A DNA stretch of 64,000 nt from Alistipes sp. (GTDB lineage Bacteria > Bacteroidota > Bacteroidia > Bacteroidales > Rikenellaceae): the NCBI GenBank assembly GCA_017555905.1, contig JAFZFP010000018.1, forward strand, positions 56,738 through 120,737, written 5' to 3'. Positions 1-64,000 of the stretch are shown here, in pieces. The position numbers were made by a program, and so were the translations under genes. The notes below the pieces were generated by a model. The model was not told the DNA's origin and did not search any database. It worked only from the letters and a program-made list of their open reading frames with translations. Position 1 is the stretch's first letter. The number at the start of each line of letters is the position of its first letter.

Positions 1-824
1 GCGTAAAGATTCTAAACCCTCTCTCACAGGACTTGAACGTAATGCGTCAGACATTGATGTTCAATGCTTTGGAGGCAGTGGAACTCAACGTAAACCGTCG
101 TAACGGCAACCTCAAGATGTATGAGGTGGGTAACTGTTACTCTTTCGCCGAGGAGAAGGCTTCGGAGGAGAACGCATTGGCTAAGTATGAGGAGACCTAC
201 CGCATCGGTATCACCGTAACGGGCCTTGCAACTCAGTTGTCGTGGAACTCTAAGGCTGAGCCATCATCGTTCTTCACACTTCGTGCTATGGTCGAGAAGT
301 TGCTCAAGCGTTTCGGCATCGACATCTACGCCTTGCAGTGTGAGGGTCTTGAGTCAGACCTCTATGCTGATGCCATCGTGCTTAAGCAGGGTCCTAAGGA
401 GGTATTGCGTATGGGCGCTGTATCACCTATCGTTCGCAAGAAGTTCGATATCAAGCAGGAGGTTTACTTCGCAGAGATCGACTTCGACCAACTTATCAAG
501 ATGACCAAGAAGTCGAAGGTACAGTTCAAGGAACTCTCTAAGTTCCCAGAGGTTAAGCGCGACCTTGCACTCCTCGTTGATAAGGGTGTCACATTCTCTC
601 AGTTGCGCTCTATAGCATTTGCTACCGAGAAGAAACTCCTCAAGTCTGTATCGTTGTTCGACGTTTATGAGGGCGACAAACTCCCTGAGGGCAAGAAGTC
701 GTACGCCTTGAGTTTCATCCTCGAGGATAAGAACCAGACCCTTACCGACAAGCAGATTGAGCGCACTATGGCAAATATCCAGGCTCAATTGGAGCAGAAG
801 ACTGGTGCAGAGATTCGTAAGTAG
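1..824 (+). CDS. pheT: Phenylalanine--tRNA ligase beta subunit, C-terminal part (5' truncated by window edge)
   Basis: The open frame runs in from the left edge (first full codon at base 3), so only about the last 273 residues are here; the internal ATG at 33 is not the start. Near the beginning it reads NPLSQDLNVMRQTLM, typical of the B6/B7 catalytic-like core of PheT. The end (KFPEVKRDLALLVDKGVTF onward) is the C-terminal ferredoxin-fold anticodon-binding domain that contacts tRNA-Phe. With PheS the subunit forms the alpha2-beta2 enzyme that charges tRNA-Phe in the cytoplasm. A strong hairpin terminator follows 19 bases after the stop. Identification is secure; only the length of the missing part is unknown. 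Confidence 0.95.
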   Translation, partial: VKILNPLSQDLNVMRQTLMFNALEAVELNVNRRNGNLKMYEVGNCYSFAEEKASEENALAKYEETYRIGITVTGLATQLSWNSKAEPSSFFTLRAMVEKLLKRFGIDIYALQCEGLESDLYADAIVLKQGPKEVLRMGAVSPIVRKKFDIKQEVYFAEIDFDQLIKMTKKSKVQFKELSKFPEVKRDLALLVDKGVTFSQLRSIAFATEKKLLKSVSLFDVYEGDKLPEGKKSYALSFILEDKNQTLTDKQIERTMANIQAQLEQKTGAEIRK

Positions 825-843
825 TCTTGCACTATAACCAAAC

Positions 844-880
844 AAAGTAAAGGGGTGTCATTACGACACCCCTTTACTTT
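844..880. terminator. Bidirectional intrinsic terminator between pheT and the phosphate transporter
   Basis: A perfect 16-bp stem (844-859 with 865-880) around a 5-base loop, with A-rich and T-rich arms. It lies between two convergent genes and can serve both. Confidence 0.9.
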
Positions 881-937
881 ACATATCAATCAGCCGTAAT
901 CCACGCCCCCAAAGATAAGGGGGCAAAGATAGGACTA

Positions 938-3145
938 TTAATGTACGAAATGCTCCAAAGACTTCATAATATTTCGTGAGTGAAGCACCATAGTCTTTGT
1001 CTCAGTCAAGATGTTGAAGAACAACATATTAGCCGACGATGAACCACCCGTATCACGCAAACGACGCAACTGATTCTGCATAACCTCGTCGATAAGGTCG
1101 AACATCTCATCGCGCATATTAAGAATCTTATCCATAGTGTCGAAACTACGTGTGCGAAGCATATTATTAATCTCTCCAAAGATCTCCTCCACACGGTCGT
1201 TGATGCGCTTAAGGTCGTAAACCTGCTCCTTGGTAAGACCAGTGTGGTTGTTATCTACGTGCTTATAGCAAGGGCGCGTGATATGCAACAACGCCTTACT
1301 TGTCTCAGAGATATAGTCCACAACCTGAACGTAGTAGTGTCCCGTATTCACGTCGCTATCCTCGAGGTTGCGCAACAATGGCAACAACTCATACTTCTGC
1401 TGGCGTGTAGAGTGATAGAACTCCTCGGCCTCCTTGACCATATCGCGAAGCACCTTGCGGTTCTCCTTGAACACAGCGACAATCGTGCGGTCATAGATCA
1501 TTGTCACCTTCTCCATAGAAGAGCATACGTGTTCGGTATAGGTGATAAGTGCCTCCTCAGGGCTCTGCTTAAGAGCATCGCCAATCTTAGCAACGGCAGA
1601 CTCCTCAACCTTATTCTCTTGCTTTTTTGAGATATTACTCTTGATGATAAGGCCCACGCAAACCAAAGTAACACAGATAATAGCAATAGTACCGCCATAG
1701 ACCAAGATAAGTGTTACGGCAAGGGCAATAACGAAACCACCCACGGCTGTAACAAACCAGCCCATAATAACGGTAGTAACACCCGTAATACGATAAACGG
1801 CACTCTCTCTACCCCACGCTCTATCGGCCAATGACGAACCCATAGAGACCATAAAGACTACGTATGTGGTAGATAGTGGCAACTTAAGTTGTGTACCTAT
1901 AGAAATAAGTATGGCAGCCGCAGTAAGGTTTACCGTAGCACGAATAAGGTCGTAATTGACATCTCCGCGCTCATCCTCTGGAAGTGGCTCGAAGCGGCTG
2001 TCGATAGCCTCTATAACAGACTTTGGTGTTAGTCGTGTAATGAAGTCGTTGAACATACGCACTGCACGCACGATGCCACGAGACATCACAGTTGCCTCGC
2101 TGTTGGTTGGTGCCTCCTCGCTCTGCGACGACAACTTACGCTCGGTCTCAATCACTCGCATAGCCTTCTTTGAGGTAAAGAGCGTGATGACCATAACCAG
2201 ACCCGCAGCACACATAATCCAGAAGTTAGCCTGTGTAGGCTGGCTGAGAGCCTCCATCGAAGTTGGCTCAACACCCGAATTATGGGCAATCATATATGAG
2301 TCGTAACCCGCATAAGGCACACCGATAAAGTTCACAAGGTCGTTACCAGCAAATGCCAAGGCCAACGAGAAGGTACCTGCAAGAATTGATACTCGCAATA
2401 TATTTACGTTGAAACGCTGCAAGAGCCACAAAACTACCGAACAAACTACCCAAAGGATAAGCAACGACAGACTGGTATTGTTATTCACAAAGTCGAGCAA
2501 GACCACAGGGATAAAGCCCGAATTCTTAAGACCCTTGAACACCGTGAAATATACGATACCCGCCAAGGTAATGCCACACCATAAGGCTCCGAAACGGTTG
2601 AAAACCTTATGGTAGCGGAACGAAAAGATAAGACGTGAGATATACATCAGAAGGTGACCCGTAACAAAGGCCAAGAGGACCGAAAGCAGGATACCCGACA
2701 CGATACCTAAGGCGTTACCCGAGTTGATATACTCTCCAAGACTCGCCGTAGTGGTATCGCTCCATATATTATATAGTGCCAAGGCCATAGCCGAGCCGAG
2801 CAAACCGAATACCAACGAAACGGTAGTAGACGTAGGCAGACCCAACGAGTTATAGATATCCAAGAGAATGATATTCGAGAGCATCATACCGAGGAAGAGT
2901 ATCATAATCTCCTGGTAAGAGAACATCGCAGGATAGAAGACTCCACTACGCGCAACATCCATCATACCACTCGACGTCATAACTCCGACCATAACACCAA
3001 CTCCTGCCACAGTAAGAATCACATTCTTCTTGGCCACCTTAGAGCCAAACGCCGAATTAAGGAAATTAACTGCATCGTTGGAGACTCCGACGATGATACC
3101 CATAACTGCGAGAATTGCAAGGGTAATAACGATAAATAAATCCAT
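938..3145 (-). CDS. Pit-family inorganic phosphate transporter with PhoU-like C-terminal domain
   Basis: A 735-residue membrane protein. Two homologous halves carry the family's inverted signature: GVSNDAVNF near residue 20 and AGNDLVNF near residue 265. The second membrane half holds LPLSTTYVVFMVSMGSSLA. From about residue 540 to the end the protein is hydrophilic and alpha-helical and resembles a PhoU-type domain; classical Pit proteins (about 500 residues) lack it. The family moves phosphate with a cation (H+ or Na+) across the inner membrane. The gene is divergent from a response regulator/histidine kinase pair, and the region between holds an 11-bp tandem repeat laid out like a Pho box next to its promoter, so phosphate-responsive control is likely (inference). 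A sulfate or other anion substrate is less likely. Confidence 0.88.
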   Translation of the reverse strand: MDLFIVITLAILAVMGIIVGVSNDAVNFLNSAFGSKVAKKNVILTVAGVGVMVGVMTSSGMMDVARSGVFYPAMFSYQEIMILFLGMMLSNIILLDIYNSLGLPTSTTVSLVFGLLGSAMALALYNIWSDTTTASLGEYINSGNALGIVSGILLSVLLAFVTGHLLMYISRLIFSFRYHKVFNRFGALWCGITLAGIVYFTVFKGLKNSGFIPVVLLDFVNNNTSLSLLILWVVCSVVLWLLQRFNVNILRVSILAGTFSLALAFAGNDLVNFIGVPYAGYDSYMIAHNSGVEPTSMEALSQPTQANFWIMCAAGLVMVITLFTSKKAMRVIETERKLSSQSEEAPTNSEATVMSRGIVRAVRMFNDFITRLTPKSVIEAIDSRFEPLPEDERGDVNYDLIRATVNLTAAAILISIGTQLKLPLSTTYVVFMVSMGSSLADRAWGRESAVYRITGVTTVIMGWFVTAVGGFVIALAVTLILVYGGTIAIICVTLVCVGLIIKSNISKKQENKVEESAVAKIGDALKQSPEEALITYTEHVCSSMEKVTMIYDRTIVAVFKENRKVLRDMVKEAEEFYHSTRQQKYELLPLLRNLEDSDVNTGHYYVQVVDYISETSKALLHITRPCYKHVDNNHTGLTKEQVYDLKRINDRVEEIFGEINNMLRTRSFDTMDKILNMRDEMFDLIDEVMQNQLRRLRDTGGSSSANMLFFNILTETKTMVLHSRNIMKSLEHFVH

Positions 3146-3161
3146 AGGTTTCTAAATATTT

Positions 3162-3202
3162 TTACAAAATTAAGAAATAATTGTTACAAAATTGTTACAA
3201 AA
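3162..3202 (-). promoter_or_regulatory. Promoter of the phosphate transporter with Pho-box-like 11-bp repeats
   Basis: Bases 3181-3191 and 3192-3202 are identical 11-mers (TTGTTACAAAA). The core TTACAAAA occurs again at 3162, exactly two 11-bp periods away. A -7 element TAATTTTG lies on the minus strand at 3172-3165, 8 bp from the repeats, and no TTTG box sits at the usual -33 spacing. Tandem 11-bp repeats in place of the -35 region are the arrangement bound by PhoB/OmpR-type regulators. Confidence 0.55.
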
Positions 3203-3269
3203 CGATTAAGAGAATGTAACACGTGGCCGATTATTTGCCATTATTATCAATAAAAAAGTAATAAGCAAG

Positions 3270-3301
3270 TTTGCTACATTGGGAAATAGTTATTAATTTT
3301 G
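3270..3301 (+). promoter_or_regulatory. Bacteroidota -33/-7 promoter of the response regulator gene
   Basis: TTTG at 3270-3273 and TAATTTTG at 3294-3301 with a 20-bp spacer. It drives the response regulator/histidine kinase pair. Confidence 0.6.
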
Positions 3302-3341
3302 TATCAGTTGAATATATAAAATAGTGGGCATCGAACATCGT

Positions 3342-4046
3342 ATGAGTGATAATAACCGATATAGGATCTTGGTTGTAGATGACGAAGAGTCGCTGTGCGA
3401 GATTCTGAAATTCAACCTAACAAAAGAGGGGTACGACGTAGTTACGGCCTATAGTGCCGAAGAGGCTTTGGCCCTAAAACTTACGAACATAGACCTCATA
3501 ATTTTGGATATTATGATGGGAGAACTTAGTGGTTTTAGTTTCGCTAAGATTCTAAAAACCAGAGAGGAGACCTCTCATATCCCAATTATCTTCTGTTCGG
3601 CATTGGACAACGAGAGCGACAAAATCAAGGGACTGGATATGGGCGCTGACGACTACATATCGAAACCCTACTCCTTAGCCGAAGTTATGGCTCGTGTGCG
3701 TAGTGTTCTACGTCGCACATCGCGTCCCGAACGAGAGGTGGAGCATAACACCGAGAGCGTTATACGATTTAATACGTTGGAGGTTAATATCCTGAATAAG
3801 CGTTGTTTCATCGACAACCAAGAGATACAACTCACTCGCAAAGAGTTTGACATCTTGGAATTGTTGCTATCGAACAAAGGTAAGATTCTTTCGCGCGAGC
3901 AGATAATGAAACACGTGTGGAGAGAGGAGGTCATCGTCTTGGACCGCACCATAGATGTAAATATTACACGTATGCGCAAGAAGTTAAAAGAGTATGGTAA
4001 CCATATAATAACAAGAACAGGATATGGATATGGATTCGAAGGCTAA
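3342..4046 (+). CDS. OmpR/PhoB-type response regulator
   Basis: About 234 residues. The N-terminal receiver domain shows the acidic pair D13-D14, the phosphoacceptor D56 (ILDIMMGE), S86 and K108 (YISKP). The C-terminal winged helix ends with the DNA-reading motif DRTIDVNITRMRKKL. A GTG at 3324 would add six residues, but the ATG at 3342 gives the usual start just before the first beta strand. The stop overlaps the kinase start by 23 bases, so the two proteins are translationally coupled. Because it is divergent from a phosphate transporter with a Pho-box-like site, a PhoB-like role is plausible but not proven. Confidence 0.93.
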   Translation: MSDNNRYRILVVDDEESLCEILKFNLTKEGYDVVTAYSAEEALALKLTNIDLIILDIMMGELSGFSFAKILKTREETSHIPIIFCSALDNESDKIKGLDMGADDYISKPYSLAEVMARVRSVLRRTSRPEREVEHNTESVIRFNTLEVNILNKRCFIDNQEIQLTRKEFDILELLLSNKGKILSREQIMKHVWREEVIVLDRTIDVNITRMRKKLKEYGNHIITRTGYGYGFEG

Positions 4047-5130
4047 ATTATTCAGTTATCGCGGGGGAATGTACCTACTTTTAGCCCTGCTCACAATCTT
4101 GCTTATCGGAGGTTTTATCATCTACCGATTCTCGTTACTGAGCCACCAAAATATCGTTAATACGCTCGACGAGGGTATCTTCTTTGGTATCATCGGTGTA
4201 GCCATCGCAACGGTGGTTATTGCCCTACTGCTTGCCGTACGCCTCAATCGTAATCTACAAAGCCTTCAGCGCGCTGCGATGACTATGGAGAGTGGCGCCG
4301 ACATAGGCTCAATTCCAGAGTTCGCAAACGACGAACTCGGTGACGTTTCACGCCATATTATCGACCTCTATCAGCGTCTGCATCAGGCAAATAAGGAGGT
4401 TCAGATAGAGCACGACAGAGCTTTGCACGAGCAGCAGGAGAAGTTGCGTATCAAGCGCCAACTTACCAACAATATCAACCACGAGATTAAGACCCCCGTG
4501 GCAGCTATTCAGGGTTATTTAGAGACGCTCATAAACTCGAATGACATAAGCGAGGAGGAGCGTAACGCCTTCATCGAGAAGTGCTATACCCACTGCTTAC
4601 GTCTGACTCAACTCCTCCACGACGTATCAACAATTACCCGTTTGGAGGATGGCAGTTCGCGTATCGTCTGCGAGAGTATCGACCTCAGGGCAATCATCGA
4701 CGAGATCGCTTCGGAGGTGGCACTCTTGCCCGACGACAAGCGTATGCGTATGAACATTTCTCTTCCTGAAAAGGTGGTTATCAACGGCAACTCAACCTTG
4801 CTGATGTCTATATTTAAAAACCTAACAGACAATGCCTTAGCATACTCTGGAGGCCGAGACATATACATTAAGTTAGTCAATGAGACTGCCGATGCCTACA
4901 CCCTCACATTTGCCGACAATGGTATCGGTGTAGATGAGGAGCATATCTGTCATATTTTCGAGCGTTTCTACCGCATCGACAAAGGTCGCTCTCGCAAGTT
5001 GGGAGGCACTGGTTTGGGTCTCTCAATCGTGAAAAACTCGATACTCTTCCACGGTGGCGACATCTCGGTTTGCAACCGTAAGATGGGTGGTTTGGAGTTC
5101 ACCATTACCCTACCTAAAAGTTTGGCATAG
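4024..5130 (+). CDS. Membrane sensor histidine kinase
   Basis: 368 residues. Two membrane helices (about 16-35 and 53-73) enclose only a short periplasmic loop, so the signal is probably sensed inside the membrane, in the cytoplasm or through a partner. A HAMP-like linker follows, then the dimerisation/phosphoacceptor helix with H153 (NHEIKTP), the N box near 266 (NLTDNALAY), G1 near 298 (DNGIG) and G2 near 330 (GTGLGLSIVK). Every catalytic box is intact. It should phosphorylate the regulator encoded just upstream. The small sensor with no periplasmic domain resembles PhoR-type kinases, which agrees with the neighbouring phosphate transporter. The start could also be the ATG two codons later. 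Confidence 0.93.
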   Translation: MDMDSKAKLFSYRGGMYLLLALLTILLIGGFIIYRFSLLSHQNIVNTLDEGIFFGIIGVAIATVVIALLLAVRLNRNLQSLQRAAMTMESGADIGSIPEFANDELGDVSRHIIDLYQRLHQANKEVQIEHDRALHEQQEKLRIKRQLTNNINHEIKTPVAAIQGYLETLINSNDISEEERNAFIEKCYTHCLRLTQLLHDVSTITRLEDGSSRIVCESIDLRAIIDEIASEVALLPDDKRMRMNISLPEKVVINGNSTLLMSIFKNLTDNALAYSGGRDIYIKLVNETADAYTLTFADNGIGVDEEHICHIFERFYRIDKGRSRKLGGTGLGLSIVKNSILFHGGDISVCNRKMGGLEFTITLPKSLA

Positions 5131-5224
5131 GCCTACGGAGCGCTGAAAGCAGTCCAAATCGTATAGTTGTGGTTGTGATTTTGTGAAATTCGAGAGGATT
5201 TTGCGAAAATCACAACCACTTCTT

Positions 5225-5255
5225 TTTGATTATTCCCAATAAATTCCTATCTTTG
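5225..5255 (+). promoter_or_regulatory. Consensus -33/-7 promoter of secA
   Basis: TTTG at 5225-5228 and TATCTTTG at 5248-5255 with an exact 19-bp spacer: a textbook Bacteroidota housekeeping promoter. The leader to the ATG is about 65 bases. Confidence 0.85.
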
Positions 5256-5329
5256 CGCGTTATGTATTACTACATAAGTATCACTTTGGGAGTACGTAAC
5301 ACTTAAGAGGTAAAAACAAAAACGCGAAT

Positions 5330-8300
5330 ATGGATATTTTATCAAAGATTATCAAACTCTTTTTCGGCACTAAAGCCGATAACGACTACAAGGAGATTGC
5401 TCCTTACGTAGAGAAGATTAAGGCGGTATATCCAACAATTATGAAACTTAGCAACGACGAACTTCGTGCTCGTTCGGCTGAGTTGAGTAAGATGATTACA
5501 GACTTTATCGCCAAGGATGAGGAGGAGATTGTAAAGAACAATAACCGTTTGGAGGATCCCAACACGTCGATCAAAGAGAAGGAGCAGATCTCTAAGGCTA
5601 TCGATGTTTTGGAGAAGCAGATTGATGCTAAAATCGAAGATAAGCTCAAGGAGATCCTTCCTGAGGCCTTCGCCATTATGAAGGATACAGCTCGTCGTTT
5701 CGCTGAGAACGAGACCGTGGTGGTTACTGCTAATGACTTCGACCGCAACCTCGCAGCTGAGCGTCAGGACTTGGTAACTATCGAGGACGACAAGGCTATC
5801 TACTCAAGCCAGTGGACCGCTGGTGGTAACACCATCAAGTGGGATATGGTACACTACGACTCACAGCTCTTTGGTGGTGTTGTTCTTCACCTCGGCCGTA
5901 TCGCCGAGATGGCAACGGGTGAGGGTAAGACCCTTGTGGCTACACTCCCTGTTTTCCTAAATGCTTTGGCACATAAGGGCGTACACGTGGTTACTGTGAA
6001 TGACTACCTCGCTCGTCGTGATGCCGAGTGGATGGGCCCTATGTATCAGTTCCACGGACTCTCGGTGGCTTGCATCGACAACACCCGTCCTAACTCTCCT
6101 GAGCGTCGCAAGGCCTACAACGCAGATATCACCTTCGGTACTAACAACGAGTTCGGCTTCGACTACTTGCGTGATAATATGGCCTCTGCACCTAAGGACC
6201 TCGTTCAGCGTAAGCACCACTTCGCAATTGTCGATGAGGTCGATTCAGTACTCATCGACGATGCTCGTACACCACTTATCATCTCTGGTCCTGTACCACG
6301 TGGTGGCGACCAACTCTTTGCTGAGTATCAGCCTGCAGCACGCTATATCTATGACCTTCAGAGCAAGATGTCAGCATCGGATGTTGCCGAGGCTAAGCGT
6401 CTCTATGCTGAGGGTAACCACGATGAGGCAGGTAAACTCCTCTTGCGTGCGCATAAGGCAATGCCAAAATATAAGGCACTCATCAAGTTCCTCTCTGAGC
6501 CAGGTGTTAAGGTATTGATGCAGAAGATTGAGAATATCTATATGCAGGATAACGAGCGCCGTATGCCTGAGATTACCGACGAGAACTTCGTTGTTCACGA
6601 CGAGAAGATGAACACCTTGATTCTTACGGATAAGGGTCACGAGGTGGCATCTAAGCGTTTCAACGAGGAGGGCTTCTTCGTACTTCCTGATATTGGTGCT
6701 GGTATTGCAGAGATCGAGCACGACACATCGCTTGACGCTATGGAGCGTACACAGAAGAAGGATGAACTTATCTCTGAGTACGCTATCAAGGCAGAGCGTG
6801 TACACACTATGAACCAACTTCTCAAGGCATACTTTATGTTCGAGAAGGAGGTTGAGTACGTGATTATCGACGACAAGGTGAAGATCGTAGACGAGCAGAC
6901 GGGCCGTATTATGGAGGGTCGTCGCTACTCAGACGGTTTGCACCAGGCTATCGAGGCTAAGGAGGGTGTAAAGGTCGAGGATGCTACACAGACCTTCGCT
7001 ACCGTAACCTTGCAGAACTACTTCCGTATGTACCACAAGTTGGCAGGTATGACCGGTACCGCAGAGACCGAGTCTACGGAGTTCTGGAACATCTATAAAT
7101 TGGATGTTGTGGTTATCCCAACCAATAAGCCTGTAATTCGTGACGACCGTGAGGACTTGGTTTACAAGACCGAGCGCGAGAAGTATAATGCCGTTATCGC
7201 AGAGATTGCCAACCTCGTAAATGAGGGTCGCCCAGTATTGGTGGGTACTACCTCTGTCGAGATTTCGGAGTTGTTGAGCCGTATGCTTAAGATGCGAGGT
7301 ATCAAGCACAATGTGTTGAATGCTAAGCAACACCAGTTGGAGGCACAGATTGTTGCCGAGGCAGGTAAGCGTGGTCAGGTAACCATTGCAACCAATATGG
7401 CGGGTCGTGGTACCGATATCAAACTTACGCCAGAGGTTAAGGAGCTTGGTGGTTTGGCTATCATTGGCACCGAGCGCCACGAGAGCCGTCGTGTAGATAG
7501 ACAGTTGCGTGGTCGTTCAGGTCGTCAGGGCGACCCTGGTTCTTCACAGTTCTTCGTATCATTGGAGGATAAACTTATGCGTCTTTTCGGCTCTGACCGT
7601 CTCGCCTCTATGATGGACAAGATGGGTCACCAGGAGGGTGAGGTTATCCAGGCAGGTATGATGACCAAGGCTATCGACCGCGCTCAGAAGAAGGTCGAGG
7701 AGAACCACTATGGCGTGCGTAAGCGCTTGTTGGACTACGATGATGTTATCAACTCACAGCGTGAGGTTATCTATACCCGTCGTCGTCACGCCCTCTTCGG
7801 AGATCGTATCGACATCGACCTCAACAACCTTCGCCACGACTTTGCACTTAAGTTCGTGGAGAAGAACGAGGGGTGCCCATTCGAGGACTTCAAGTTGGAG
7901 TTGTTGTACGAGGTAGCGTTGGAGACTACGCTTAGCGAGGAGCAGTACAACAAGATGAAGCCAAAGGATCTTATCGAGGCTATCGTGAGGGACTTGACAG
8001 AGGCCTACGAGCGCAAGATGGCATTCTTTGCCGACTTCTTCGAGCCTCGCTTGGCACCTATCTACGCTAAGTTCGAGAACAATATGTCTATAAATATGGG
8101 CTTCCCATTCACAGATGGTCGCCTCACATATAGCGTACCTGTTGAGTTGCAGAAGTGTAAGGATACCAAGAGTGCCGAGATCTACCGTACATTCGCAAAG
8201 ATCGCACTCTTCACCACGATCGACGAGTCTTGGCGAGTACACCTCCGTGAGATGGATGACCTCCGTCAGAGCGTACAGAATGCTACCTACGAGCAGAAGG

Positions 8301-8629
8301 ATCCATTGCTCATCTATAAGTTGGAGGCCTTCCAACTCTTCTCTAAGATGCTCGAGGAGATCAACCGCACGGTACTCCTCTCGCTCAACAAGGTTTATGT
8401 AAACGAGCGCACAGCCGAGAATCGTGGTGTGGAGCAGGCACGTGAGCAGCGTAGCAAGGTAGATGTCAATAAGTTGCAGGCATTGCGCACTCAGGCTGCC
8501 GCAAATGCTGGTCAGGGCGATAAGGGCAAAGCATCTCCTATCCGCGTGGATAAGAGCGTTGGCCGTAACGACCCTTGTCCTTGTGGTTCGGGCAAGAAGT
8601 ATAAGCATTGTCACGGTAAACTCGGTTAG
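5330..8629 (+). CDS. secA: Protein translocase ATPase SecA
   Basis: 1,099 residues, the usual long Bacteroidota form. It is the motor that pushes preproteins through SecYEG. Walker A is at about residue 194 (MATGEGKTLV), the DEAD-like Walker B follows in AIVDEVDSVLIDDARTPLI, and the second motor domain carries TIATNMAGRGTDIKL and RQLRGRSGRQGDPG. The extra residues relative to E. coli lie partly in an N-terminal helical stretch (about 65-110) and in the helical wing and scaffold. The C-terminal zinc motif CPCGSGKKYKHC, which binds SecB or lipid, is complete. A dCMP deaminase gene follows almost directly. SecDF, the partner in translocation, is encoded at 21.3-24.2 kb. Confidence 0.98.
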   Translation: MDILSKIIKLFFGTKADNDYKEIAPYVEKIKAVYPTIMKLSNDELRARSAELSKMITDFIAKDEEEIVKNNNRLEDPNTSIKEKEQISKAIDVLEKQIDAKIEDKLKEILPEAFAIMKDTARRFAENETVVVTANDFDRNLAAERQDLVTIEDDKAIYSSQWTAGGNTIKWDMVHYDSQLFGGVVLHLGRIAEMATGEGKTLVATLPVFLNALAHKGVHVVTVNDYLARRDAEWMGPMYQFHGLSVACIDNTRPNSPERRKAYNADITFGTNNEFGFDYLRDNMASAPKDLVQRKHHFAIVDEVDSVLIDDARTPLIISGPVPRGGDQLFAEYQPAARYIYDLQSKMSASDVAEAKRLYAEGNHDEAGKLLLRAHKAMPKYKALIKFLSEPGVKVLMQKIENIYMQDNERRMPEITDENFVVHDEKMNTLILTDKGHEVASKRFNEEGFFVLPDIGAGIAEIEHDTSLDAMERTQKKDELISEYAIKAERVHTMNQLLKAYFMFEKEVEYVIIDDKVKIVDEQTGRIMEGRRYSDGLHQAIEAKEGVKVEDATQTFATVTLQNYFRMYHKLAGMTGTAETESTEFWNIYKLDVVVIPTNKPVIRDDREDLVYKTEREKYNAVIAEIANLVNEGRPVLVGTTSVEISELLSRMLKMRGIKHNVLNAKQHQLEAQIVAEAGKRGQVTIATNMAGRGTDIKLTPEVKELGGLAIIGTERHESRRVDRQLRGRSGRQGDPGSSQFFVSLEDKLMRLFGSDRLASMMDKMGHQEGEVIQAGMMTKAIDRAQKKVEENHYGVRKRLLDYDDVINSQREVIYTRRRHALFGDRIDIDLNNLRHDFALKFVEKNEGCPFEDFKLELLYEVALETTLSEEQYNKMKPKDLIEAIVRDLTEAYERKMAFFADFFEPRLAPIYAKFENNMSINMGFPFTDGRLTYSVPVELQKCKDTKSAEIYRTFAKIALFTTIDESWRVHLREMDDLRQSVQNATYEQKDPLLIYKLEAFQLFSKMLEEINRTVLLSLNKVYVNERTAENRGVEQAREQRSKVDVNKLQALRTQAAANAGQGDKGKASPIRVDKSVGRNDPCPCGSGKKYKHCHGKLG

Positions 8630-8634
8630 TGGTT

Positions 8635-9066
8635 ATGGGATACAAGGAGCAGAAACAGCGTCAGTTCGACTTAAGATATTTGCAGATGGCACGTGTTTGG
8701 GCCGAGAACTCATACTGCGTGCGACGCAAGGTGGGTGCATTGCTTGTCAAGGATAAGATGATTATCTCGGACGGCTATAATGGCACACCTGCGGGCTTTG
8801 AGAATGTGTGCGAGGACGATATGGGCAAGACTAAACCATACGTACTCCACGCCGAGGCCAACGCCATCACCAAGGTTGCTAAGAGTGCAAACAACTGCGA
8901 CGGTTCGACCCTCTATGTCACCGCTTCGCCCTGCATCGAGTGCGCCAAGTTGATTATCCAGGCTGGTATCCGTCGCGTGGTCTATGCCGACCCTTACCGC
9001 AATGACGATGGCATCGAACTACTTAAGAAGGTGGGCATCGAGTGCGTACAAATCCCAGAGGTATAA
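8635..9066 (+). CDS. dCMP deaminase family protein (ComEB-like)
   Basis: 143 residues from the ATG at 8635; a GTG at 8629 overlapping the secA stop would add two residues. The cytidine/deoxycytidylate deaminase fold is clear: the zinc ligand and proton shuttle lie in LHAEANAI, and the other two ligands in TASPCIECAKLI. The conserved NGTPAGFENVCED loop is typical of dCMP deaminases, which make dUMP for thymidylate synthesis. It lies five bases behind secA and is probably cotranscribed with it, ending at the terminator at 9088. A ComEB label would be by homology only; nothing here suggests competence. Confidence 0.9.
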   Translation: MGYKEQKQRQFDLRYLQMARVWAENSYCVRRKVGALLVKDKMIISDGYNGTPAGFENVCEDDMGKTKPYVLHAEANAITKVAKSANNCDGSTLYVTASPCIECAKLIIQAGIRRVVYADPYRNDDGIELLKKVGIECVQIPEV

Positions 9067-9087
9067 CCTCGTAATATTTAAACCATT

Positions 9088-9124
9088 AAGGCTGTTCAGC
9101 AATTGTGTTGAACAGCCTTTTTTA
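9088..9124 (+). terminator. Intrinsic terminator of the secA operon
   Basis: An 11-bp perfect stem (9088-9098 with 9109-9119) followed by a run of six T. Confidence 0.9.
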
Positions 9125-9178
9125 TTAATGACAATCAAACTATACCAACGTAAATCACATCTAAAGTCCACTTAACAA

Positions 9179-9211
9179 ATAAGGTTGCCCGAGTTATTCG
9201 AGCAACCTTAT
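9179..9211 (-). terminator. Probable terminator of the nucleotidyltransferase gene
   Basis: An 8-10 bp stem, AAGGTTGC with GCAACCTT plus an inner CGA/TCG, located about 20 bases past the minus-strand stop. The T-tract is weak. Confidence 0.6.
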
Positions 9212-9232
9212 ATACATTACCAAGCCGTTGTA

Positions 9233-10141
9233 CTACTCCCACAAGTTGCGTGGGTAGATGCCTCGCTCAATAAGTTCTTCAATCTTAGCCATAAGTTGTG
9301 GCTTATCCTCCTTATAGGTTACACCAAACCAATCAGACGTAGTCTTAAGCACTCGCATAGTGGCTGTACCATCGTTGATAACCTTGTTCACCATAAGAGG
9401 GATGAAGAACTCCGACTTTAGGTTCTCGATATTGGCCTTAAGGAACTCCTTGAAGAAGTTCTTTGAATAGACGAAATAGTCAGGGGTGAAGCCAAAGAGG
9501 TTCATCGACACAGGGGTATCCTCAGCCAAAGGCTCATCAGCACCGCCATCGTGGAAAAGGATAGTGCCATTAACACGCTCAATCTGTGTACGCTCGACCA
9601 TACCCTGAAGGTTGCCATCCGAATCTACGGTGCAGACGCCACGTGACACCGTACCATTCTCCGATAAAGTCTTAGAGACCTGATAGCCCACCATACAATA
9701 CTTATCCTTGCTACCATCCAAACCAGAGAGGTAGTCGGCAATAGTGGCGTATGCCTCACGACCATAGAAGTCGTCAGCATTGATAACGGCAAAAGGCTCA
9801 TTGATAACCTCCGCTGCCATCATCACAGCGTGGTTAGTACCCCAAGGTTTTACTCTTCCCTCAGGCAATGTGAAGCCCTCTGGGAGGTAGTCCAACTCCT
9901 GAAAAACATACTCAACAGCAATCTTACCGCCAAAACGCTCGGCATTAAAGACCTCTTTGAAGTCCGCCTCGAAACTGTGGCGAATAACAAAAACTACCTT
10001 GCCAAAGCCTGCTCGTATAGCATCATACACCGAGTAGTCGATGATAGCCTCACCATTAGGGCCTACACCATCCATCTGCTTGAGTGAGCCATAACGTGAG
10101 CCCATACCAGCAGCCAAAACTAAAAGTGTTGGTTTTACCAT
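9233..10141 (-). CDS. Sugar-1-phosphate nucleotidyltransferase family protein
   Basis: 302 residues. The N-terminal motif LVLAAGMGSRYGSLKQ is the nucleotide-binding loop of NDP-sugar pyrophosphorylases (a variant of GxGTRxxPxTK). PWGTNHAVMMA and FAVINADDFYG provide the base contact and metal-binding Asp. The family joins NTP and a sugar-1-phosphate (or phosphocholine-like substrate) to feed cell-surface polysaccharide synthesis. The substrate cannot be read from the sequence, and the usual glucose-1-phosphate thymidylyltransferase motif is not exact. It is a single gene with its own consensus promoter and no sugar-pathway neighbours. Confidence 0.85.
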   Translation of the reverse strand: MVKPTLLVLAAGMGSRYGSLKQMDGVGPNGEAIIDYSVYDAIRAGFGKVVFVIRHSFEADFKEVFNAERFGGKIAVEYVFQELDYLPEGFTLPEGRVKPWGTNHAVMMAAEVINEPFAVINADDFYGREAYATIADYLSGLDGSKDKYCMVGYQVSKTLSENGTVSRGVCTVDSDGNLQGMVERTQIERVNGTILFHDGGADEPLAEDTPVSMNLFGFTPDYFVYSKNFFKEFLKANIENLKSEFFIPLMVNKVINDGTATMRVLKTTSDWFGVTYKEDKPQLMAKIEELIERGIYPRNLWE

Positions 10142-10178
10142 AATATTAGATTCAAGTTTATCGAATTATTTATTAGCA

Positions 10179-10209
10179 CAAAGGTAAAAAAGTTATTATA
10201 AAATACAAA
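10179..10209 (-). promoter_or_regulatory. Consensus promoter of the nucleotidyltransferase gene
   Basis: Minus strand: TTTG at 10209-10206 and TACCTTTG at 10186-10179, with an exact 19-bp spacer. It is divergent from the -7-like element of the next operon. Confidence 0.8.
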
Positions 10210-10227
10210 GTATCTGTTCATTTTCGT

Positions 10228-10235
10228 TATCTTTG
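10228..10235 (+). promoter_or_regulatory. -7 element (TATCTTTG) before the LytM-dxr-rseP-radA operon
   Basis: A perfect TATCTTTG lies 26 bp before the chosen ATG at 10262. No clear TTTG stands at the -33 spacing, so the promoter may be weak or activated. Confidence 0.55.
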
Positions 10236-10261
10236 CAAGATAAATATAAAAGTTGAAACCT

Positions 10262-11116
10262 ATGATACGAGAAATATGGGAGCGTTTGACAGAAAAACAA
10301 CTGCTGTCGATGCGCAACCGAGCAAACGATGAAATAAATTGGAAGATAAACATCTCGCCATTAGCCCTTTGGGGTAGCATCGTCACGTTGCTAATTATAA
10401 TATTTGCGGTGTTGCTTGTCCTTATGGCCTACACCTCAATTCTCGATATCCTGCCAGGATACCGCACTAAGGCCGAGAGACTCAACGAGGAACTCACCGA
10501 AAACATTATGCGCCTAAACGACATCGAGCGCAATATGGAGGATATCAGAGCATATAACGAGGCCGTGGCTACGATTATGGGTGGAAGTACCCCTACGCTC
10601 CACTCTACAGTACTAACGGATACCATTCGCTACGACAAGTCGCGAATACTCCCTACACGTGCCGACTCTCTCCTAAGAGACCTCCTCGAAAGCAACACAA
10701 GCGAATACTCTTTATCAAATACCAAGCCACTGCGTTCGGAGGCCGCTATGTTTAGCGCACCTATGCGAGGCACCATAACACGCAACTTCGATGCACCTGA
10801 GTCGAGTTTCGACATCGCAATTATGCCGATGGATATGAACTTCTCGGTGATGGCCATCGAGAATGGTAGTGTAATTGCCGTCGAGAGCCAGAGCGAAGGT
10901 CTTAGCAGCATCACCATTCAGCACAATGGAGGTTATATATCTGTTTACAAGAACCTCGCTGAGAGCCTCGTACGCAAGGGGCAGACCGTGCAGAGTGGCT
11001 CGGTGATTGGCCGTATCGGTGAGAACAATGGCCAAGAGGAGACCATCGCAGAACTCGGCTTTGAGTTGTGGCGCGATGGTACAGCACAGGATCCCGAGCG
11101 TTACATTCTATTTTAA
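10262..11116 (+). CDS. Membrane-anchored LytM/M23-domain protein with lost zinc ligands
   Basis: About 284 residues from the ATG at 10262; a TTG three codons earlier was rejected. A cytoplasmic N-terminus is followed by one membrane helix (about 40-62), a periplasmic coiled-coil-like stretch, and a C-terminal LytM fold from about residue 165 to the end. The fold is recognisable, but all expected zinc ligands of M23 peptidases are replaced. The first His (normally HxGID) is Ser before FDIA. The HxH-type pair is absent from ISVYKNL, where active enzymes have YxHL. The final HFE motif is GFE in ELGFELW. The protein is therefore probably not a peptidase but a regulator or scaffold, like EnvC or NlpD in E. 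coli. It sits 12 bases before dxr and is cotranscribed. Confidence 0.85.
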   Translation: MIREIWERLTEKQLLSMRNRANDEINWKINISPLALWGSIVTLLIIIFAVLLVLMAYTSILDILPGYRTKAERLNEELTENIMRLNDIERNMEDIRAYNEAVATIMGGSTPTLHSTVLTDTIRYDKSRILPTRADSLLRDLLESNTSEYSLSNTKPLRSEAAMFSAPMRGTITRNFDAPESSFDIAIMPMDMNFSVMAIENGSVIAVESQSEGLSSITIQHNGGYISVYKNLAESLVRKGQTVQSGSVIGRIGENNGQEETIAELGFELWRDGTAQDPERYILF

Positions 11117-11128
11117 ATTGTCGTCGCT

Positions 11129-12286
11129 ATGAGCAAGGAGAAGATAAGCATATTAGGTTCTACGGGCTCCATAGGTGTCCAGACCCTCGATATCGTACGT
11201 CGCCACCCCGAGCGTTTCCAGGTGACATCCCTCGTGGCACATAGTCGCTGGCAGGAGTTGGCTGAGCAGGCTCGTAGTTTCAACGTGGAGAGCGTAGTGA
11301 TTGGCGACGAGCGCTACTATACCCCACTCAAAGAGGCGCTCAAAGATACAAAAATTGAGGTAATGTCTGGAAGTGAGGCTATCAACCACGTAGCGCGCAG
11401 TTATCGTAGCGACACCGTAGTAAATGCCTTGGTCGGTTATGCTGGCCTCCACCCCACACTCCTTGCCATAGAGAGTGGCAAGCGCATCGCCTTGGCAAAC
11501 AAGGAGACGTTGGTCGTGGGTGGCGATATCGTAATGGGCGCTGCAAAGCACAAGGGGGTAGAGATTCTACCTATAGACTCAGAGCATTCTGCAATTATGC
11601 AGTGTCTCGAGGGTGAAAAGCGTCGCAACATACGCAACCTTATAATCACCTGTAGCGGAGGAGCTCTGAGAAATATCCCACGCGAGGAGTTGGCAAGCGT
11701 AACACCCGAGATAGCACTCAAGCACCCACAGTGGTCGATGGGAGCAAAGATAACTATCGACTCTGCGACACTGGTAAACAAGGGTTTCGAGGTTATCGAG
11801 GCTCGTTGGCTCTTCGACATAGAGCCCGAGAGAATCAAGGTGGTAATCCATCCACAGTCGATAGTTCACTCGATGGTGGAGTTTACCGACGGAGCGGTTA
11901 AGGCTCAACTCGGCACCGCAGATATGCACACACCAATCAGTTACGCCCTATTATACCCCGAGCGTAGCGAAGAGGCTATGGAGGAGTTCTCGATACTAAA
12001 CTACCCTACACTCTCGTTTATGGATGTGGACAGGGAGAAGTACCCAGCCTTAGATATCGCATACGACTGCCTCGGCAAGGGTGGCACGGCAGCCTGCACG
12101 ATGAATGGTGCTAACGAAGTGGCCGTGGCGGCATTCTTGGCGCACAAGTGCGGATATCTCGATATCGTCGAGACAATAAGGTATGCACTTCGAAACGCTA
12201 CGTTTGTGGCAAAACCAACAATCGACGACTACGACGAGGCCAACAAGGAGGCTCGCGAGTTGGCACGCAAATATCTCAAACTATAG
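11129..12286 (+). CDS. dxr: 1-deoxy-D-xylulose 5-phosphate reductoisomerase
   Basis: 385 residues, normal length. It converts DXP to MEP with NADPH, the second step of non-mevalonate isoprenoid synthesis. The N-terminal Rossmann motif is GSTGSIGVQTL. The metal- and substrate-binding residues lie in LPIDSEHSAIMQCL and in TLVNKGFEVIEA, and the flexible active-site loop WSMGAKITIDSATL is intact. It lies between the degenerate LytM gene and rseP with gaps of 12 and 22 bases. The dxr-rseP order is common in bacteria. Confidence 0.98.
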   Translation: MSKEKISILGSTGSIGVQTLDIVRRHPERFQVTSLVAHSRWQELAEQARSFNVESVVIGDERYYTPLKEALKDTKIEVMSGSEAINHVARSYRSDTVVNALVGYAGLHPTLLAIESGKRIALANKETLVVGGDIVMGAAKHKGVEILPIDSEHSAIMQCLEGEKRRNIRNLIITCSGGALRNIPREELASVTPEIALKHPQWSMGAKITIDSATLVNKGFEVIEARWLFDIEPERIKVVIHPQSIVHSMVEFTDGAVKAQLGTADMHTPISYALLYPERSEEAMEEFSILNYPTLSFMDVDREKYPALDIAYDCLGKGGTAACTMNGANEVAVAAFLAHKCGYLDIVETIRYALRNATFVAKPTIDDYDEANKEARELARKYLKL

Positions 12287-12308
12287 TAATAAATAAAGGT
12301 AACAAAAT

Positions 12309-13763
12309 ATGACAGGTATCTTAATTCAGGCACTACAATTCTTCGCATCACTCTCGATGCTCGTCCTTATCCACGAGTTTGGACACTTCATCACAGCACG
12401 TATGTTTGGTATTCGTGTCGATAAGTTCTATATCTTCTTCAACCCTTGGTTTTCGCTCTTTAAGCGCAAGGTAGGAGATACGGAGTATGGCATCGGCTGG
12501 ATTCCTCTTGGTGGCTACGTAGGTCTTTACGACAATCGTGAGGTACTCATCGACCGCGAGAGCGAGATTACAAAACAGCGTGAGGAGGCTGAGGAGAGAC
12601 TTAAGAGACTCAAGAAGGGTGGCCAGAGCGAGGAGATTGCCGAGGTTGAGGCCGAGATAAAGGGCTATGACGAGGCTATCAAGGAGGTGCAGGAGCAGTT
12701 CCGCACGTTGGAGCCTACGAAGGATGAGTTGCGTGGCAAACCCGCTTGGCAGCGACTTATTGTTATGGTGGCTGGTGTGGTTATGAACGTACTCTTTGCC
12801 ATTGCCATCTATTCGGGTATGATGTTTACCTGGGGCGAGACCTACTACCACAACGACGATATGGTCAATGGCTATCTATTTAACGAAGAGGCTGAGGCTC
12901 TCGGCTTCCAGGATGGCGACAGAATCCTAAGCATTGATGGAGAGAGCATTGGCAACATAGGCGAGATTTCAGAGCGACTACTTATAGTGGACCACGACCT
13001 CGAGGCTAAGGTGGTACGTGGTCAGGAGGAGGTAACCTTCACACTCCCTCTCAACGACCTCGTTGCGATGCGTGAGCGTGGCGGTTTCCGCAACTTCATC
13101 GGCGAGTTCGTGCCATTCGTCATTAAGAGTGTTGAGCGTGAGAGCGCCCAGCAAGCAGGACTCATAAAAGGTGATAAGGTTGTGGCTATCAACGATGTAG
13201 CAGTAACAGACTTCATCAGCGCAACACCTTTACTCAACGAGGCTAAGGGTAGCGAAGTAGCCCTCACCGTAGAGCGTAACCAAGAGTTAGTGACACTCAC
13301 CCTCCCTGTAGATGAGGCGGGAAAAATCGGTGTTATGGTGGCTACGGTTGCTCCACGACAGATAGAGTACGGCTTCTTTGAGTCTATTCCTCAGGGATTT
13401 AAGCATACGGGCGAGGAGATTAGTTCATACTGGAATCAGTTGGTTATGATGTTCAAGCCAGAGACCAAACTATACAAGGAGATGGGTGGTTTCATCTCTA
13501 TCGGTAGCGTATTCCCAAGCGCGTGGAACTGGTATAGTTTCTGGAATATCACTGCCCTACTCTCTGTGATTCTTGCTGTGATGAACCTCTTGCCTATTCC
13601 AGTATTGGATGGTGGTCACGTATTATTCACCCTTTGGGAGTTAATCACGGGTCACAAGCCAAGTGAGAAGTTTATGACCGTGGCACAGAACATAGGTTTC
13701 TACCTACTCATTGCGCTTCTCATCTATGCCAACGGAAGCGACATACTACGACTCTTTAACTAA
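12309..13763 (+). CDS. rseP: Site-2 intramembrane metalloprotease RseP
   Basis: 484 residues. The first membrane helix carries the zinc-binding HEFGH (about residues 23-27) and the C-terminal helix has PVLDGGH, the third ligand. Two PDZ-like domains lie between. A charged helical insert (about residues 80-130, EEAEERLKRLKK) precedes the second membrane segment and is longer than in E. coli RseP. The family cleaves anti-sigma factors and leftover signal peptides inside the membrane. Its gene is in one operon with dxr and radA. Confidence 0.95.
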   Translation: MTGILIQALQFFASLSMLVLIHEFGHFITARMFGIRVDKFYIFFNPWFSLFKRKVGDTEYGIGWIPLGGYVGLYDNREVLIDRESEITKQREEAEERLKRLKKGGQSEEIAEVEAEIKGYDEAIKEVQEQFRTLEPTKDELRGKPAWQRLIVMVAGVVMNVLFAIAIYSGMMFTWGETYYHNDDMVNGYLFNEEAEALGFQDGDRILSIDGESIGNIGEISERLLIVDHDLEAKVVRGQEEVTFTLPLNDLVAMRERGGFRNFIGEFVPFVIKSVERESAQQAGLIKGDKVVAINDVAVTDFISATPLLNEAKGSEVALTVERNQELVTLTLPVDEAGKIGVMVATVAPRQIEYGFFESIPQGFKHTGEEISSYWNQLVMMFKPETKLYKEMGGFISIGSVFPSAWNWYSFWNITALLSVILAVMNLLPIPVLDGGHVLFTLWELITGHKPSEKFMTVAQNIGFYLLIALLIYANGSDILRLFN

Positions 13764-13778
13764 TCACGTTGTACTGCG

Positions 13779-15146
13779 ATGTCAAAGATTAAAAAGGTAT
13801 TCTTCTGCACCGAGTGTGGCTACGAAACTCCTAAGTGGTTGGGCAAGTGTCCATCCTGCTCGACCTGGAATAGCATCATCGAGCACGTAGTACCCAAGGA
13901 GTCAAAGTCGGTGGCACAGCGAGTAGTGACAGCACCAAAGTCCGAACCCCAAAGGGTGCAGGATATCGAAGTCAGCACAACTCAGCGCATCGACATCGGC
14001 AACAATGAGGTAAACCGCGTATTGGGTGGTGGCCTCGTCCCAGGAACATTGGTACTTTTGGGCGGAGAGCCTGGCATCGGCAAGTCTACCCTATCGTTAC
14101 AGTTGGCCCTTACGAGCAACAACCTCAAGACGCTCTACGTATCGGGCGAGGAGTCGGCCGAGCAGATTAAATCGCGTGCAAACCGCATAGGCATAAAGAA
14201 CCAGGAGTGTATAATCTACACCGAAACTCTGCTCGAGAATATCGTAGCGCAGATCGAAGAGATTCGACCAGATGTCGTAATCATCGACTCGATACAGACG
14301 ATGTCTACCGAGTTGGTGGATTCATTCCCTGGTAGTATAACCCAGATTCGTGAGTGCGCGGCCACCCTGCTCAAGGTTGCTAAGAGCAACGGCATATCTA
14401 TCTTCATCATCGGACATATCACCAAGGAGGGAACTATCGCAGGCCCAAAGATTTTGGAACATATCGTCGATGTAGTTCTTCAATTCGAGGGCGACGTGAA
14501 CAACAACTACCGCATCCTACGAGGTCTAAAGAACCGTTTTGGTGCAACCTTCGAGATAGGTGTTTTCGAGATGAGAGAGGATGGTTTGAAGGAGGTGGAG
14601 AACCCATCGGAGATTCTTCTTTCTCACTATGACACTCCTCTGGCTGGCTGTGCCGTAGGTAGCACTGTGGATGGACTACGCCCCTACCTTATCGAGGTGC
14701 AGTCGTTGGTGAGCGGAGCCGCATACGGAACACCACAACGCTCAACCACAGGCTTTGATCAGCGTCGTTTCAATATGCTTCTGGCCGTATTGGAGAAGCG
14801 TGTGGGATTGAAGATGTTCCAGAAGGATGTATTTCTAAACTTTGCTGGAGGCTTCAAAATTGCAGATACGGGAATGGATCTTGCTGTGGCTGCAGCCATC
14901 ATATCTTCCTACTTCGACAGACCTCTTATGGAGGGTCTCTGTTGTGCTGGCGAGATAGGTCTCTCTGGAGAGGTACGCCCCGCACCTCGCACCGAGCAAC
15001 GCATTAGCGAGGCAGCACGACTGGGATTCAAGCGCATCGTAGTATCGGGATTTATGGATAAGAACATCAAGCGCAGTGGCGACATAGAGGTCATATTCAT
15101 CTCCAATATCGAGCAGTTGCCCCGAGCAATATTTACCCGAGAGTAG
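13779..15146 (+). CDS. radA: DNA repair protein RadA (Sms)
   Basis: 455 residues. The N-terminal C4 zinc finger is CTECGYETPKWLGKCPSC. A RecA-like ATPase core follows with Walker A GGEPGIGKST (about residue 90) and the RadA signature KNRFG (about 250). A Lon-protease-like domain without catalytic activity forms the C-terminus. RadA helps branch migration of recombination intermediates. It starts 15 bases after rseP and ends the operon before the hairpin at 15187. Confidence 0.97.
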   Translation: MSKIKKVFFCTECGYETPKWLGKCPSCSTWNSIIEHVVPKESKSVAQRVVTAPKSEPQRVQDIEVSTTQRIDIGNNEVNRVLGGGLVPGTLVLLGGEPGIGKSTLSLQLALTSNNLKTLYVSGEESAEQIKSRANRIGIKNQECIIYTETLLENIVAQIEEIRPDVVIIDSIQTMSTELVDSFPGSITQIRECAATLLKVAKSNGISIFIIGHITKEGTIAGPKILEHIVDVVLQFEGDVNNNYRILRGLKNRFGATFEIGVFEMREDGLKEVENPSEILLSHYDTPLAGCAVGSTVDGLRPYLIEVQSLVSGAAYGTPQRSTTGFDQRRFNMLLAVLEKRVGLKMFQKDVFLNFAGGFKIADTGMDLAVAAAIISSYFDRPLMEGLCCAGEIGLSGEVRPAPRTEQRISEAARLGFKRIVVSGFMDKNIKRSGDIEVIFISNIEQLPRAIFTRE

Positions 15147-15186
15147 CGCGATAGGTAACTCATAATATAGAGCGGTATAGATTTTG

Positions 15187-15217
15187 AGACTCCCCGAAGA
15201 GAACGTGGGAGTCTTTT
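15187..15217 (+). terminator. Intrinsic terminator after radA
   Basis: An 8-bp stem (AGACTCCC with GGGAGTCT), then TTTT. The thioredoxin gene begins 20 bases on, so some read-through may supply it. Confidence 0.75.
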
Positions 15218-15236
15218 AATTTAATACTACAACTAT

Positions 15237-15560
15237 ATGAAAACATCCGATTTTGATAGCATCGTAGCCACCGAGAGGCTAATACTCATCGACTTCTATG
15301 CCACGTGGTGTGGGGCCTGCAAGATTATGGATCCCACGCTCGACCGTGTGGCATTGGCAATGAGCGATATGGTGACCGTCGTGCGCATAGACATCTCATC
15401 GGCGTCGAATAGCGAATTAGTCCGCCGATACAACATCGTCTCCGTGCCGACACTTATGCTCTTCCACCGTGGCGAGCCAATATGGCGTGATAGCGGTGTC
15501 ATCGCCTTCGACAGGCTATGCACCATCATCCGTCGCCACCAGACGGTAGATGTCTTTTAG
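15237..15560 (+). CDS. Thioredoxin-family protein
   Basis: 107 residues, a single thioredoxin fold with no signal peptide, so cytoplasmic. The active site is WCGAC rather than the usual WCGPC; the Pro to Ala change alters the redox potential in known thioredoxins. The cis-proline loop SVPT is present. It probably reduces disulfides in cytoplasmic proteins. It could be a main thioredoxin or an accessory one; the substitution and the divergent C-terminus favour an accessory one. Confidence 0.88.
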   Translation: MKTSDFDSIVATERLILIDFYATWCGACKIMDPTLDRVALAMSDMVTVVRIDISSASNSELVRRYNIVSVPTLMLFHRGEPIWRDSGVIAFDRLCTIIRRHQTVDVF

Positions 15561-15561
15561 A

Positions 15562-15601
15562 AAAAAGAGAGGGAACTCAAGGTATTACCTTAAGTTCCCT
15601 C
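15562..15601 (-). terminator. Terminator between the thioredoxin and AlkD-like genes
   Basis: A 15-bp stem with one mismatch (15569-15583 with 15587-15601) and a 3-base loop. On the minus strand it is followed by a T-run. Confidence 0.85.
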
Positions 15602-15621
15602 ATATTATAGGTATATTTTCG

Positions 15622-16266
15622 CTACATATACTCCATTCGCCAACCCAACTCATCAACGATAATCTCCTTAGTTTTGCAGTCGGGCATACTCTCGAAGAGC
15701 GATGGTAGGCCAACCTTAACCGACTTATCACGTGAGGCCACGTAGCACATCAAAGCCACTACACCCTGTGCGATATAGGTAGAGTTTGGATTAGCCTTAA
15801 CGGCCTTCTCCGAGGCGATAAAGGCCACCTCACTGGTGGTGCGCTCATTGCGTGATGCCGCCATAAGGGCTGCATAAGCAATCATCTCGTTACTCTCGGT
15901 TGACCACACTCCCATCAACGAGTTGATATCGTAAATTTTTGACAACAAGGCAAAGGCCAACTCCTCTGCCAACTCTGCATTGGCAATACCTCGCGACCAA
16001 AAGGGAAATTCGTGAGTGTCGAGCATCTTAGCATCAGCAATATGGCAAGCACAGAGTTTCAACTCCCTAACCTGTTGCTGATAGAGATATTTAGCAAAGG
16101 CATAATCCTTAGGCTCCTGGGCTACAATCTCTCGCACCGTAGCGATGCTAACACCATAGTTAAGGCCGTAGTTCTGCCCGTGGGTTGCCATACTCTCGGA
16201 CACTGCGCCATTCATCTGCTTGCGCAATTTACCGAGCAAGGCTATCATTCTCTGTGTAAAATCCAT
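15622..16266 (-). CDS. AlkD-like DNA alkylation repair family protein (HEAT-like repeats)
   Basis: 214 residues, all alpha-helical, with a pattern (YGLNYGVSIATVREIV, then EFPFWSRGIANAELAEELA) that I recognise as resembling the small AlkD-type proteins annotated in Bacteroidales. AlkD-type enzymes remove positively charged alkylated bases with stacked HEAT-like repeats. I could not place the catalytic Asp and Trp with confidence, so enzymatic activity is unproven. It lies 11 bases after the DUF4831 gene and is probably cotranscribed with it. Confidence 0.6.
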   Translation of the reverse strand: MDFTQRMIALLGKLRKQMNGAVSESMATHGQNYGLNYGVSIATVREIVAQEPKDYAFAKYLYQQQVRELKLCACHIADAKMLDTHEFPFWSRGIANAELAEELAFALLSKIYDINSLMGVWSTESNEMIAYAALMAASRNERTTSEVAFIASEKAVKANPNSTYIAQGVVALMCYVASRDKSVKVGLPSLFESMPDCKTKEIIVDELGWRMEYM

Positions 16267-16277
16267 AGATTCAAATC

Positions 16278-17150
16278 TTAACGTGAGGGCTGGAGAAACA
16301 TCACCGTCTGACCAAACTCATACAATGGCAAGATGCGACGTGCCATAACCTGCTGACCCAAGGCTACGACAACCTCCGCATTGTTAGCATAGCGGTAGGC
16401 AACCTTACCCTTCTCGGCAGATGCTGGATACTCCATCTGTGAAGGGGTGATGACAACCATAATTATCTCACCCGAGAGATCATTCTTCTCGACAATGCCA
16501 CTCGTTGCACTCAATCGAGCAATTACAGATGTGGTCTGCGATGCATTTACGGGATAGATAATACGCTCCGTAGATTGTGTTACGCTGGTTGTTCCGTAGA
16601 ACATAGCGAGCAACTCTCTCTCCATCTTATCCATCTCGCGTAATGCGCTCTCAAGACCTGCACCATAGACACCATCACCGAAGTCACCAGTTACGAGTTC
16701 GAAACGAGAACGGCGCAACATAAAAATCTTGTCGGCAGCATCCTTCGCCAACGACTCAGCGCTCTTCTCCGAAGCCGACATTCTATCTACAGAGAGCATC
16801 GACTGAGTGGTCTGTTGTGGCTCGGCAACAGCAATAGTCGCCTCCTCAGCGAAGTAGGCCTCATCACGCAATACCGCAACATCGGCACTAACCAAGCGGT
16901 ACTCATTCTTATCGACCAACGAGGCACGGTTGCCAAGGTATTTCTGTGCGTAACGAGCATAAGGGCCTGCTACAAACTGCTCACGCTCAACAACTAAATC
17001 GATGACCAAAGTTGTGGTAGCCTCAGCAATCTCTACATTGCCATTCTGCTGGTAAACACCAATACGCTTCTTGACGACCTGCTGAGCCGAAGCATCAAAG
17101 GCCATAGATAGCGCCATCACCACAAAAAATATCTGAAAAAATCTTCTCAT
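16278..17150 (-). CDS. DUF4831-family exported protein
   Basis: About 290 residues from the ATG at 17150, which gives a clean signal peptide ending in SAQ (MRRFFQIFFVVMALSMAFDA). Nine extra codons upstream were rejected because the promoter at 17208-17177 would leave no leader. The body has segments such as YLGNRASLVDKNEYRL and DKIFMLRRSRFELVTGD that fit DUF4831, a Bacteroidota family of unknown function. It is probably periplasmic or outer-membrane associated. Confidence 0.75.
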   Translation of the reverse strand: MRRFFQIFFVVMALSMAFDASAQQVVKKRIGVYQQNGNVEIAEATTTLVIDLVVEREQFVAGPYARYAQKYLGNRASLVDKNEYRLVSADVAVLRDEAYFAEEATIAVAEPQQTTQSMLSVDRMSASEKSAESLAKDAADKIFMLRRSRFELVTGDFGDGVYGAGLESALREMDKMERELLAMFYGTTSVTQSTERIIYPVNASQTTSVIARLSATSGIVEKNDLSGEIIMVVITPSQMEYPASAEKGKVAYRYANNAEVVVALGQQVMARRILPLYEFGQTVMFLQPSR

Positions 17151-17176
17151 ACCTCTCTCTTTTTTAGTATAATGCA

Positions 17177-17208
17177 CAAAGATACGTAATTATTTTAGTT
17201 CAATCAAA
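17177..17208 (-). promoter_or_regulatory. Promoter of the DUF4831-alkD-like pair
   Basis: Minus strand: TTTG at 17208-17205 and TATCTTTG at 17184-17177, with a 20-bp spacer. It overlaps the last codons of trmN6. Confidence 0.7.
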
Positions 17209-17902
17209 ACATAAGATAAAAATCTTGTGTTAGAGCGCGGTACTCCTCGGTATATGCACCATCATTGAGTTGGATAAGGAGTGTATCGCAACGGGGCATA
17301 AGGGGTTTATCACTCTTGACAAACTCCATAAGCAGACGTTTGGGAATATCCCCCTCACGTGTTATCACCGTAGTCTGACGACTCAGCCATAGGCGCTCGA
17401 AGGCAACCCTCCTAAAGCGTGCGCCACACTCAAACGGAAGTACAATACTAAGCCTTCCACCGGCACAAAGCAACTCCTCAGCAGCCGTGACTATATCGGC
17501 ATAATCCAACGTAGTGGTATGGCGAGCCATAGCACGTACCGCATCGGGCGAAGGGATGGAATCTACAAAAAAAGGTGGGTTAGAGACAATATGATCGAAC
17601 TGCTGTCGTGGTCGATAACTACGCAAATCGGCACAACCGACCTCTACACGCCCACCCCAAGGTGATTTATCGGCATTGGCCCTTGCCTCCATAGCCGACT
17701 CTTCTACGATGTCAATAGCAGAAATCTTAGCCTTGTTATTGCGCTGAGCAACCATAAGGGCGATAAGACCCGTACCTGTGCCAGCATCCAAAATATGGCT
17801 ATCACCAGCAACATCAGCCCACGCACCAAGCAATACACCATCTGTGCCAATCTTCATTGCAGAGTGGCTATCATCAATGGTAAATTGCTTAAACTTAAAC
17901 AT
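17204..17902 (-). CDS. trmN6: tRNA1(Val) (adenine(37)-N6)-methyltransferase
   Basis: 232 residues. An SAM-binding Rossmann motif (LDAGTGTGLIALM) is followed by the N6-adenine methyltransferase signature NPPFF (about residue 108). The N-terminal FKFKQFTIDDSHSAMKIGTDGVLLG is characteristic of the YfiC/TrmN6 family, which methylates A37 of tRNA-Val. It is the last gene of the coaE operon, 10 bases after the TIGR02757 gene. The family also resembles other small methyltransferases, but the N-terminal signature is specific. Confidence 0.88.
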   Translation of the reverse strand: MFKFKQFTIDDSHSAMKIGTDGVLLGAWADVAGDSHILDAGTGTGLIALMVAQRNNKAKISAIDIVEESAMEARANADKSPWGGRVEVGCADLRSYRPRQQFDHIVSNPPFFVDSIPSPDAVRAMARHTTTLDYADIVTAAEELLCAGGRLSIVLPFECGARFRRVAFERLWLSRQTTVITREGDIPKRLLMEFVKSDKPLMPRCDTLLIQLNDGAYTEEYRALTQDFYLMF

Positions 17903-17912
17903 ATAGGGCTAT

Positions 17913-18704
17913 TTAGTCGAACATTCGCGAGATGCCCACGCCAAACAACGAGTAGTCGTAACGCACGGGGTCGTCGTTGGAAAAGTCTCGCAACGTGGCG
18001 GTAAGTTCCTCCACAGCCTTCCAATCATCCTGCTTGCGCTTAAGGAGTCCAAGGCTTCGACCCATTCTTCCTGTATGGAGATCCAGCGGCATATAGAGCG
18101 CCGACATCGGAATCCTCTGCCACAAGCCAAAGTCTACACCCCTATCGTCGCGACGCACCATCCAACGAAGATACATAAATAGGCGCTTGCACGCAGCACC
18201 CTTGTCAATTGATGAAAGGTGCTTCTCCGAATGGGGATTATGATCCACGGCGTGGAAGTCGTGTCTGAAATTGGACAACACCTTACGCAAATCCCCACAC
18301 TCCTCGTAGTGGCTCTCGAAATAGCCACCAACACTACCCCACTTAGTAACTATATGGCGTAATGCTCGAACAAAATCCTGAAAGTCTCCACCATTAAAGG
18401 TGCGGTGTACATAACTGCTGAGTGTTGCTATCTCCTCGTTAGAGGCATTGACAACGAAGTCGTATGGTTGATTATCCATATAGCGCATCATACGGTGGGC
18501 ACTCTGCACAATAGCCCTACGGTTACCCCACGCAATAGTAGCAGCGAGGAAACCAGCAATCTCCCTATCCTCAGCACGAGAGAAAGAGTGTGGCACACTT
18601 ATCGGGTCGGCCTCAATAAAACTCTCATTATTAAACTTATCGTGCAGGCTCTCAAGGAGTTCATACATCTCCTCGTGGCTCATATCGTTATAGTATCGCT
18701 CCAT
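17913..18704 (-). CDS. TIGR02757-family protein of unknown function
   Basis: About 263 residues. The order of conserved stretches (REIAGFLAATIAWGNR, then MYLRWMVRRDDRGVDFGLW, MPLDLHTGRMGRSLGL and YDYSLFGVGI) identifies the TIGR02757 family, often found in Bacteroidota. The sequence looks helical and HhH-glycosylase-like, which would suit nucleic-acid binding; this is inference. The ATG at 18704 overlaps the lolD stop by 17 bases; a second ATG seven codons later is also possible. Confidence 0.85.
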   Translation of the reverse strand: MERYYNDMSHEEMYELLESLHDKFNNESFIEADPISVPHSFSRAEDREIAGFLAATIAWGNRRAIVQSAHRMMRYMDNQPYDFVVNASNEEIATLSSYVHRTFNGGDFQDFVRALRHIVTKWGSVGGYFESHYEECGDLRKVLSNFRHDFHAVDHNPHSEKHLSSIDKGAACKRLFMYLRWMVRRDDRGVDFGLWQRIPMSALYMPLDLHTGRMGRSLGLLKRKQDDWKAVEELTATLRDFSNDDPVRYDYSLFGVGISRMFD

Positions 18705-19338
18705 CCTTCATCACAATTTTTCTGTCGGACATATCGGCCAACGTCTCGTCGTGGGTGACTACCACAAAGGTCTGACCCATACGGTCGCGCAACTCGAAGA
18801 AGAGTTTATGGATGTCGTCACGAGTCTGAGTATCAAGATTTCCCGTAGGTTCGTCGGCAAGCACAACAACAGGACGGTTGGCCAAAGCACGGGCGATGGC
18901 TACACGCTGTTGCTCACCTCCCGATAGAGTGGCGGGCTTATGCTCCAAACGGTGGGACATAGCAACCATTTCGAGCAACTCCTTAGCACGTTGCTCAGCA
19001 TCACCACGACGTTCACCTGCAATGAGCATAGGCATCATAACATTCTCCAAGGCTGTAAACTCGGCCAAGAGTTGATAGGATTGGAAGATAAATCCAATAT
19101 GTCGGTTCCTAAACTCCGAAAGGGCATCATCACCGAGTCCAGCGATAGAGACCCCATCGATGATAACCTCGCCACTATCGGCCGACATCAGCGAACCCAT
19201 AATCTGCAATAAGGTACTCTTTCCAGCTCCACTCGCCCCGACGATAGAGACAATCTCCCCATCCGACACAGATAGCGACACACCGTGAAGCACCTCCAAA
19301 GTGCCATAACTCTTCTTTATGTTACGTACCTCAATCAT
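18688..19338 (-). CDS. lolD: LolD-like ABC transporter ATP-binding protein
   Basis: 216 residues with a complete ATPase: Walker [11 protein letters not shown] loop, signature LSGGEQQR, Walker [15 protein letters not shown] loop VVTHD. Sequence and size fit the LolD/MacB/FtsE group, and LolD is the common annotation. LolD drives release of lipoproteins from the inner membrane with the permease LolC/E, which is not encoded here. It overlaps folP by four bases (ATGA) and the next gene by 17. Confidence 0.82.
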
Positions 19339-20171
19339 AATCTTTTATTATATATATTCGCCAAACGAAGCACCTGCACCGTCTGGGCTACATCGTGAAC
19401 ACGAAGAATAGCATTACCTCCCCTAAGAGCCTCCCACGCAAGGGCCAACGAGCCAGGCAACGACTCCTCGGGGGTAATACCCAAACTCTTATATATCATC
19501 GACTTACGCGATACACCAACGAGGATTGGGTAGCCCAACTCCCTAAGAGAATTTAGTCCTCTAAAGAGTTCGAAATTCTGCTCTATGGTCTTAGCAAAGC
19601 CAAAGCCTGGATCTATTACAATATTATGCCTTTTGATACCTCTCTGTTGCAACTCCTCACAACGCTTTAAAAGGTACTGCTTTACATCCGACACAACGCC
19701 ACCCTCGTACTCTGTCAATGACTGCATCGTAGAGGAGTCTCCTCGCATATGCATAGCGATATAAGGGATATCACAACGTGCTACAACGTCGGCCATAGCC
19801 TCATCTTGCTCACCAGCAGATATATCATTTGCGATGAAATCGCCATACTCCGAAAAGGCGCGCTCGACGATAGCAGAACGGAAGGTGTCGATAGATACCA
19901 CCACACCCCTATCAAGGCTCTTGACAGCCTCCAAGCCTATACGAACTCGCGACCACTCCTCCTCAAGGCTTACATCCGCAGCACCTGGGCGTGACGAATA
20001 GCCACCTATATCGACGATAGTAGCGCCCTCGGCAACAACAGACTCGACTCGATTGCGACACTCCTCTAAAGTGTGGTTACGACTCGATGCATAGAAGGAG
20101 TCGGGGGTGACATTCACGATAGCCATTACGTGGCTATCCGAGAGATTAATTTCGCTGGGCTTGAGCAACAT
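19335..20171 (-). CDS. folP: Dihydropteroate synthase
   Basis: 278 residues. It joins DHPPP and p-aminobenzoate to 7,8-dihydropteroate in folate synthesis and is the sulfonamide target. The signatures are AIVNVTPDSFYASSR (about residue 18), VDIGGYSSRPGA, IDPGFGFAKT, and the terminal GVSRKSM and RVHDV. Its start overlaps the end of coaE by 26 bases. All active-site motifs look normal. Confidence 0.97.
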   Translation of the reverse strand: MLLKPSEINLSDSHVMAIVNVTPDSFYASSRNHTLEECRNRVESVVAEGATIVDIGGYSSRPGAADVSLEEEWSRVRIGLEAVKSLDRGVVVSIDTFRSAIVERAFSEYGDFIANDISAGEQDEAMADVVARCDIPYIAMHMRGDSSTMQSLTEYEGGVVSDVKQYLLKRCEELQQRGIKRHNIVIDPGFGFAKTIEQNFELFRGLNSLRELGYPILVGVSRKSMIYKSLGITPEESLPGSLALAWEALRGGNAILRVHDVAQTVQVLRLANIYNKRL

Positions 20172-20745
20172 AATTTAATCGGCGGTGAAGTTGTTCAACG
20201 TCAGATTTTAGGTTGTCGATATCTATATTAACGATGGTATATTTAGCCCTCTCGACACGCTCTTCGTCTGAAATTTGATTGTTCATACGAGCGATAATCT
20301 GCTCACGCTGTGCGCCATCACGCTGCATAGCACGCTCGATGCGCAACTCCTTAGGAGCCATAACAGCAACAGAGACATCTACCCGCTTATCGAGCGATGC
20401 CTCAAACAAAATGGCAGATTCAAGGACCACATAACTACCCTCCTGCTCCGAGGCCCACCTATCGAAGTCATCCATAACCGCAGGGTGGACAATAGCGTTG
20501 AGAGCCTTCAACTCTTCGGGATTGCCAAAGACGCGCTCGGCAAGATATGCCCTATTAAGTCCCTCAGCAGAGTAAACCTCGTTACCGAAACGCTCTATAA
20601 GGCGCTCTCTGAGGCTATCACTCTCATTCATTAGACGCTTAGCACGAGAGTCGGAATCGTAGACGGCCACACCAAATTCGGCAAGGATGGCACACACCGT
20701 ACTCTTGCCTGAGCCAATACCTCCCGTGATACCTACCTTATACAT
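20146..20745 (-). CDS. coaE: Dephospho-CoA kinase
   Basis: 199 residues; the last step of coenzyme A synthesis. The P-loop GGIGSGKSTVC is at residues 8-18, followed by the DSD motif (VYDSDSRAK) and the lid region with the HPAVMDDF segment. Length is normal. It lies 16 bases after the YbbR-like gene and overlaps folP. Confidence 0.96.
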   Translation of the reverse strand: MYKVGITGGIGSGKSTVCAILAEFGVAVYDSDSRAKRLMNESDSLRERLIERFGNEVYSAEGLNRAYLAERVFGNPEELKALNAIVHPAVMDDFDRWASEQEGSYVVLESAILFEASLDKRVDVSVAVMAPKELRIERAMQRDGAQREQIIARMNNQISDEERVERAKYTIVNIDIDNLKSDVEQLHRRLNYVAQAQRN

Positions 20746-20761
20746 ATATATATATAATAGG

Positions 20762-21160
20762 TTACTCCTCCACAGAGGTTATGGTAGGTAGGTTGGTAAC
20801 TGCCACAACATCGATATCGCTCATTCGAGCAGCGAGGGCCTGCTGAAGCGAGACTCCCGTAACGTGGCGATAGGTTACGCCATTATCGTCGGTAACCTCC
20901 TTATCGAAACTTAACTCGGTAGATGGCACACTGAAGCAACTACGCTTCGACGACATAGTGTAACTGATGAGGTTTGTTCCCTTACCACGAATTGTGCAAC
21001 CCACCTCATACTCCTGGCCATCAACAACGATAGTGACCTCGTGATCTGTCGTATAGGTCTCACCTAACTTCGTAATGTACCAAAGCACGAATGCTGCAAA
21101 GAGCATAGTCAAGAAGACTGGAGAGATGTAGTTTCTAAGACTGCTAAATATATTTGCCAT
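20762..21160 (-). CDS. Short YbbR-like membrane-anchored protein
   Basis: About 132 residues from the ATG at 21160. The promoter at 21246-21216 puts the transcript start near 21209, so a longer frame starting at 21208 has no leader. One N-terminal membrane helix (about 10-27, ending LWYITKLGETYTTD) is followed by a small beta-rich extracytoplasmic domain. The pattern of a membrane helix, LW..., then YTT and a beta domain matches the start of YbbR-like proteins, which in Bacteroides precede coaE and are about 300 residues. This one is much shorter, so it may be a reduced version. Function is unknown. Confidence 0.6.
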   Translation of the reverse strand: MANIFSSLRNYISPVFLTMLFAAFVLWYITKLGETYTTDHEVTIVVDGQEYEVGCTIRGKGTNLISYTMSSKRSCFSVPSTELSFDKEVTDDNGVTYRHVTGVSLQQALAARMSDIDVVAVTNLPTITSVEE

Positions 21161-21215
21161 AACAATTAAAATTACTACGTTAAACACAAATTGCCAATCG
21201 GGCAACATCGTGGAG

Positions 21216-21246
21216 CAAAGATAAAAAAATAAGCCGCAACCTCAAA
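21216..21246 (-). promoter_or_regulatory. Consensus promoter of the ybbR-like/coaE/folP/lolD/trmN6 operon
   Basis: Minus strand: TTTG at 21246-21243 and TATCTTTG at 21223-21216, with an exact 19-bp spacer. It is nested in the secDF terminator. Confidence 0.82.
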
Positions 21247-21262
21247 AGATTGCGACCTATTT
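21227..21262 (-). terminator. Intrinsic terminator of secDF
   Basis: Minus strand: a 13-14 bp stem with G-U pairs (GGTCGCAA with TTGCGGC), then a T-run that leads straight into the next promoter. Confidence 0.8.
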
Positions 21263-21284
21263 TTCTCGATTATATCGTTTTAGA

Positions 21285-24188
21285 CTACTTCTCCTCGTTT
21301 ACAACGCCCTCGAGCTTCTTACCAGCCTTGCGCTGAAGGTCGTAAGCGATAGGAGTTGCGATAAATACTGAAGAGTAAGTACCGATAACAACACCCAAAA
21401 TCAAGGCGAAGACGAAACCACGGATGGTCTCACCACCGAAGATGAAGATTGCCAACAAGGTTACCAATGTAGTACCAGAAGTGTTGATGGTACGTGACAA
21501 GGTAGCGCAGATAGCGTTATCGATATTAGTCTTGATATCACGCTTTGGATAGAGACCGATGTACTCACGAATACGGTCAAAAATAACCACAGTATCGTTG
21601 ATAGAGTAACCGATGATTGTCAAGATCGCAGCGATGAATGCCTGATTAACCTCCAAGTTGAATGGCATAATAGCATACAACATTGAGAAGATACCGATAA
21701 CCAAGAGTGCGTTGTGTGCCAAAGCAATTGTAGCACCCATAGCCCACTGCCAACGGCGGAAACGGATTGCGATATACAAACCGATAGCAACCAACGCGAT
21801 AAGTACTGCGATGATAGAGTTTACGGTCATCTCAGAAGAGATAGACTCATTAACCTGCTCAGAAGATACGATACCCCACTGAGAAACGCCATCACCAGCT
21901 GTACGGAACTCATTGAAGCCGAAACCATCGATTGTGAAGTACTCATCCAAAGCAGAGAACAAGAGACGATCAACTACGTCGTTTGCCTCCTCGCCCTCAA
22001 GACCCTCTGGCTGGTACTGAGTCACGATACGTACCTGGTTGTCATCACCAAACTGCTTAACCTCAACAGATGAGTTTGCTGCATCAGCAACTGCCTCGAA
22101 CTCAGCAGAAACGCTGTTACGTACATCCTCTATATTTACAGTCTCGTTGAACTTAACAACGTATGAGCGACCACCAGTAAACTCAACACCCTGGTTCAAG
22201 CCGATAGTCATCAACGAGATGATTGAAGCAACTACCAATACGCTTGAAACGATGTAAGATACCTTACGCTTATTGATAAAGCTGAACTTAACATTCTGCA
22301 AGAAATTCTCAGTTAACTTACGAGAGAATGAAACAGTGCCACGACGCTCTGCACGTGCCTCGATCAATACGCGAGTGATGAAGATTGAACAGAACAACGA
22401 TGTGATAATACCTACTACGAGAGTTGTAGCAAAACCCTTAACTGGACCTGTACCGAAGAAGAAGAGTACGATACCAGTGATAATAGTAGTAAGGTTACCA
22501 TCGATAATCGCTGAATATGCGTTAGAGAAACCGTCCTTGATAGCGAGTGTAAGACCCTTACCAGCACGCAACTCCTCCTTGATACGCTCGAAGATGATGA
22601 CGTTAGCATCGACAGCCATACCCATTGTCAAAACGATACCGGCGATACCTGGCAATGTCAAAACTGCACCAAATGATACCAATACACCGAAGAGCAACAA
22701 CACGTTGCAGATAAGTGCCAAGTTAGCATACCAACCTGCTGCCTTATAGAAGAATGCTACGTAGAGCAATACAAGGCAGAATGCCAATACGAATGAGAGC
22801 AAACCAGCCTTGATAGACTTCTCACCGAGTGATGGACCAACAACCTCAGAGTAGATGATAGTTGCAGGTGCTGGAGACTTACCTGAGCTAAGTACGCTTG
22901 CCAAATCCTCAGCCTCCTGAGCAGTGAAGTTACCTGTGATAGATGAAGAACCTCCATCGATACGGTCGTTTACACGTGGTGCTGAGTAAACATAGTTATC
23001 CAAAACGATAGCGATAGAGCGACCTACATTTGCACCAGTGATGTTACCCCACTCGATTGCAGTCTTTGAATCCATTGTCATAGATACCTCGAAACCACCA
23101 TACTGACCACCTGCAGCACGTGCGTTGGTGATACCTGAACCATCCAATACTGGAAGCAATGCACCATCCTTACCCTTAAGAGCGTAGAGGAGGAACACAC
23201 CCTTTGAACTATCGGTAGAGCTCTTGTTTGACCAAGCGAGCTTAACGTCTGCTGGAAGCATATCTGCAACACCGTCGATAGCCAAGTAGTCGTTGATACG
23301 CTGGATGTTAGACTTGTCAGCAGCAGCAACCAATGGCTCGTAGAGGCTGAATGAACGAACCTCGCCATTCTCTACAACTGCAGGATAAGACGACATAAGC
23401 AACTCGCTAAGTGGAGTGTAGCTTACCTCAGTCTCATCTGCACCCTCAGCCAAAAGATACTCACGAACAACTGCGTCAGCATCAATGAAGAGAGTCTTCA
23501 TAATAGCGTTTACATCCTCAGTGTCGCATACCTGCCAGAACTCGAGGTTAGCAGTAGATGCCAACAACTTGCTCACACGCTCAGGCTCCTTAACACCTGG
23601 CAACTCAACCATAATACGGTTGGTACCAGCAACAGGCTGAATGTTTGGCTGAACAACACCAAGAAGGTCGATACGTGTTACCAACACCTCGTTCATCTTT
23701 GATACTGAACCAGCAACGTGCTCGTTGAGTTGAGTTGCGATAACTGCTACATCCTCAGTGCCATAGATAGTCTTCAAATCCTCAGCGGTCATCTCTGCAA
23801 GGTAAGCATCAACAACTGCTGATGTACCCTCCATCTTTGACGCTACCTTCAATGCTGACTCAATCTTGTCGCGAAGAAGGTTGTTTGATGCTACAGCGAT
23901 GTCGTTGTAAGCGTTAGTGCGGATAACGTCCTCTGCCTTAATCTCAAGCATCACGTTCATACCGCCCTTGAGGTCAAGACCCAAGTTCAACTCCTTCTCC
24001 TTACACTCACCGTAAGTATGTCCGAAATAGACATTCTGATCCCACTTCTCATCGAGATAAGCCTGGGGATTCTCCTGCTTAGCAGCCTCTGCCTCGATAC
24101 CACGAGTAACGAAGGTGAATGAGAGCTGCCAGATGCTTGCAATACCCAAAAGGAGTGCAAGCCACTTGATAATTCCTTTACTCTGCAT
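21285..24188 (-). CDS. secDF: Fused protein translocase subunit SecDF
   Basis: 967 residues: SecD (about 1-620) fused to SecF (about 630-967). The first membrane helix is near residue 10. The SecD motif is LGLDLKGGMNVMLEI (about 68-82), and the membrane motif GMAVDANVIIFERIKEELR marks the proton path. SecF starts with a new helix and FTGGRSYVVKF. SecDF uses the proton gradient to pull proteins on the outer side of the Sec channel. The fused form is normal for this phylum. It has its own promoter and terminator. Confidence 0.97.
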   Translation of the reverse strand: MQSKGIIKWLALLLGIASIWQLSFTFVTRGIEAEAAKQENPQAYLDEKWDQNVYFGHTYGECKEKELNLGLDLKGGMNVMLEIKAEDVIRTNAYNDIAVASNNLLRDKIESALKVASKMEGTSAVVDAYLAEMTAEDLKTIYGTEDVAVIATQLNEHVAGSVSKMNEVLVTRIDLLGVVQPNIQPVAGTNRIMVELPGVKEPERVSKLLASTANLEFWQVCDTEDVNAIMKTLFIDADAVVREYLLAEGADETEVSYTPLSELLMSSYPAVVENGEVRSFSLYEPLVAAADKSNIQRINDYLAIDGVADMLPADVKLAWSNKSSTDSSKGVFLLYALKGKDGALLPVLDGSGITNARAAGGQYGGFEVSMTMDSKTAIEWGNITGANVGRSIAIVLDNYVYSAPRVNDRIDGGSSSITGNFTAQEAEDLASVLSSGKSPAPATIIYSEVVGPSLGEKSIKAGLLSFVLAFCLVLLYVAFFYKAAGWYANLALICNVLLLFGVLVSFGAVLTLPGIAGIVLTMGMAVDANVIIFERIKEELRAGKGLTLAIKDGFSNAYSAIIDGNLTTIITGIVLFFFGTGPVKGFATTLVVGIITSLFCSIFITRVLIEARAERRGTVSFSRKLTENFLQNVKFSFINKRKVSYIVSSVLVVASIISLMTIGLNQGVEFTGGRSYVVKFNETVNIEDVRNSVSAEFEAVADAANSSVEVKQFGDDNQVRIVTQYQPEGLEGEEANDVVDRLLFSALDEYFTIDGFGFNEFRTAGDGVSQWGIVSSEQVNESISSEMTVNSIIAVLIALVAIGLYIAIRFRRWQWAMGATIALAHNALLVIGIFSMLYAIMPFNLEVNQAFIAAILTIIGYSINDTVVIFDRIREYIGLYPKRDIKTNIDNAICATLSRTINTSGTTLVTLLAIFIFGGETIRGFVFALILGVVIGTYSSVFIATPIAYDLQRKAGKKLEGVVNEEK

Positions 24189-24290
24189 TTTTAAAAGTTT
24201 AATTATTTGTTATTGTTTATGTATTTCCTTACTTGGCGTAACATCAAACAAATCAACTCGACGAACTCAAATATTCGCGCGTTAATCGCG

Positions 24291-24321
24291 CAAAGATAAC
24301 AAAAAAATCGCAATCCACAAC
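24291..24321 (-). promoter_or_regulatory. Promoter of secDF
   Basis: Minus strand: TATCTTTG at 24298-24291 and a near-consensus GTTG at 24321-24318 with a 19-bp spacer. The -33 box lies in the loop of the upstream terminator. Confidence 0.7.
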
Positions 24322-24334
24322 TGCGGACTGCGAT
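24301..24334 (-). terminator. Intrinsic terminator of the fucosidase gene
   Basis: Minus strand: stem ATCGCA(GTCC) with (GGAT)TGCGAT and a 7-T run, 22 bases past the fucosidase stop. Confidence 0.8.
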
Positions 24335-24355
24335 ATTTTTCGCCCTTAGGCTATT

Positions 24356-25666
24356 TTATTTTGTGATAAGTTCGACTACAAAGTCAATATTATCCTCATC
24401 GAGTTTACCTACTTCCAAAAGTATGCCACCATTAACCTTATCGAACTTTATTTTCTGACCACCGACCAAAGCTGTAGCAGAGACTACCTTGCAGTCGAGA
24501 GGCAAGTAGAGAGCCTCGTGATCGAGTTCAAAGATGTGAACGTAGAGTTTGTCACCCTTACGTGTGGTGCATCCCCATTCGTGCTGAGGAATATCACCCG
24601 CCACTGTGCCATAGACACTCTCTCCATTAGCCGACATCCACTCTCCCATAGCCTTCATACGCTCCACGGCAACCTCAGGCAAAACACCATTAGGCTGAGG
24701 GCCTACATTAAGCAACAAATTAGCGCCCTTAGCAGCGGTAGAAACAAGGTAGCGAACAAGTGTCTTTGCACTCTTATAATTCTGATCCACAACCTTATAA
24801 CCCCACATACCATTCATCGTCTGGCAAGTCTCCAAAGGCAAACGGCTAATCTCCTGACCCGACAAACCGTGGCTATTCTCGCCTGGCAAATCACGCTCAA
24901 AAATCTGTATATCCTCACCCTCGAAAGGTGTCACGTGGTGGTTGTTAGCCACAAGGCACGAAGGCTGCAACTGATGTACCATAGCGTACTGCTCGTCGAG
25001 TTGCCAATCGAAAGGTGTAGCATCCTCCTCGTGATCCCACCAGCCATCAAACCAAATAGCACGGATAGGGCCATAGTTGGTCAATAGTTCGGTAATTTGA
25101 CGATTCATAAAGTTGTAGTAGTTGTCCCAACTTATCAACTCTGAATTACGACCTGCAACACCCCAACCTGTGCGGCCACGTGGATAGTCGTCACGAGACC
25201 AATCAGCGTGAGAGTAGTAAAGATGCAACGCAATACCCTGCTTCTGGCACTCATCAGCCAACTCCTTGAGTACGTCGCGCTTAAATGGTGTTGCATCGAC
25301 AATATTGAAATCCGACTCGGCAGTATCCCACATCGAGAAGCTATCGTGGTGGCGTGTGGTAAAGCAGATATATTTAGCACCCGAAGCCTTAATCGCAGAG
25401 ACCCACTCCTTAGCATCGAAACGATGAGGATAGAAGGCATCGGCAGCCTTAGCATACTCATCACGATTGATACCCTGAGCGTTCTGCAAATACCACTCGC
25501 CCTGGGCATACATACTATAGATACCCCAGTGGATAAAGATTCCGAAACGATCCTCCGAGAACTCCTTGCGAGAGCGCAAATTCTCCTCGGTAGGTTGATA
25601 GTTCTGAGCCGTTGCCGAGCCGAGCAAAAGCACCGACAACAATGAGGCTAATATTATCTTCTTCAT
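24356..25666 (-). CDS. Alpha-L-fucosidase (GH29), exported
   Basis: 436 residues with a cleavable signal peptide (MKKIILASLLSVLLLGSATAQ). Typical GH29 stretches are DRFGIFIHWGIYSMYAQGEW near residue 40, TRHHDSFSMWDT near 103, and IRAIWFDGWWDHEE near 210; the Asp in WFDG is the expected nucleophile. A short beta-sandwich ends the protein. It removes terminal alpha-L-fucose from host mucin, milk or plant glycans in the periplasm or at the cell surface. No SusC/SusD genes are nearby, so it is not in a polysaccharide utilisation locus here. It lies 49 bases after lepA and may share its transcript. Confidence 0.93.
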   Translation of the reverse strand: MKKIILASLLSVLLLGSATAQNYQPTEENLRSRKEFSEDRFGIFIHWGIYSMYAQGEWYLQNAQGINRDEYAKAADAFYPHRFDAKEWVSAIKASGAKYICFTTRHHDSFSMWDTAESDFNIVDATPFKRDVLKELADECQKQGIALHLYYSHADWSRDDYPRGRTGWGVAGRNSELISWDNYYNFMNRQITELLTNYGPIRAIWFDGWWDHEEDATPFDWQLDEQYAMVHQLQPSCLVANNHHVTPFEGEDIQIFERDLPGENSHGLSGQEISRLPLETCQTMNGMWGYKVVDQNYKSAKTLVRYLVSTAAKGANLLLNVGPQPNGVLPEVAVERMKAMGEWMSANGESVYGTVAGDIPQHEWGCTTRKGDKLYVHIFELDHEALYLPLDCKVVSATALVGGQKIKFDKVNGGILLEVGKLDEDNIDFVVELITK

Positions 25667-25715
25667 ATAGTTAGAAGTTTTAGTTACATAGGTTAAAATT
25701 AGGAGCTTACCCCCA

Positions 25716-27506
25716 TTAATCCATCTTCAAGACGGCCAAGAAGGCAGACTGTGGCACCTGCACAGAGCCGATCTGGCGCATACGCTTCTTACCAGCCTTC
25801 TGCTTCTCCAACAACTTACGCTTACGCGAGATATCACCACCATAACACTTCGCAGTAACATCCTTACGAACGGCCTTGACAGTCTCACGAGCGATAATCT
25901 TGGCGCCAATAGCGGCCTGAATAGCAATATCGAACTGCTGGCGTGGGATAAGTTCCTTAAGTTTTTCGCACATCTTTCTACCGAAGTCGTAGGCGTGGTC
26001 TGCATAGATAAGTGACGACAACGCATCGACAGCCTCGCCATTAAGCAAGATATCGAGTTTTGCGAGTTTACTCAACTGGTAGCCCGTGCGGTGGTAGTCG
26101 AACGAAGCGTAACCCTTAGAGATACTCTTCAACTTATCGTAGAAGTCGAAGACAATCTCCGACAGCGGCATCTCGAAATTAACCTCCACACGATCCTGTG
26201 TGATAAAGGTCTGATTCTTCATCACACCGCGCTTGTCGATACACAACTTAAGCACGTTACCCAAGAAATCGGACTTGGTGATAATCTGCGCAAGGATATA
26301 TGGCTCCTCAATCTTTGCTACCTTAGTAATCTCAGGGAGGCCAGATGGGTTATGAACCTCAAGTTCCTCGCCCATAGTGGTAGTGATATGGTACGACACG
26401 TTAGGCACGGTGGTAATAACATCCATATCGAACTCACGATAGAGACGCTCCTGGATAATCTCCATATGCAACAGGCCAAGGAAACCACAACGGAAACCGA
26501 AGCCAAGAGCCAATGAACTCTCAGGCTCGAAGGTCAATGAGGCATCGTTGAGTTTCAACTTTTCGAGCGAAGCACGCAAATCCTCATACTGGTCAGCCTC
26601 AACGGGATAGACACCCGCAAAGACCATAGGCTTAACATCCTCAAAACCTGCGATAGCCTCCAAAGCGGGGTTAGCCACCGAGGTAATAGTATCACCCACC
26701 TTAACATCCGTAGAGTTCTTGATACCTGAGCAGATATATCCTACATCGCCCGCCTTAATCTCATCGCGAGCAACCATCTTCAACTTAAGCACACCAATCT
26801 CGTCGGCATCATACTCGCTACCCGTATTGAAGAACTTAACGTGTTCGCCCTTGTGGATTGTGCCGTTGAAGACACGGAAATAGGCGATGACACCTCTAAA
26901 CGGATTGAATACCGAATCGAAGATAAGGGCCTGCAACGGAGCATTCTCGTCACCCTCTGGGGCTGGGACACGCTCGACAATAGCCTCCAAGACCTCCTCA
27001 ACACCCTGTCCAGTCTTACCCGAAGCCAACAAGATATCCTCATCCTTACAACCAATAAGGTCGATAATCTGATCCTTGACCTCGTCAATCATTGCCGACT
27101 CACAGTCGATCTTATTCAATACGGGGATAATCTCAAGATCCTGTCCGAGAGCCAGGTAGAGATTAGAGATAGTCTGTGCCTGGATACCCTGAGTAGCATC
27201 CACTACAAGCAATGCGCCCTCGCACGAAGCGATAGCACGTGACACCTCATACGAGAAATCGACGTGTCCTGGGGTATCAATAAGGTTGAGAGTGTACATC
27301 TGACCATCGCGAGCCTTATACTCCATCTGAATTGCGTGGCTCTTGATGGTGATACCCTTCTCGCGCTCAAGGTCCATATCATCGAGTACCTGCGCCTGCA
27401 TCTCTCGCTGGTTGAGCGTATTAGTCTTCTCCAATAGACGATCGGCAAGCGTACTCTTACCGTGGTCGATATGTGCAATAATACAAAAGTTGCGTATGTT
27501 TTTCAT
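25716..27506 (-). CDS. lepA: Elongation factor 4 (LepA)
   Basis: 596 residues, the normal length. A translational GTPase with G1 [16 protein letters not shown], the switch region [11 protein letters not shown]3 [12 protein letters not shown] and G4 NKID. The C-terminal domain specific to LepA ends [17 protein letters not shown]. LepA acts on stalled ribosomes and in 30S assembly. A promoter lies upstream at 27569-27539; downstream is the fucosidase gene. Confidence 0.98.
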
Positions 27507-27538
27507 CCTTCGATGTTTTGATTACATAGTTTAGCACG

Positions 27539-27569
27539 CAAAGATAATAAATTTTTCGATATTTTCAAC
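27539..27569 (-). promoter_or_regulatory. Promoter of lepA
   Basis: Minus strand: TATCTTTG at 27546-27539 and GTTG at 27569-27566 with a 19-bp spacer. Confidence 0.7.
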
Positions 27570-27662
27570 CATAAACCTCACAGCAGATTAACATTATGCC
27601 AAGTTCGTGCCTCGATGCCTCTCGGCAGCCATAACTTTCTGACACATCGTCTAAGAAAAAAC

Positions 27663-27703
27663 TGACATTTTGTCACTTTTTCAGGCGTGGCACATAGTTT
27701 GCC
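27663..27703 (+). promoter_or_regulatory. Sigma-54-type promoter of htpG with an upstream inverted repeat
   Basis: TGGCAC-N5-TTGCC at 27688-27703 matches the sigma-54 consensus, with GG at -24 and GC at -12 exactly 12 bp apart. Twelve bases upstream is the perfect inverted repeat TGACA-TTT-TGTCA (27663-27675). No TAnnTTTG element occurs between here and the ATG at 27759. Expected transcript start is near 27714. Confidence 0.65.
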
Positions 27704-27758
27704 TCCCAACAAAGAGGTTATAAAACAGAAACGTAACAACTAATAACAAATAACAACT

Positions 27759-29816
27759 ATGAGAAGTGGAAAAATTGGGGTAACAACAGAGAATATATTC
27801 CCCGTAATTAAGAAATTTCTTTACTCCGACCACGAAATTTTCTTGCGAGAGTTGATCTCGAATGCTGTGGATGCCACACAAAAACTAAAGACCCTCGCTT
27901 CGAAGGGTGAAGCAAACGTAGAACTCGGCGACCTAACAATCCGCGTAGATGTAGATAGCGAGGCTAAGGTATTGACTATCACCGATAGAGGTATCGGTAT
28001 GTCTATCGACGAGGTAGATCGCTACATCAACCAAATCGCCTTCTCGGGTGCTGAGGAGTTTATGGCAAAATACAAGGATCAGGCTATCATCGGCCACTTC
28101 GGTTTGGGCTTCTACTCTTCGTTTATGGTAGCCGACAAAGTGGAGATCTTCTCGCAGTCGTTCAACACCGAGGCAAAGAGCGTTCACTGGAGTTGCACAG
28201 GCTCTCCAGAGTTCGAGATGGAGGAGTTGGAGGAGAGACTTGAGCGTGGTACTCGCATCGTGCTACACCTCTCGGAGGATTGTAAGGAGTATGCAGAGCG
28301 TAACGAGATTAGTTCGCTCCTTCGTAAATACTGCCATTTTCTCCCTATTCCTATTGCCTTTGGCAAGAAGCAGGAGTGGAAGGATGGCAAATATGTAGAT
28401 ACTGCCGAGGATAACATCATTAACGACACCACCCCACTTTGGACTCGCAAGCCTTCGGAGATTACCATCGAGGAGTACAAGGCCTTCTACGCTGACCTCT
28501 ACCCCACAAGCGAAGAGCCACTCTTCTACATTCACCTTAATATCGACTATCCGTTCAACCTAACGGGAATTTTGTATTTCCCTAAGTTGCACTCTAACTT
28601 CGATATTCAGCGCAACCGCATACAGTTATACTCTAACCAAGTATTTGTTACTGACGAGGTTAATGGTATTGTTCCTGAGTACTTGACACTCCTTCACGGT
28701 GTTATCGACTCGCCAGACATTCCGCTCAACGTGTCACGTAGCTACCTTCAGAGCGACTCTAACGTCAAGAAGATTTCAAGCTACATCACCCGTAAGGTTG
28801 CGGATCGTCTCCAGGAGTTGTTCAACACTATGCGCCCCGACTACGAGGCTAAGTGGGACGATCTAAAAATCTTTATCCAGTACGGTATCCTCACCGACGA
28901 GAAGTTTGCTGAGAAGGCTCACGGCTTTATGCTTTGGAAGTCTATCGAGGGCAAATACTACACCTCTGAGGAGTACACCGAGAAGGTGAAGGAGGCGCAG
29001 ACAGATAAGGATGGCTTTACTATTATGCTCTACGTAGATGACGTGGTAGGAAAGAATGCCTTCGTGGAGGCTGCCAAGGCCAAGGGTTACGACATCCTTG
29101 AGATGAATGGCCAACTCGACAATCACTACGTTCAGTACTACGAGTCGAAGAACGAGAAGATTCGTTTTGTGCGTGTAGATAGCGACGTTGTGGAGAACCT
29201 AATCCGCAAGGAGGAGCGTATGTCGATGTCTCTCTCTTCTGAGCAGCAGCAGATTATGCGCCCTGTATTTGAGAGTCAGATGCCTAACGACGAGAAGATA
29301 AACTACCATATCTCGTTCGAGGGTATGGCCGTAGATGCTGCCCCAGTGGTGATCACACAGAACGAGTTTATGCGCCGTATGAAGGAGATGGCAGCAACAA
29401 GTGGTGGCGATATGAGCCGTTTCTATGGTCAGATGCCCGACAACTTCACCATCACCGTAAATGGCAACCACCCTATCGTTCTCGACATACTCAGCGAGGT
29501 GGAGAGCGCCTACGGAGATAAGTTGCGCACCATAAATAAGAAGATCTCTGCTGCCGAGCAGGAGGAGAGTCGCTTCGAGGAGACTATCAAGGATAAGAAG
29601 GCCGAGGAGTTGAGTTCGGAGGAGAAGGAGATGCAGGAGAGCCTCTCTAAGCGCATCACAGAACTCCGCGTGGAGCGTGACACTCGTCTCGAGGAGATTG
29701 GTCGCGAGAACCGCAAGGTGCGTCAGATTATCGATTTAGCCCTCCTTTCCAACGGTATGCTCAAGGGCAAGAACCTTACCGACTTTATCCAGCGAAGCAT
29801 CTCGTTGATTGAGTAG
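27759..29816 (+). CDS. htpG: Chaperone HtpG (bacterial Hsp90)
   Basis: 685 residues, the usual Bacteroidota length. The N-terminal GHKL ATPase carries ELISNAVDA (about 32-40), DRGIGM, and the lid GHFGLGFYSSFMVA. The middle domain has the conserved NVSRSYLQSD, and the C-terminal dimerisation domain contains a charged helical stretch (AEQEESRFEETIKDKKAEE). It refolds client proteins under stress. The gene stands alone, with a sigma-54-type promoter and a strong terminator. Confidence 0.97.
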   Translation: MRSGKIGVTTENIFPVIKKFLYSDHEIFLRELISNAVDATQKLKTLASKGEANVELGDLTIRVDVDSEAKVLTITDRGIGMSIDEVDRYINQIAFSGAEEFMAKYKDQAIIGHFGLGFYSSFMVADKVEIFSQSFNTEAKSVHWSCTGSPEFEMEELEERLERGTRIVLHLSEDCKEYAERNEISSLLRKYCHFLPIPIAFGKKQEWKDGKYVDTAEDNIINDTTPLWTRKPSEITIEEYKAFYADLYPTSEEPLFYIHLNIDYPFNLTGILYFPKLHSNFDIQRNRIQLYSNQVFVTDEVNGIVPEYLTLLHGVIDSPDIPLNVSRSYLQSDSNVKKISSYITRKVADRLQELFNTMRPDYEAKWDDLKIFIQYGILTDEKFAEKAHGFMLWKSIEGKYYTSEEYTEKVKEAQTDKDGFTIMLYVDDVVGKNAFVEAAKAKGYDILEMNGQLDNHYVQYYESKNEKIRFVRVDSDVVENLIRKEERMSMSLSSEQQQIMRPVFESQMPNDEKINYHISFEGMAVDAAPVVITQNEFMRRMKEMAATSGGDMSRFYGQMPDNFTITVNGNHPIVLDILSEVESAYGDKLRTINKKISAAEQEESRFEETIKDKKAEELSSEEKEMQESLSKRITELRVERDTRLEEIGRENRKVRQIIDLALLSNGMLKGKNLTDFIQRSISLIE

Positions 29817-29838
29817 TAACCGTTAAATAATGCAACAA

Positions 29839-29878
29839 AAAAAAGTAATGATGCTCTTTCGGGCATCATTACTTTTTT
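29839..29878. terminator. Bidirectional terminator between htpG and the transporter
   Basis: A perfect 16-bp stem (29839-29854 with 29863-29878) with A-tract and T-tract arms between convergent genes. Confidence 0.92.
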
Positions 29879-29896
29879 ACTCTATATAAGTCCTTG

Positions 29897-31603
29897 CTAC
29901 AACGCCATAAGCATAAGCAACTGCGCTGTCAATACTCGCAAGAACATAACTACTGGATATACCGTAGCGTAACTTACAGCAGGCATATCGTTACCTGATG
30001 ATGCACTTGCAAAGCCCAAGGCTGGAGGATCGGTCATAGAACCAGCCATCAGACCCATAATAGTATAGTAGTTGAGTTTAAACTTAAGACGTGCCAAGAG
30101 GGCTACCAATACCAATGGCAGTACGGTGATGATAACACCATAGCCAATCCACTTGTAACCACCACCAACGATAGCATCTACGAAGCCATCACCAGCACCG
30201 ATACCTACCGCTGCAAGGAACATTGCAAGACCAATCTCACGCAACATAAGGTTAGCACTCATAGTGGTATAAGTCACGAGATGGAAGTGTGGACCAAAGC
30301 GACCCAAGAGGATTGCAATGATAAGTGGACCACCTGCAAGACCCAACTTAACGGGCTGTGGCACATTCATCAAAGGCAATGAGCCGAGCAACACACCCAA
30401 CGCAATACCGATAAATACGGGCAAGAGGTTTGGATGGTCGAGTTTCTTGAGTGAGTTACCAAGCACCTTCTCGGCCTGAGCAACAGCAGCCTCAGGACCT
30501 ACAACCATAACCTTATCACCTACCTGCAACTCCATACCCTGATAAGGGATAAGATCGACACCTGCACGGTGAACACGTGTGATGTTGATACCATAGCGAG
30601 TTCTGAGGCGCAAATCCGAGAACTTCTTTCCGTTAATCTCCTCACGTGTGATAAGGATTCGACGAGATACCAAAGGTGTAGACTGCATAGCCGTAGCACC
30701 CCACTCGTCAGCGGTCATCTCCACTGGCTTACCGAAGAATGCCAAGATAGCCTCGCTATCCTCCTCTGTACAGATGATACGGAGACGGTCACCAACAGTG
30801 AGTTTAGAATTACCATCGGCCATAACAATCTCGCCAGACTGGTGCATTACGCGCGACACTACGAATTGTCGGTTAATAAGCATATGTGCAACAGCGATAG
30901 TCTTACCCTCCAACATAGTGTTGTTGAACTCCACAGAGTAGCGATGTGGGAGGTTTGTCTCGTTGCTCAACGCTGCAAGACCTTCGTCCTCCTTCTTGAA
31001 GTCCACGCGCAACACATAGCGCATAATGATAATTGTGGCGATGATGCCGACAACGCCCAATGGGTATGCCACAGCGTAACCCAACGAAATGGAGTCTGCG
31101 ATTGCAGGGTTAGCCATACCTGAGTCGGCATAGGCCTGCTGTGCAGCACCAAGACCTGGTGTGTTGGTTACCGCACCCGAAAGGACACCCACCATTGTTG
31201 GGAGTGGCTCGCCTGTGATGAGGTGCAACACATAGGTTGTAGTCACGCCAAGCAAGATAACCAAAGCGGCCAAACTGATTAGTTTCAAACCTCCGCTCTT
31301 GAGCGACGAGAAGAAACCTGGTCCTACCTGTAGACCAATGAAGAATACAAAGAGTATCAAACCGAACTCCTTGATGAAGTGCAACGTGTCGTGGTGGATA
31401 GTTCCTGAATCGAGGAAGTGTCCGAAGGCAATACCCGTGAAGAGAATCCACGTCATACCGAGTGAAATGCCCTTAATCTTTATGCGGCTGAAGGCAATAC
31501 CCGAAGCAATCACCGCTGCCAACACAAATACTGTGTGAGCAATAGATGGATGCGAAGGATCACCACTACCCATAACGACGACCTTGAGCCAATCTAAATT
31601 CAT
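29897..31603 (-). CDS. AspT/YidE-type putative transporter with two TrkA-C domains
   Basis: 568 residues. Two membrane blocks (about 20-190 and 385-568) flank a soluble middle with two TrkA-C (RCK-C) folds; the second includes GMELQVGDKVMVVG. The glycine-rich repeats GVLSGAVTNTPGLGAAQQA and GLMAGSMTDPPALGFA, one in each half, identify the aspartate:alanine exchanger family (AAE). Family members exchange small dicarboxylic or amino acids; the substrate here is unknown. The soluble domains may bind a nucleotide such as c-di-AMP, as in other TrkA-C proteins (inference). Confidence 0.88.
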   Translation of the reverse strand: MNLDWLKVVVMGSGDPSHPSIAHTVFVLAAVIASGIAFSRIKIKGISLGMTWILFTGIAFGHFLDSGTIHHDTLHFIKEFGLILFVFFIGLQVGPGFFSSLKSGGLKLISLAALVILLGVTTTYVLHLITGEPLPTMVGVLSGAVTNTPGLGAAQQAYADSGMANPAIADSISLGYAVAYPLGVVGIIATIIIMRYVLRVDFKKEDEGLAALSNETNLPHRYSVEFNNTMLEGKTIAVAHMLINRQFVVSRVMHQSGEIVMADGNSKLTVGDRLRIICTEEDSEAILAFFGKPVEMTADEWGATAMQSTPLVSRRILITREEINGKKFSDLRLRTRYGINITRVHRAGVDLIPYQGMELQVGDKVMVVGPEAAVAQAEKVLGNSLKKLDHPNLLPVFIGIALGVLLGSLPLMNVPQPVKLGLAGGPLIIAILLGRFGPHFHLVTYTTMSANLMLREIGLAMFLAAVGIGAGDGFVDAIVGGGYKWIGYGVIITVLPLVLVALLARLKFKLNYYTIMGLMAGSMTDPPALGFASASSGNDMPAVSYATVYPVVMFLRVLTAQLLMLMAL

Positions 31604-31655
31604 AATTTATAAATGTTTGGGTTATTATAATTTCGTTTATGTAAAAAATCTCGGG

Positions 31656-31663
31656 CAAAGATA
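31656..31663 (-). promoter_or_regulatory. -7 element (TATCTTTG) of the transporter gene
   Basis: A perfect -7 box 53 bp before the ATG. The sequence at the -33 spacing is only TTTA. Confidence 0.55.
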
Positions 31664-31888
31664 CAATTAGTTATTCAATAATTAAAGTTTTATGCCAATA
31701 AAATAACTAAAACCCTCCTTTTCGCCCCCCTCACAACTTAAAAGAGATTGGTCTACACTCTGCTTTTCCACTCTATGATTGTCCTTTTTTCGCCCCACAA
31801 GTCTAAACAATAATAAGACACGCACCCTGTCGCCACATATATAAATAGTAGATATAGGTATGTATAAAGGTGTGATATTGATGATTTT

Positions 31889-31919
31889 TTTGTTGGTTAA
31901 AATAAATTTATTACCTTTG
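31889..31919 (+). promoter_or_regulatory. Consensus promoter of efp
   Basis: TTTG at 31889-31892 and TTACCTTTG (TACCTTTG at 31912-31919) with an exact 19-bp spacer. Confidence 0.85.
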
Positions 31920-31986
31920 TGCGGTTGTAGCGTAAGGTTACACTTCTACTAAAGATATATAATTTAACTATAAAACAATATTTAGT

Positions 31987-32559
31987 ATGACTATTACAGC
32001 ATCTGACATTAAGATTGGTATGTGCGTAGAGATGGACGGTAAGACCTTTATCGTTGTAGATTTCCAGCACTGCAAGCCAGGTAAGGGCCCTGCATTCGTT
32101 CGTTCAAAGCTCAAGAACCTCGAGAACGGTAACGTACTCGACAAGACTTTCTCTTCAGTATCACAGAAGATCGAGCAGGTACGTGTTGAGCGTCGCCCAT
32201 ATCAGTTCACATACGAGGATGACCTCGGCGCACACTTTATGCACACCGAGACCTTCGAGGAGATCAATATCGACAAGAACCTTATCAACAACTCAGACCT
32301 TATGGCTGATGGCCAGATTGTCGAGGTTATGTTCCACACTGAGAAGGAGACCGTTCTTTCAGCTGAGTTGCCTCCAATCGTTGATATGGAGGTTACATAC
32401 ACTGAGCCAGGCGTTCGTGGCGATACCGCTTCAACAAACTCACTCAAGGCTGCTACCGTAAACACTGGTGCAACTATCAAGGTACCTTTGTTCATCAACA
32501 CTGGCGACAAGATCCGCGTTGATACCCGCACCCGTGAGTACTACGAGCGTATTAAGTAA
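31987..32559 (+). CDS. efp: Elongation factor P
   Basis: 190 residues with the three beta-barrel domains of EF-P. It relieves ribosomes stalled at consecutive prolines. The tip loop KPGKGPAF keeps the lysine that is modified in E. coli and Bacillus; whether it is modified here cannot be told, and no modification enzyme gene is in the window. The conserved C-terminal signature (INTGDKIRVDTRTREYYER) is intact. Single gene with consensus promoter and strong terminator. Confidence 0.98.
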   Translation: MTITASDIKIGMCVEMDGKTFIVVDFQHCKPGKGPAFVRSKLKNLENGNVLDKTFSSVSQKIEQVRVERRPYQFTYEDDLGAHFMHTETFEEINIDKNLINNSDLMADGQIVEVMFHTEKETVLSAELPPIVDMEVTYTEPGVRGDTASTNSLKAATVNTGATIKVPLFINTGDKIRVDTRTREYYERIK

Positions 32560-32583
32560 TTAAGCGCTGTAGCGATTCAAATA

Positions 32584-32617
32584 AAGGCGTGTCCAAATCG
32601 GACACGCCTTATTGTTT
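32584..32617 (+). terminator. Intrinsic terminator of efp
   Basis: An 11-bp perfect stem (AAGGCGTGTCC with GGACACGCCTT) followed by ATTGTTTT. Confidence 0.88.
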
Positions 32618-32656
32618 TAATGATGTGGTTATACTACTCGCCCCCTACTCCTCCCA

Positions 32657-32701
32657 CAAAAAAAACTATCGCCCGAAGGTATGAAACCTTTCGGGCGATA
32701 G
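32657..32701 (-). terminator. Intrinsic terminator of the DPP IV operon
   Basis: Minus strand: a 15-bp stem with one bulge (CTATCGCCCGAA with TTCGGGCGATAG) and an 8-base T-run. Confidence 0.9.
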
Positions 32702-32722
32702 AGTCTATTTAGGGCAACTGGC

Positions 32723-34852
32723 CTACAAATTTGCAAGACAGTAGTCCACCATCTTCTGACGGATATTCACCATATCGTCGGGACGCATAGAGTGGTTCTG
32801 GTCTGGATAGACCATCATATCGTACTGCTTACCCGCACGGTTCAAGGCACGACACATCTCCATAGCGTTCTGGAAGTGTACGTTATCATCTGCAGTACCG
32901 TGGATAATCAACAAACGGGTGTTGAGGCTGAGGCGGTCAGCAAAATTGATTGGTGAGTTATTGTCGTAGCCCTCAGGGTTATCCTGTGGAAGGCCGTTAT
33001 AGATCTCGGTATAGATCGAGTCGTAGTAGCGCCAAGAGGTCACAGGAGCAACGGCAATAGCAGTCTTGAAGAGACCATCGCCCTTAAGTGCGCAACCCAA
33101 AGCCATAAAACCACCATAAGACCAACCATAGATACCCAAGCGTGAAGCATCAACGAAAGGTTGTGCCGCAAGATGGCGAGCAAACGAGAGTTGATCCTCA
33201 ACCTCGGCATAGCCCAGGTTGCCGTATGTAACCTTCTTATACTCCTCGCCACGGTAGCCAGTACCACGAGCATCGCAACAAGCAACGATATAACCATTAC
33301 GTGCCAAGGTCTCCTCCCAGTCGGTTGTCCAACGATTAGCAATCTCCTGAGAGCCTGGGCCTGAATACTGGGTCATAAGGACTGGATACTGCTTATTCGC
33401 ATCGAAATTCTCAGGGTAGATAAGGAAGTACTGCAACTCATCGCCACGCTCGGTGGTAAACGTAGCATATACGCGCTGGTATGGAGGCTCTACAGTTGCT
33501 GGCTCATCAATCATCAACGAGCGCACAAGTTTACCTTTATTATTATATACCGCAGCCGTTGGGTAGCAGTTAGTAGCCGAATGCTCGGCAGCGAAATAAC
33601 TCATATCTGCTGATGGGAATACTCGCCAATAACCGGGCTTCGAAAGCAAGCACTTCTTATCGCTACCATCGAGGTTGATGGTGTACAAGTGGCGCTCCAA
33701 AGGTGACTGCTCGGTAGACATATAGTAGAGGCTCTTCATATTAGGTGCCATACCAACAAAGTTGGTAACCTCCCACTCACCCTCTGTAATGGCATTGAGA
33801 CGACCCTCAGCGATAGAGTGCAAGTAGAGGTGGAACCAACCTGTAGTGATCTCCTCCCGAACGATGAATCGGTCGCCATCGATGAAGGTAACGGTCTTAT
33901 CGTTAGGACGCTCGACATAGCGCTCATCCTGCTCGTCGTAGATAACACGCTGTGAACCATCCTCGGCAACGAGGACTACCTCGAAGTGATTCTGGAGGCG
34001 ATTCACTCTGTAGTAAAAGAGTGCGCCAGCAGGGGTATAGCCGATACGTGGAATATATTGGTCGGTCTCCTCGCCAGTATCTACCTGACGAGTCTCGCCA
34101 GTAGCGATATTATAGACGTGGAGTGTAACGATAGAGTTCTCATCACCAGCCTTAGGATACTTGAAGCGGTAGGCTGTGTTGTAGAGTTTATTATCGAAAC
34201 GCATCATCTCGAACTCCTTAACTCGGCTCTCGTCAAACTTCAAGTAGGCAATCTCCGAACCATCAGGAGAGAACTCATAGGCCTTCGTAAAGCCATACTC
34301 CTCCTCATATACCCAGTCGGTAGTACCGTTGATGATATGGTTCCAATTACCATCGTCAGTAATATTGAAGATGTCGTTGGTCACGAGGTTGTAGAGGAAG
34401 ATATCGTTACGGTAGGACATAGCCAAGTAGCGAGAGTCGGGCGAGAAGCATACGTCACGAACATCGTCGATACGAATCTTCGAGCCATCAGGACACGCTA
34501 CATAGTAGTCCGAAATATATGAGTGGCGATAGATCTCCTCACGTGGCGACTCACCATCCCACATCTCATAGAGCGCCATAGTGCCATCTGGCGACTTAGC
34601 GTACGACATAATGAGATTCTCGGCCGTAAATACTACCGTACCATTAGAGGGCTTCTTATAGTCGAAGAGGAGAACTTCACGACCACGCAACTCCATATAT
34701 TGGTCAGTACCTTCGGCAGGAGTGAGGCTCTGAGGCGCAATATACTCTGGCGCACTCTGCGCTCTACTCTCGACCATCTCCAAATAACTAACCTGTGCCG
34801 AAGCAGTAACAACCGCTCCAAACAGGGCTAAAATAGACAAGATTTTTTTCAT
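32723..34852 (-). CDS. Dipeptidyl peptidase IV (S9B), exported
   Basis: 709 residues with a signal peptide (MKKILSILALFGAVVTASAQ). An N-terminal beta-propeller carries the double-Glu motif DWVYEEEYGF that binds the substrate amino terminus, which separates DPP IV from other prolyl oligopeptidases. The C-terminal alpha/beta hydrolase has the nucleophile S578 in GWSYGG, with Asp (GTADDNVH) and His (DQNHSM) downstream. It removes X-Pro or X-Ala dipeptides in the periplasm. It is the last gene after a LysM glucosaminidase and an unknown protein (gaps 28 and 32 bases). Confidence 0.94.
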   Translation of the reverse strand: MKKILSILALFGAVVTASAQVSYLEMVESRAQSAPEYIAPQSLTPAEGTDQYMELRGREVLLFDYKKPSNGTVVFTAENLIMSYAKSPDGTMALYEMWDGESPREEIYRHSYISDYYVACPDGSKIRIDDVRDVCFSPDSRYLAMSYRNDIFLYNLVTNDIFNITDDGNWNHIINGTTDWVYEEEYGFTKAYEFSPDGSEIAYLKFDESRVKEFEMMRFDNKLYNTAYRFKYPKAGDENSIVTLHVYNIATGETRQVDTGEETDQYIPRIGYTPAGALFYYRVNRLQNHFEVVLVAEDGSQRVIYDEQDERYVERPNDKTVTFIDGDRFIVREEITTGWFHLYLHSIAEGRLNAITEGEWEVTNFVGMAPNMKSLYYMSTEQSPLERHLYTINLDGSDKKCLLSKPGYWRVFPSADMSYFAAEHSATNCYPTAAVYNNKGKLVRSLMIDEPATVEPPYQRVYATFTTERGDELQYFLIYPENFDANKQYPVLMTQYSGPGSQEIANRWTTDWEETLARNGYIVACCDARGTGYRGEEYKKVTYGNLGYAEVEDQLSFARHLAAQPFVDASRLGIYGWSYGGFMALGCALKGDGLFKTAIAVAPVTSWRYYDSIYTEIYNGLPQDNPEGYDNNSPINFADRLSLNTRLLIIHGTADDNVHFQNAMEMCRALNRAGKQYDMMVYPDQNHSMRPDDMVNIRQKMVDYCLANL

Positions 34853-34884
34853 AGTAGTTTATCGGTTTTATATTTATCGTCGGG

Positions 34885-35565
34885 TTAAATATCATCTATC
34901 GAGAAGTCGTAACTTAGACGCTTACCAGTAGTAAACTTCGAGTTATCGAGTTTCGAGTTGAACTGATCGACAGTGACACGTATATTCTCCTCGTAGGGCG
35001 GCATCAATAGGTCGAAATTGAGGGCGTAGTTTATAGCCGTCTCGATGATTGCCACCAACGACTCTCTATCAATCTTGCGACTGCCAAAGGCCATTGGGCG
35101 CACCAAAGTCTGACGCTTACCCTCCACAAAGAAGGCCTTCTCGCGGTTGATAAAGATGCGACCAATGAGGTAACCCTCGTCGGCATTACGGTTGTACTTC
35201 AACGAGTCAGAGAGGAAGTTATAGATGTTGATAACGCCAATGTAGGAGTTATCTCTATCCTGCTGGACATAGCCATTCTGCCAGATGATATGATTAGAGT
35301 CGAACTCGAAGATGTCGGTGTGCATCTGGAATAGCAAGATGTCGCTAGCAACCTGAAGTTGTGCCTCGAACTTACCTCTATCGCGGTACTCGATACGCAC
35401 ACGGCGGTCGAGTTTTCCGTCGAGTTCATCATCTATCTCAGAAGCCATCTCGAACAAGGTCTCCTTGAGTTCGTTGAAGGTAGAGAAGGTGTTATCAAAA
35501 ATCTGCTGTTTCAGAGTAGATTTCTTAACTATCGACTCCAAAATTTTCTCTCGTAATGTACTCAT
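34885..35565 (-). CDS. Conserved protein of unknown function
   Basis: 226 residues, soluble, without a signal peptide. I do not recognise the family. An N-terminal helical region (to about residue 50, rich in Glu and Asp) is followed by an alpha/beta body with IFEFDSNHIIWQNGYVQQD, GRIFINREKAFFVEGKRQ and a C-terminal stretch. The gene lies between an exported glucosaminidase and DPP IV with short gaps, so the three are probably cotranscribed, but nothing shows a shared function. Confidence 0.75.
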   Translation of the reverse strand: MSTLREKILESIVKKSTLKQQIFDNTFSTFNELKETLFEMASEIDDELDGKLDRRVRIEYRDRGKFEAQLQVASDILLFQMHTDIFEFDSNHIIWQNGYVQQDRDNSYIGVINIYNFLSDSLKYNRNADEGYLIGRIFINREKAFFVEGKRQTLVRPMAFGSRKIDRESLVAIIETAINYALNFDLLMPPYEENIRVTVDQFNSKLDNSKFTTGKRLSYDFSIDDI

Positions 35566-35593
35566 ACACTATATCTTAATTTATTTTCGTTCA

Positions 35594-36697
35594 CTATCGT
35601 AGGCGAATCGACTGGCCAATAACGAGTTTTTCCTCAGGGTGGATTCTATTCAACTTGGCCAACTGCTGAAGGCGGATACCATAGAGTTGCGACAACTGGT
35701 AGAGGGTCTCACCATCAGCCACGCGGTGCAACATATCGTTACCACTCCAACGTGATGCCTTGCGCTCGATATATACCACATCACCCTCGTTAGGCTCTAC
35801 ACCCTTCGATACATCGTTGAACTTACGGAGGGTTGCAGGGGCGATGTCAAACAACTCGCCAAGACGCTCATAGTTGTCTCCCTCCTTAGCCACAATGTAG
35901 TGTGCGCCATTAGTGAGATAGACATTATAGCCCTTATGCGAATTTATCGTTACTCGGAAGTTGTTAGGGTCGATACCCTTATCGGCATAGGCCTTGGTTG
36001 CATCCTTTACGGTCTCCTCCGCTGGTGCCTGCTCCTCGTGAGGCTCATCACTTGTCGAAGGCTCCTTATTCGACTCAACCAATGATGCGAACTCCTTAGC
36101 CATATACTCATCATACTTTGCGATACCATTCTTCTGGTCGAGGAGCCCTAAATTATAACGCTCGATAAGCGAGATTAGGCGCTCGGCATAGTCGGGGGCT
36201 GTAGCATAACCAGCCGTTTTAAGTCCCTTAGCCCAACTCTTATAGTCGTCGATATCGTAGGCGAATAGGAACTCATAGCGCTTTCCCTCACTGAGGAATT
36301 CGGCGTGATCCTCGAACGAAGCCTCCACCGTATCGTAAACACGGAAGCAGTCGTCGGGGTTATCGTCGGAGTGAATAATGGTCTTTCCAGTCCACGACTT
36401 CTTACACTTAATGCAGAAATGGTTGTTTGCCACACGTGCAAGGTAGCCATTTCCGAAGCCCGACTCAAGGATAGCCTGAGCCATAGTGATACTTGCGGGA
36501 ATACCATAAATCTCCATATTATCCACCGCCGTAGTGCGCCATTTATAGATATACTCCTCGGGAGTCATCTTCTCCCACTGCTCGGTTGGAGCAAGTTCCT
36601 TTCCCTTTTCTGGCTCTGCTACTTGCGCCCAGAGTGGAGCAATGGTGCAGACAACAAGGGTGATGGTTAATATCGATATCTTCGCGGTTTGATTCAT
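35594..36697 (-). CDS. Exported glucosaminidase (GH73-like) with two LysM domains
   Basis: 367 residues with a signal peptide ending near AQVAEP. The catalytic domain (about 45-195) has SITMAQAILESGFGNGYLA, where Glu is the expected acid, and NNHFCIKCKKSW, typical of the FlgJ/GH73 N-acetylglucosaminidases. A low-complexity Glu/Ala linker follows. Two LysM modules lie at about 260-315 (HYIVAKEGDNYERLGELF) and 322-367 (HRVADGETLYQLSQLYG), which bind peptidoglycan. It probably trims cell-wall glycan strands in the periplasm. Its promoter at 36738-36731 makes it the first gene of a three-gene operon. Confidence 0.92.
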   Translation of the reverse strand: MNQTAKISILTITLVVCTIAPLWAQVAEPEKGKELAPTEQWEKMTPEEYIYKWRTTAVDNMEIYGIPASITMAQAILESGFGNGYLARVANNHFCIKCKKSWTGKTIIHSDDNPDDCFRVYDTVEASFEDHAEFLSEGKRYEFLFAYDIDDYKSWAKGLKTAGYATAPDYAERLISLIERYNLGLLDQKNGIAKYDEYMAKEFASLVESNKEPSTSDEPHEEQAPAEETVKDATKAYADKGIDPNNFRVTINSHKGYNVYLTNGAHYIVAKEGDNYERLGELFDIAPATLRKFNDVSKGVEPNEGDVVYIERKASRWSGNDMLHRVADGETLYQLSQLYGIRLQQLAKLNRIHPEEKLVIGQSIRLR

Positions 36698-36730
36698 ATC
36701 CGTTGTTCTATGTTAGGGTATACTTTTTTG

Positions 36731-36738
36731 CAAAGATA
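36731..36738 (-). promoter_or_regulatory. -7 element (TATCTTTG) of the glucosaminidase operon
   Basis: A perfect minus-strand -7 box 34 bp before the ATG; no clear TTTG at -33. Confidence 0.6.
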
Positions 36739-36832
36739 CAAAAAGGAGCGGTAATATAAAAGTATATGAGTCGCTTTTTGTGGCAAGAATTGATATTTTA
36801 GTTGATAAAAGCGCAGTTTTTTCGGTGACAAT

Positions 36833-36880
36833 AAAACAAGAGTGCTGGCATAGGCCCATCAAAGCCATACGCCAGCACCC
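36833..36880 (-). terminator. Intrinsic terminator of the adk-TPM-lemA cluster
   Basis: Minus strand: stem GTGCTGGC(GTATGGC) with (GCCTAT)GCCAGCAC, followed by CTTGTTTTAT, 38 bases past the lemA stop. Confidence 0.8.
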
Positions 36881-36915
36881 TTAAATCTTAGATTTAATAG
36901 CGACCAAACAAGTGG

Positions 36916-37500
36916 TTAAAATGCCACAACTGGAGCAACCTCAGCACCCTCCTGAGCCTCGAACATCTCCATCTTCTCGAAACCAAACATCGAAGCGATA
37001 AGGTTGGTTGGGAAACGACGAATAGAGGCATTGAAATCACGCACCTGCTGGTTGTACTCCCTACGCTCGGTAGAGATACGATTCTCCGTACCCTCGAGTT
37101 GTTTCTGCAAATCCATAAAGTTCTGATTTGCCTTTAGGTCGGGATAACTCTCCGAGATAGCGATAAGGCGACCAATAGCCGAACCTACCTCATTCTGCAT
37201 CTTTGTCCACTCGGCCATCTGCTCTGGAGTAGCGGTCGTAGGGTCGATATTCAATGAGGTAGACTTAGCACGTGCCTCGGTCACTGCCATCAAGGTCTGC
37301 TCCTCGTGAGTAGCATAGCCCTTCACCGTAGCAACAAGGTTAGGAATAAGGTCAGCACGACGTTGGTAAACGGTCTCTACATTTGCCCACGCCTCCGACA
37401 CCTTCTCCTGCTTAGTTACCAACCCATTGTATGAGACAACTGCCCATACGACAACCACAGCGACAACGCCAAGGATAATCCACAAAGTTTTGTTTTTCAT
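36916..37500 (-). CDS. LemA family protein
   Basis: 194 residues. One N-terminal membrane helix (about 5-24) and a long four-helix coil with the family signature LIPNLVATVKGYATHEEQTL and FNASIRRFPTNLIASMFGF. LemA proteins are anchored in the inner membrane. Their function is poorly known, but they are repeatedly paired with TPM-domain proteins, as here (34 bases downstream of one). Confidence 0.95.
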   Translation of the reverse strand: MKNKTLWIILGVVAVVVVWAVVSYNGLVTKQEKVSEAWANVETVYQRRADLIPNLVATVKGYATHEEQTLMAVTEARAKSTSLNIDPTTATPEQMAEWTKMQNEVGSAIGRLIAISESYPDLKANQNFMDLQKQLEGTENRISTERREYNQQVRDFNASIRRFPTNLIASMFGFEKMEMFEAQEGAEVAPVVAF

Positions 37501-37534
37501 AGTTTTATGTTTTTAGTTAATATCTCTATTTATT

Positions 37535-38476
37535 CTACCAACTTGAGCCAGAGCCTCCGCCTCCGAAACTTCCTCCGCCGAAGCCGCCTCCGCCGAAGCC
37601 GCCTCCGCCAAAGCCACCACCACGGTAGCCTCCGCCCATAGGAAAGAGCCAGATGCCTCTGCCACCATTACCACCATTTCTATCATTATGGTCATCACCA
37701 TTACGACGACGAACGTGATCCTTATTGCAGTGGTCACAGTGGAGTTTTTCGACTATAATCGTACTCTGCCCCATCTGCATACGTTCGGTGCTAACAACCC
37801 TCAACGTATGGTGCTTGCAATAGGGACACTTATTCTTTTGATACTGATTTACAAGTATTAAGATGATTGGCAATACGACCATCACCAACACCATCATAAG
37901 GGCCAATATCATCGCCTCCGTATCGGCCTCATCCTCATTCGAGGCACGTGGCAACTCTCCGCCCGAGAGAACCTCGTCGATAGCACGCATACCCTCTACC
38001 ATACCCTTTGCATAGTCACCAGCCCTAAAGTATGGCACCATATACTCCTGCTGTATGCGGTAGCAAAGCACATCGGGCAACACGCCCTCAAGGCCATAGC
38101 CCGTATGGAAGCGTATCTCACGCATATCCTCGACGAACAGAATACCCAGTCCGTTGTCGAGTTCTTCGTCTCCAACGCCCCACCCCTTGAAAAGTTCTTG
38201 TGAGAAGCCCAGCATATCTTGAGGATAGATATCCTTCAAAACGACAATAGCAACCTCGGCAATACCTCTCTCTTTAAGCGAAAGAGACAACGAGTCGAGC
38301 GTAGCAACAGCATCGCTCGGCAGGATAGCATCGGGATTCGAAACGAAACGCTCCCTATTTATTAGTTGTACATTCTCGACTTCCTCAACTTTATAGCCTC
38401 TCGCCCCTACCTCGAAAACCACCGAGAGGAGCATCGCCACCACCAAGGAGAGTCGTAGCATTTTTAGACCTTTCAT
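37535..38476 (-). CDS. TPM-domain membrane protein (YgcG family)
   Basis: 313 residues. A signal peptide (about 1-25) precedes a TPM domain (about 40-165; GLGILFVEDMREIRFHTGYGLEG and the acidic loop that binds Ca2+ in relatives). A membrane helix (about 190-212) is followed by a CxxC-CxxC pair (CPYCKHHTL and CDHCNKDH) that may bind zinc, and a Gly/Phe-rich tail. TPM proteins assist membrane-protein quality control in some systems; the exact role is unknown. Paired with lemA. The start could be the first or the sixth codon. Confidence 0.85.
   Translation of the reverse strand: MKGLKMLRLSLVVAMLLSVVFEVGARGYKVEEVENVQLINRERFVSNPDAILPSDAVATLDSLSLSLKERGIAEVAIVVLKDIYPQDMLGFSQELFKGWGVGDEELDNGLGILFVEDMREIRFHTGYGLEGVLPDVLCYRIQQEYMVPYFRAGDYAKGMVEGMRAIDEVLSGGELPRASNEDEADTEAMILALMMVLVMVVLPIILILVNQYQKNKCPYCKHHTLRVVSTERMQMGQSTIIVEKLHCDHCNKDHVRRRNGDDHNDRNGGNGGRGIWLFPMGGGYRGGGFGGGGFGGGGFGGGSFGGGGSGSSW
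37544..37626 (-). repeat. Imperfect DNA repeat encoding the Gly-rich tail of the TPM protein
   Basis: Tandem near-copies of a 15-base unit encoding GGGFG, giving (GGGGF)n and ending in Gly/Ser. It is a coding minisatellite, prone to copy-number change. Confidence 0.85.
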
Positions 38477-38480
38477 ATAT

Positions 38481-38525
38481 AATAAAATACGGGTGATGCC
38501 GATTTATTGTTTCAGCCCCACCCGT
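38481..38525 (-). terminator. Probable terminator after adk
   Basis: Minus strand: a 7-bp stem (ACGGGTG with CACCCGT), a 23-base loop and an AT-rich tail. Weak, so read-through into the TPM gene is possible. Confidence 0.5.
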
Positions 38526-38547
38526 AATATCACATTTTTTTTATTTT

Positions 38548-39120
38548 CTATCGCTTAGAGTCGATAACCTCAGCCAATCGGCCAAAGACCTCATCCATAG
38601 TACCCAAGCCATCAACCTCGGCATACTTGTTCTGCTTGGTGTAGTGGTCAGCAACGATAGCCGTCTGCTGGCGATAGATCTCAATGCGGTTGCGGATGAC
38701 ATCCTCCGAACTATCGTCGGCACGACCAGAGTCCTTACCACGAAGAAGGATACGCTTTACCAACTCCTCCTCAGGAACATCCATATAGATCATTACATCG
38801 ACCTTAGAGTCCATCTCCTTAAGCAACGTATCGAAGATCTCGGCCTGGGCCGTTGTGCGAGGGAAACCATCAAAGATGCAACCCTTATCGTTGTGAGTGC
38901 GCATATAGTCGCGTACCATCTCAACTACGATAGAATCGGGAGCAAGTTCACCACGAGAGATATAACCCTCCATACTCTTACCAAGTTCAGTACCACGCTT
39001 AATCTCCGAGCGAATAACCTCACCTGTCGATATATGATACAAATCGTAGTGCTCAGCCAAACGAGCAGCCTGTGTACCCTTACCACAACCTGGAGCACCG
39101 AAAAGTATAATATTTAACAT
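38548..39120 (-). CDS. adk: Adenylate kinase
   Basis: 190 residues with the short LID form. The P-loop is GAPGCGKGTQAARL (residues 7-20), DGFPRTTAQAE lies near 82, and the short lid and R-rich motif is RGKDSGRADD. It interconverts ATP + AMP and 2 ADP. It lies divergent from thiL. Confidence 0.97.
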   Translation of the reverse strand: MLNIILFGAPGCGKGTQAARLAEHYDLYHISTGEVIRSEIKRGTELGKSMEGYISRGELAPDSIVVEMVRDYMRTHNDKGCIFDGFPRTTAQAEIFDTLLKEMDSKVDVMIYMDVPEEELVKRILLRGKDSGRADDSSEDVIRNRIEIYRQQTAIVADHYTKQNKYAEVDGLGTMDEVFGRLAEVIDSKR

Positions 39121-39177
39121 ATCTTATTTAAGTTTTACGTTATCTATTTTTAATAGTTGCTTTAAAAAAATTTGACG

Positions 39178-39208
39178 CAAAGATATATTTTTTTTTGCAA
39201 TTCTCCAA
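39178..39208 (-). promoter_or_regulatory. Promoter of adk
   Basis: Minus strand: TATCTTTG at 39185-39178 with TTGG at the -33 spacing (19 bp), close to consensus. Confidence 0.6.
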
Positions 39209-39269
39209 TCAAAACGATACTTTTGCAAAAAATTTAGAAAATATTTAAAACATCTCATATTTTATTCCG

Positions 39270-40298
39270 ATGGAGAAGAAAAATAGCACGGAAATCGCCA
39301 CTCTTGGTGAGTTTGGCCTAATTGATCGTCTCACCTCAAAACTTAAGAGACGAAACGACAGCACGCTTTTGGCTTCGGGAGATGATGCAGCAGTCATTGA
39401 CCTCGGCGACGAGTTGCTATTGCTAACTACGGATATGATGACCGAGGGCATCGATTTCGACCTTAGTTACTTCCCACTCAAGCACCTCGGCTACAAGGCT
39501 ATCGTGCGTGGTGTAAACGACATCTTGGCGATGAATGGTCGCCCTGAGCAGGTCGTAGTGGCACTCGGTATCTCTGCAAAAATCTCGGTAGAGGCTCTTG
39601 ACGCGCTCTATGAGGGTATGGAGCAGGCGTGCAAGGAGTTGGGCGTAGATATCGTGGGTGGTGATACCACCGCCTCGATGAATGGTTTGGTGATAACAAT
39701 CTCGGCTACGGGACGTGTCAAGCGCGAAGAGATCGCCTATCGTTCGGGTGCTAAGGAGCACGACCTCATCTGCATCACCTCGAACCTCGGTGGCGCATAT
39801 ATGGGCCTCCATCTCTTGGAGCGAGAGAAGCGCGTATTGAAAGATATCGAGAATCCAGAACCTAAGTTCCAGGGATATGAGTACCTCCTTGAGCGCTACC
39901 TCAAGCCACGCGCTCGCACAAATGTCTTAGAGGCTCTACGCGAGGAGGGCATAAAGCCTACTTCGATGATTGACCTCTCGGATGGTTTGGCTTCGGACCT
40001 CCGACAGATTTGTCGCTCGTCGAAGTGTGGCGCACGCATCTACCTCGAGCGCATACCTATCGCTCGTCAGACATCGGAACTCGCAGAAGAGATGCACATC
40101 GACCCCGTTATCGCTGCACTCAATGGTGGCGAGGACCACGAATTACTCTTCACCGTACCTTTGGAGATGCAGGAGAAGGTGATGAAACTGGGATTAGTAG
40201 ACGTCATCGGCCACATCACTCGCGAGGAGTCGGGCGTGATACTTGTTACTCCTGATGGCGAGGGCATTGCCCTTAAGGCTCAGGCATTTGACCGATAG
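39270..40298 (+). CDS. thiL: Thiamine-monophosphate kinase
   Basis: 342 residues, in the PurM-like ATP-grasp superfamily. It phosphorylates TMP to TPP, the active cofactor. Motifs are ASGDDAAVIDLG near residue 34, LLTTDMMTEGIDFD near 51, NDILAMNG near 85, and GGDTTAS. The C-terminal part has SDGLASDLRQI and GGEDHELLF, typical for ThiL. No other thiamine genes are nearby. A strong terminator follows. Confidence 0.96.
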   Translation: MEKKNSTEIATLGEFGLIDRLTSKLKRRNDSTLLASGDDAAVIDLGDELLLLTTDMMTEGIDFDLSYFPLKHLGYKAIVRGVNDILAMNGRPEQVVVALGISAKISVEALDALYEGMEQACKELGVDIVGGDTTASMNGLVITISATGRVKREEIAYRSGAKEHDLICITSNLGGAYMGLHLLEREKRVLKDIENPEPKFQGYEYLLERYLKPRARTNVLEALREEGIKPTSMIDLSDGLASDLRQICRSSKCGARIYLERIPIARQTSELAEEMHIDPVIAALNGGEDHELLFTVPLEMQEKVMKLGLVDVIGHITREESGVILVTPDGEGIALKAQAFDR

Positions 40299-40321
40299 AC
40301 TACCAACGACATATCGATACA

Positions 40322-40355
40322 AAATAGGCTGTTAGGTTATCCCAACAGCCTATTT
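40322..40355. terminator. Bidirectional terminator between thiL and the DUF4837 gene
   Basis: A perfect 12-bp stem (AAATAGGCTGTT with AACAGCCTATTT) between convergent genes. Confidence 0.88.
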
Positions 40356-40373
40356 CTTTATATCTCTTCCAAT

Positions 40374-41372
40374 CTACTTTGTTGTATAAATCAGATGCTC
40401 CAACTCCCTAAGCAGATTACGCTGTGGATCTTCTGGAGCATACAAAGCAAAGATTACTACGAGGGCCTCTGAGGTATTCTCGTCGATGGTCGTATAGCCT
40501 ACGAATGGGCCACCCATAAAGTCGTTGGCAACCTCCCACCAGCCACGCACCTCAAACCAATTGCGACCATTAATATTGATATCGGGGGTAAATGACATCG
40601 AAGATGGCTCGTTAGAGAGTCGCATATAGGACCCTTGAGCGCCCTTGCTTGAAATTGTAGCAAGTTTCTGGTCTATAGCGCCCATAACTGAGAGGGCCTG
40701 CATATCAGCGGGAAGTGTGGTGTCGCAAGGGGTCTTAAAGGCAAAGATATACTGAGCGCGTGCGGGATAGTCGCGTATATACCACAACAACTCCTTATCT
40801 GCGGTATTAGCCTTATAGAAGTGTGCCGGGATAATCATCTCTAGGCCCGTATGCTCCTTGAAGTCGGCCATCAGCAACTCGGCTGGATTTACCGAATAGT
40901 ATCTATTACTCTTATTACGCTCACCCTTCTCGAACTCATTACGCAAGGCCTGATCAGCATCCTCAAAGAAGGAGATAGCAGATGGCACACTCGGAGCCGT
41001 AACCGTAACCACGGTCTGAGGGCGCGCATAGATATTCTTTGACACGGCGTATGTTGCCTCATCGACCGTAGGATTGATGCTCACCACAAAGAGGTTAGGG
41101 TATTTTCTATCGATATCCGAAGCATTGCGCGGAGCAACTTGCTTCACTATATTGAAGTAGCCCTGGGGGCGTGTGAGACCTGGGGCAGACTCCTCCAACA
41201 AATCGCACACGGCATACGACAAGTCGCCACGCCAAGACTCATCGTCGCAGATAACCACAACATCGTAGGCTTCACCCGCAGTTGTCTTCTCAGGAATACT
41301 ATTTCTTACGGTACAACCGCTACTCAACGCCACTGCAACAAGTGCGATAAAGGTGAGGATTCTATTTTTCAT
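40374..41372 (-). CDS. DUF4837-family lipoprotein
   Basis: 332 residues with a lipoprotein signal (LVAVALSSGC; lipobox Cys about residue 20). The body, with YDVVVICDDESW, NLFVVSINP and the ending GWWEVANDFMGGPFVGYT, matches DUF4837, a Bacteroidota family of unknown function. Expected to be anchored to the inner or outer membrane. Transcribed alone from its own consensus promoter. Confidence 0.82.
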   Translation of the reverse strand: MKNRILTFIALVAVALSSGCTVRNSIPEKTTAGEAYDVVVICDDESWRGDLSYAVCDLLEESAPGLTRPQGYFNIVKQVAPRNASDIDRKYPNLFVVSINPTVDEATYAVSKNIYARPQTVVTVTAPSVPSAISFFEDADQALRNEFEKGERNKSNRYYSVNPAELLMADFKEHTGLEMIIPAHFYKANTADKELLWYIRDYPARAQYIFAFKTPCDTTLPADMQALSVMGAIDQKLATISSKGAQGSYMRLSNEPSSMSFTPDININGRNWFEVRGWWEVANDFMGGPFVGYTTIDENTSEALVVIFALYAPEDPQRNLLRELEHLIYTTK

Positions 41373-41434
41373 ACTCTAAAACAATTTATTGGTTCAACCA
41401 CAAATAGCGAGCAAAAAGCGTGTCGCTATATATA

Positions 41435-41465
41435 CAAAGGTAGTCATAGTTTTTCGATTTACAAA
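41435..41465 (-). promoter_or_regulatory. Consensus promoter of the DUF4837 gene
   Basis: Minus strand: TTTG at 41465-41462 and TACCTTTG at 41442-41435 with an exact 19-bp spacer. Confidence 0.8.
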
Positions 41466-41482
41466 AAAATAAGTTACTTTTG
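41451..41482 (+). promoter_or_regulatory. Promoter of the NodB-type deacetylase/ubiX pair
   Basis: TACTTTTG at 41475-41482, with TTTC near the -33 spacing. It overlaps the oppositely oriented DUF4837 promoter. Confidence 0.55.
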
Positions 41483-41514
41483 CATCAACGATTGACTTTT
41501 GATAGATTAAGCGG

Positions 41515-42123
41515 ATGAGAATAAGACCAGGCATATTGCTACAGTGGCTCTTTCCGAATGTGGTATGGAGTATCGAGGATAACGAGGGTATCTACCTCAC
41601 CTTCGACGATGGCCCTACGCCAGGCGTTACGGAGTGGATACTCCAGACCTTAGAGCGCTACGACGCCAAAGCCACATTCTTCGTGCTGGGAAAGAACGTA
41701 GAGATGTATCCCGACCTATACCAGATGATACTAAACAAGGGACACAAGATTGGCAACCACACCTACTCCCACCAGAAGGGTTGGGGTATGCCTCTTGATA
41801 GATATATTGAGGATGTGGATCTGGCTGGCGATATGCTTCATACCGACCTCTTCCGCCCACCCTACGCACGTATCACTCGAACTCAGTTGCGCCAAATAGC
41901 ACAACGCTACCGTGTGGTGATGTGGAATGTACTATCGCGAGACTACAACCGCCAACTATCGCCAAAGGCTTGTCTCAGAGGCACTATAAAGGGGTTGCGT
42001 GGTGGCGACATAATCTCGTTACACGACAGCGACAAATCGTTCCGTAATACCAGTTATGTATTGCCTATACTCTTGCGTAAGGCACACGAATTGGGGTTGA
42101 AATGTAAAATTTTGGAGTTGTAG
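41515..42123 (+). CDS. Polysaccharide deacetylase family protein (NodB domain)
   Basis: 202 residues. NodB motifs: catalytic base and metal Asp in LTFDDGPT (about 28-35), metal His pair in GNHTYSH (about 80-86), RPPYA (about 115-119), and LHDSDK near 170. Removes acetyl groups from GlcNAc-type sugars in peptidoglycan or polysaccharide. No convincing signal peptide is seen (N-terminus MRIRPGILLQWLF is short), so it may act in the cytoplasm or be non-classically located. Two bases separate it from ubiX, so they are probably cotranscribed. Confidence 0.9.
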   Translation: MRIRPGILLQWLFPNVVWSIEDNEGIYLTFDDGPTPGVTEWILQTLERYDAKATFFVLGKNVEMYPDLYQMILNKGHKIGNHTYSHQKGWGMPLDRYIEDVDLAGDMLHTDLFRPPYARITRTQLRQIAQRYRVVMWNVLSRDYNRQLSPKACLRGTIKGLRGGDIISLHDSDKSFRNTSYVLPILLRKAHELGLKCKILEL

Positions 42124-42125
42124 CG

Positions 42126-42674
42126 ATGAAGATAGTTGTAGCAATAACAGGGGCCAGTGGTGCCATTTATGCTCGCCAATGCTTGGAACTTCTACTTAGC
42201 AATAAGGAGGTTGAGAGATTGGGCGTAATCCTAAGCAAGCACGCACCCGATGTCATTAAGGCTGAGGGCATTACACTTCCCGAAGATGAGCGAATCACAT
42301 ATTTCGACAACGACGATATGTGGGCCTCGGCAGCCAGTGGCTCGGCTAAATGGGATGCTATGCTCGTTGTACCAGCATCGATGGGCACGGTTGCACGTTT
42401 GGCTACGGGAGTTTCGCAGACACTAATTGAGCGTGCGGCAGATGTGATGCTTAAGGAGCGCAGGCGCGTGGTTGTGGTCGTTAGAGAGGCCCCCTACTCT
42501 CTAATTCACCTTCGCAATATGACAACTCTAACCGAAGCAGGAGCGATAATATTTCCTGCATCCCCCTCATTCTACTTCGGCACAACGACGATAGAGGAGT
42601 TGTGTATGGAACTCTCACGAAGGATTGTTGGTATGTTGGGAGTGGAGATAGCGCATCGCCAATGGGGCGAATAG
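42126..42674 (+). CDS. ubiX: UbiX-like flavin prenyltransferase
   Basis: 182 residues with the flavoprotein fold. Signatures: VAITGASGAIYARQCLELL near the start, LVVPASMGTVARLATGVS in the middle, and REAPYSLIHLRNM near residue 120. The family joins dimethylallyl phosphate to FMN to give prenyl-FMN, the cofactor of UbiD-type decarboxylases. No ubiD is in the window. The next gene, convergent and 8 bases away, encodes a riboflavin kinase that makes FMN. Confidence 0.92.
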   Translation: MKIVVAITGASGAIYARQCLELLLSNKEVERLGVILSKHAPDVIKAEGITLPEDERITYFDNDDMWASAASGSAKWDAMLVVPASMGTVARLATGVSQTLIERAADVMLKERRRVVVVVREAPYSLIHLRNMTTLTEAGAIIFPASPSFYFGTTTIEELCMELSRRIVGMLGVEIAHRQWGE

Positions 42675-42682
42675 TTGTGTGC

Positions 42683-43039
42683 CTACATAGTTCGTATATA
42701 GTGATAATCCTTGGCTAACTGCTCCTTAAGGTCGGTGATAGAGGAGAAGCGTTTCTCATCGCGAATCTTCTCTATTAGGCGCACAACAAGACGACGACCA
42801 TAGAGGTCGCCAGAGAAATCTATGACGTGAGTCTCAAGAAGCAACTCCTTGCCCCCGACAGATGGGCGCACACCCACATTGGACATAGCACGATAGCAAA
42901 CTCCATCGATAACTACTTCCGACACATAGACTCCACGCTCTATATTTGGATAACCCTCAAGGGTCATATTTGCGGTAGGAAAGCCTAATGCACGACCTAT
43001 CTTACGGCCGTGAACGACCTCTGCCTCAATCTCAATCAT
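42683..43039 (-). CDS. Stand-alone riboflavin kinase domain
   Basis: 118 residues corresponding only to the C-terminal flavokinase half of the usual ~310-residue bifunctional RibF. Signatures are HGRKIGRALGFPTANM and ERGVYVSEV; the former holds the GxPTAN nucleotide-binding motif, and the catalytic Glu is likely the one in ELLLETHVIDF. It should turn riboflavin into FMN with ATP. The FAD synthetase half is not present nearby. Its ATG lies two bases after the previous stop (TAG-TG-ATG), which suggests translational coupling with the AI-2E-type gene. A GTG at 43042 is an alternative start. Confidence 0.85.
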   Translation of the reverse strand: MIEIEAEVVHGRKIGRALGFPTANMTLEGYPNIERGVYVSEVVIDGVCYRAMSNVGVRPSVGGKELLLETHVIDFSGDLYGRRLVVRLIEKIRDEKRFSSITDLKEQLAKDYHYIRTM

Positions 43040-43041
43040 CA

Positions 43042-44142
43042 CTACTTAGTCATTTGACTTGTTAATTTCCTAACTAAACTATACTCCGAGAAGAACTCAC
43101 GGGCAAAGACGCGCAAAATGGTGTAGAGTGGAATTGCCAAGAGCATACCCCACACACCTGCGACATAACCCGCTATGGAGATACACAAGAATATCTCCAA
43201 AGGGTGAGCCTGCACACGCTCGGAATAGATGGTCGGCTGTATAATAAAGTCGTCAATGAGTTTCACGACCGCAATCGTTGAGCAGAGAATTAGGGCCGTA
43301 TGTAATATATTGCCATCGATGGGTGATATGATAGCAACACACAACGACAAGAAACTGCCGATAACAGGGCCAGCGTATGGTATGACATTGAACACACCGA
43401 TAAGCAAGCCAACAATAAGGGCATCGCTACTCTTCATACCAAAGAGGAGCATCGCCACCGAAATAACCACTATAAGCAACAGACTCTCAACCATAAGACC
43501 GCCAAAATAGCGAGACAAAAGTGCTGTGATAGAGTCCAACGCATTGAATACGTTAGTATGATACTTATCTGGGAAGAAGACCGCAACAAGGCGGTAGAAG
43601 AGACCATCCTCCTTCATAAAGTAGAAGGTGATGAACGACACCGAGAAGAAGGCTATGGCGGCACTCTTAATCACTGAAGCCACACTCGAGAAGGTCTTCA
43701 CATAGTCTACGTCTACAAGACCCAGCATAAAGTTCTTGAAGGCATCACCCACATCGTTAAACTCCAACGAGAATGTGCGCTGAAGCATAACACGCAGGTT
43801 ACTTATCGAGGACTCTATAACTGTGGTCACGCCATCCCAATCCATAACCGCCAACTCGTGGATCTTGCCAAAGAGCAATGGAATGAAGAGTGAGCAGAGG
43901 AGACCTACGACCACCCACATAACAACAAGGGTGATGGCCGAGGCTATAGTGCGCGACATAGTGCGGTTGAAGAGGCGAATGCGCAACAACCTAACCACCA
44001 AAGGACGGCCTACGAGCGATAGGATTGCAGCCAAGATAATGTACAACACTATCTGCCACAAATACCATATAAGGCCCAAGACCAAACCAATGAGGGCAAT
44101 AGATATTACACCTTTGATGATCCTCTCCACGTTCATCCTCAA
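43042..44142 (-). CDS. AI-2E family transporter (PerM-like)
   Basis: 366 residues with about eight membrane helices in the layout of the family: two near the N-terminus (20-55 and 65-90), a soluble stretch to 145, and the conserved GLMVESLLLIVVISV and NVIPYAGPVIGSF, then FIIQPTIYSERVQAHPLEI. Members export small molecules or act as Na+/H+ antiporters; the substrate is not known here. It sits 8 bases after psd. Confidence 0.88.
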   Translation of the reverse strand: MRMNVERIIKGVISIALIGLVLGLIWYLWQIVLYIILAAILSLVGRPLVVRLLRIRLFNRTMSRTIASAITLVVMWVVVGLLCSLFIPLLFGKIHELAVMDWDGVTTVIESSISNLRVMLQRTFSLEFNDVGDAFKNFMLGLVDVDYVKTFSSVASVIKSAAIAFFSVSFITFYFMKEDGLFYRLVAVFFPDKYHTNVFNALDSITALLSRYFGGLMVESLLLIVVISVAMLLFGMKSSDALIVGLLIGVFNVIPYAGPVIGSFLSLCVAIISPIDGNILHTALILCSTIAVVKLIDDFIIQPTIYSERVQAHPLEIFLCISIAGYVAGVWGMLLAIPLYTILRVFAREFFSEYSLVRKLTSQMTK

Positions 44143-44150
44143 CTCCTTTG

Positions 44151-44819
44151 TTAGTTGTTACGCTTGAGGCGTGCGATAGGGGTCTGCGAGCCGATGACAG
44201 GGTCACCAATCTCAACAAACAACTCAGCATCCTTAGGGATAAGCAAATCGACACGTGAGCCGAACTTGATGAAGCCCAACACGCTATTCTGGTCTACCTT
44301 ATCGCCTGGCTTGACGTAGTTTACGATGCGACGTGCCACGAAACCAGCGATCTGGCGGATAAGAACCTTGCAACCGCTAGTATGACGCACAACGGTAGTG
44401 GTACGCTCATTCTCGGTAGACGACTTAGGGTGCCAAGCCACAAGGAAACGGCCGTGGTGGTGCTTGAAATACTCTACCTCACCAGGGACTGGCATCCAAT
44501 TGACGTGTACGTTGGTAACCGACATAAAGATAGAGATCTGAAGCATTGGACCACTTATATACTCGTCGGCCTCGACAACCTCCGTAACAACGACACGGCC
44601 ATCGCAAGGCGAGAATATCAACTCCTCATCGTGAATCTGGACACGTCGTGGTTCACGGAAGAAGGCCGCAACGAAGAACCAGAAGATGAGCAAAAATATA
44701 GACATAAACCACATTATGGCGCTTGGCGTATCCAAAAAGAGGTAAACAAGCAACCATATCGAAAGACATAAAAGGCCTGTAATGCCAATGATGATATATC
44801 CCTCTTTGTTAATCTTCAT
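44151..44819 (-). CDS. psd: Phosphatidylserine decarboxylase (short, Psd-A type)
   Basis: 222 residues, the small form. Two membrane helices lie at the N-terminus (about 10-52). The self-cleavage site that makes the pyruvoyl cofactor lies in FGSRVDLLIPKD near residue 190 (Gly-Ser). MSVTNVHVNWMPVPGEVEY is typical of the family. It makes phosphatidylethanolamine from phosphatidylserine. Gene order cdsA-psd places phospholipid synthesis in one operon; the serine transferase (pssA) is not in this window. Confidence 0.93.
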   Translation of the reverse strand: MKINKEGYIIIGITGLLCLSIWLLVYLFLDTPSAIMWFMSIFLLIFWFFVAAFFREPRRVQIHDEELIFSPCDGRVVVTEVVEADEYISGPMLQISIFMSVTNVHVNWMPVPGEVEYFKHHHGRFLVAWHPKSSTENERTTTVVRHTSGCKVLIRQIAGFVARRIVNYVKPGDKVDQNSVLGFIKFGSRVDLLIPKDAELFVEIGDPVIGSQTPIARLKRNN

Positions 44820-44847
44820 AATGTATAGTATTTAGGTTAGTATTCGA

Positions 44848-45735
44848 TTATAAGTTTGCTACTACAATAACTACAACGAGGTAGATAAATGCGAAGGGGG
44901 CAGAAAGAATCAACGCATCGAAGCGGTCGAGGATGCCACCGTGGCCAGGCAAAATATTGCCTGAGTCCTTGACACCTGCGTCACGCTTAAACATTGACTC
45001 CACCAAGTCGCCTACGACACTCGACAACGACACTACAACAGAGAGGCCAAGCCATACTCCGAGGTTGCCACCCACGACCAAGGCACCCACAGCACCCATA
45101 GCCATAGCACCTATGACTCCTCCAAAGAAACCCTCCCACGACTTCTTAGGCGAGAGACGCTCACACATCTTATGACGACCAAGGGTGATGCCCACAAGGT
45201 AGGCAAAAACATCATTACCCCAGACGATAAAGAGGTAGAAGAGGAAGATCAATGGATTCCACTCCAAAGCGCCACCACCCATATAGGCAAGGAGCAATGG
45301 CACATAGAACATCAACGACAGAGGCAAAGCCACATAGACGATACCAGTAACCGTAGATGCGATGTTAAGCGTAGGATTCTCCTTATTGCGGAAGACCTCG
45401 GCCACGAATATCAAGGCAAAGCCCAACAACGCCACAAGGGCTGAAACCATAAGCATAGTATTCACTAACTCCGATTCGCAAGGCTTCATAGCACGAAAGC
45501 CAAGGTGGCAACTTGTGGCAAAGAGCGACAACGAGGTGATGATGCCAAGTATTTGCTGAGGGTTAGCCCCCTTAGCCTTAGCCAACGTATAGAACTCCTC
45601 AACACCGATGGCTATAATCACCAACAGTAGTGATGAAAAACCCTTGAGGCCGATAAATGATGTAGCCACAACAATTGCCAACAATACGGCACCACTCAAT
45701 GTTCTAACTATCAGGTTACGAAGTTTATCACTCAT
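44848..45735 (-). CDS. cdsA: Phosphatidate cytidylyltransferase (CDP-diacylglycerol synthase)
   Basis: 295 residues with about eight membrane helices. The C-terminal signature, GDLVESMFKRDAGVKDSG and then PGHGGILDRFD, is diagnostic for CdsA. It makes CDP-diacylglycerol, the precursor of all membrane phospholipids. Between ftsH (26 bases upstream) and psd (28 bases downstream). Confidence 0.97.
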   Translation of the reverse strand: MSDKLRNLIVRTLSGAVLLAIVVATSFIGLKGFSSLLLVIIAIGVEEFYTLAKAKGANPQQILGIITSLSLFATSCHLGFRAMKPCESELVNTMLMVSALVALLGFALIFVAEVFRNKENPTLNIASTVTGIVYVALPLSLMFYVPLLLAYMGGGALEWNPLIFLFYLFIVWGNDVFAYLVGITLGRHKMCERLSPKKSWEGFFGGVIGAMAMGAVGALVVGGNLGVWLGLSVVVSLSSVVGDLVESMFKRDAGVKDSGNILPGHGGILDRFDALILSAPFAFIYLVVVIVVANL

Positions 45736-45761
45736 ACTCGTTATCCTCCCGCTCTATTTTA

Positions 45762-47768
45762 TTACTCGTTAGTCTCTTCGTTCTCTCGATTCTCTTCTCT
45801 CTCCTGGCTCTCGGTTACGACCTCAACGACCTCTTCCGAAGTCTCCTTAGTCTCAGTCTCCTCCTTATGCTGTGCTGACTTACCCAAGATAGACTCAATA
45901 TCTTCGGTAAAGATAGTCTCCTTTTCGAGCAACAGGTCGGCGAGTCGCTCGATATTCTCGCGCTCGGCCACCACAATCTCTTGAGCCTTAGCCACTGCCT
46001 CATCAACGATACGGCGTACCTCCTCGTCAATAAGTTCTGCTGTACGCTCCGAAAATGGTTTTGTGAAGGTATCACGCTGACCCGTAGCATCAAAGAAGCT
46101 AACATTACCAACCTTTGGACTCATACCATAGTAGGCTACCATAGCGTATGCCGTCTTCGACGTACGCTCCAAGTCGTTCAATGCTCCCGTAGATGTGACA
46201 CCCATAAGCATCTGCTCAGCAACACGGCCAGCAACCAATCCCGAGAGTTTGTGCATAAAATGCTCGACGTTATGATTAACCCTCTCCTCGGGGAGATACC
46301 ACGTAGCACCCAACGAGCGACCACGAGGTATGATGGTAATCTTAAGCACTGGATCGCAGTGCATCAAGCGCCACATAACCGTAGCGTGACCAGCCTCGTG
46401 AATCGCTGTAGAACGACGCTCTACAGGGGTCATCGGCATATTTCTACGCTCCAAACCACCCACGATTCTATCGATAGCAGCGAGGAAATCCTCCTGTGTA
46501 ACACAACTCTTCTTATGGCGTGCAGCGATGAGTGCTGCCTCGTTACATACGTTTGCGATATCGGCACCAGCAAAGCCTGGAGTCTGCTTAGCGAGGAACT
46601 CCCTGTCGAGACCCTCTGCGAGTTTAATCTTGCGGAGGTGTACATCGAAGATCGCCTTACGTTCCTTAACATCTGGAAGGCCCACCTCAATCTGACGGTC
46701 GAAACGACCAGCACGCATAAGCGCCTTATCCAAAATATCTACGCGGTTGGTTGCAGCCAAGACGATAACACCTGCATTGGTCTGAAAACCATCCATCTCG
46801 GTAAGTAACTGGTTGAGCGTATTCTCGCGCTCATCATTTCCTGAAAAACCTGAATTCTTACCTCGAGCACGACCAATAGCATCAATCTCGTCGATAAAGA
46901 CGATACAAGGAGCCACCTTCTTTGCCTGATCGAAGAGGTCGCGGACACGTGAAGCACCAACACCCACGAACATCTCGACGAAGTCCGAACCAGAAATCGA
47001 AAGGAAAGGTACATTAGCTTCGCCAGCAACAGCCTTAGCCAACAATGTCTTACCCGTTCCTGGAGGGCCTGCCAAGAGCGCACCCTTAGGAATCTTAGCA
47101 CCCAACTCCTGATAGCGCTTAGCATTCTTGAGGAAGTCTACAATCTCCATAATCTCGATCTTAGCCTCCTCCAAACCAGCAACATCCTTGAAGGTCACCT
47201 TATCCTTAGCATCCTTATCCGAGGTCTGTGTGCGAGCGCGACCCACGCTCATAATATCCTTACCGCCACCAGCACCACGTGTCATCGAGCGAATCATAAA
47301 GATAAAGAACACCAAGAAGATCAACCAAGGTAAGAACTCAAGGAGGTAGCCCATCCAACCCTTCTCCGTGCGACCATACTTCACTACAACAGGCTCTACA
47401 TCGGGATTAGCCTCCTTGGCCTTAGCCTCGGCAGTAGCAAGGCGCTCAGCAAAATACTGAACATCGCCTCCCGTATTGAAAACCACCTGGACTCCAGTCA
47501 TAGGCACGGTAGCGAAACGCTCATCCGCAGCCAACGAATCCAATATATCGTGACGCAAATAGAGACTTGCCTCCTCCTTGTCGCGAACCTCTATGCGCTC
47601 TACATAACCCTTCTCAACAAGTTCATCAACCATATTCCAATCACCCTCCACAGGACGAGTGTTTGGAGAATCCATCAAAGAGTAGCCAACAATAACTATG
47701 GCCACCAAAGCCCAGAACCACATAAAATTGAAACGTGGTTGCAGGGACTGCTTCCTATTTTTTCTCAT
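45762..47768 (-). CDS. ftsH: ATP-dependent zinc metalloprotease FtsH
   Basis: 668 residues. Two membrane helices (about 15-33 and 135-158) anchor it with a short periplasmic domain between. The AAA+ module has Walker [14 protein letters not shown] (about 228-240), Walker [10 protein letters not shown] and the second region of homology in [21 protein letters not shown]-type form. The zinc protease has HEAGHA (about 453-458). The last 30 residues are a Glu-rich tail. It degrades misfolded membrane proteins and short-lived regulators. It lies in the rsfS-ftsH-cdsA-psd operon. Confidence 0.97.
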
Positions 47769-47820
47769 AATCAGGTGTTAAATTAGTAATGTGTTACAAA
47801 CGCACTACTAACCTCTTTTA

Positions 47821-48180
47821 TTACTCGCCGAACTCGTATCGCTTAATTGGAGCATCAGCCCACAACTCCTCGAGGCGGTAGAACTCGCGCAACTCGGTCT
47901 GGAAAATGTGAACAATGACATCAGAGTAGTCCATCGCTACCCAGAATGAGTTCTGGCGACCCTCAACACGTACTGGCCACTCACCCATAACCTCAAATAC
48001 CTTCTCCTCGATACCCGATGAGATAGCATCTACCTGAGTTGTAGAATCGGCGTGACAAACAACAAAGTTCGAACAAATAGCACCATCAAAACCCGACAAA
48101 TCGAGCGAAACGATACCCTTTGCCTTCTTATCGTCCATAGCCTCAACTATCGCATTAATCAACTTCTCCAAATTCTCCAT
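47821..48180 (-). CDS. rsfS: Ribosome silencing factor RsfS
   Basis: 119 residues, complete. The pattern VSLDLSGFDGAICSNFVVCHADS followed by the WVAMDYSDVIVHIFQTELREFYRLEELW stretch is typical of the DUF143/RsfS family. It binds ribosomal protein L14 (uL14) and keeps the subunits apart in starvation. It is the first gene of the operon with ftsH and cdsA; a promoter lies 100 bases upstream. Confidence 0.95.
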   Translation of the reverse strand: MENLEKLINAIVEAMDDKKAKGIVSLDLSGFDGAICSNFVVCHADSTTQVDAISSGIEEKVFEVMGEWPVRVEGRQNSFWVAMDYSDVIVHIFQTELREFYRLEELWADAPIKRYEFGE

Positions 48181-48279
48181 AGTAACAATCTTATTTTTAA
48201 CTGTTTATTCCAAAATCTTCGCACGCGCATAATGCACACACAATGTACACAAGCGTACAATTTAAATACAATATCCTCG

Positions 48280-48310
48280 CAAAGATAATAAAAAAAACTG
48301 AAAAAAGAAA
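48280..48310 (-). promoter_or_regulatory. Promoter of the rsfS-ftsH-cdsA-psd operon
   Basis: Minus strand: TATCTTTG at 48287-48280, with TTTC at the -33 spacing (19 bp), close to consensus. Confidence 0.65.
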
Positions 48311-48477
48311 TATTACCTTGTCAATCGTTCAAAGAATAGTCGTCAAACAATATCTTCTTTCGATTCTACCCTACTAATTTCACTTAGCAAATAAGCATAA
48401 ATAGGTTATCAAAGAATTGTTCTATTTCTCCTATATCTTAGTCTTTATACAAATTTCAAACTCCCAATAAACAAACA

Positions 48478-48514
48478 ATAAAAATAGTCCGACTGCGCAA
48501 TACAATCGGACTAT
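48478..48514 (-). terminator. Intrinsic terminator of oxyR
   Basis: Minus strand: a 9-bp stem (ATAGTCCGA with TCGGACTAT) and a T-run (TTTTTATT), 30 bases past the stop. Confidence 0.82.
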
Positions 48515-48543
48515 ACTTATCTAAGTATTAGCAAATTAATCAA

Positions 48544-49443
48544 CTACACCTTCTCCTGATCTACGCAATCCAAGATTGTCTTTCGCAGAGCCTCAACAAT
48601 GGACTGTTTTACATAGGTGCGACTAACAGCCAAAGCAACACGACGAGAGGTTACACCCTTAGCAATACTCTTCACTCTATTACGGCGAGACTCTGGGATA
48701 AACTCCAATGCCATCTCCGGAATAATCGTCATACACGAGGTGCAATCCACCATTCGCATAAGCGTATCCAACGACCCTGACTCGAAGTAGAAATGGGAAG
48801 GAATATCGTGGGCTGCCTGACACAACTCAAATATCTGGTCACGCATACAGTTACCACGACTCAATAGGATAAAGTCCTTAAAGTCGATATCCTCGATACG
48901 GATATTCGATCGCTCGAAGAGAGGGTGTGATGGCGAGACATAGGCATAGAAATGGTCACTGAAGAGGTCGTGTTCGGTGATACCATCGCCACACGTTCCC
49001 GAAGCCACCAACGCAGCATCAATCTGGTCGCACTTCAAAGCCTCGATAATATCGGCCGTAACCATCTCGTGAATCTCAAGTTCTACGCGTGGATACTCCT
49101 TAATGAACTGAGGGATAAACTTATGCAACAAGTATGGGGCTATAGTTGGAATAACACCCAAGCGCATCTTTCCCGCTGTTTCGCCACGCATCTCGGCAAC
49201 CGATTCACGGATATAGTTGTAGGAGCGTAATGTCTCTCGAGCCTGCTCCAAGACCACCTCGCCAACAGCCGTTGGAATGATAGGTTTCTTTGTTCTATCC
49301 AAAAGGATTACACCAAGTTCCTCCTCCAACGCCTTAATCTGCATCGAGAGCGATGGCTGTGTGACAAAACAATGCTCCGCAGCGACAGAAAAACTACCGC
49401 AATTCGCCACTGCCATAAGATATTCAAGTTGGATTATAGTCAT
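48544..49443 (-). CDS. oxyR: Hydrogen peroxide-sensing regulator OxyR
   Basis: 299 residues, LysR family. An N-terminal winged HTH (about 1-60, LEYLMAVANCGSFSVAAEHC) is followed by the sensor domain with C199 and C208 in GNCMRDQIFELC. These are the positions of the E. coli OxyR redox pair, so peroxide sensing by disulfide formation is expected. It is divergent from trpS; no catalase, ahpC or dps is in the window. A -7 element lies 32 bases before the ATG. Confidence 0.95.
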   Translation of the reverse strand: MTIIQLEYLMAVANCGSFSVAAEHCFVTQPSLSMQIKALEEELGVILLDRTKKPIIPTAVGEVVLEQARETLRSYNYIRESVAEMRGETAGKMRLGVIPTIAPYLLHKFIPQFIKEYPRVELEIHEMVTADIIEALKCDQIDAALVASGTCGDGITEHDLFSDHFYAYVSPSHPLFERSNIRIEDIDFKDFILLSRGNCMRDQIFELCQAAHDIPSHFYFESGSLDTLMRMVDCTSCMTIIPEMALEFIPESRRNRVKSIAKGVTSRRVALAVSRTYVKQSIVEALRKTILDCVDQEKV

Positions 49444-49474
49444 AACATTATAAGTTATCTCCGTTTAGCATAGG

Positions 49475-49506
49475 CAAAGTTATAAAAAAAATCTATATTA
49501 GTCAAG
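49475..49506 (-). promoter_or_regulatory. Promoter of oxyR
   Basis: Minus strand: TAACTTTG at 49482-49475 and CTTG near the -33 spacing (20 bp). Confidence 0.55.
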
Positions 49507-49535
49507 TCTCTATAGTAAAATTGCCAAATTTTTCC

Positions 49536-49543
49536 TATTTTTG
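49536..49543 (+). promoter_or_regulatory. -7 element of the trpS operon
   Basis: TATTTTTG, 66 bases before the ATG, with no clear -33 box. A 6-bp hairpin (GCCTAC with GTAGGC, 49546-49575) lies in the leader. Confidence 0.5.
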
Positions 49544-49608
49544 TCGCCTACGAGCGTATTATACCAAAGGTAGGCTCGCCAATTAATTAATGATAATACA
49601 CTAATACA

Positions 49609-50733
49609 ATGGGAAAGAAGATAATACTCACAGGAGATCGCCCAACGGGCAAACTTCATTTAGGACACTTCGTCGGCTCACTTGGCCGTCGTGTAGAGTT
49701 GCAGAACTCTGGACTCTACGACAAGATTTTTATTATGATTGCCGATGCACAGGCCCTCACAGATAATGCCGACAACCCAGACAAGGTTCGAGAAAATATT
49801 ATCGAGGTGGCATTGGACTATCTCTCTTGTGGTATCGACCCCACTCGTTCAACCATCTTCATTCAGTCGTACGTAGCAGAACTAACAGAGTTGGCATTCT
49901 ACTATATGAACCTCGTCACCGTTCAGCGTCTACAGCGCAACCCAACGGTGAAGGCCGAGATTCAGTTGAGAGGTTTTGCAGAGAATGGTGCCGAGGAGGA
50001 GAACTTGCAACGTAAGGGTACGCCAGTAGGTTTCTTCACCTACCCTATCTCTCAGGCTGCCGATATCACAGCATTCAAGGCTACTACTGTACCTGTGGGT
50101 GCCGACCAGGAGCCTATGATTGAGCAGACTCGCGAGATTGTGCATAAGTTCAACTCTGTATATGGTGAGACTCTCGTCGAGCCAGAGATTATGCTTCCTA
50201 CCAACGCAGCCTGCCTCCGCCTCCCAGGAACAGATGGTAAGGCCAAGATGTCGAAGTCGTTGGGCAACTGCATCTACCTCTCGGACTCACCCGAAGAGGT
50301 AAAGAAGAAGGTTATGAGTATGTACACCGACCCTGACCACCTCAAGATTACAGACCCAGGAAAGGTCGAGGGCAACTGCGTATTCACATACCTCGATGCC
50401 TTCTCTCGCCCCGAGCATTTCGCTAAGTATTTGCCAGAGTATGAGAATCTCGATGCCTTGAAGGACCACTACCGTCGCGGTGGCTTGGGCGATGTAAAGT
50501 GCAAGAAGTTGCTTATCGCCGTATTGGAGGAGATGCTCGAACCTATTCGCGAGCGTCGCAAGTATTACGAGCAGCACATTGAAGAGGTTTACGACATTCT
50601 TCGCAAGGGCTCAGACGAGGCACGTGCCACAGCACAGGAGACCTTGGAGGATGTACGTCGCGCTATGCGCATCAACTACTTCGAGGATAGAGAACTCATC
50701 GAGCGTCAGGCTGCGGAGTATCGCAAAGAGTAA
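49609..50733 (+). CDS. trpS: Tryptophan--tRNA ligase
   Basis: 374 residues, class I. The HIGH-type motif is in [16 protein letters not shown] (about 8-23). The KMSKS loop is [10 protein letters not shown] near residue 213. It charges tRNA-Trp. It starts a run of six genes on the same strand (gaps of 33, 36, 21 and 33 bases, then a 1-base overlap), likely one operon ending at 57160. Confidence 0.97.
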
Positions 50734-50766
50734 GCGAAAACGAGGTTTCAACCCAACTTAAAACCA

Positions 50767-52563
50767 ATGGCTACAATTCAAAACATAAAGGAGTATATCT
50801 ACCAAGGATATTTGGCTCTCACTCGTCGTCTCACAAACTCACAGACGATGGCAATTCTTGCTATCCTCGTGGGATTGTGCGCTGGTGTCGTTGCCTTCAT
50901 ATTCAATACTCTGCTCCACACCATCACACATCTGCTAACGTCGTGGACCCCTGCCGACCAGGCACAATGGCTCTACTTGGTCTACCCCGCTATAGGTATC
51001 ATCCTTGCGACGCTCTTCGTGAAGTATATCGTTAAGGATGGCATCTCGGAGGGTGTTACACGTGTGCTTTACGCTATGTCGCGTAACGACTCACGCATCA
51101 AGAGCCACAACTGCTGGACTTCGGTTGTGGGTGGTGCTACGACAATCGGATTTGGTGGTTCTGTAGGTCCCGAGGCACCTATCGTTCTTACGGGTGCCGC
51201 CATCGGCTCGAACATCGGTAAACTAGCACGACTAAACTACAAAAACATCACGCTGTTGCTCTGCTGTGGTGCGGGTGCTGCGGTGGCTGCGGTCTTCAAA
51301 GCACCAATTACGGGTGTGGTCTTCGTGCTTGAGATTCTTATGCTCGACATCACATCGAAATCTATCATTCCGCTGTTGATGGCCTCGATGACTGCAACAA
51401 TCATCTCGCTCTCGTTGCACGGCTTCTCGCCTATCTACTCAGTGTCGCTTACCGAGAGCGATATGTTCCAGGTGGCTCAAGTACCACTCTTCATCCTCTT
51501 GGGATGTTTCTGTGGCGTGATGGCATACTACTTCACCTCAGTAAACTCGAAGGTCGGAGGTTTTTACAAGGGTATCACCGAGCAGTGGCGTAAGTGGCTC
51601 TATGCTGGCCTCACCCTCGGTATCCTCATCTTCATCTTCCCTCCACTCTATGGTGAGGGTCACAACAGTTTTAGCAGTCTTATGTCGGGCGAAACGGTAG
51701 AGTTGTTCAACAACACCCTCTTCTATTCGCTCAACGAGGCCGACTGGTTCCTCATCATCTACCTCATCGCCATTATGCTCTTCAAGGTTGTGGCAATGGC
51801 GACAACAAATGCTGCTGGAGGTGTTGGTGGTACGTTCGCTCCTTCGCTCTTCGTGGGTGCCTTTGCTGGTGCTACCTTGGCGGTAATCTGTCGCACGGTA
51901 TTTGGTTGGGAGATATCGATTACGTCGTTTACCTTGGCAGGTATGGCAGGTGTGATGTCGGGCGTAATGAAGGCCCCTCTTACGGCTATATTCCTTATCG
52001 CCGAGTTGTCGAATGGCTACGGACTCTTCATCCCTCTGATGATAGTGTCGTGTATCTCGTTTGCTGTGAACTATGGTCTCGACCGCGACTCTATCTACAC
52101 CAAGCAGTTGCGTATGCGTGGTGAGTTGCTTACTCACGATAAGGACTCTTCAGCATTCGTATTCTTGCGCCTCGACCAACTTATGGAGACCGACTTCATA
52201 CGTCTCAGGGAGTCGATTACCTTGGGAGATGTGGTGAACATCATCTCCAACGCTCGACGCAACATATTCCCCGTGGTGGACAACTATGGCAAACTATTGG
52301 GTATCGTACAACTCGACGACCTACGCCACGATATGTTCAACCGCGACAAGTGGAGCAAGTCAATTATGCACTATATGATACAGCCACCAGATAAGATTCT
52401 GGAGCACGAGATGATACAGAGCATTATGCCACGCTTCGAACAGAGCAATACGTGGATGCTCCCTGTGGTGGATAAGGAGAACCACTACTTAGGTTTCATC
52501 GCTAAGTCCCAGATTTTGAACGCCTACCGCGAGGCCTTGGTAAATGTATCGCAGGCAGATTAA
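50767..52563 (+). CDS. ClC-family chloride channel/antiporter with CBS pair
   Basis: 598 residues with about 11 membrane helices to about residue 440, then two CBS domains (about 455-590) that often bind nucleotides. The selectivity motif GSVGPEAP holds the Glu equivalent to E148 of E. coli ClC, and GGVGGTFAPSLFVGA matches GxFxP. The residue aligned with the proton glutamate E203 seems to be Ile in VFVLEILML, which would point to a channel-like protein, though the alignment is by eye. Moves Cl- or a similar anion. Confidence 0.9.
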   Translation: MATIQNIKEYIYQGYLALTRRLTNSQTMAILAILVGLCAGVVAFIFNTLLHTITHLLTSWTPADQAQWLYLVYPAIGIILATLFVKYIVKDGISEGVTRVLYAMSRNDSRIKSHNCWTSVVGGATTIGFGGSVGPEAPIVLTGAAIGSNIGKLARLNYKNITLLLCCGAGAAVAAVFKAPITGVVFVLEILMLDITSKSIIPLLMASMTATIISLSLHGFSPIYSVSLTESDMFQVAQVPLFILLGCFCGVMAYYFTSVNSKVGGFYKGITEQWRKWLYAGLTLGILIFIFPPLYGEGHNSFSSLMSGETVELFNNTLFYSLNEADWFLIIYLIAIMLFKVVAMATTNAAGGVGGTFAPSLFVGAFAGATLAVICRTVFGWEISITSFTLAGMAGVMSGVMKAPLTAIFLIAELSNGYGLFIPLMIVSCISFAVNYGLDRDSIYTKQLRMRGELLTHDKDSSAFVFLRLDQLMETDFIRLRESITLGDVVNIISNARRNIFPVVDNYGKLLGIVQLDDLRHDMFNRDKWSKSIMHYMIQPPDKILEHEMIQSIMPRFEQSNTWMLPVVDKENHYLGFIAKSQILNAYREALVNVSQAD

Positions 52564-52599
52564 TAAACGAACGAAAACTAAAAAACGAAAATATAGATT

Positions 52600-53697
52600 A
52601 TGGCATTACAATGTGGAATCGTAGGACTTCCTAACGTGGGAAAGTCCACACTCTTCAACTGCTTGTCTAACGCACGTGCGCAGGCAGCAAACTTTCCTTT
52701 CTGTACCATCGAGCCAAATGTTGGCGTTATCACCGTACCCGATGAGCGTCTCACAAAACTCGTAGAGATTGACAACCCTAAGCGCGTTGTGCCTACAACC
52801 ATCGAGATCGTAGATATCGCTGGTTTGGTAAAGGGTGCTTCAAAGGGCGAGGGCTTGGGTAACAAGTTCTTGGCTAATATCCGTAACACCAACGCTATTA
52901 TCCACGTGTTGCGTTGCTTCGAGAATGACAACATCACCCACGTTGATGGCACTGTAGACCCTGTGCGCGACAAGGGCATCATCGACACGGAGTTGCAACT
53001 CAAGGATCTTGAGACCATCGAGAACCGTATCGGCAAGTGCCAGAAGCAGGCTACCGCTGGCGACAAGGTTGCTAAGCGTCAGTACGACATCCTCTGCCGT
53101 TATAAGGAGGCTTTGGAGCAGGGTCTCTCGGCTCGTACCGTGGAACTCAGTGCCGAGGAGCGCAAGGTGGTATGGGATCTCAACCTCCTTACCGACAAGC
53201 CAGTGTTGTATGTATGCAACGTAGATGAGAGTGCGGCCCTTAACGGCAATGCCCACACCGAGGCTGTACGAGCTGCTATTGCCAACGAACACGCTGAGAT
53301 GCTTATCGTAGCAGCGAGTGCCGAGGCAGACATCGCAGAACTCGAGACCTATGAGGAGCGCCAGATGTTCCTCGAGGATTTGGGACTTAAGGAGTCGGGC
53401 GTGAGCCGTCTTATCAAAGCCGCTTACCGCTTGCTCGACCTTCAGACATTCTTCACTACGGGTGCAGACGAGAGCCGTGCGTGGACCTTCCGTCGTGGTA
53501 TGAAGGCCCCTGAGACCGCAGGTATCATCCACTCTGACTTCGAGCGTGGTTTCATCCGTGCCGAGGTTATCAAGTATAACGACTACGTAGAACTTGGCTC
53601 GGAGCGTGCTTGCCGTGAGGTAGGTAAGATTGGCATCGAGGGCAAGGAGTATGTGGTCGAAGATGGCGACATTATGCACTTCCTATTTAACGTATAA
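52600..53697 (+). CDS. ychF: Redox-regulated ATPase YchF
   Basis: 365 residues, Obg-related. Walker A is GLPNVGKSTLF (residues 8-18). The specificity motif is NVDE (YVCNVDESAAL) rather than NKxD, as in YchF, which prefers ATP to GTP. The C-terminal TGS domain follows (FIRAEVIKYNDYV). It binds ribosomes and affects oxidative stress response and leaderless mRNA translation. Confidence 0.97.
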   Translation: MALQCGIVGLPNVGKSTLFNCLSNARAQAANFPFCTIEPNVGVITVPDERLTKLVEIDNPKRVVPTTIEIVDIAGLVKGASKGEGLGNKFLANIRNTNAIIHVLRCFENDNITHVDGTVDPVRDKGIIDTELQLKDLETIENRIGKCQKQATAGDKVAKRQYDILCRYKEALEQGLSARTVELSAEERKVVWDLNLLTDKPVLYVCNVDESAALNGNAHTEAVRAAIANEHAEMLIVAASAEADIAELETYEERQMFLEDLGLKESGVSRLIKAAYRLLDLQTFFTTGADESRAWTFRRGMKAPETAGIIHSDFERGFIRAEVIKYNDYVELGSERACREVGKIGIEGKEYVVEDGDIMHFLFNV

Positions 53698-53718
53698 CAA
53701 TCTAACACTATAAATTTT

Positions 53719-54462
53719 ATGAATAACCTTTGGAAATATATCATCATCGCTTCAGCCGTAGTGCTTTCATCAATCGTTTTTGCTTCGGCTTATACTCAGC
53801 GCTACCGCTCTAACACTGGCTCAGTAACCGTTACAGGTCTTGGCGAGACAGTATTCACTTCAGACCTTATCGTCATCAACGGTAACATCGAGACCGAGAA
53901 CTACGACGCTGCCGAGGGCTACCGCACCTTGGAGCAGAGCCGTGAGAGTGTAATCAACTTCCTCACCTCTAAGGGTGTTAAGCGCGAGGAGATTTCGTTC
54001 AATATGCCTTCAACCTACAAGATGTCGGAGTCTATTTATGAGAATGGCGACTACATCGGTTCTCGCTTCACTGGTTATAACCTCTCTCAGTCGTTCACCA
54101 TCGAGTCGTCAGATGTCGATGTCGCTGAGGCTGCGGCACGTGAGCTTCCATCATTGCTTGCTCGTGGTATCACCATCGAGGTTTACAACCCATTGTACTA
54201 CTACTCTGGCTTGGAGAGTGTGAAACTCGACCTCTTGGCTGCAGCAGCTTCGGATGCTCACGAGCGCGCTAAGAACATCGTCGAGAACTCTGATGCAGAA
54301 CTCGGCAACCTCATTATGTCACGTGCAGGCGTATTCCAGATTACCGCAGCTACTGGCGACGAGGAGTTCTCGGCAGGTGGCTCGTTCAACCTCTCTTCAC
54401 GCGAGAAGAAGGCTCGTGTAACCGTACGTGCAGAGTATAAGATTAAGCATAAGGCAAAGTAA
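53719..54462 (+). CDS. SIMPL-domain (DUF541) exported protein
   Basis: 247 residues. An N-terminal membrane anchor or signal (about 6-24) precedes a SIMPL domain. Typical stretches are SVTVTGLGETVFTSDLIVI, the ITIEVYNPLYYYSGLESVKLDLLAAA segment, and AHERAKNIVE. Members lie in the periplasm and bind signalling proteins or assist with oxidative damage; the role here is unknown. Between ychF and gltX with short gaps. Confidence 0.9.
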   Translation: MNNLWKYIIIASAVVLSSIVFASAYTQRYRSNTGSVTVTGLGETVFTSDLIVINGNIETENYDAAEGYRTLEQSRESVINFLTSKGVKREEISFNMPSTYKMSESIYENGDYIGSRFTGYNLSQSFTIESSDVDVAEAAARELPSLLARGITIEVYNPLYYYSGLESVKLDLLAAAASDAHERAKNIVENSDAELGNLIMSRAGVFQITAATGDEEFSAGGSFNLSSREKKARVTVRAEYKIKHKAK

Positions 54463-54495
54463 TTTAAATAGTAACAACATAAATATCAAGATATT

Positions 54496-56028
54496 ATGAA
54501 TCGTGAAGTAAGAGTTCGTTTTGCGCCAAGCCCTACAGGCCCACTCCATATCGGAGGTGTGCGCACAGCACTATATAACTACCTTTTTGCACGCCGTCAC
54601 GGTGGTAAGATGATTCTCCGCATCGAGGATACCGATTCTCAGCGTTTCGTTCCAGGTGCCGAGGAGTATATCATCGAGTCGCTCAAGTGGTGTGGTATCG
54701 AGATTGACGAGGGTGTTGGCGTTGGTGGTCCTCACGCTCCTTACCGCCAGAGTGAGCGTCGTGAGATATATCTCAAGTATGCTAAGCAGCTTATCGATGC
54801 TGGTTGGGCATACTACGCCTTCGACACCCCTGAGGAGTTGGATAAGTTGCGTAGCGAGGCCGAGGCTACGGGCAAAACCTTTGCCTACAACTTCAAGGTG
54901 CGCGAGCAGTTGCCTACGTCGCTCTCACTCTCTAAGGAGGAGGTCGAGGCACGCATCGCTCGTGGCGACCAGTGGGTAGTACGTTTCAAGATGCCTGAGA
55001 ACGAGGTTGTGAAGATGGACGACTTGATTCGTGGTCACGTGGAGGTAAACACATCGACCCTCGATGATAAGGTACTCTACAAGTCGGCAGATGCTCTTCC
55101 TACCTACCACCTCGCAAATATCGTCGATGACCACCTTATGGAGGTGTCGCACGTAATTCGTGGCGAGGAGTGGTTGCCTTCGTTGCCTCTCCACTACTTG
55201 CTCTACCGTGCCTTTGGTTGGACAGACACTCAGCCTGAGTTCGCACATTTGCCACTCTTGCTCAAGCCTACAGGAAGTGGTAAGCTCTCGAAGCGTGATG
55301 GCGACAAGATGGGATTCCCCGTATTCCCACTCTTCTGGACATCACCTACGGGTGAGACATCGCGTGGCTATCGTGAGGATGGCTACCTAGCTGAGGCATT
55401 TATCAATATGTTGTCGTTGCTCGGCTGGAACCCTGGCACCGAGCAGGAGATCTTCTCTATGGAGGAACTTATCAATACCTTCTCGTTGGACCGCGTATCG
55501 AAGGCTGGTGCACGTTTCCAGCCCGACAAGGCTAAGTGGTTCAATGCGCAGTATATGCACACCCTAAGCGACGAGCAGTTGGCTCCTTATATGCAACCAA
55601 TCCTCAAAGCTCACGGCATCGAGGTCGCTGACGAGGTTGCTGGTAAGGCTGCGGGCATTATGAAGGAGCGTATGACCCTAACGACAGATATGTGGGATTT
55701 GACTTCGTTCTTCTTCGTTGCTCCTACCGAGTATGAGGAGAAGTTGGTAAAGAAGCAGTGGAAGGGTGACAACCCTGCAATGCTTAAGGCTCTCCGAGGC
55801 GTCTTGGAGGGTATCGAGGACTTCTCAAAGGAGAATACCGAGGTTGTAGTACGTGCTTGGCTTGAGCGCGAGGGCTACGGTCTTGGTCAGGTGATGAACA
55901 CCTTGCGTTTGGCGTTGGTGGGTGCTGGTAAGGGCCCAGGTATGTTCGACGTTACGGAGTTCATCGGCAAGGCAGAGTGTCTTGCTCGTATCGACAACCT
56001 TATTAATAATGTAACACCTTTGGAGTAA
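54496..56028 (+). CDS. gltX: Glutamate--tRNA ligase
   Basis: 510 residues, class I. HIGH motif in [16 protein letters not shown] (about 9-24), and [14 protein letters not shown] near residue 260. It charges tRNA-Glu and, because no glutaminyl-tRNA synthetase is seen here, may also be used for tRNA-Gln in an amidotransferase route (inference). Its stop TAA overlaps the ATG of galM by one base (TAATG). Confidence 0.97.
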
Positions 56029-57083
56029 TGGAGATTCTACAGCATATATGGGGCTCGACACCTGAGGGTGAGGGCATCATACTCTACACTATGCGCAATA
56101 GCCGTGGCTCGGAGGTACAACTCTGCAACATCGGTGCTTCGATCGTGAGTGTGAAGTTTGCCGATCGTCAAGGTAACATTGACGATGTTGCTTTGGGCTA
56201 TAAGGATGCCTTGAGTTATATCGGTGATGGTGCAGCAAGTGGCAAGAGCGTAGGCCGTGTGGCTGGTCGCATCGCACGTGGCTATATGGTTGTTGATGGT
56301 GTGGAGTACCGTTTGGAGGTAAACAATGGTCCTAACCACCTTCACGGTGGCTCTAAGGGCTTTGCTAACCGCTATTGGGAGGGTCGTGTAGAGACCAACC
56401 GCGTGGTATTCTCATACATTGCCGAGGATATGGAGCAGGGCTACCCTGGAGAGTTGGTTGTCGAGGCGGTCTACGACTTCGACGACGAGGACAACCTCGA
56501 AATTACATACCTCGCAAAGAGCAATAAGACCACCGTGGTAAACCTCACCAACCACCTCTACTGGAACCTCCACGGCGAGGGCTCGGACAAGACAATCCTC
56601 GACCATGAGTTGCGTCTCAACTGCTCTCAGGTGTTGGAGATGGATACAGTGCAGATTCCTACGGGCAAACTACTCGATGTGAAGGGCACTGCCCTCGACT
56701 TTACCGAGTGGCGAGAGTTTGGCAAGGAGATCGATTCGGAGTTCAACAACATACGCACCTACAGAGGTTACGACCACTGCTTTGCCGTGGATGGCTGGCA
56801 GAAGAATATCCTCAAGGAGGTAGGCGAGTTGCGTTGTCAGGCTACAGGTCGCAAGGTGACAATCCTTTCGTCTCAACCAGCAGCCGTACTCTATACGGGT
56901 AACTGGTTGGCTGGTGGATGTCCTCTGACCAAGTCGGACAAGTACTACAAGGATTATGCAGGTGTGGCTATTGAGTGTCAGGGATATAGCGATGCTGTAA
57001 ACCACCCACACTTCCCCTCTATAGAACTCAAAGCCGACGAGTTGTACTGCCAAAAGATAGTATTCCGTCTCGGCACATTTTAA
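56028..57083 (+). CDS. galM: Aldose 1-epimerase (mutarotase)
   Basis: 351 residues, no signal peptide, cytoplasmic. The substrate motif NNGPNHLHGG (about 95-104), NLTNHLYWNL with the acid His (about 170-180), and the base Glu in GVAIECQGYSDAVNHP near the end. It interconverts alpha and beta hexoses such as galactose or glucose. The last gene of the trpS operon. It contains the only CATG tetranucleotide I found in the window (56604). Confidence 0.95.
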   Translation: MEILQHIWGSTPEGEGIILYTMRNSRGSEVQLCNIGASIVSVKFADRQGNIDDVALGYKDALSYIGDGAASGKSVGRVAGRIARGYMVVDGVEYRLEVNNGPNHLHGGSKGFANRYWEGRVETNRVVFSYIAEDMEQGYPGELVVEAVYDFDDEDNLEITYLAKSNKTTVVNLTNHLYWNLHGEGSDKTILDHELRLNCSQVLEMDTVQIPTGKLLDVKGTALDFTEWREFGKEIDSEFNNIRTYRGYDHCFAVDGWQKNILKEVGELRCQATGRKVTILSSQPAAVLYTGNWLAGGCPLTKSDKYYKDYAGVAIECQGYSDAVNHPHFPSIELKADELYCQKIVFRLGTF

Positions 57084-57108
57084 CCCTTAGAACGATACTA
57101 AAATGGAT

Positions 57109-57160
57109 AAAAAGGCGAAAACATATAATACATCAATTGTATTATAGTTTCGCCTTTTTT
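57109..57160 (+). terminator. Intrinsic terminator of the trpS-galM operon
   Basis: A two-part stem: the outer AAAAAGGCGAAA with TTTCGCCTTTTT and the inner ATAATAC with GTATTAT, then a T-run. Confidence 0.9.
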
Positions 57161-57184
57161 GTCTTCCTAAAACCTACAACTAAG

Positions 57185-59086
57185 ATGAAAAAAGCGTTAA
57201 TTGCTACCATAGCAACCCTACTCTTTGTAGGCTGTGTAACGGATCCTACGGGTCAGCCACAGAGCGAGTCTACGCCACAGAGTAAGATTGTCAATCCGTC
57301 GGCAACACCCGCAGAGGGACTCCTTTTGGTGCGCCTTGCCGAGGGGGCTACACTGCCCTCCTTCAGCGATGTCGCAGGCATAGCCATCGAGGCAGAGTTG
57401 CTCATCCCTCGCTCAGCCAATAGAGAGTACTCTTCGTTAGACAACTGGTATATACTTCGCTTCGACAAGAGTGCCGATGTAAAGGCTGTTGCATCGCGCA
57501 TCGCCTCAAACAAGGCTATCGACAGAGTAGAGTATGACGTAGAGATGAAACGTCCAGAATACCAGAGTTTCGGCACTATTGCGGGCCGTCCAGAGCCTAC
57601 ACGTGCCGTGGAGTACCCATTTAACGACCCTGAGTTGCCCTATCAGTGGCACTACCACAACGACGCTTCGTTGAGCGACGATGCTGTGGCTGGCGCAGAT
57701 ATTAACGCCATCAATGCGTGGAAATACTGCACTGGTGACAACCGTATCGTCGTAGCCGTAGTGGATAGCGGTATTATGTACAACCACCCCGACTTGGAGG
57801 ATAATATGTGGTACAACGAGGCTGAGCATTTCGGCCTTACGGGCGTAGATGACGACAACAACGGCTATGTCGATGACGTCTATGGCTACAACTTCGTGAA
57901 GGACTGGGGTGATATCACTCCTGGCGACCACGGAACACACGTGGCAGGTACTATCTCTGCAGTGAACAACAACGGCTACTCGGGATGTGGCATTGCGGGA
58001 GGTACGGGCAATGGTGATGGTGTGCGACTGATGTCGGTGCAGATTTTCGATGGTAACGACGGTTGCTACGCTCATCAATTGGCCAAGGCTATATGCTATG
58101 CCGCAGATAATGGTGCTGACATTGCCAACAACTCGTGGGCATATCAGCCCTATACCTACAACACCGACAAGGACTACACCGACTGGAATGGTGTCCTGCA
58201 GAAGGCTATCGAATACTTCAAAGCCGAAGGTGGCAAGGATAGTCCTCTGGATGGAGGTCTTATGATTTTTGCTGCGGGCAACGAGTCTTCCCCCGTAGCC
58301 GACTACCCTGGCGCCTACTACAGTAATGTATGTGTGTCGGCAATGGCTCCAAACTTCACCCCAGCCTACTACACCAACTATGGCCCAGGTGTGAACATCT
58401 GCGCCCCAGGTGGCGATGCTACCTATGGTACCATTATGGCTATATCATCTACATCGTTAGACCTCTCAGGTGGCGGATATGAGTATATGCACGGTACTTC
58501 GATGGCAACACCTCACGTAACGGGTTGCGCTGCACTCGGCCTCTCTTACGCTCTAAAGAGGGGGTATCAGTATAGTGTGGATGAGTTCCGCAACATCCTA
58601 CTTACATCTGTCCACGACATCAACCCATATATGGTCGGCTCACGTGAGTACTTCAGCCATAGTTCTGGTAGACTAGAGGAGTTTGAATTGGCACCATACA
58701 AGAATAAACTCGGAACGGGATACATAGATGCTCACCTGCTACTTATGCAGATGGACAACACCCCTTGTCTCTACCTAAGCACAGGTGCTGAGCAGAGCCT
58801 CTCGCTCGACTCGTTCTTCGGCGAAGCATCAAAGACACTTAAGTATGAGGGATGCACAATGAGCAACGATACGCTTGAGACATTGGGTATAACTGAGATG
58901 CCTAAGATTGTGGATGGTATGCTCAAGATTAGTTGCACCAAACCTGGCGTCGGTCGAATCAAGGTTACGGCTATCGTCGGTGGCGACGAGGTAGGTGGCG
59001 ACTACAATATGGGCGGTATGATCGTTGAGCGAGAAATAGAGTTGGTCGTTCGAGGCTCAGTGGCCACGAATGGTGGCTGGTTGTAA
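57185..59086 (+). CDS. Subtilisin-family (S8) serine protease lipoprotein
   Basis: About 633 residues. The ATG at 57185 gives a clean lipoprotein signal (LLFVGC); the frame opens 16 codons earlier, inside the terminator, and was rejected. The catalytic triad is complete: D194 (AVVDSG), H249 (DHGTHVAGT) and S439 (HGTSMATPH). Residues about 30-130 resemble a fervidolysin-type propeptide (YILRFDKSADVKAVASRI). After the protease come about 90 residues of unknown beta-type fold. It is expected to act at the outer surface or in the periplasm. Overlaps the next frame by 17 bases, but the true start of that gene is after the stop. Confidence 0.92.
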   Translation: MKKALIATIATLLFVGCVTDPTGQPQSESTPQSKIVNPSATPAEGLLLVRLAEGATLPSFSDVAGIAIEAELLIPRSANREYSSLDNWYILRFDKSADVKAVASRIASNKAIDRVEYDVEMKRPEYQSFGTIAGRPEPTRAVEYPFNDPELPYQWHYHNDASLSDDAVAGADINAINAWKYCTGDNRIVVAVVDSGIMYNHPDLEDNMWYNEAEHFGLTGVDDDNNGYVDDVYGYNFVKDWGDITPGDHGTHVAGTISAVNNNGYSGCGIAGGTGNGDGVRLMSVQIFDGNDGCYAHQLAKAICYAADNGADIANNSWAYQPYTYNTDKDYTDWNGVLQKAIEYFKAEGGKDSPLDGGLMIFAAGNESSPVADYPGAYYSNVCVSAMAPNFTPAYYTNYGPGVNICAPGGDATYGTIMAISSTSLDLSGGGYEYMHGTSMATPHVTGCAALGLSYALKRGYQYSVDEFRNILLTSVHDINPYMVGSREYFSHSSGRLEEFELAPYKNKLGTGYIDAHLLLMQMDNTPCLYLSTGAEQSLSLDSFFGEASKTLKYEGCTMSNDTLETLGITEMPKIVDGMLKISCTKPGVGRIKVTAIVGGDEVGGDYNMGGMIVEREIELVVRGSVATNGGWL

Positions 59087-59102
59087 ACCCTTAAAACCAT
59101 AT

Positions 59103-60599
59103 ATGACTATGAAGCAATTTATATATACACTTCTTGCTGCTGTAGCACTCTTTAGTGCTTCGTGCGAGCCAGTTATTATCACCGAAAACCATCCAGACCT
59201 ATGTTTCTACTTCGGTAATGTCGCAATAGAGGCCACCGACAACGAGGCAACTCTGGAGATGGCGAAACCTTACGTTACTATAGATGGTGTCAAGGACGAA
59301 AGCGCGACATTCTCAATCTCCTATTGGGAGGCTCTCAACGAAGCAAGCATCAGCAAGATGACCGAGTACACAACGACCGAGTCGGGCAACGTACGTTTCA
59401 CCCTAACAAACCTCAAGGCCGAGACCAAGTACTTTGCATACATCATTGTAGAGTGCAGTTATGGTAGCGAACGTGATGGTTTCGAGTTTGTGACACAAAA
59501 GCATAAGCCCGAGATTTCGACACGTGTAAAGACCAACTTCGATTTGAACAAAGGCCTATTTGCTACGGTAAACCTCAGCGAGATAGAGTATAAAGTGGAT
59601 GGCAAGGATGAGGCTATTGCGTTTGTTAAGTTTGAGTATAAGTACAACAACGGAATGGCCAATAACGAGTGGGTAACTCAGGAGTATGCGGGAAGCAGCA
59701 TCAACGCAGGTCGCCTAACTATAGATATACCTATGCAGGGCCACAAATACCTCGTTGAGCGAGGCACCTACGACTACCGCATTATCTTCGTACCAGAGAA
59801 TAGCGACCTTGAGACACGTAATGTACAGGAGAGAGAGTTCCAAACCTCATACGCCAATATTACATCGGAGTTCTCTGCGCCCATAGTAAGCCTAAAGGAG
59901 AACTATATCGAGGCATCTATTCTCGAGGCAGAGGTGTTCTACGATGGTATTTCTGCCAACGACTACGACTCAGCATCCCCCTTCTACGGCTTTGCCTACA
60001 GAGAAAAGGGCAGCGACGAGTGGGTAATTGTGGAGGCCGAGCGAAAGAGCAATGGCATCACAACAAAGATTGCAAGACGCGATCTTGTGGAGGGTGCTAC
60101 ATACGAGATTAGGGGCCATATCTCAGCAGGTGCTAACAAAACTATATGTACGTCGAATATTGCCGAGGTCACTATCACCTCTAACGACCAGCCTGTGACA
60201 CCCGACCAGCCTATAGTGCCAGAGCCACCAGTGGGTGGCGACACCTCGACAATTGAGGGTGTATGGCATCTTACAACTTGGCGTGGCGTAACCCCATCGT
60301 TTGAGGTATATCTCGACATCACTGCTACGGGAGGAATAACCCTCTACCAGTGTATCGAGAACAGTTATTGGGAGGTATTCCAGAGCGCAGCATCAATCGA
60401 GGATGGCATCATTCAGGGTCTCTATACTGATGGCACAGCGTGGGCAACCTCATACTACCTAACCGTAGATGGCGACGCTATGACGTGGGTGGATAGCAAC
60501 GACCCTACCGACATCTCGATCTACAGTCGCGCAGAACTTCCAGCACAGATGCCAACACAAGGTACCACACGTGCTATGACCTCTACGAAGTTTTTATAG
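59103..60599 (+). CDS. Exported lipoprotein with Fn3-like and lipocalin-like parts
   Basis: About 498 residues. The ATG at 59103 (or 59109) gives the lipobox LFSASC near residue 20. Residues about 25-130 look like a fibronectin-type fold ending LKAETKYFAYIIVECSYG; a similar pattern (EGATYEIRGHISAGA) recurs near 350. A Pro-rich linker (QPVTPDQPIVPEPP) leads to a C-terminal small beta-barrel (EGVWHLTTWRG) like the lipocalin-like domains of Bacteroidales lipoproteins. Function unknown. It lies 16 bases after the S8 protease gene and is probably cotranscribed. Confidence 0.75.
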   Translation: MTMKQFIYTLLAAVALFSASCEPVIITENHPDLCFYFGNVAIEATDNEATLEMAKPYVTIDGVKDESATFSISYWEALNEASISKMTEYTTTESGNVRFTLTNLKAETKYFAYIIVECSYGSERDGFEFVTQKHKPEISTRVKTNFDLNKGLFATVNLSEIEYKVDGKDEAIAFVKFEYKYNNGMANNEWVTQEYAGSSINAGRLTIDIPMQGHKYLVERGTYDYRIIFVPENSDLETRNVQEREFQTSYANITSEFSAPIVSLKENYIEASILEAEVFYDGISANDYDSASPFYGFAYREKGSDEWVIVEAERKSNGITTKIARRDLVEGATYEIRGHISAGANKTICTSNIAEVTITSNDQPVTPDQPIVPEPPVGGDTSTIEGVWHLTTWRGVTPSFEVYLDITATGGITLYQCIENSYWEVFQSAASIEDGIIQGLYTDGTAWATSYYLTVDGDAMTWVDSNDPTDISIYSRAELPAQMPTQGTTRAMTSTKFL

Positions 60600-60618
60600 A
60601 GGACAACTATAAATAAGA

Positions 60619-60658
60619 TGAGGGCGTCCAACAGATTCTGTGGACGCCCTCACTTTTT
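60619..60658. terminator. Bidirectional terminator
   Basis: A perfect 12-bp stem (TGAGGGCGTCCA with TGGACGCCCTCA), then CTTTTT. It lies between convergent genes. Confidence 0.9.
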
Positions 60659-60678
60659 GTATGCTTAACCTTTGAAGG

Positions 60679-62700
60679 TTAGTTCAAAGTTGGAAGGAAT
60701 GAGTAATCCTTACCGTAGTACAAGTGCTGCTCTACGTAGTTTGCTGGGTAGGTAATCTTAACATCAACTACCTCGCCATCCTCGTTAGTTACAAGCTCAT
60801 ACTCTGGGTTTACAAAGCCACCGTAAGGCTCAATATTGAGGGCCTTGTTACGTGCGATAACCTCGTTGTGGAACTCAGGGTTAATCTTAACAGCATAACG
60901 CTCAACAAGTTCCTTACAAGCCTCGTAGTCACCCTCAGACTTGATGCGCTGAACCTCGTAGAGAAGTTCACCGAACAACTCACGGAGACGCTCGAAGTCG
61001 TTTACAACAACATAATGCTTGCCATTCTGCTTAACGATCTCAATCACGTTCTCCTTCTTACCCTGAACGTAGCACCACTCAGCGATAAGCTTGCGGTTAC
61101 GCATATGTGACTCCTCTACGTTCTTGCCTGGCTCGATACGTGAAAGCTGAGTCTGCATACCATTCATAATATACTTGCTGTACTGAGCCCAAGCAACATC
61201 CAAAGTAGGGATAAGACCCAACTCGATGAGTTTAGGATCGCCGAGGTAGTAGAGAGCGAAGAGGTCAGCACGTGCCTCCTCCAAAGTTGAAGAGTAGGTG
61301 CGCAACTCGTTGCCCTTAGTACCTGGAGCCAACTGACCAGAACCGTGACCAAGGCACTCGTGCAAGTCGGTGTGGAGGTCGTCAGAGTACTTACCATAGA
61401 GTCTCATACGCTCGCGATCCTCCTCACGGAGTACGAACTCCTCAGCGAAGCCATTGCCCTGAGCAGCCTTATCGTAAGCGTAGGTGATGTTGTCGATAGT
61501 TACAGACTTAGAGCCGTGCTCCTTACGAATCCAATCGGCATTAGGAAGGTTGATACCGATAGCAGTTGCAGGATAGCAGTCACCACCAAGCATAGCCACT
61601 GTGATAACCTTTGCAGAGACACCTTTAACCTCAGCCTTGCGGTATGCAGGGTTGATAGGTGCGTTATCCTCGAACCACTGAGCATTAGCAGCCATAATCT
61701 CTGTACGGTGGCAAGCCTCCTCGTCGCGGAAGTTTACTACAGACTCCCAAGAAGCCTTACGGCCGAGTGGATCACCATAATCCTCGATAAAGCCATTTAC
61801 TACGTCTACGTTAGACTCAGTATCCTTAACCCAAAGAACATTGTATGTATCGAAATCCTTGAGATCACCAGTGTTGTAGTACTTGATAAGTGCCTCAAGA
61901 ACCTCACGCTGAGTAGGATTAGCAACAGCAGCAGCCTTCTCCAACCAGTAAACAATCTTCTCAATTGCTGGAGAGTACATACCGCCAATCTTCCAAACCT
62001 TCTCTACGATCTTGCCATTCTCGTCGCGCATCAACTTAGAGTTGAGACCGTAAGAGATAGGCTCTGGGTTACCCTCGTCAGCAGCAATCATACCTGCGTA
62101 GAAAGCCTCTACCTCAGCCTGTGTAACACCCTCGTAGTAGTTGTTTGATGAAGAGGTGATAACATCAACGCCAGCAGTCTGGTTGAGACGTGAAGCGTAG
62201 AGCTCAGCGTCGAAGATAATCTGGCAGAGGAAGTCATCCTCAATCTGACGGTTCTCGTCGTTGATATATGCTGCCAACTGCTCGCGGAACCAAGCCTCAG
62301 AGAACTCTGGGGTGAACTTGTCGTTAGAGTAGTGGTGATGGATACCATTAGCGAACCACACCTTCTTCAAGTACTTCTCGAAAGCCTTGAACTCGTCGCC
62401 CTCACGTACCTCAGAGGCAGTGTAGATAGTCTCCAATGTGCGACGTACTGCGAGGTTGTACTTAAAGTTCTGGTCGAAGAGGATGTCACGACCACACTTT
62501 GCTGCCTCAGCAAGGTAGTAGATCATCTCCTTCTCCTGAAGAGGCAACGACTCGAAGCCAGGTACCTCGTAACGAATAACCTTGATATCATCGAAACGAT
62601 CGACAATCCAAGGCTGCTCAGCAGACTCAGTATCCACATTTGTGGTACAAGCCGTAAGTGCAAGAACACTCATAACTGAAAATCCAAATAGTTTGTTCAT
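60679..62700 (-). CDS. Dipeptidyl peptidase III (M49) lipoprotein
   Basis: 673 residues with a lipoprotein signal (VLALTACTT). The M49 zinc motif HECLGH (H447-H452) and the downstream EEARADLFALYYL (third ligand Glu) are intact. This Bacteroidota family removes dipeptides from the N-terminus of short peptides. Some databases mislabel close relatives as dihydrofolate reductase; nothing here supports that. The promoter is at 62765-62734. Confidence 0.92.
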   Translation of the reverse strand: MNKLFGFSVMSVLALTACTTNVDTESAEQPWIVDRFDDIKVIRYEVPGFESLPLQEKEMIYYLAEAAKCGRDILFDQNFKYNLAVRRTLETIYTASEVREGDEFKAFEKYLKKVWFANGIHHHYSNDKFTPEFSEAWFREQLAAYINDENRQIEDDFLCQIIFDAELYASRLNQTAGVDVITSSSNNYYEGVTQAEVEAFYAGMIAADEGNPEPISYGLNSKLMRDENGKIVEKVWKIGGMYSPAIEKIVYWLEKAAAVANPTQREVLEALIKYYNTGDLKDFDTYNVLWVKDTESNVDVVNGFIEDYGDPLGRKASWESVVNFRDEEACHRTEIMAANAQWFEDNAPINPAYRKAEVKGVSAKVITVAMLGGDCYPATAIGINLPNADWIRKEHGSKSVTIDNITYAYDKAAQGNGFAEEFVLREEDRERMRLYGKYSDDLHTDLHECLGHGSGQLAPGTKGNELRTYSSTLEEARADLFALYYLGDPKLIELGLIPTLDVAWAQYSKYIMNGMQTQLSRIEPGKNVEESHMRNRKLIAEWCYVQGKKENVIEIVKQNGKHYVVVNDFERLRELFGELLYEVQRIKSEGDYEACKELVERYAVKINPEFHNEVIARNKALNIEPYGGFVNPEYELVTNEDGEVVDVKITYPANYVEQHLYYGKDYSFLPTLN

Positions 62701-62733
62701 CTTATAAATTTATAAAGGTTTGCAAATTTGGAG

Positions 62734-62765
62734 CAAAAGTACAACTTTATTGCGACATACCCAAA
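62734..62765 (-). promoter_or_regulatory. Promoter of the DPP III gene
   Basis: Minus strand: TTTG at 62765-62762 and TACTTTTG at 62741-62734 with a 20-bp spacer. Confidence 0.7.
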
Positions 62766-62805
62766 TTTTCCATCACCACGAGAGTATTAATTACCTATTT
62801 TTCAT

Positions 62806-62813
62806 TAACTTTG
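62806..62813 (+). promoter_or_regulatory. -7 element of the DUF486 gene
   Basis: TAACTTTG, 69 bases before the ATG at 62882. No clear -33 box is visible. Confidence 0.5.
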
Positions 62814-62881
62814 CGCCTTGCAGAACAAAACCTCTGCACCTATTTATAACAGAAACCGTAATCGTGAAACTCTAAGACAGT

Positions 62882-63250
62882 ATGTTGATCAAAGGAATAT
62901 CTACAATCGCACTGCTCATCTGCTCCAATATCTTTATGACGTTGGCGTGGTATGGCCATATAGCCTTCAAGTCACAACTTCAGCGCTACGGCATCGTAGC
63001 CATCGTACTTATCAGTTGGGGTATCGCCCTCTTTGAGTACTGTTTCCAGGTACCTGCCAACCGCATCGGTAGCGCAGAACTCGGAGGTCCTTTCACCCTT
63101 TGGCAGTTGAAGGTTATCCAGGAGGTTATATCGTTGGTTGTATTCACACTCTTTGCTGTGTTGTTCGTCAAGGGCGACCCCTTGCGCTGGAACCATCTCG
63201 CTGGCTTCGCCTGCTTAGTCTTGGCCGTCTACTTCATCTTTAGGAAGTAA
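62882..63250 (+). CDS. DUF486 (DMT-superfamily-like) membrane protein
   Basis: 122 residues with four membrane helices (about 5-24, 37-55, 78-98 and 103-120). NIFMTLAWYGHI and ALFEYCFQVPANRIG, then FTLWQLKVIQEVISLVVF are diagnostic for DUF486. The function of the family is unknown; it resembles one half of a drug/metabolite transporter. Single gene. Confidence 0.92.
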   Translation: MLIKGISTIALLICSNIFMTLAWYGHIAFKSQLQRYGIVAIVLISWGIALFEYCFQVPANRIGSAELGGPFTLWQLKVIQEVISLVVFTLFAVLFVKGDPLRWNHLAGFACLVLAVYFIFRK

Positions 63251-63264
63251 GAAGGGGACTCTAA

Positions 63265-63306
63265 AAATAGTTGGGACTGTTCGAAATTGTCGAACAGTCC
63301 CTATTT
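63265..63306. terminator. Bidirectional terminator after the DUF486 gene
   Basis: An 11-bp perfect stem (63273-63283 with 63291-63301) extended by AAATAG/CTATTT. Confidence 0.88.
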
Positions 63307-63344
63307 CTTTACACTCTATGCAGTTTGCGCGAAACACTATCAAC

Positions 63345-63375
63345 AAAAAAAGAGAGCATCACTGCTCTCTTTTTT
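63345..63375 (-). terminator. Intrinsic terminator of rplU-rpmA
   Basis: A 13-bp stem (AAAAAAGAGAGCA with TGCTCTCTTTTTT) with a T-run on the minus strand, 22 bases past the rpmA stop. Confidence 0.9.
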
Positions 63376-63396
63376 CTCTGTGCAAGTCGTTATGTC

Positions 63397-63657
63397 TTAC
63401 TCTGCAATAGGTACTACGCTAACGAATGACTTACCAGATGCCTTCTTGCAGAAGCTAACTGTACCGTCAACCAATGCAAAAAGTGTGTGGTCCTTACCCA
63501 TACCCACGTTCTCACCTGGGTTGTGTACTGTGCCTCGCTGACGAACGATAATGTTACCCGCCTTAGCGTACTGACCACCGAAAAGCTTTACACCGAGTCG
63601 CTTGCTCTCTGACTCACGGCCGTTCTTAGAACTACCAACACCTTTTTTGTGTGCCAT
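63397..63657 (-). CDS. rpmA: 50S ribosomal protein L27
   Basis: 86 residues. Starts [18 protein letters not shown] and contains [21 protein letters not shown], the hallmark of L27 (bL27), whose N-terminus reaches the peptidyl transferase centre. No extra N-terminal extension needing cleavage is seen. It follows rplU by 21 bases. Confidence 0.98.
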
Positions 63658-63678
63658 TTCTTACTACGTTTTAAGGGT

Positions 63679-63990
63679 TTAACAATTAATCTCCTCAACG
63701 AGAACCTGCGTCAAGTACTGACGGTGACCGTTGCACTTCTGATAGCCTGTTCTACGCTTCTTCTTGAACACAAGAACCTTATCGTCCTTCAAGTGCTTCA
63801 AGATCTTGCACTTCACTGTAGCGCCTTCTACAACAGGTGCGCCAACCTTAACCTGACCGTCGTTGTCTACAAGCAGGACTTTGTCGAAGCTCAAGGTAGA
63901 GTTTTCCTCTCCCTGGAGACGGTGAACATAGAGCTTACGACCCTTCTCAGCCTTAAACTGCTGACCTGCGATCTCTACTATTACGTACAT
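63679..63990 (-). CDS. rplU: 50S ribosomal protein L21
   Basis: 103 residues, complete, with [20 protein letters not shown] at the start and [19 protein letters not shown] near the end, typical for bL21. It binds 23S rRNA. First gene of the L21-L27 pair; its promoter is beyond the window. Confidence 0.98.
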
Positions 63991-64000
63991 TTAATCTAAA

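Follow-up and report, generated by a model that had tools for sequence, protein, structure and literature searches.

The tetranucleotide CATG has been almost completely lost from the genome of an Alistipes-like (Rikenellaceae) bacterium, a metagenome-assembled genome labelled G000, and very probably it was purged by prolonged selection against the cleavage sites of an NlaIII/IceA-type Type II restriction system. The window analysed here, a stretch of 64 kb (positions 1..64000, equivalent to G000:C14:56738-120737) that is also low in CTAG, CCGG, AGCT and GATC, holds a single CATG by full-window count. This sole copy (56604-56607, plus strand) spans the CAT|GAG His-Glu codon pair of an ORF at 56028-57083.

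Extent of CATG loss

A second-order Markov model predicts 213 copies of CATG in the window, and the observed ratio of 0.005 is the lowest of all 256 tetramers; the Karlin ratio of 0.007 is likewise the lowest among the 16 palindromes computed. Shuffling of synonymous codons in 46 genes gave an expectation of 186 ± 11 copies and a minimum of 155 in 200 runs, such that the avoidance exceeds what composition and codon use predict. The near-absence of CATG described in a first-pass annotation of this DNA, which had proposed both types of expectation as checks, is thus confirmed, as is its proposal that the avoidance shapes codon choice. In the 46-gene set, which includes the earlier example secA (5330..8629, plus strand), all 312 C/T-ending synonymous codons before ATG end in T and none in C (312 NNT-ATG and 0 NNC-ATG pairs), compared with 5314 T and 5393 C elsewhere, and histidine before G is encoded by CAC 97 times and by CAT once.

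The loss of CATG is genome-wide in G000. WWCATGWW occurs 18 times in 1.77 Mb, versus 388 times for the reversed control, and 381 kb sampled outside the window, including stretches chosen for their methyltransferase genes, contain 93 CATG versus 1268 expected. Stretches containing foreign-looking islands retain about one third of the expected sites (22/69 in G000:C21 and 28/74 in C11), indicating that CATG-bearing DNA does enter G000.

Contrary to what had first been supposed, CATG is not the only palindrome affected. In the window, CTAG (6 of 158 expected), CCGG (6 of 83) and AGCT (42 of 233) are strongly depleted. The earlier statement that other palindromes are common holds for TCGA, GGCC, GTAC and GCGC, which are near or moderately under expectation (ratios of 0.76 to 1.14), but fails for GATC, which is depleted (108 of 315). 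Related species also lack other palindromes, some of them totally (GATC 0/311, GCGC 0/258), and the sets of emptied palindromes differ between related species. CTAG is comparable to CATG as another rare palindrome, and is scarce in many other bacteria. Nearly all Rikenellaceae loci examined are low in CTAG (the exceptions being L062, 25/58, and L103, 48/63), whereas scarcity of CATG is limited to 53 of 151 congeners.

A putative CATG restriction operon and its carriers

A search for a CATG-specific nuclease or methyltransferase, as suggested in the first-pass annotation, uncovered a candidate for each outside the window, with specificities predicted from their relatives. On the minus strand of G000:C18 (locus L014), an intact gene with no stop encodes a 226-aa protein with a full-length match to PF05315 ICEA (E 3e-110, model positions 1-218 of 218), and the same gene row encodes methyltransferases of 262 and 334 aa, the latter a D12 adenine methyltransferase. 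Residues D115, H116, N145, C141, C152, C155, C187 and C190 are invariant in 5/5 aligned endonucleases; we take the D-H and N residues to be an HNH nuclease signature and the cysteines to form pairs, as putative roles in the 226-aa protein. A NucS-like gene, found as a 381-aa gene in G000 and G147, lies between the endonuclease and D12 genes in G000, and the two directly adjoin in G116, G124, G014, G576 and UBA940. The endonuclease is accompanied by a 334-aa-type D12 methyltransferase in 7/7 carriers, that of G147 being counted from its first 46 residues only, at a contig end, and a second, 262-aa-type methyltransferase is present in five (G000, G147, G116, G124 and G576).

Judging from its family, the 226-aa protein seems to cut CATG; one study describes iceA1 as a functional NlaIII isoschizomer (PMC2816704). 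The 334-aa protein is a putative adenine methyltransferase of the hpyIM kind, by virtue of an annotation label, as its relatives are annotated 'ulcer associated adenine specific'. A Campylobacter gene named 'ulcer associated' is called an ortholog of the CATG-specific hpyIM, and listed with an iceA1/nlaIII homolog, in an available excerpt of PMC4687069. The label is loose, since the same paper also gives it to a methylase resembling FokI, with GGATG as the assigned target (PMC4687069), and weaker phage matches carry the names LlaI or FokI methylase. PMC3936762 places M.HpyAI among the alpha-class m6A methylases, with CATG as its target. Among solved structures there was no useful match to the endonuclease or the D12 methyltransferase, none of 46 pattern matches in viral contigs was a relative, and plasmids gave a single distant endonuclease match, in Priestia. 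In Bacteroidota at large (395 genomes), PF05315 was found in G000 and as one partial match in another family (G330).

Across well over a hundred species of this one genus, CATG ranges from normal to almost absent. With a dividing line of 70 per Mb, set after the counts were seen, 53 of 151 genus genomes are CATG-poor, and on a LepA tree (lepA at 25716..27506, minus strand) CATG status needs 13 changes, 7 of which are forced by well-supported branches. PF05315 occurs in 5 of the 151 genomes, all among the 53 that are CATG-poor (Fisher p 0.005, kinship ignored), and among genomes at least 90% complete it occurs in 4/20 CATG-poor and 0/42 others (p 0.009, kinship again ignored). Six of 180 genus genomes, G000 included, carry the family; the sixth congener, G576, has 17/317 CATG, and a more distant carrier, Alistipes sp. 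UBA940, has 6/66. Every Rikenellaceae genome found with a PF05315 endonuclease is therefore CATG-poor (7/7). Together with the intact endonuclease and neighbouring adenine methyltransferase of G000, this lends good support to the NlaIII-type restriction avoidance that had been listed among the possible causes.

On this reading, an HNH-type endonuclease would cut unmethylated CATG in foreign DNA and an adenine methyltransferase would guard the cell's own sites. Lagging or failed methylation would lead to self-cutting, the presumed fitness cost, which would scale with the number of sites, and site-removing mutations, mostly synonymous, would then be favoured. The G000 operon itself retains 6 CATG versus 10.0 expected (P about 1e-4 at the genome-sample ratio) and, being unpurged, seems younger than the chromosome purge and cannot have caused the whole of it within its present stay. 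The purge was thus probably driven mostly by earlier copies, or by earlier systems of the same specificity. By comparison, there are 0 CATG in 20 kb around the G014 operon.

The endonuclease and 262-aa methyltransferase genes of G000 share 85-90% DNA identity with those of G147 or G116, above the 79.5-80.9% of lepA in the same comparison, which suggests that the operon moved between species. Movement is indicated for G147 and G116 only, since neither the G124 operon (74-79%) nor the G014 operon (68-73%) is nearer to that of G000 than lepA is. A common insertion site marked by a neighbouring 183-aa gene, which may encode a methylglyoxal synthase, was considered and rejected, since the gene is present in 11/22 genomes and gene order is not conserved. 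A tRNA-Lys lies beside the operon in 2/6 carriers scanned over 12-20 kb (G000 and G147), and not in G116, G124, G014 or G576.

Alternative explanations

Against selection by an NlaIII/IceA-kind system, no PF05315 gene was detected in 48 of the 53 CATG-poor congeners, and the carriers are not the most purged genomes (G147 retains 49/250 CATG). A serious contender, although somewhat short of an even chance, is that the loss is a scar left by CATG restriction systems that have since gone from most species, the G000 operon being a late arrival in an emptied chromosome. This differs from the main reading mainly in which system acted, and the likelihoods we attach to the two overlap. Such a scar would fit the 48 congeners, the contrast between the unpurged G000 operon and the purged surroundings of the G014 operon, and the operon identities above that of lepA; traces of lost systems have also been described, as far as the available text goes (PMC4687349). 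On the other hand, some genomes without the gene retain only about 1% of their expected CATG, or less (G074 1/221, G132 1/126, G144 1/90), leaving scant time for CATG to regrow after a loss, and the evidence of movement is confined to G147 and G116.

Perhaps, instead of self-cutting, restriction acted on exchanged DNA in a population that recombines freely, with incoming CATG alleles being cut and CATG-free alleles spreading by recombination. This would need the same restriction genes, and the operon does seem mobile between species, but the sites kept in the C21 and C11 stretches argue that CATG-bearing DNA gets in, and we regard the idea as unlikely. It is tempting to speculate, at similarly long odds, that some Alistipes chromosomes are so emptied of CATG that the sequence itself protects them and methylation is irrelevant. 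Such hosts might tolerate CATG nucleases without a methyltransferase, and be where mobile CATG systems, hopping between pre-emptied species, settle by preference. Among the 20 genomes poorest in CATG, 16 are non-carriers, and the 11 of these that show neither D12 nor N6_N4 methyltransferases would fit, as would the unpurged, apparently recently moved G000 operon; among the carriers, no endonuclease was found without an accompanying methyltransferase.

Those 11 genomes, and the 8 of the 16 that gave no match to the three families searched, could also point to a nuclease or other CATG reader of an undescribed kind, other than restriction-modification, that purged the genus. We consider this rather less likely still, given that all Rikenellaceae carriers of the known CATG endonuclease family are CATG-poor, and that incomplete bins and methyltransferase families outside the search explain the absences at least equally well. 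Metagenome bins often lose islands of the restriction-modification type. Of the 20 genomes poorest in CATG, carriers included (4), 7 have a D12 match, 6 an N6_N4 match and 8 a cytosine methyltransferase match, and a single CATG system shared by the PF05315-free genomes was rejected, as PF01555, PF02086 and PF00145 reveal no family common to these 20. The best cytosine-methyltransferase loci (8 genomes, one locus each) are 24-52% alike, apart from G000 and G124, which are 81% alike and have a shared neighbour; no other shared neighbour genes were matched at these loci. The systems of G144 and G002 were likewise dismissed as CATG cutters, as they carry Tsp45I and EcoRV endonucleases, whose targets are not CATG.

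The fates of CATG sites in aligned relatives, for which lepA again served, speak to mutational loss. With gapped sites set aside, 0 of 170 gap-free aligned CATG sites of ten CATG-normal relatives are kept in the window, compared with 46/148 for GTAC, 69/215 for TGCA, 46/134 for ACGT and 211/419 for TCGA. Deamination of a methylated C, giving TATG or CATA, had been offered as a possible cause, and TATG is indeed the most frequent single-step product (66/136). TATG, however, arises where C occupies the third codon position; in the other phases, CAT|G becomes CACG (T to C) in 25/36 cases and CA|TG becomes CGTG or CTTG (A to G or T) in 10/11, neither being a change from C to T, and CATA was seen only twice. 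In addition, transversions are enriched at four-fold codons before ATG (14/35 changes, versus 40/265 before other A-starting codons, p 0.0015), and the H. pylori CATG methylase modifies A rather than C, according to the available part of PMC3936762. Escape from CATG is mostly by synonymous change permitted by codon phase, which rules out deamination as the cause for practical purposes. The chance that use of a CATG-cutting enzyme left an artefact in the library or its assembly, a reading for which no supporting point was found, is negligible, as the 170 sites show substitutions rather than gaps, the 64 kb are unbroken, and other stretches of the same assembly hold 22 and 28 sites per 20 kb.

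Significance and comparison with known systems

The range of CATG across this genus, and the differing sets of emptied palindromes, make it valuable for measuring the pace at which restriction reshapes an entire chromosome and at what rate sites return once the system leaves, and for asking whether mobile systems favour already purged hosts. Residual CATG also flags recently acquired DNA and misbinned contigs, such as the rpoB contig in the G000 assembly, and such organisms are probably little visible to CATG-based methods such as NlaIII tags and NlaIII Hi-C. Among the matches listed in the open-licence literature, none described an Alistipes that had lost CATG.

In common with NlaIII and IceA1 (HpyI), the operon pairs a PF05315 endonuclease with a D12 adenine methyltransferase and an expected target of CATG; it differs in that 5/7 carriers add the 262-aa-type methyltransferase, and G000 and G147 the NucS-like gene. 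CATG has all but vanished from the G000 genome, whereas in H. pylori it stays common and is methylated at 99.7% of 14,782 listed positions (PMC3936762), and thus possession of a CATG methylase is not by itself enough to purge the site. Within the available text of Rusinov et al. 2015 (PMC4687349), orthodox Type II palindromic sites are similarly under-represented, even after loss of the system. That text sets its avoidance threshold at <=0.78, compared with 0.007 here, and the present case goes beyond it in that several palindromes are affected at once and their states differ between related species. Restriction-site avoidance is a known phenomenon, which in Alistipes is extreme, unusually complete, and fast-changing among relatives.

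Depletion of CATG in the window and across the genome

The depletion of CATG in this genome is real, strong and genome-wide. A single copy, at 56604-56607, remains in the 64,000-base window, where 213 are predicted by a second-order Markov model and 186 ± 11 (minimum 155 over 200 runs) when the synonymous codons of 46 genes are shuffled gene by gene, which bears out the near-absence reported in the first-pass annotation. The Karlin ratio of CATG is 0.007, and its Markov ratio is the lowest among all 256 tetramers. Codon choice is shaped as that annotation had described: in the 46-gene set, C/T-ending synonymous codons preceding ATG end in T in 312 of 312 cases, whereas those elsewhere are evenly split (T 5314, C 5393), and His codons before G are CAC 97 times and CAT once. 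Its statement that other palindromes are common must, however, be corrected for CTAG (6 observed/158 expected), CCGG (6/83), AGCT (42/233) and GATC (108/315), which are also depleted. A 35-nt imperfect inverted repeat, 74% complementary, lies upstream of secA at 5157-5231.

The window (contig C14, 56738-120737) belongs to a 1.77 Mb assembly of 29 contigs that is 87% complete (G000). We take the genus to be Alistipes because the nearest LepA sequences come from assemblies of Alistipes and of other Rikenellaceae, a large share of which carry a ruminant label. Across the genome, WWCATGWW occurs 18 times versus 388 for the reversed control. Outside the window, CATG occurs 93 times where 1268 are expected, in 381 kb from 21 stretches (23 sampled, minus the all-N L031 and L016, from a probably misbinned contig), several of them chosen for holding methyltransferase genes.

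These 93 leftover sites are clustered. One 20 kb stretch of contig C11 (L024) holds 28, of which 25 fall between 5.4 and 15.5 kb, where genes for surface proteins of the fimbrillin type lie; this CATG-rich region (~5300-15900), with genes for an Mfa2 fimbrillin-anchor protein, DUF3575 and TPR/OmpA-type proteins, was probably acquired recently. A further 22 lie in a 37% GC stretch of contig C21 (L220, 131001-151000), which is richer than the remaining genome in CATG (22/69) and CTAG (26/46) and encodes an HNH protein and two N6_N4 methyltransferases, and six lie within or immediately before an operon on contig C18. The excluded L016 (C2, 1-3245) is a 3.2 kb contig that carries rpoB and has nine CATGs where 10 are expected, a normal density; contig C2 is probably misbinned because a second rpoB, 70% identical, lies on C16. 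CATG density here reveals contamination.

Selection against the word

In 37 gene alignments of the window with ten CATG-normal relatives, none of 170 CATGs in the relatives is kept, versus 46 of 148 GTAC, 69 of 215 TGCA, 46 of 134 ACGT and 211 of 419 TCGA sites; the 170 are non-independent events, as one site can count in several relatives and seven of the ten relatives align in lepA alone. The route of escape tracks codon phase. CAT|G became CACG in 25 of 36 cases, C|ATG (n = 123) became TATG in 66, GATG in 14 and AATG in 13, and CA|TG (n = 11) became CGTG in five and CTTG in five, the majority of changes, although not all, being synonymous. Transversions are enriched at four-fold codons preceding ATG (p = 0.0015). 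Decay of C to T as the cause of loss is contradicted by this phase dependence and transversion excess, and the loss reflects selection against CATG itself.

A predicted restriction-modification operon and its carriers

The operon on C18 (L014, minus strand) lies directly downstream of a tRNA-Lys gene. Its first gene (12705-13493) encodes a methyltransferase of 262 aa and its second (12021-12701) a 226-aa endonuclease with a full-length PF05315 ICEA match (E 3e-110); these are followed by a gene for a 381-aa protein that matches NucS weakly (10863-12008) and by one for a D12 adenine methyltransferase of 334 aa (9855-10859). The genome holds a nuclease and methyltransferase of the type the first-pass annotation had suggested seeking, their target being predicted. 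The iceA1 product is described as a functional isoschizomer of NlaIII (PMC2816704), and M.HpyAI is listed among the m6A methylases of the alpha class, with CATG as its target (PMC3936762); from the endonuclease family, we infer CATG specificity for the G000 system. Genes related to the D12 methyltransferase are annotated as "ulcer associated adenine specific". One gene so named is described as orthologous to hpyIM, which is CATG-specific, and as lying next to a homolog of iceA1/nlaIII, but the same source also gives the name to a FokI-like methylase assigned GGATG (PMC4687069), and other phage matches to the D12 enzyme are named LlaI or FokI methylase. A relative of the D12 enzyme in the 490-kb Agrobacterium phage Atu_ph07 (MF403008.1, 148352-149326; 46% identical) possibly serves protection against such systems. 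Two GmrSD_N-domain proteins adjoin the operon (L014, 4556-8861, plus strand), possibly forming a defence island. Elsewhere (L013, 6414-10013, plus strand), genes for a DGQHR/DndB-like protein, a methyltransferase of the Dam family and a short protein that resembles the C-terminal portion of a restriction-enzyme model stand in a row and are possibly an uncharacterised restriction system.

PF05315 occurs in five of 151 congeners, all among the 53 that are CATG-poor (Fisher p = 0.005, relatedness ignored), poor meaning fewer than 70 WWCATGWW per Mb, a line drawn after the counts were seen. Among genomes at least 90% complete it occurs in four of 20 poor and none of 42 others (p = 0.009, relatedness ignored). 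Across all 180 genomes of the genus that were searched it occurs in six, the sixth being G576, and the genomes of 38 named loci added Alistipes sp. UBA940; the named-loci set alone gives no association (1/15 poor vs 0/23, p = 0.39). All seven carriers are CATG-poor: G000, G014 (0/259), G116 (16/296), G124 (21/275), G147 (49/250), G576 (17/317) and UBA940 (6/66). In all seven, the endonuclease co-occurs with the D12 methyltransferase, the G147 copy being a fragment at a contig end. A partial match in G330, from another Bacteroidota family, falls outside this comparison.

PF05315 was not found in 48 of the 53 CATG-poor congeners. Among the 20 most CATG-poor genomes (four carriers), D12 was found in seven, N6_N4 in six (five above cut-off) and a cytosine methyltransferase in eight; of the 16 non-carriers, 11 had neither D12 nor N6_N4, and eight had none of the three families. 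Bins missing the island, other methyltransferase families or recent loss could possibly explain the absences.

The present G000 operon looks younger than the purge, because it retains six CATGs of 10.0 expected whereas the 20 kb around the G014 operon holds none. Movement between species is suggested by sequence comparison, since G000 shares 85-90% DNA identity with both G147 and G116 in the genes for the endonuclease and the 262-aa methyltransferase, versus 79.5-80.9% in lepA, and the operon lies near tRNA-Lys in both G000 and G147. The operons of G124 (74-79%) and G014 (68-73%) bear no sign of movement, and tRNA-Lys was not found around the operon in four other carriers.

Turnover and known avoidance

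A LepA tree was built from 65 of 71 aligned rows, the other six being duplicate, gapped or too short; 31 of the 65 are CATG-poor and 34 normal, and CATG state requires 13 changes on this tree, seven forced by well-supported branches. A named locus counted as poor when its CATG, taken over 3-22 kb, was under 0.3 of expectation, a line that splits some intermediate cases. LepA was sought in 30 genomes, 18 of them chosen for being poor and 12 for being normal, and 25 yielded a full-length sequence; because genomes were picked by state, the interleaving is meaningful and the proportions are not. The set of depleted palindromes also differs by species: GATC (0/311) and AGCT (4/194) in G014, GCGC (0/258) in G116, CGCG (6/298) in G124, ACGT (9/246) in G576, and ACGT (6/148) and GGCC (10/204) in G147. 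Total absence extends over 80 kb each for GCGC in G116 (L210, L226, L240, L241) and GATC in G014 (L212, L046, L238, L239).

CATG depletion is most likely restriction-driven. H. pylori, in which 99.7% of 14,782 listed CATG positions are methylated (PMC3936762), shows that having a methylase is not by itself enough to clear a genome of the site. It is established (PMC4687349) that genomes avoid the sites of orthodox Type II systems and that lost systems leave traces of such avoidance; ours is the same kind of phenomenon, here involving an endonuclease family already known. It is distinguished by its completeness, by the number of words hit, by how it differs from one related species to the next and by an operon that apparently entered the genome later than the purge, making this genus an unusually extreme and informative case of a known phenomenon.
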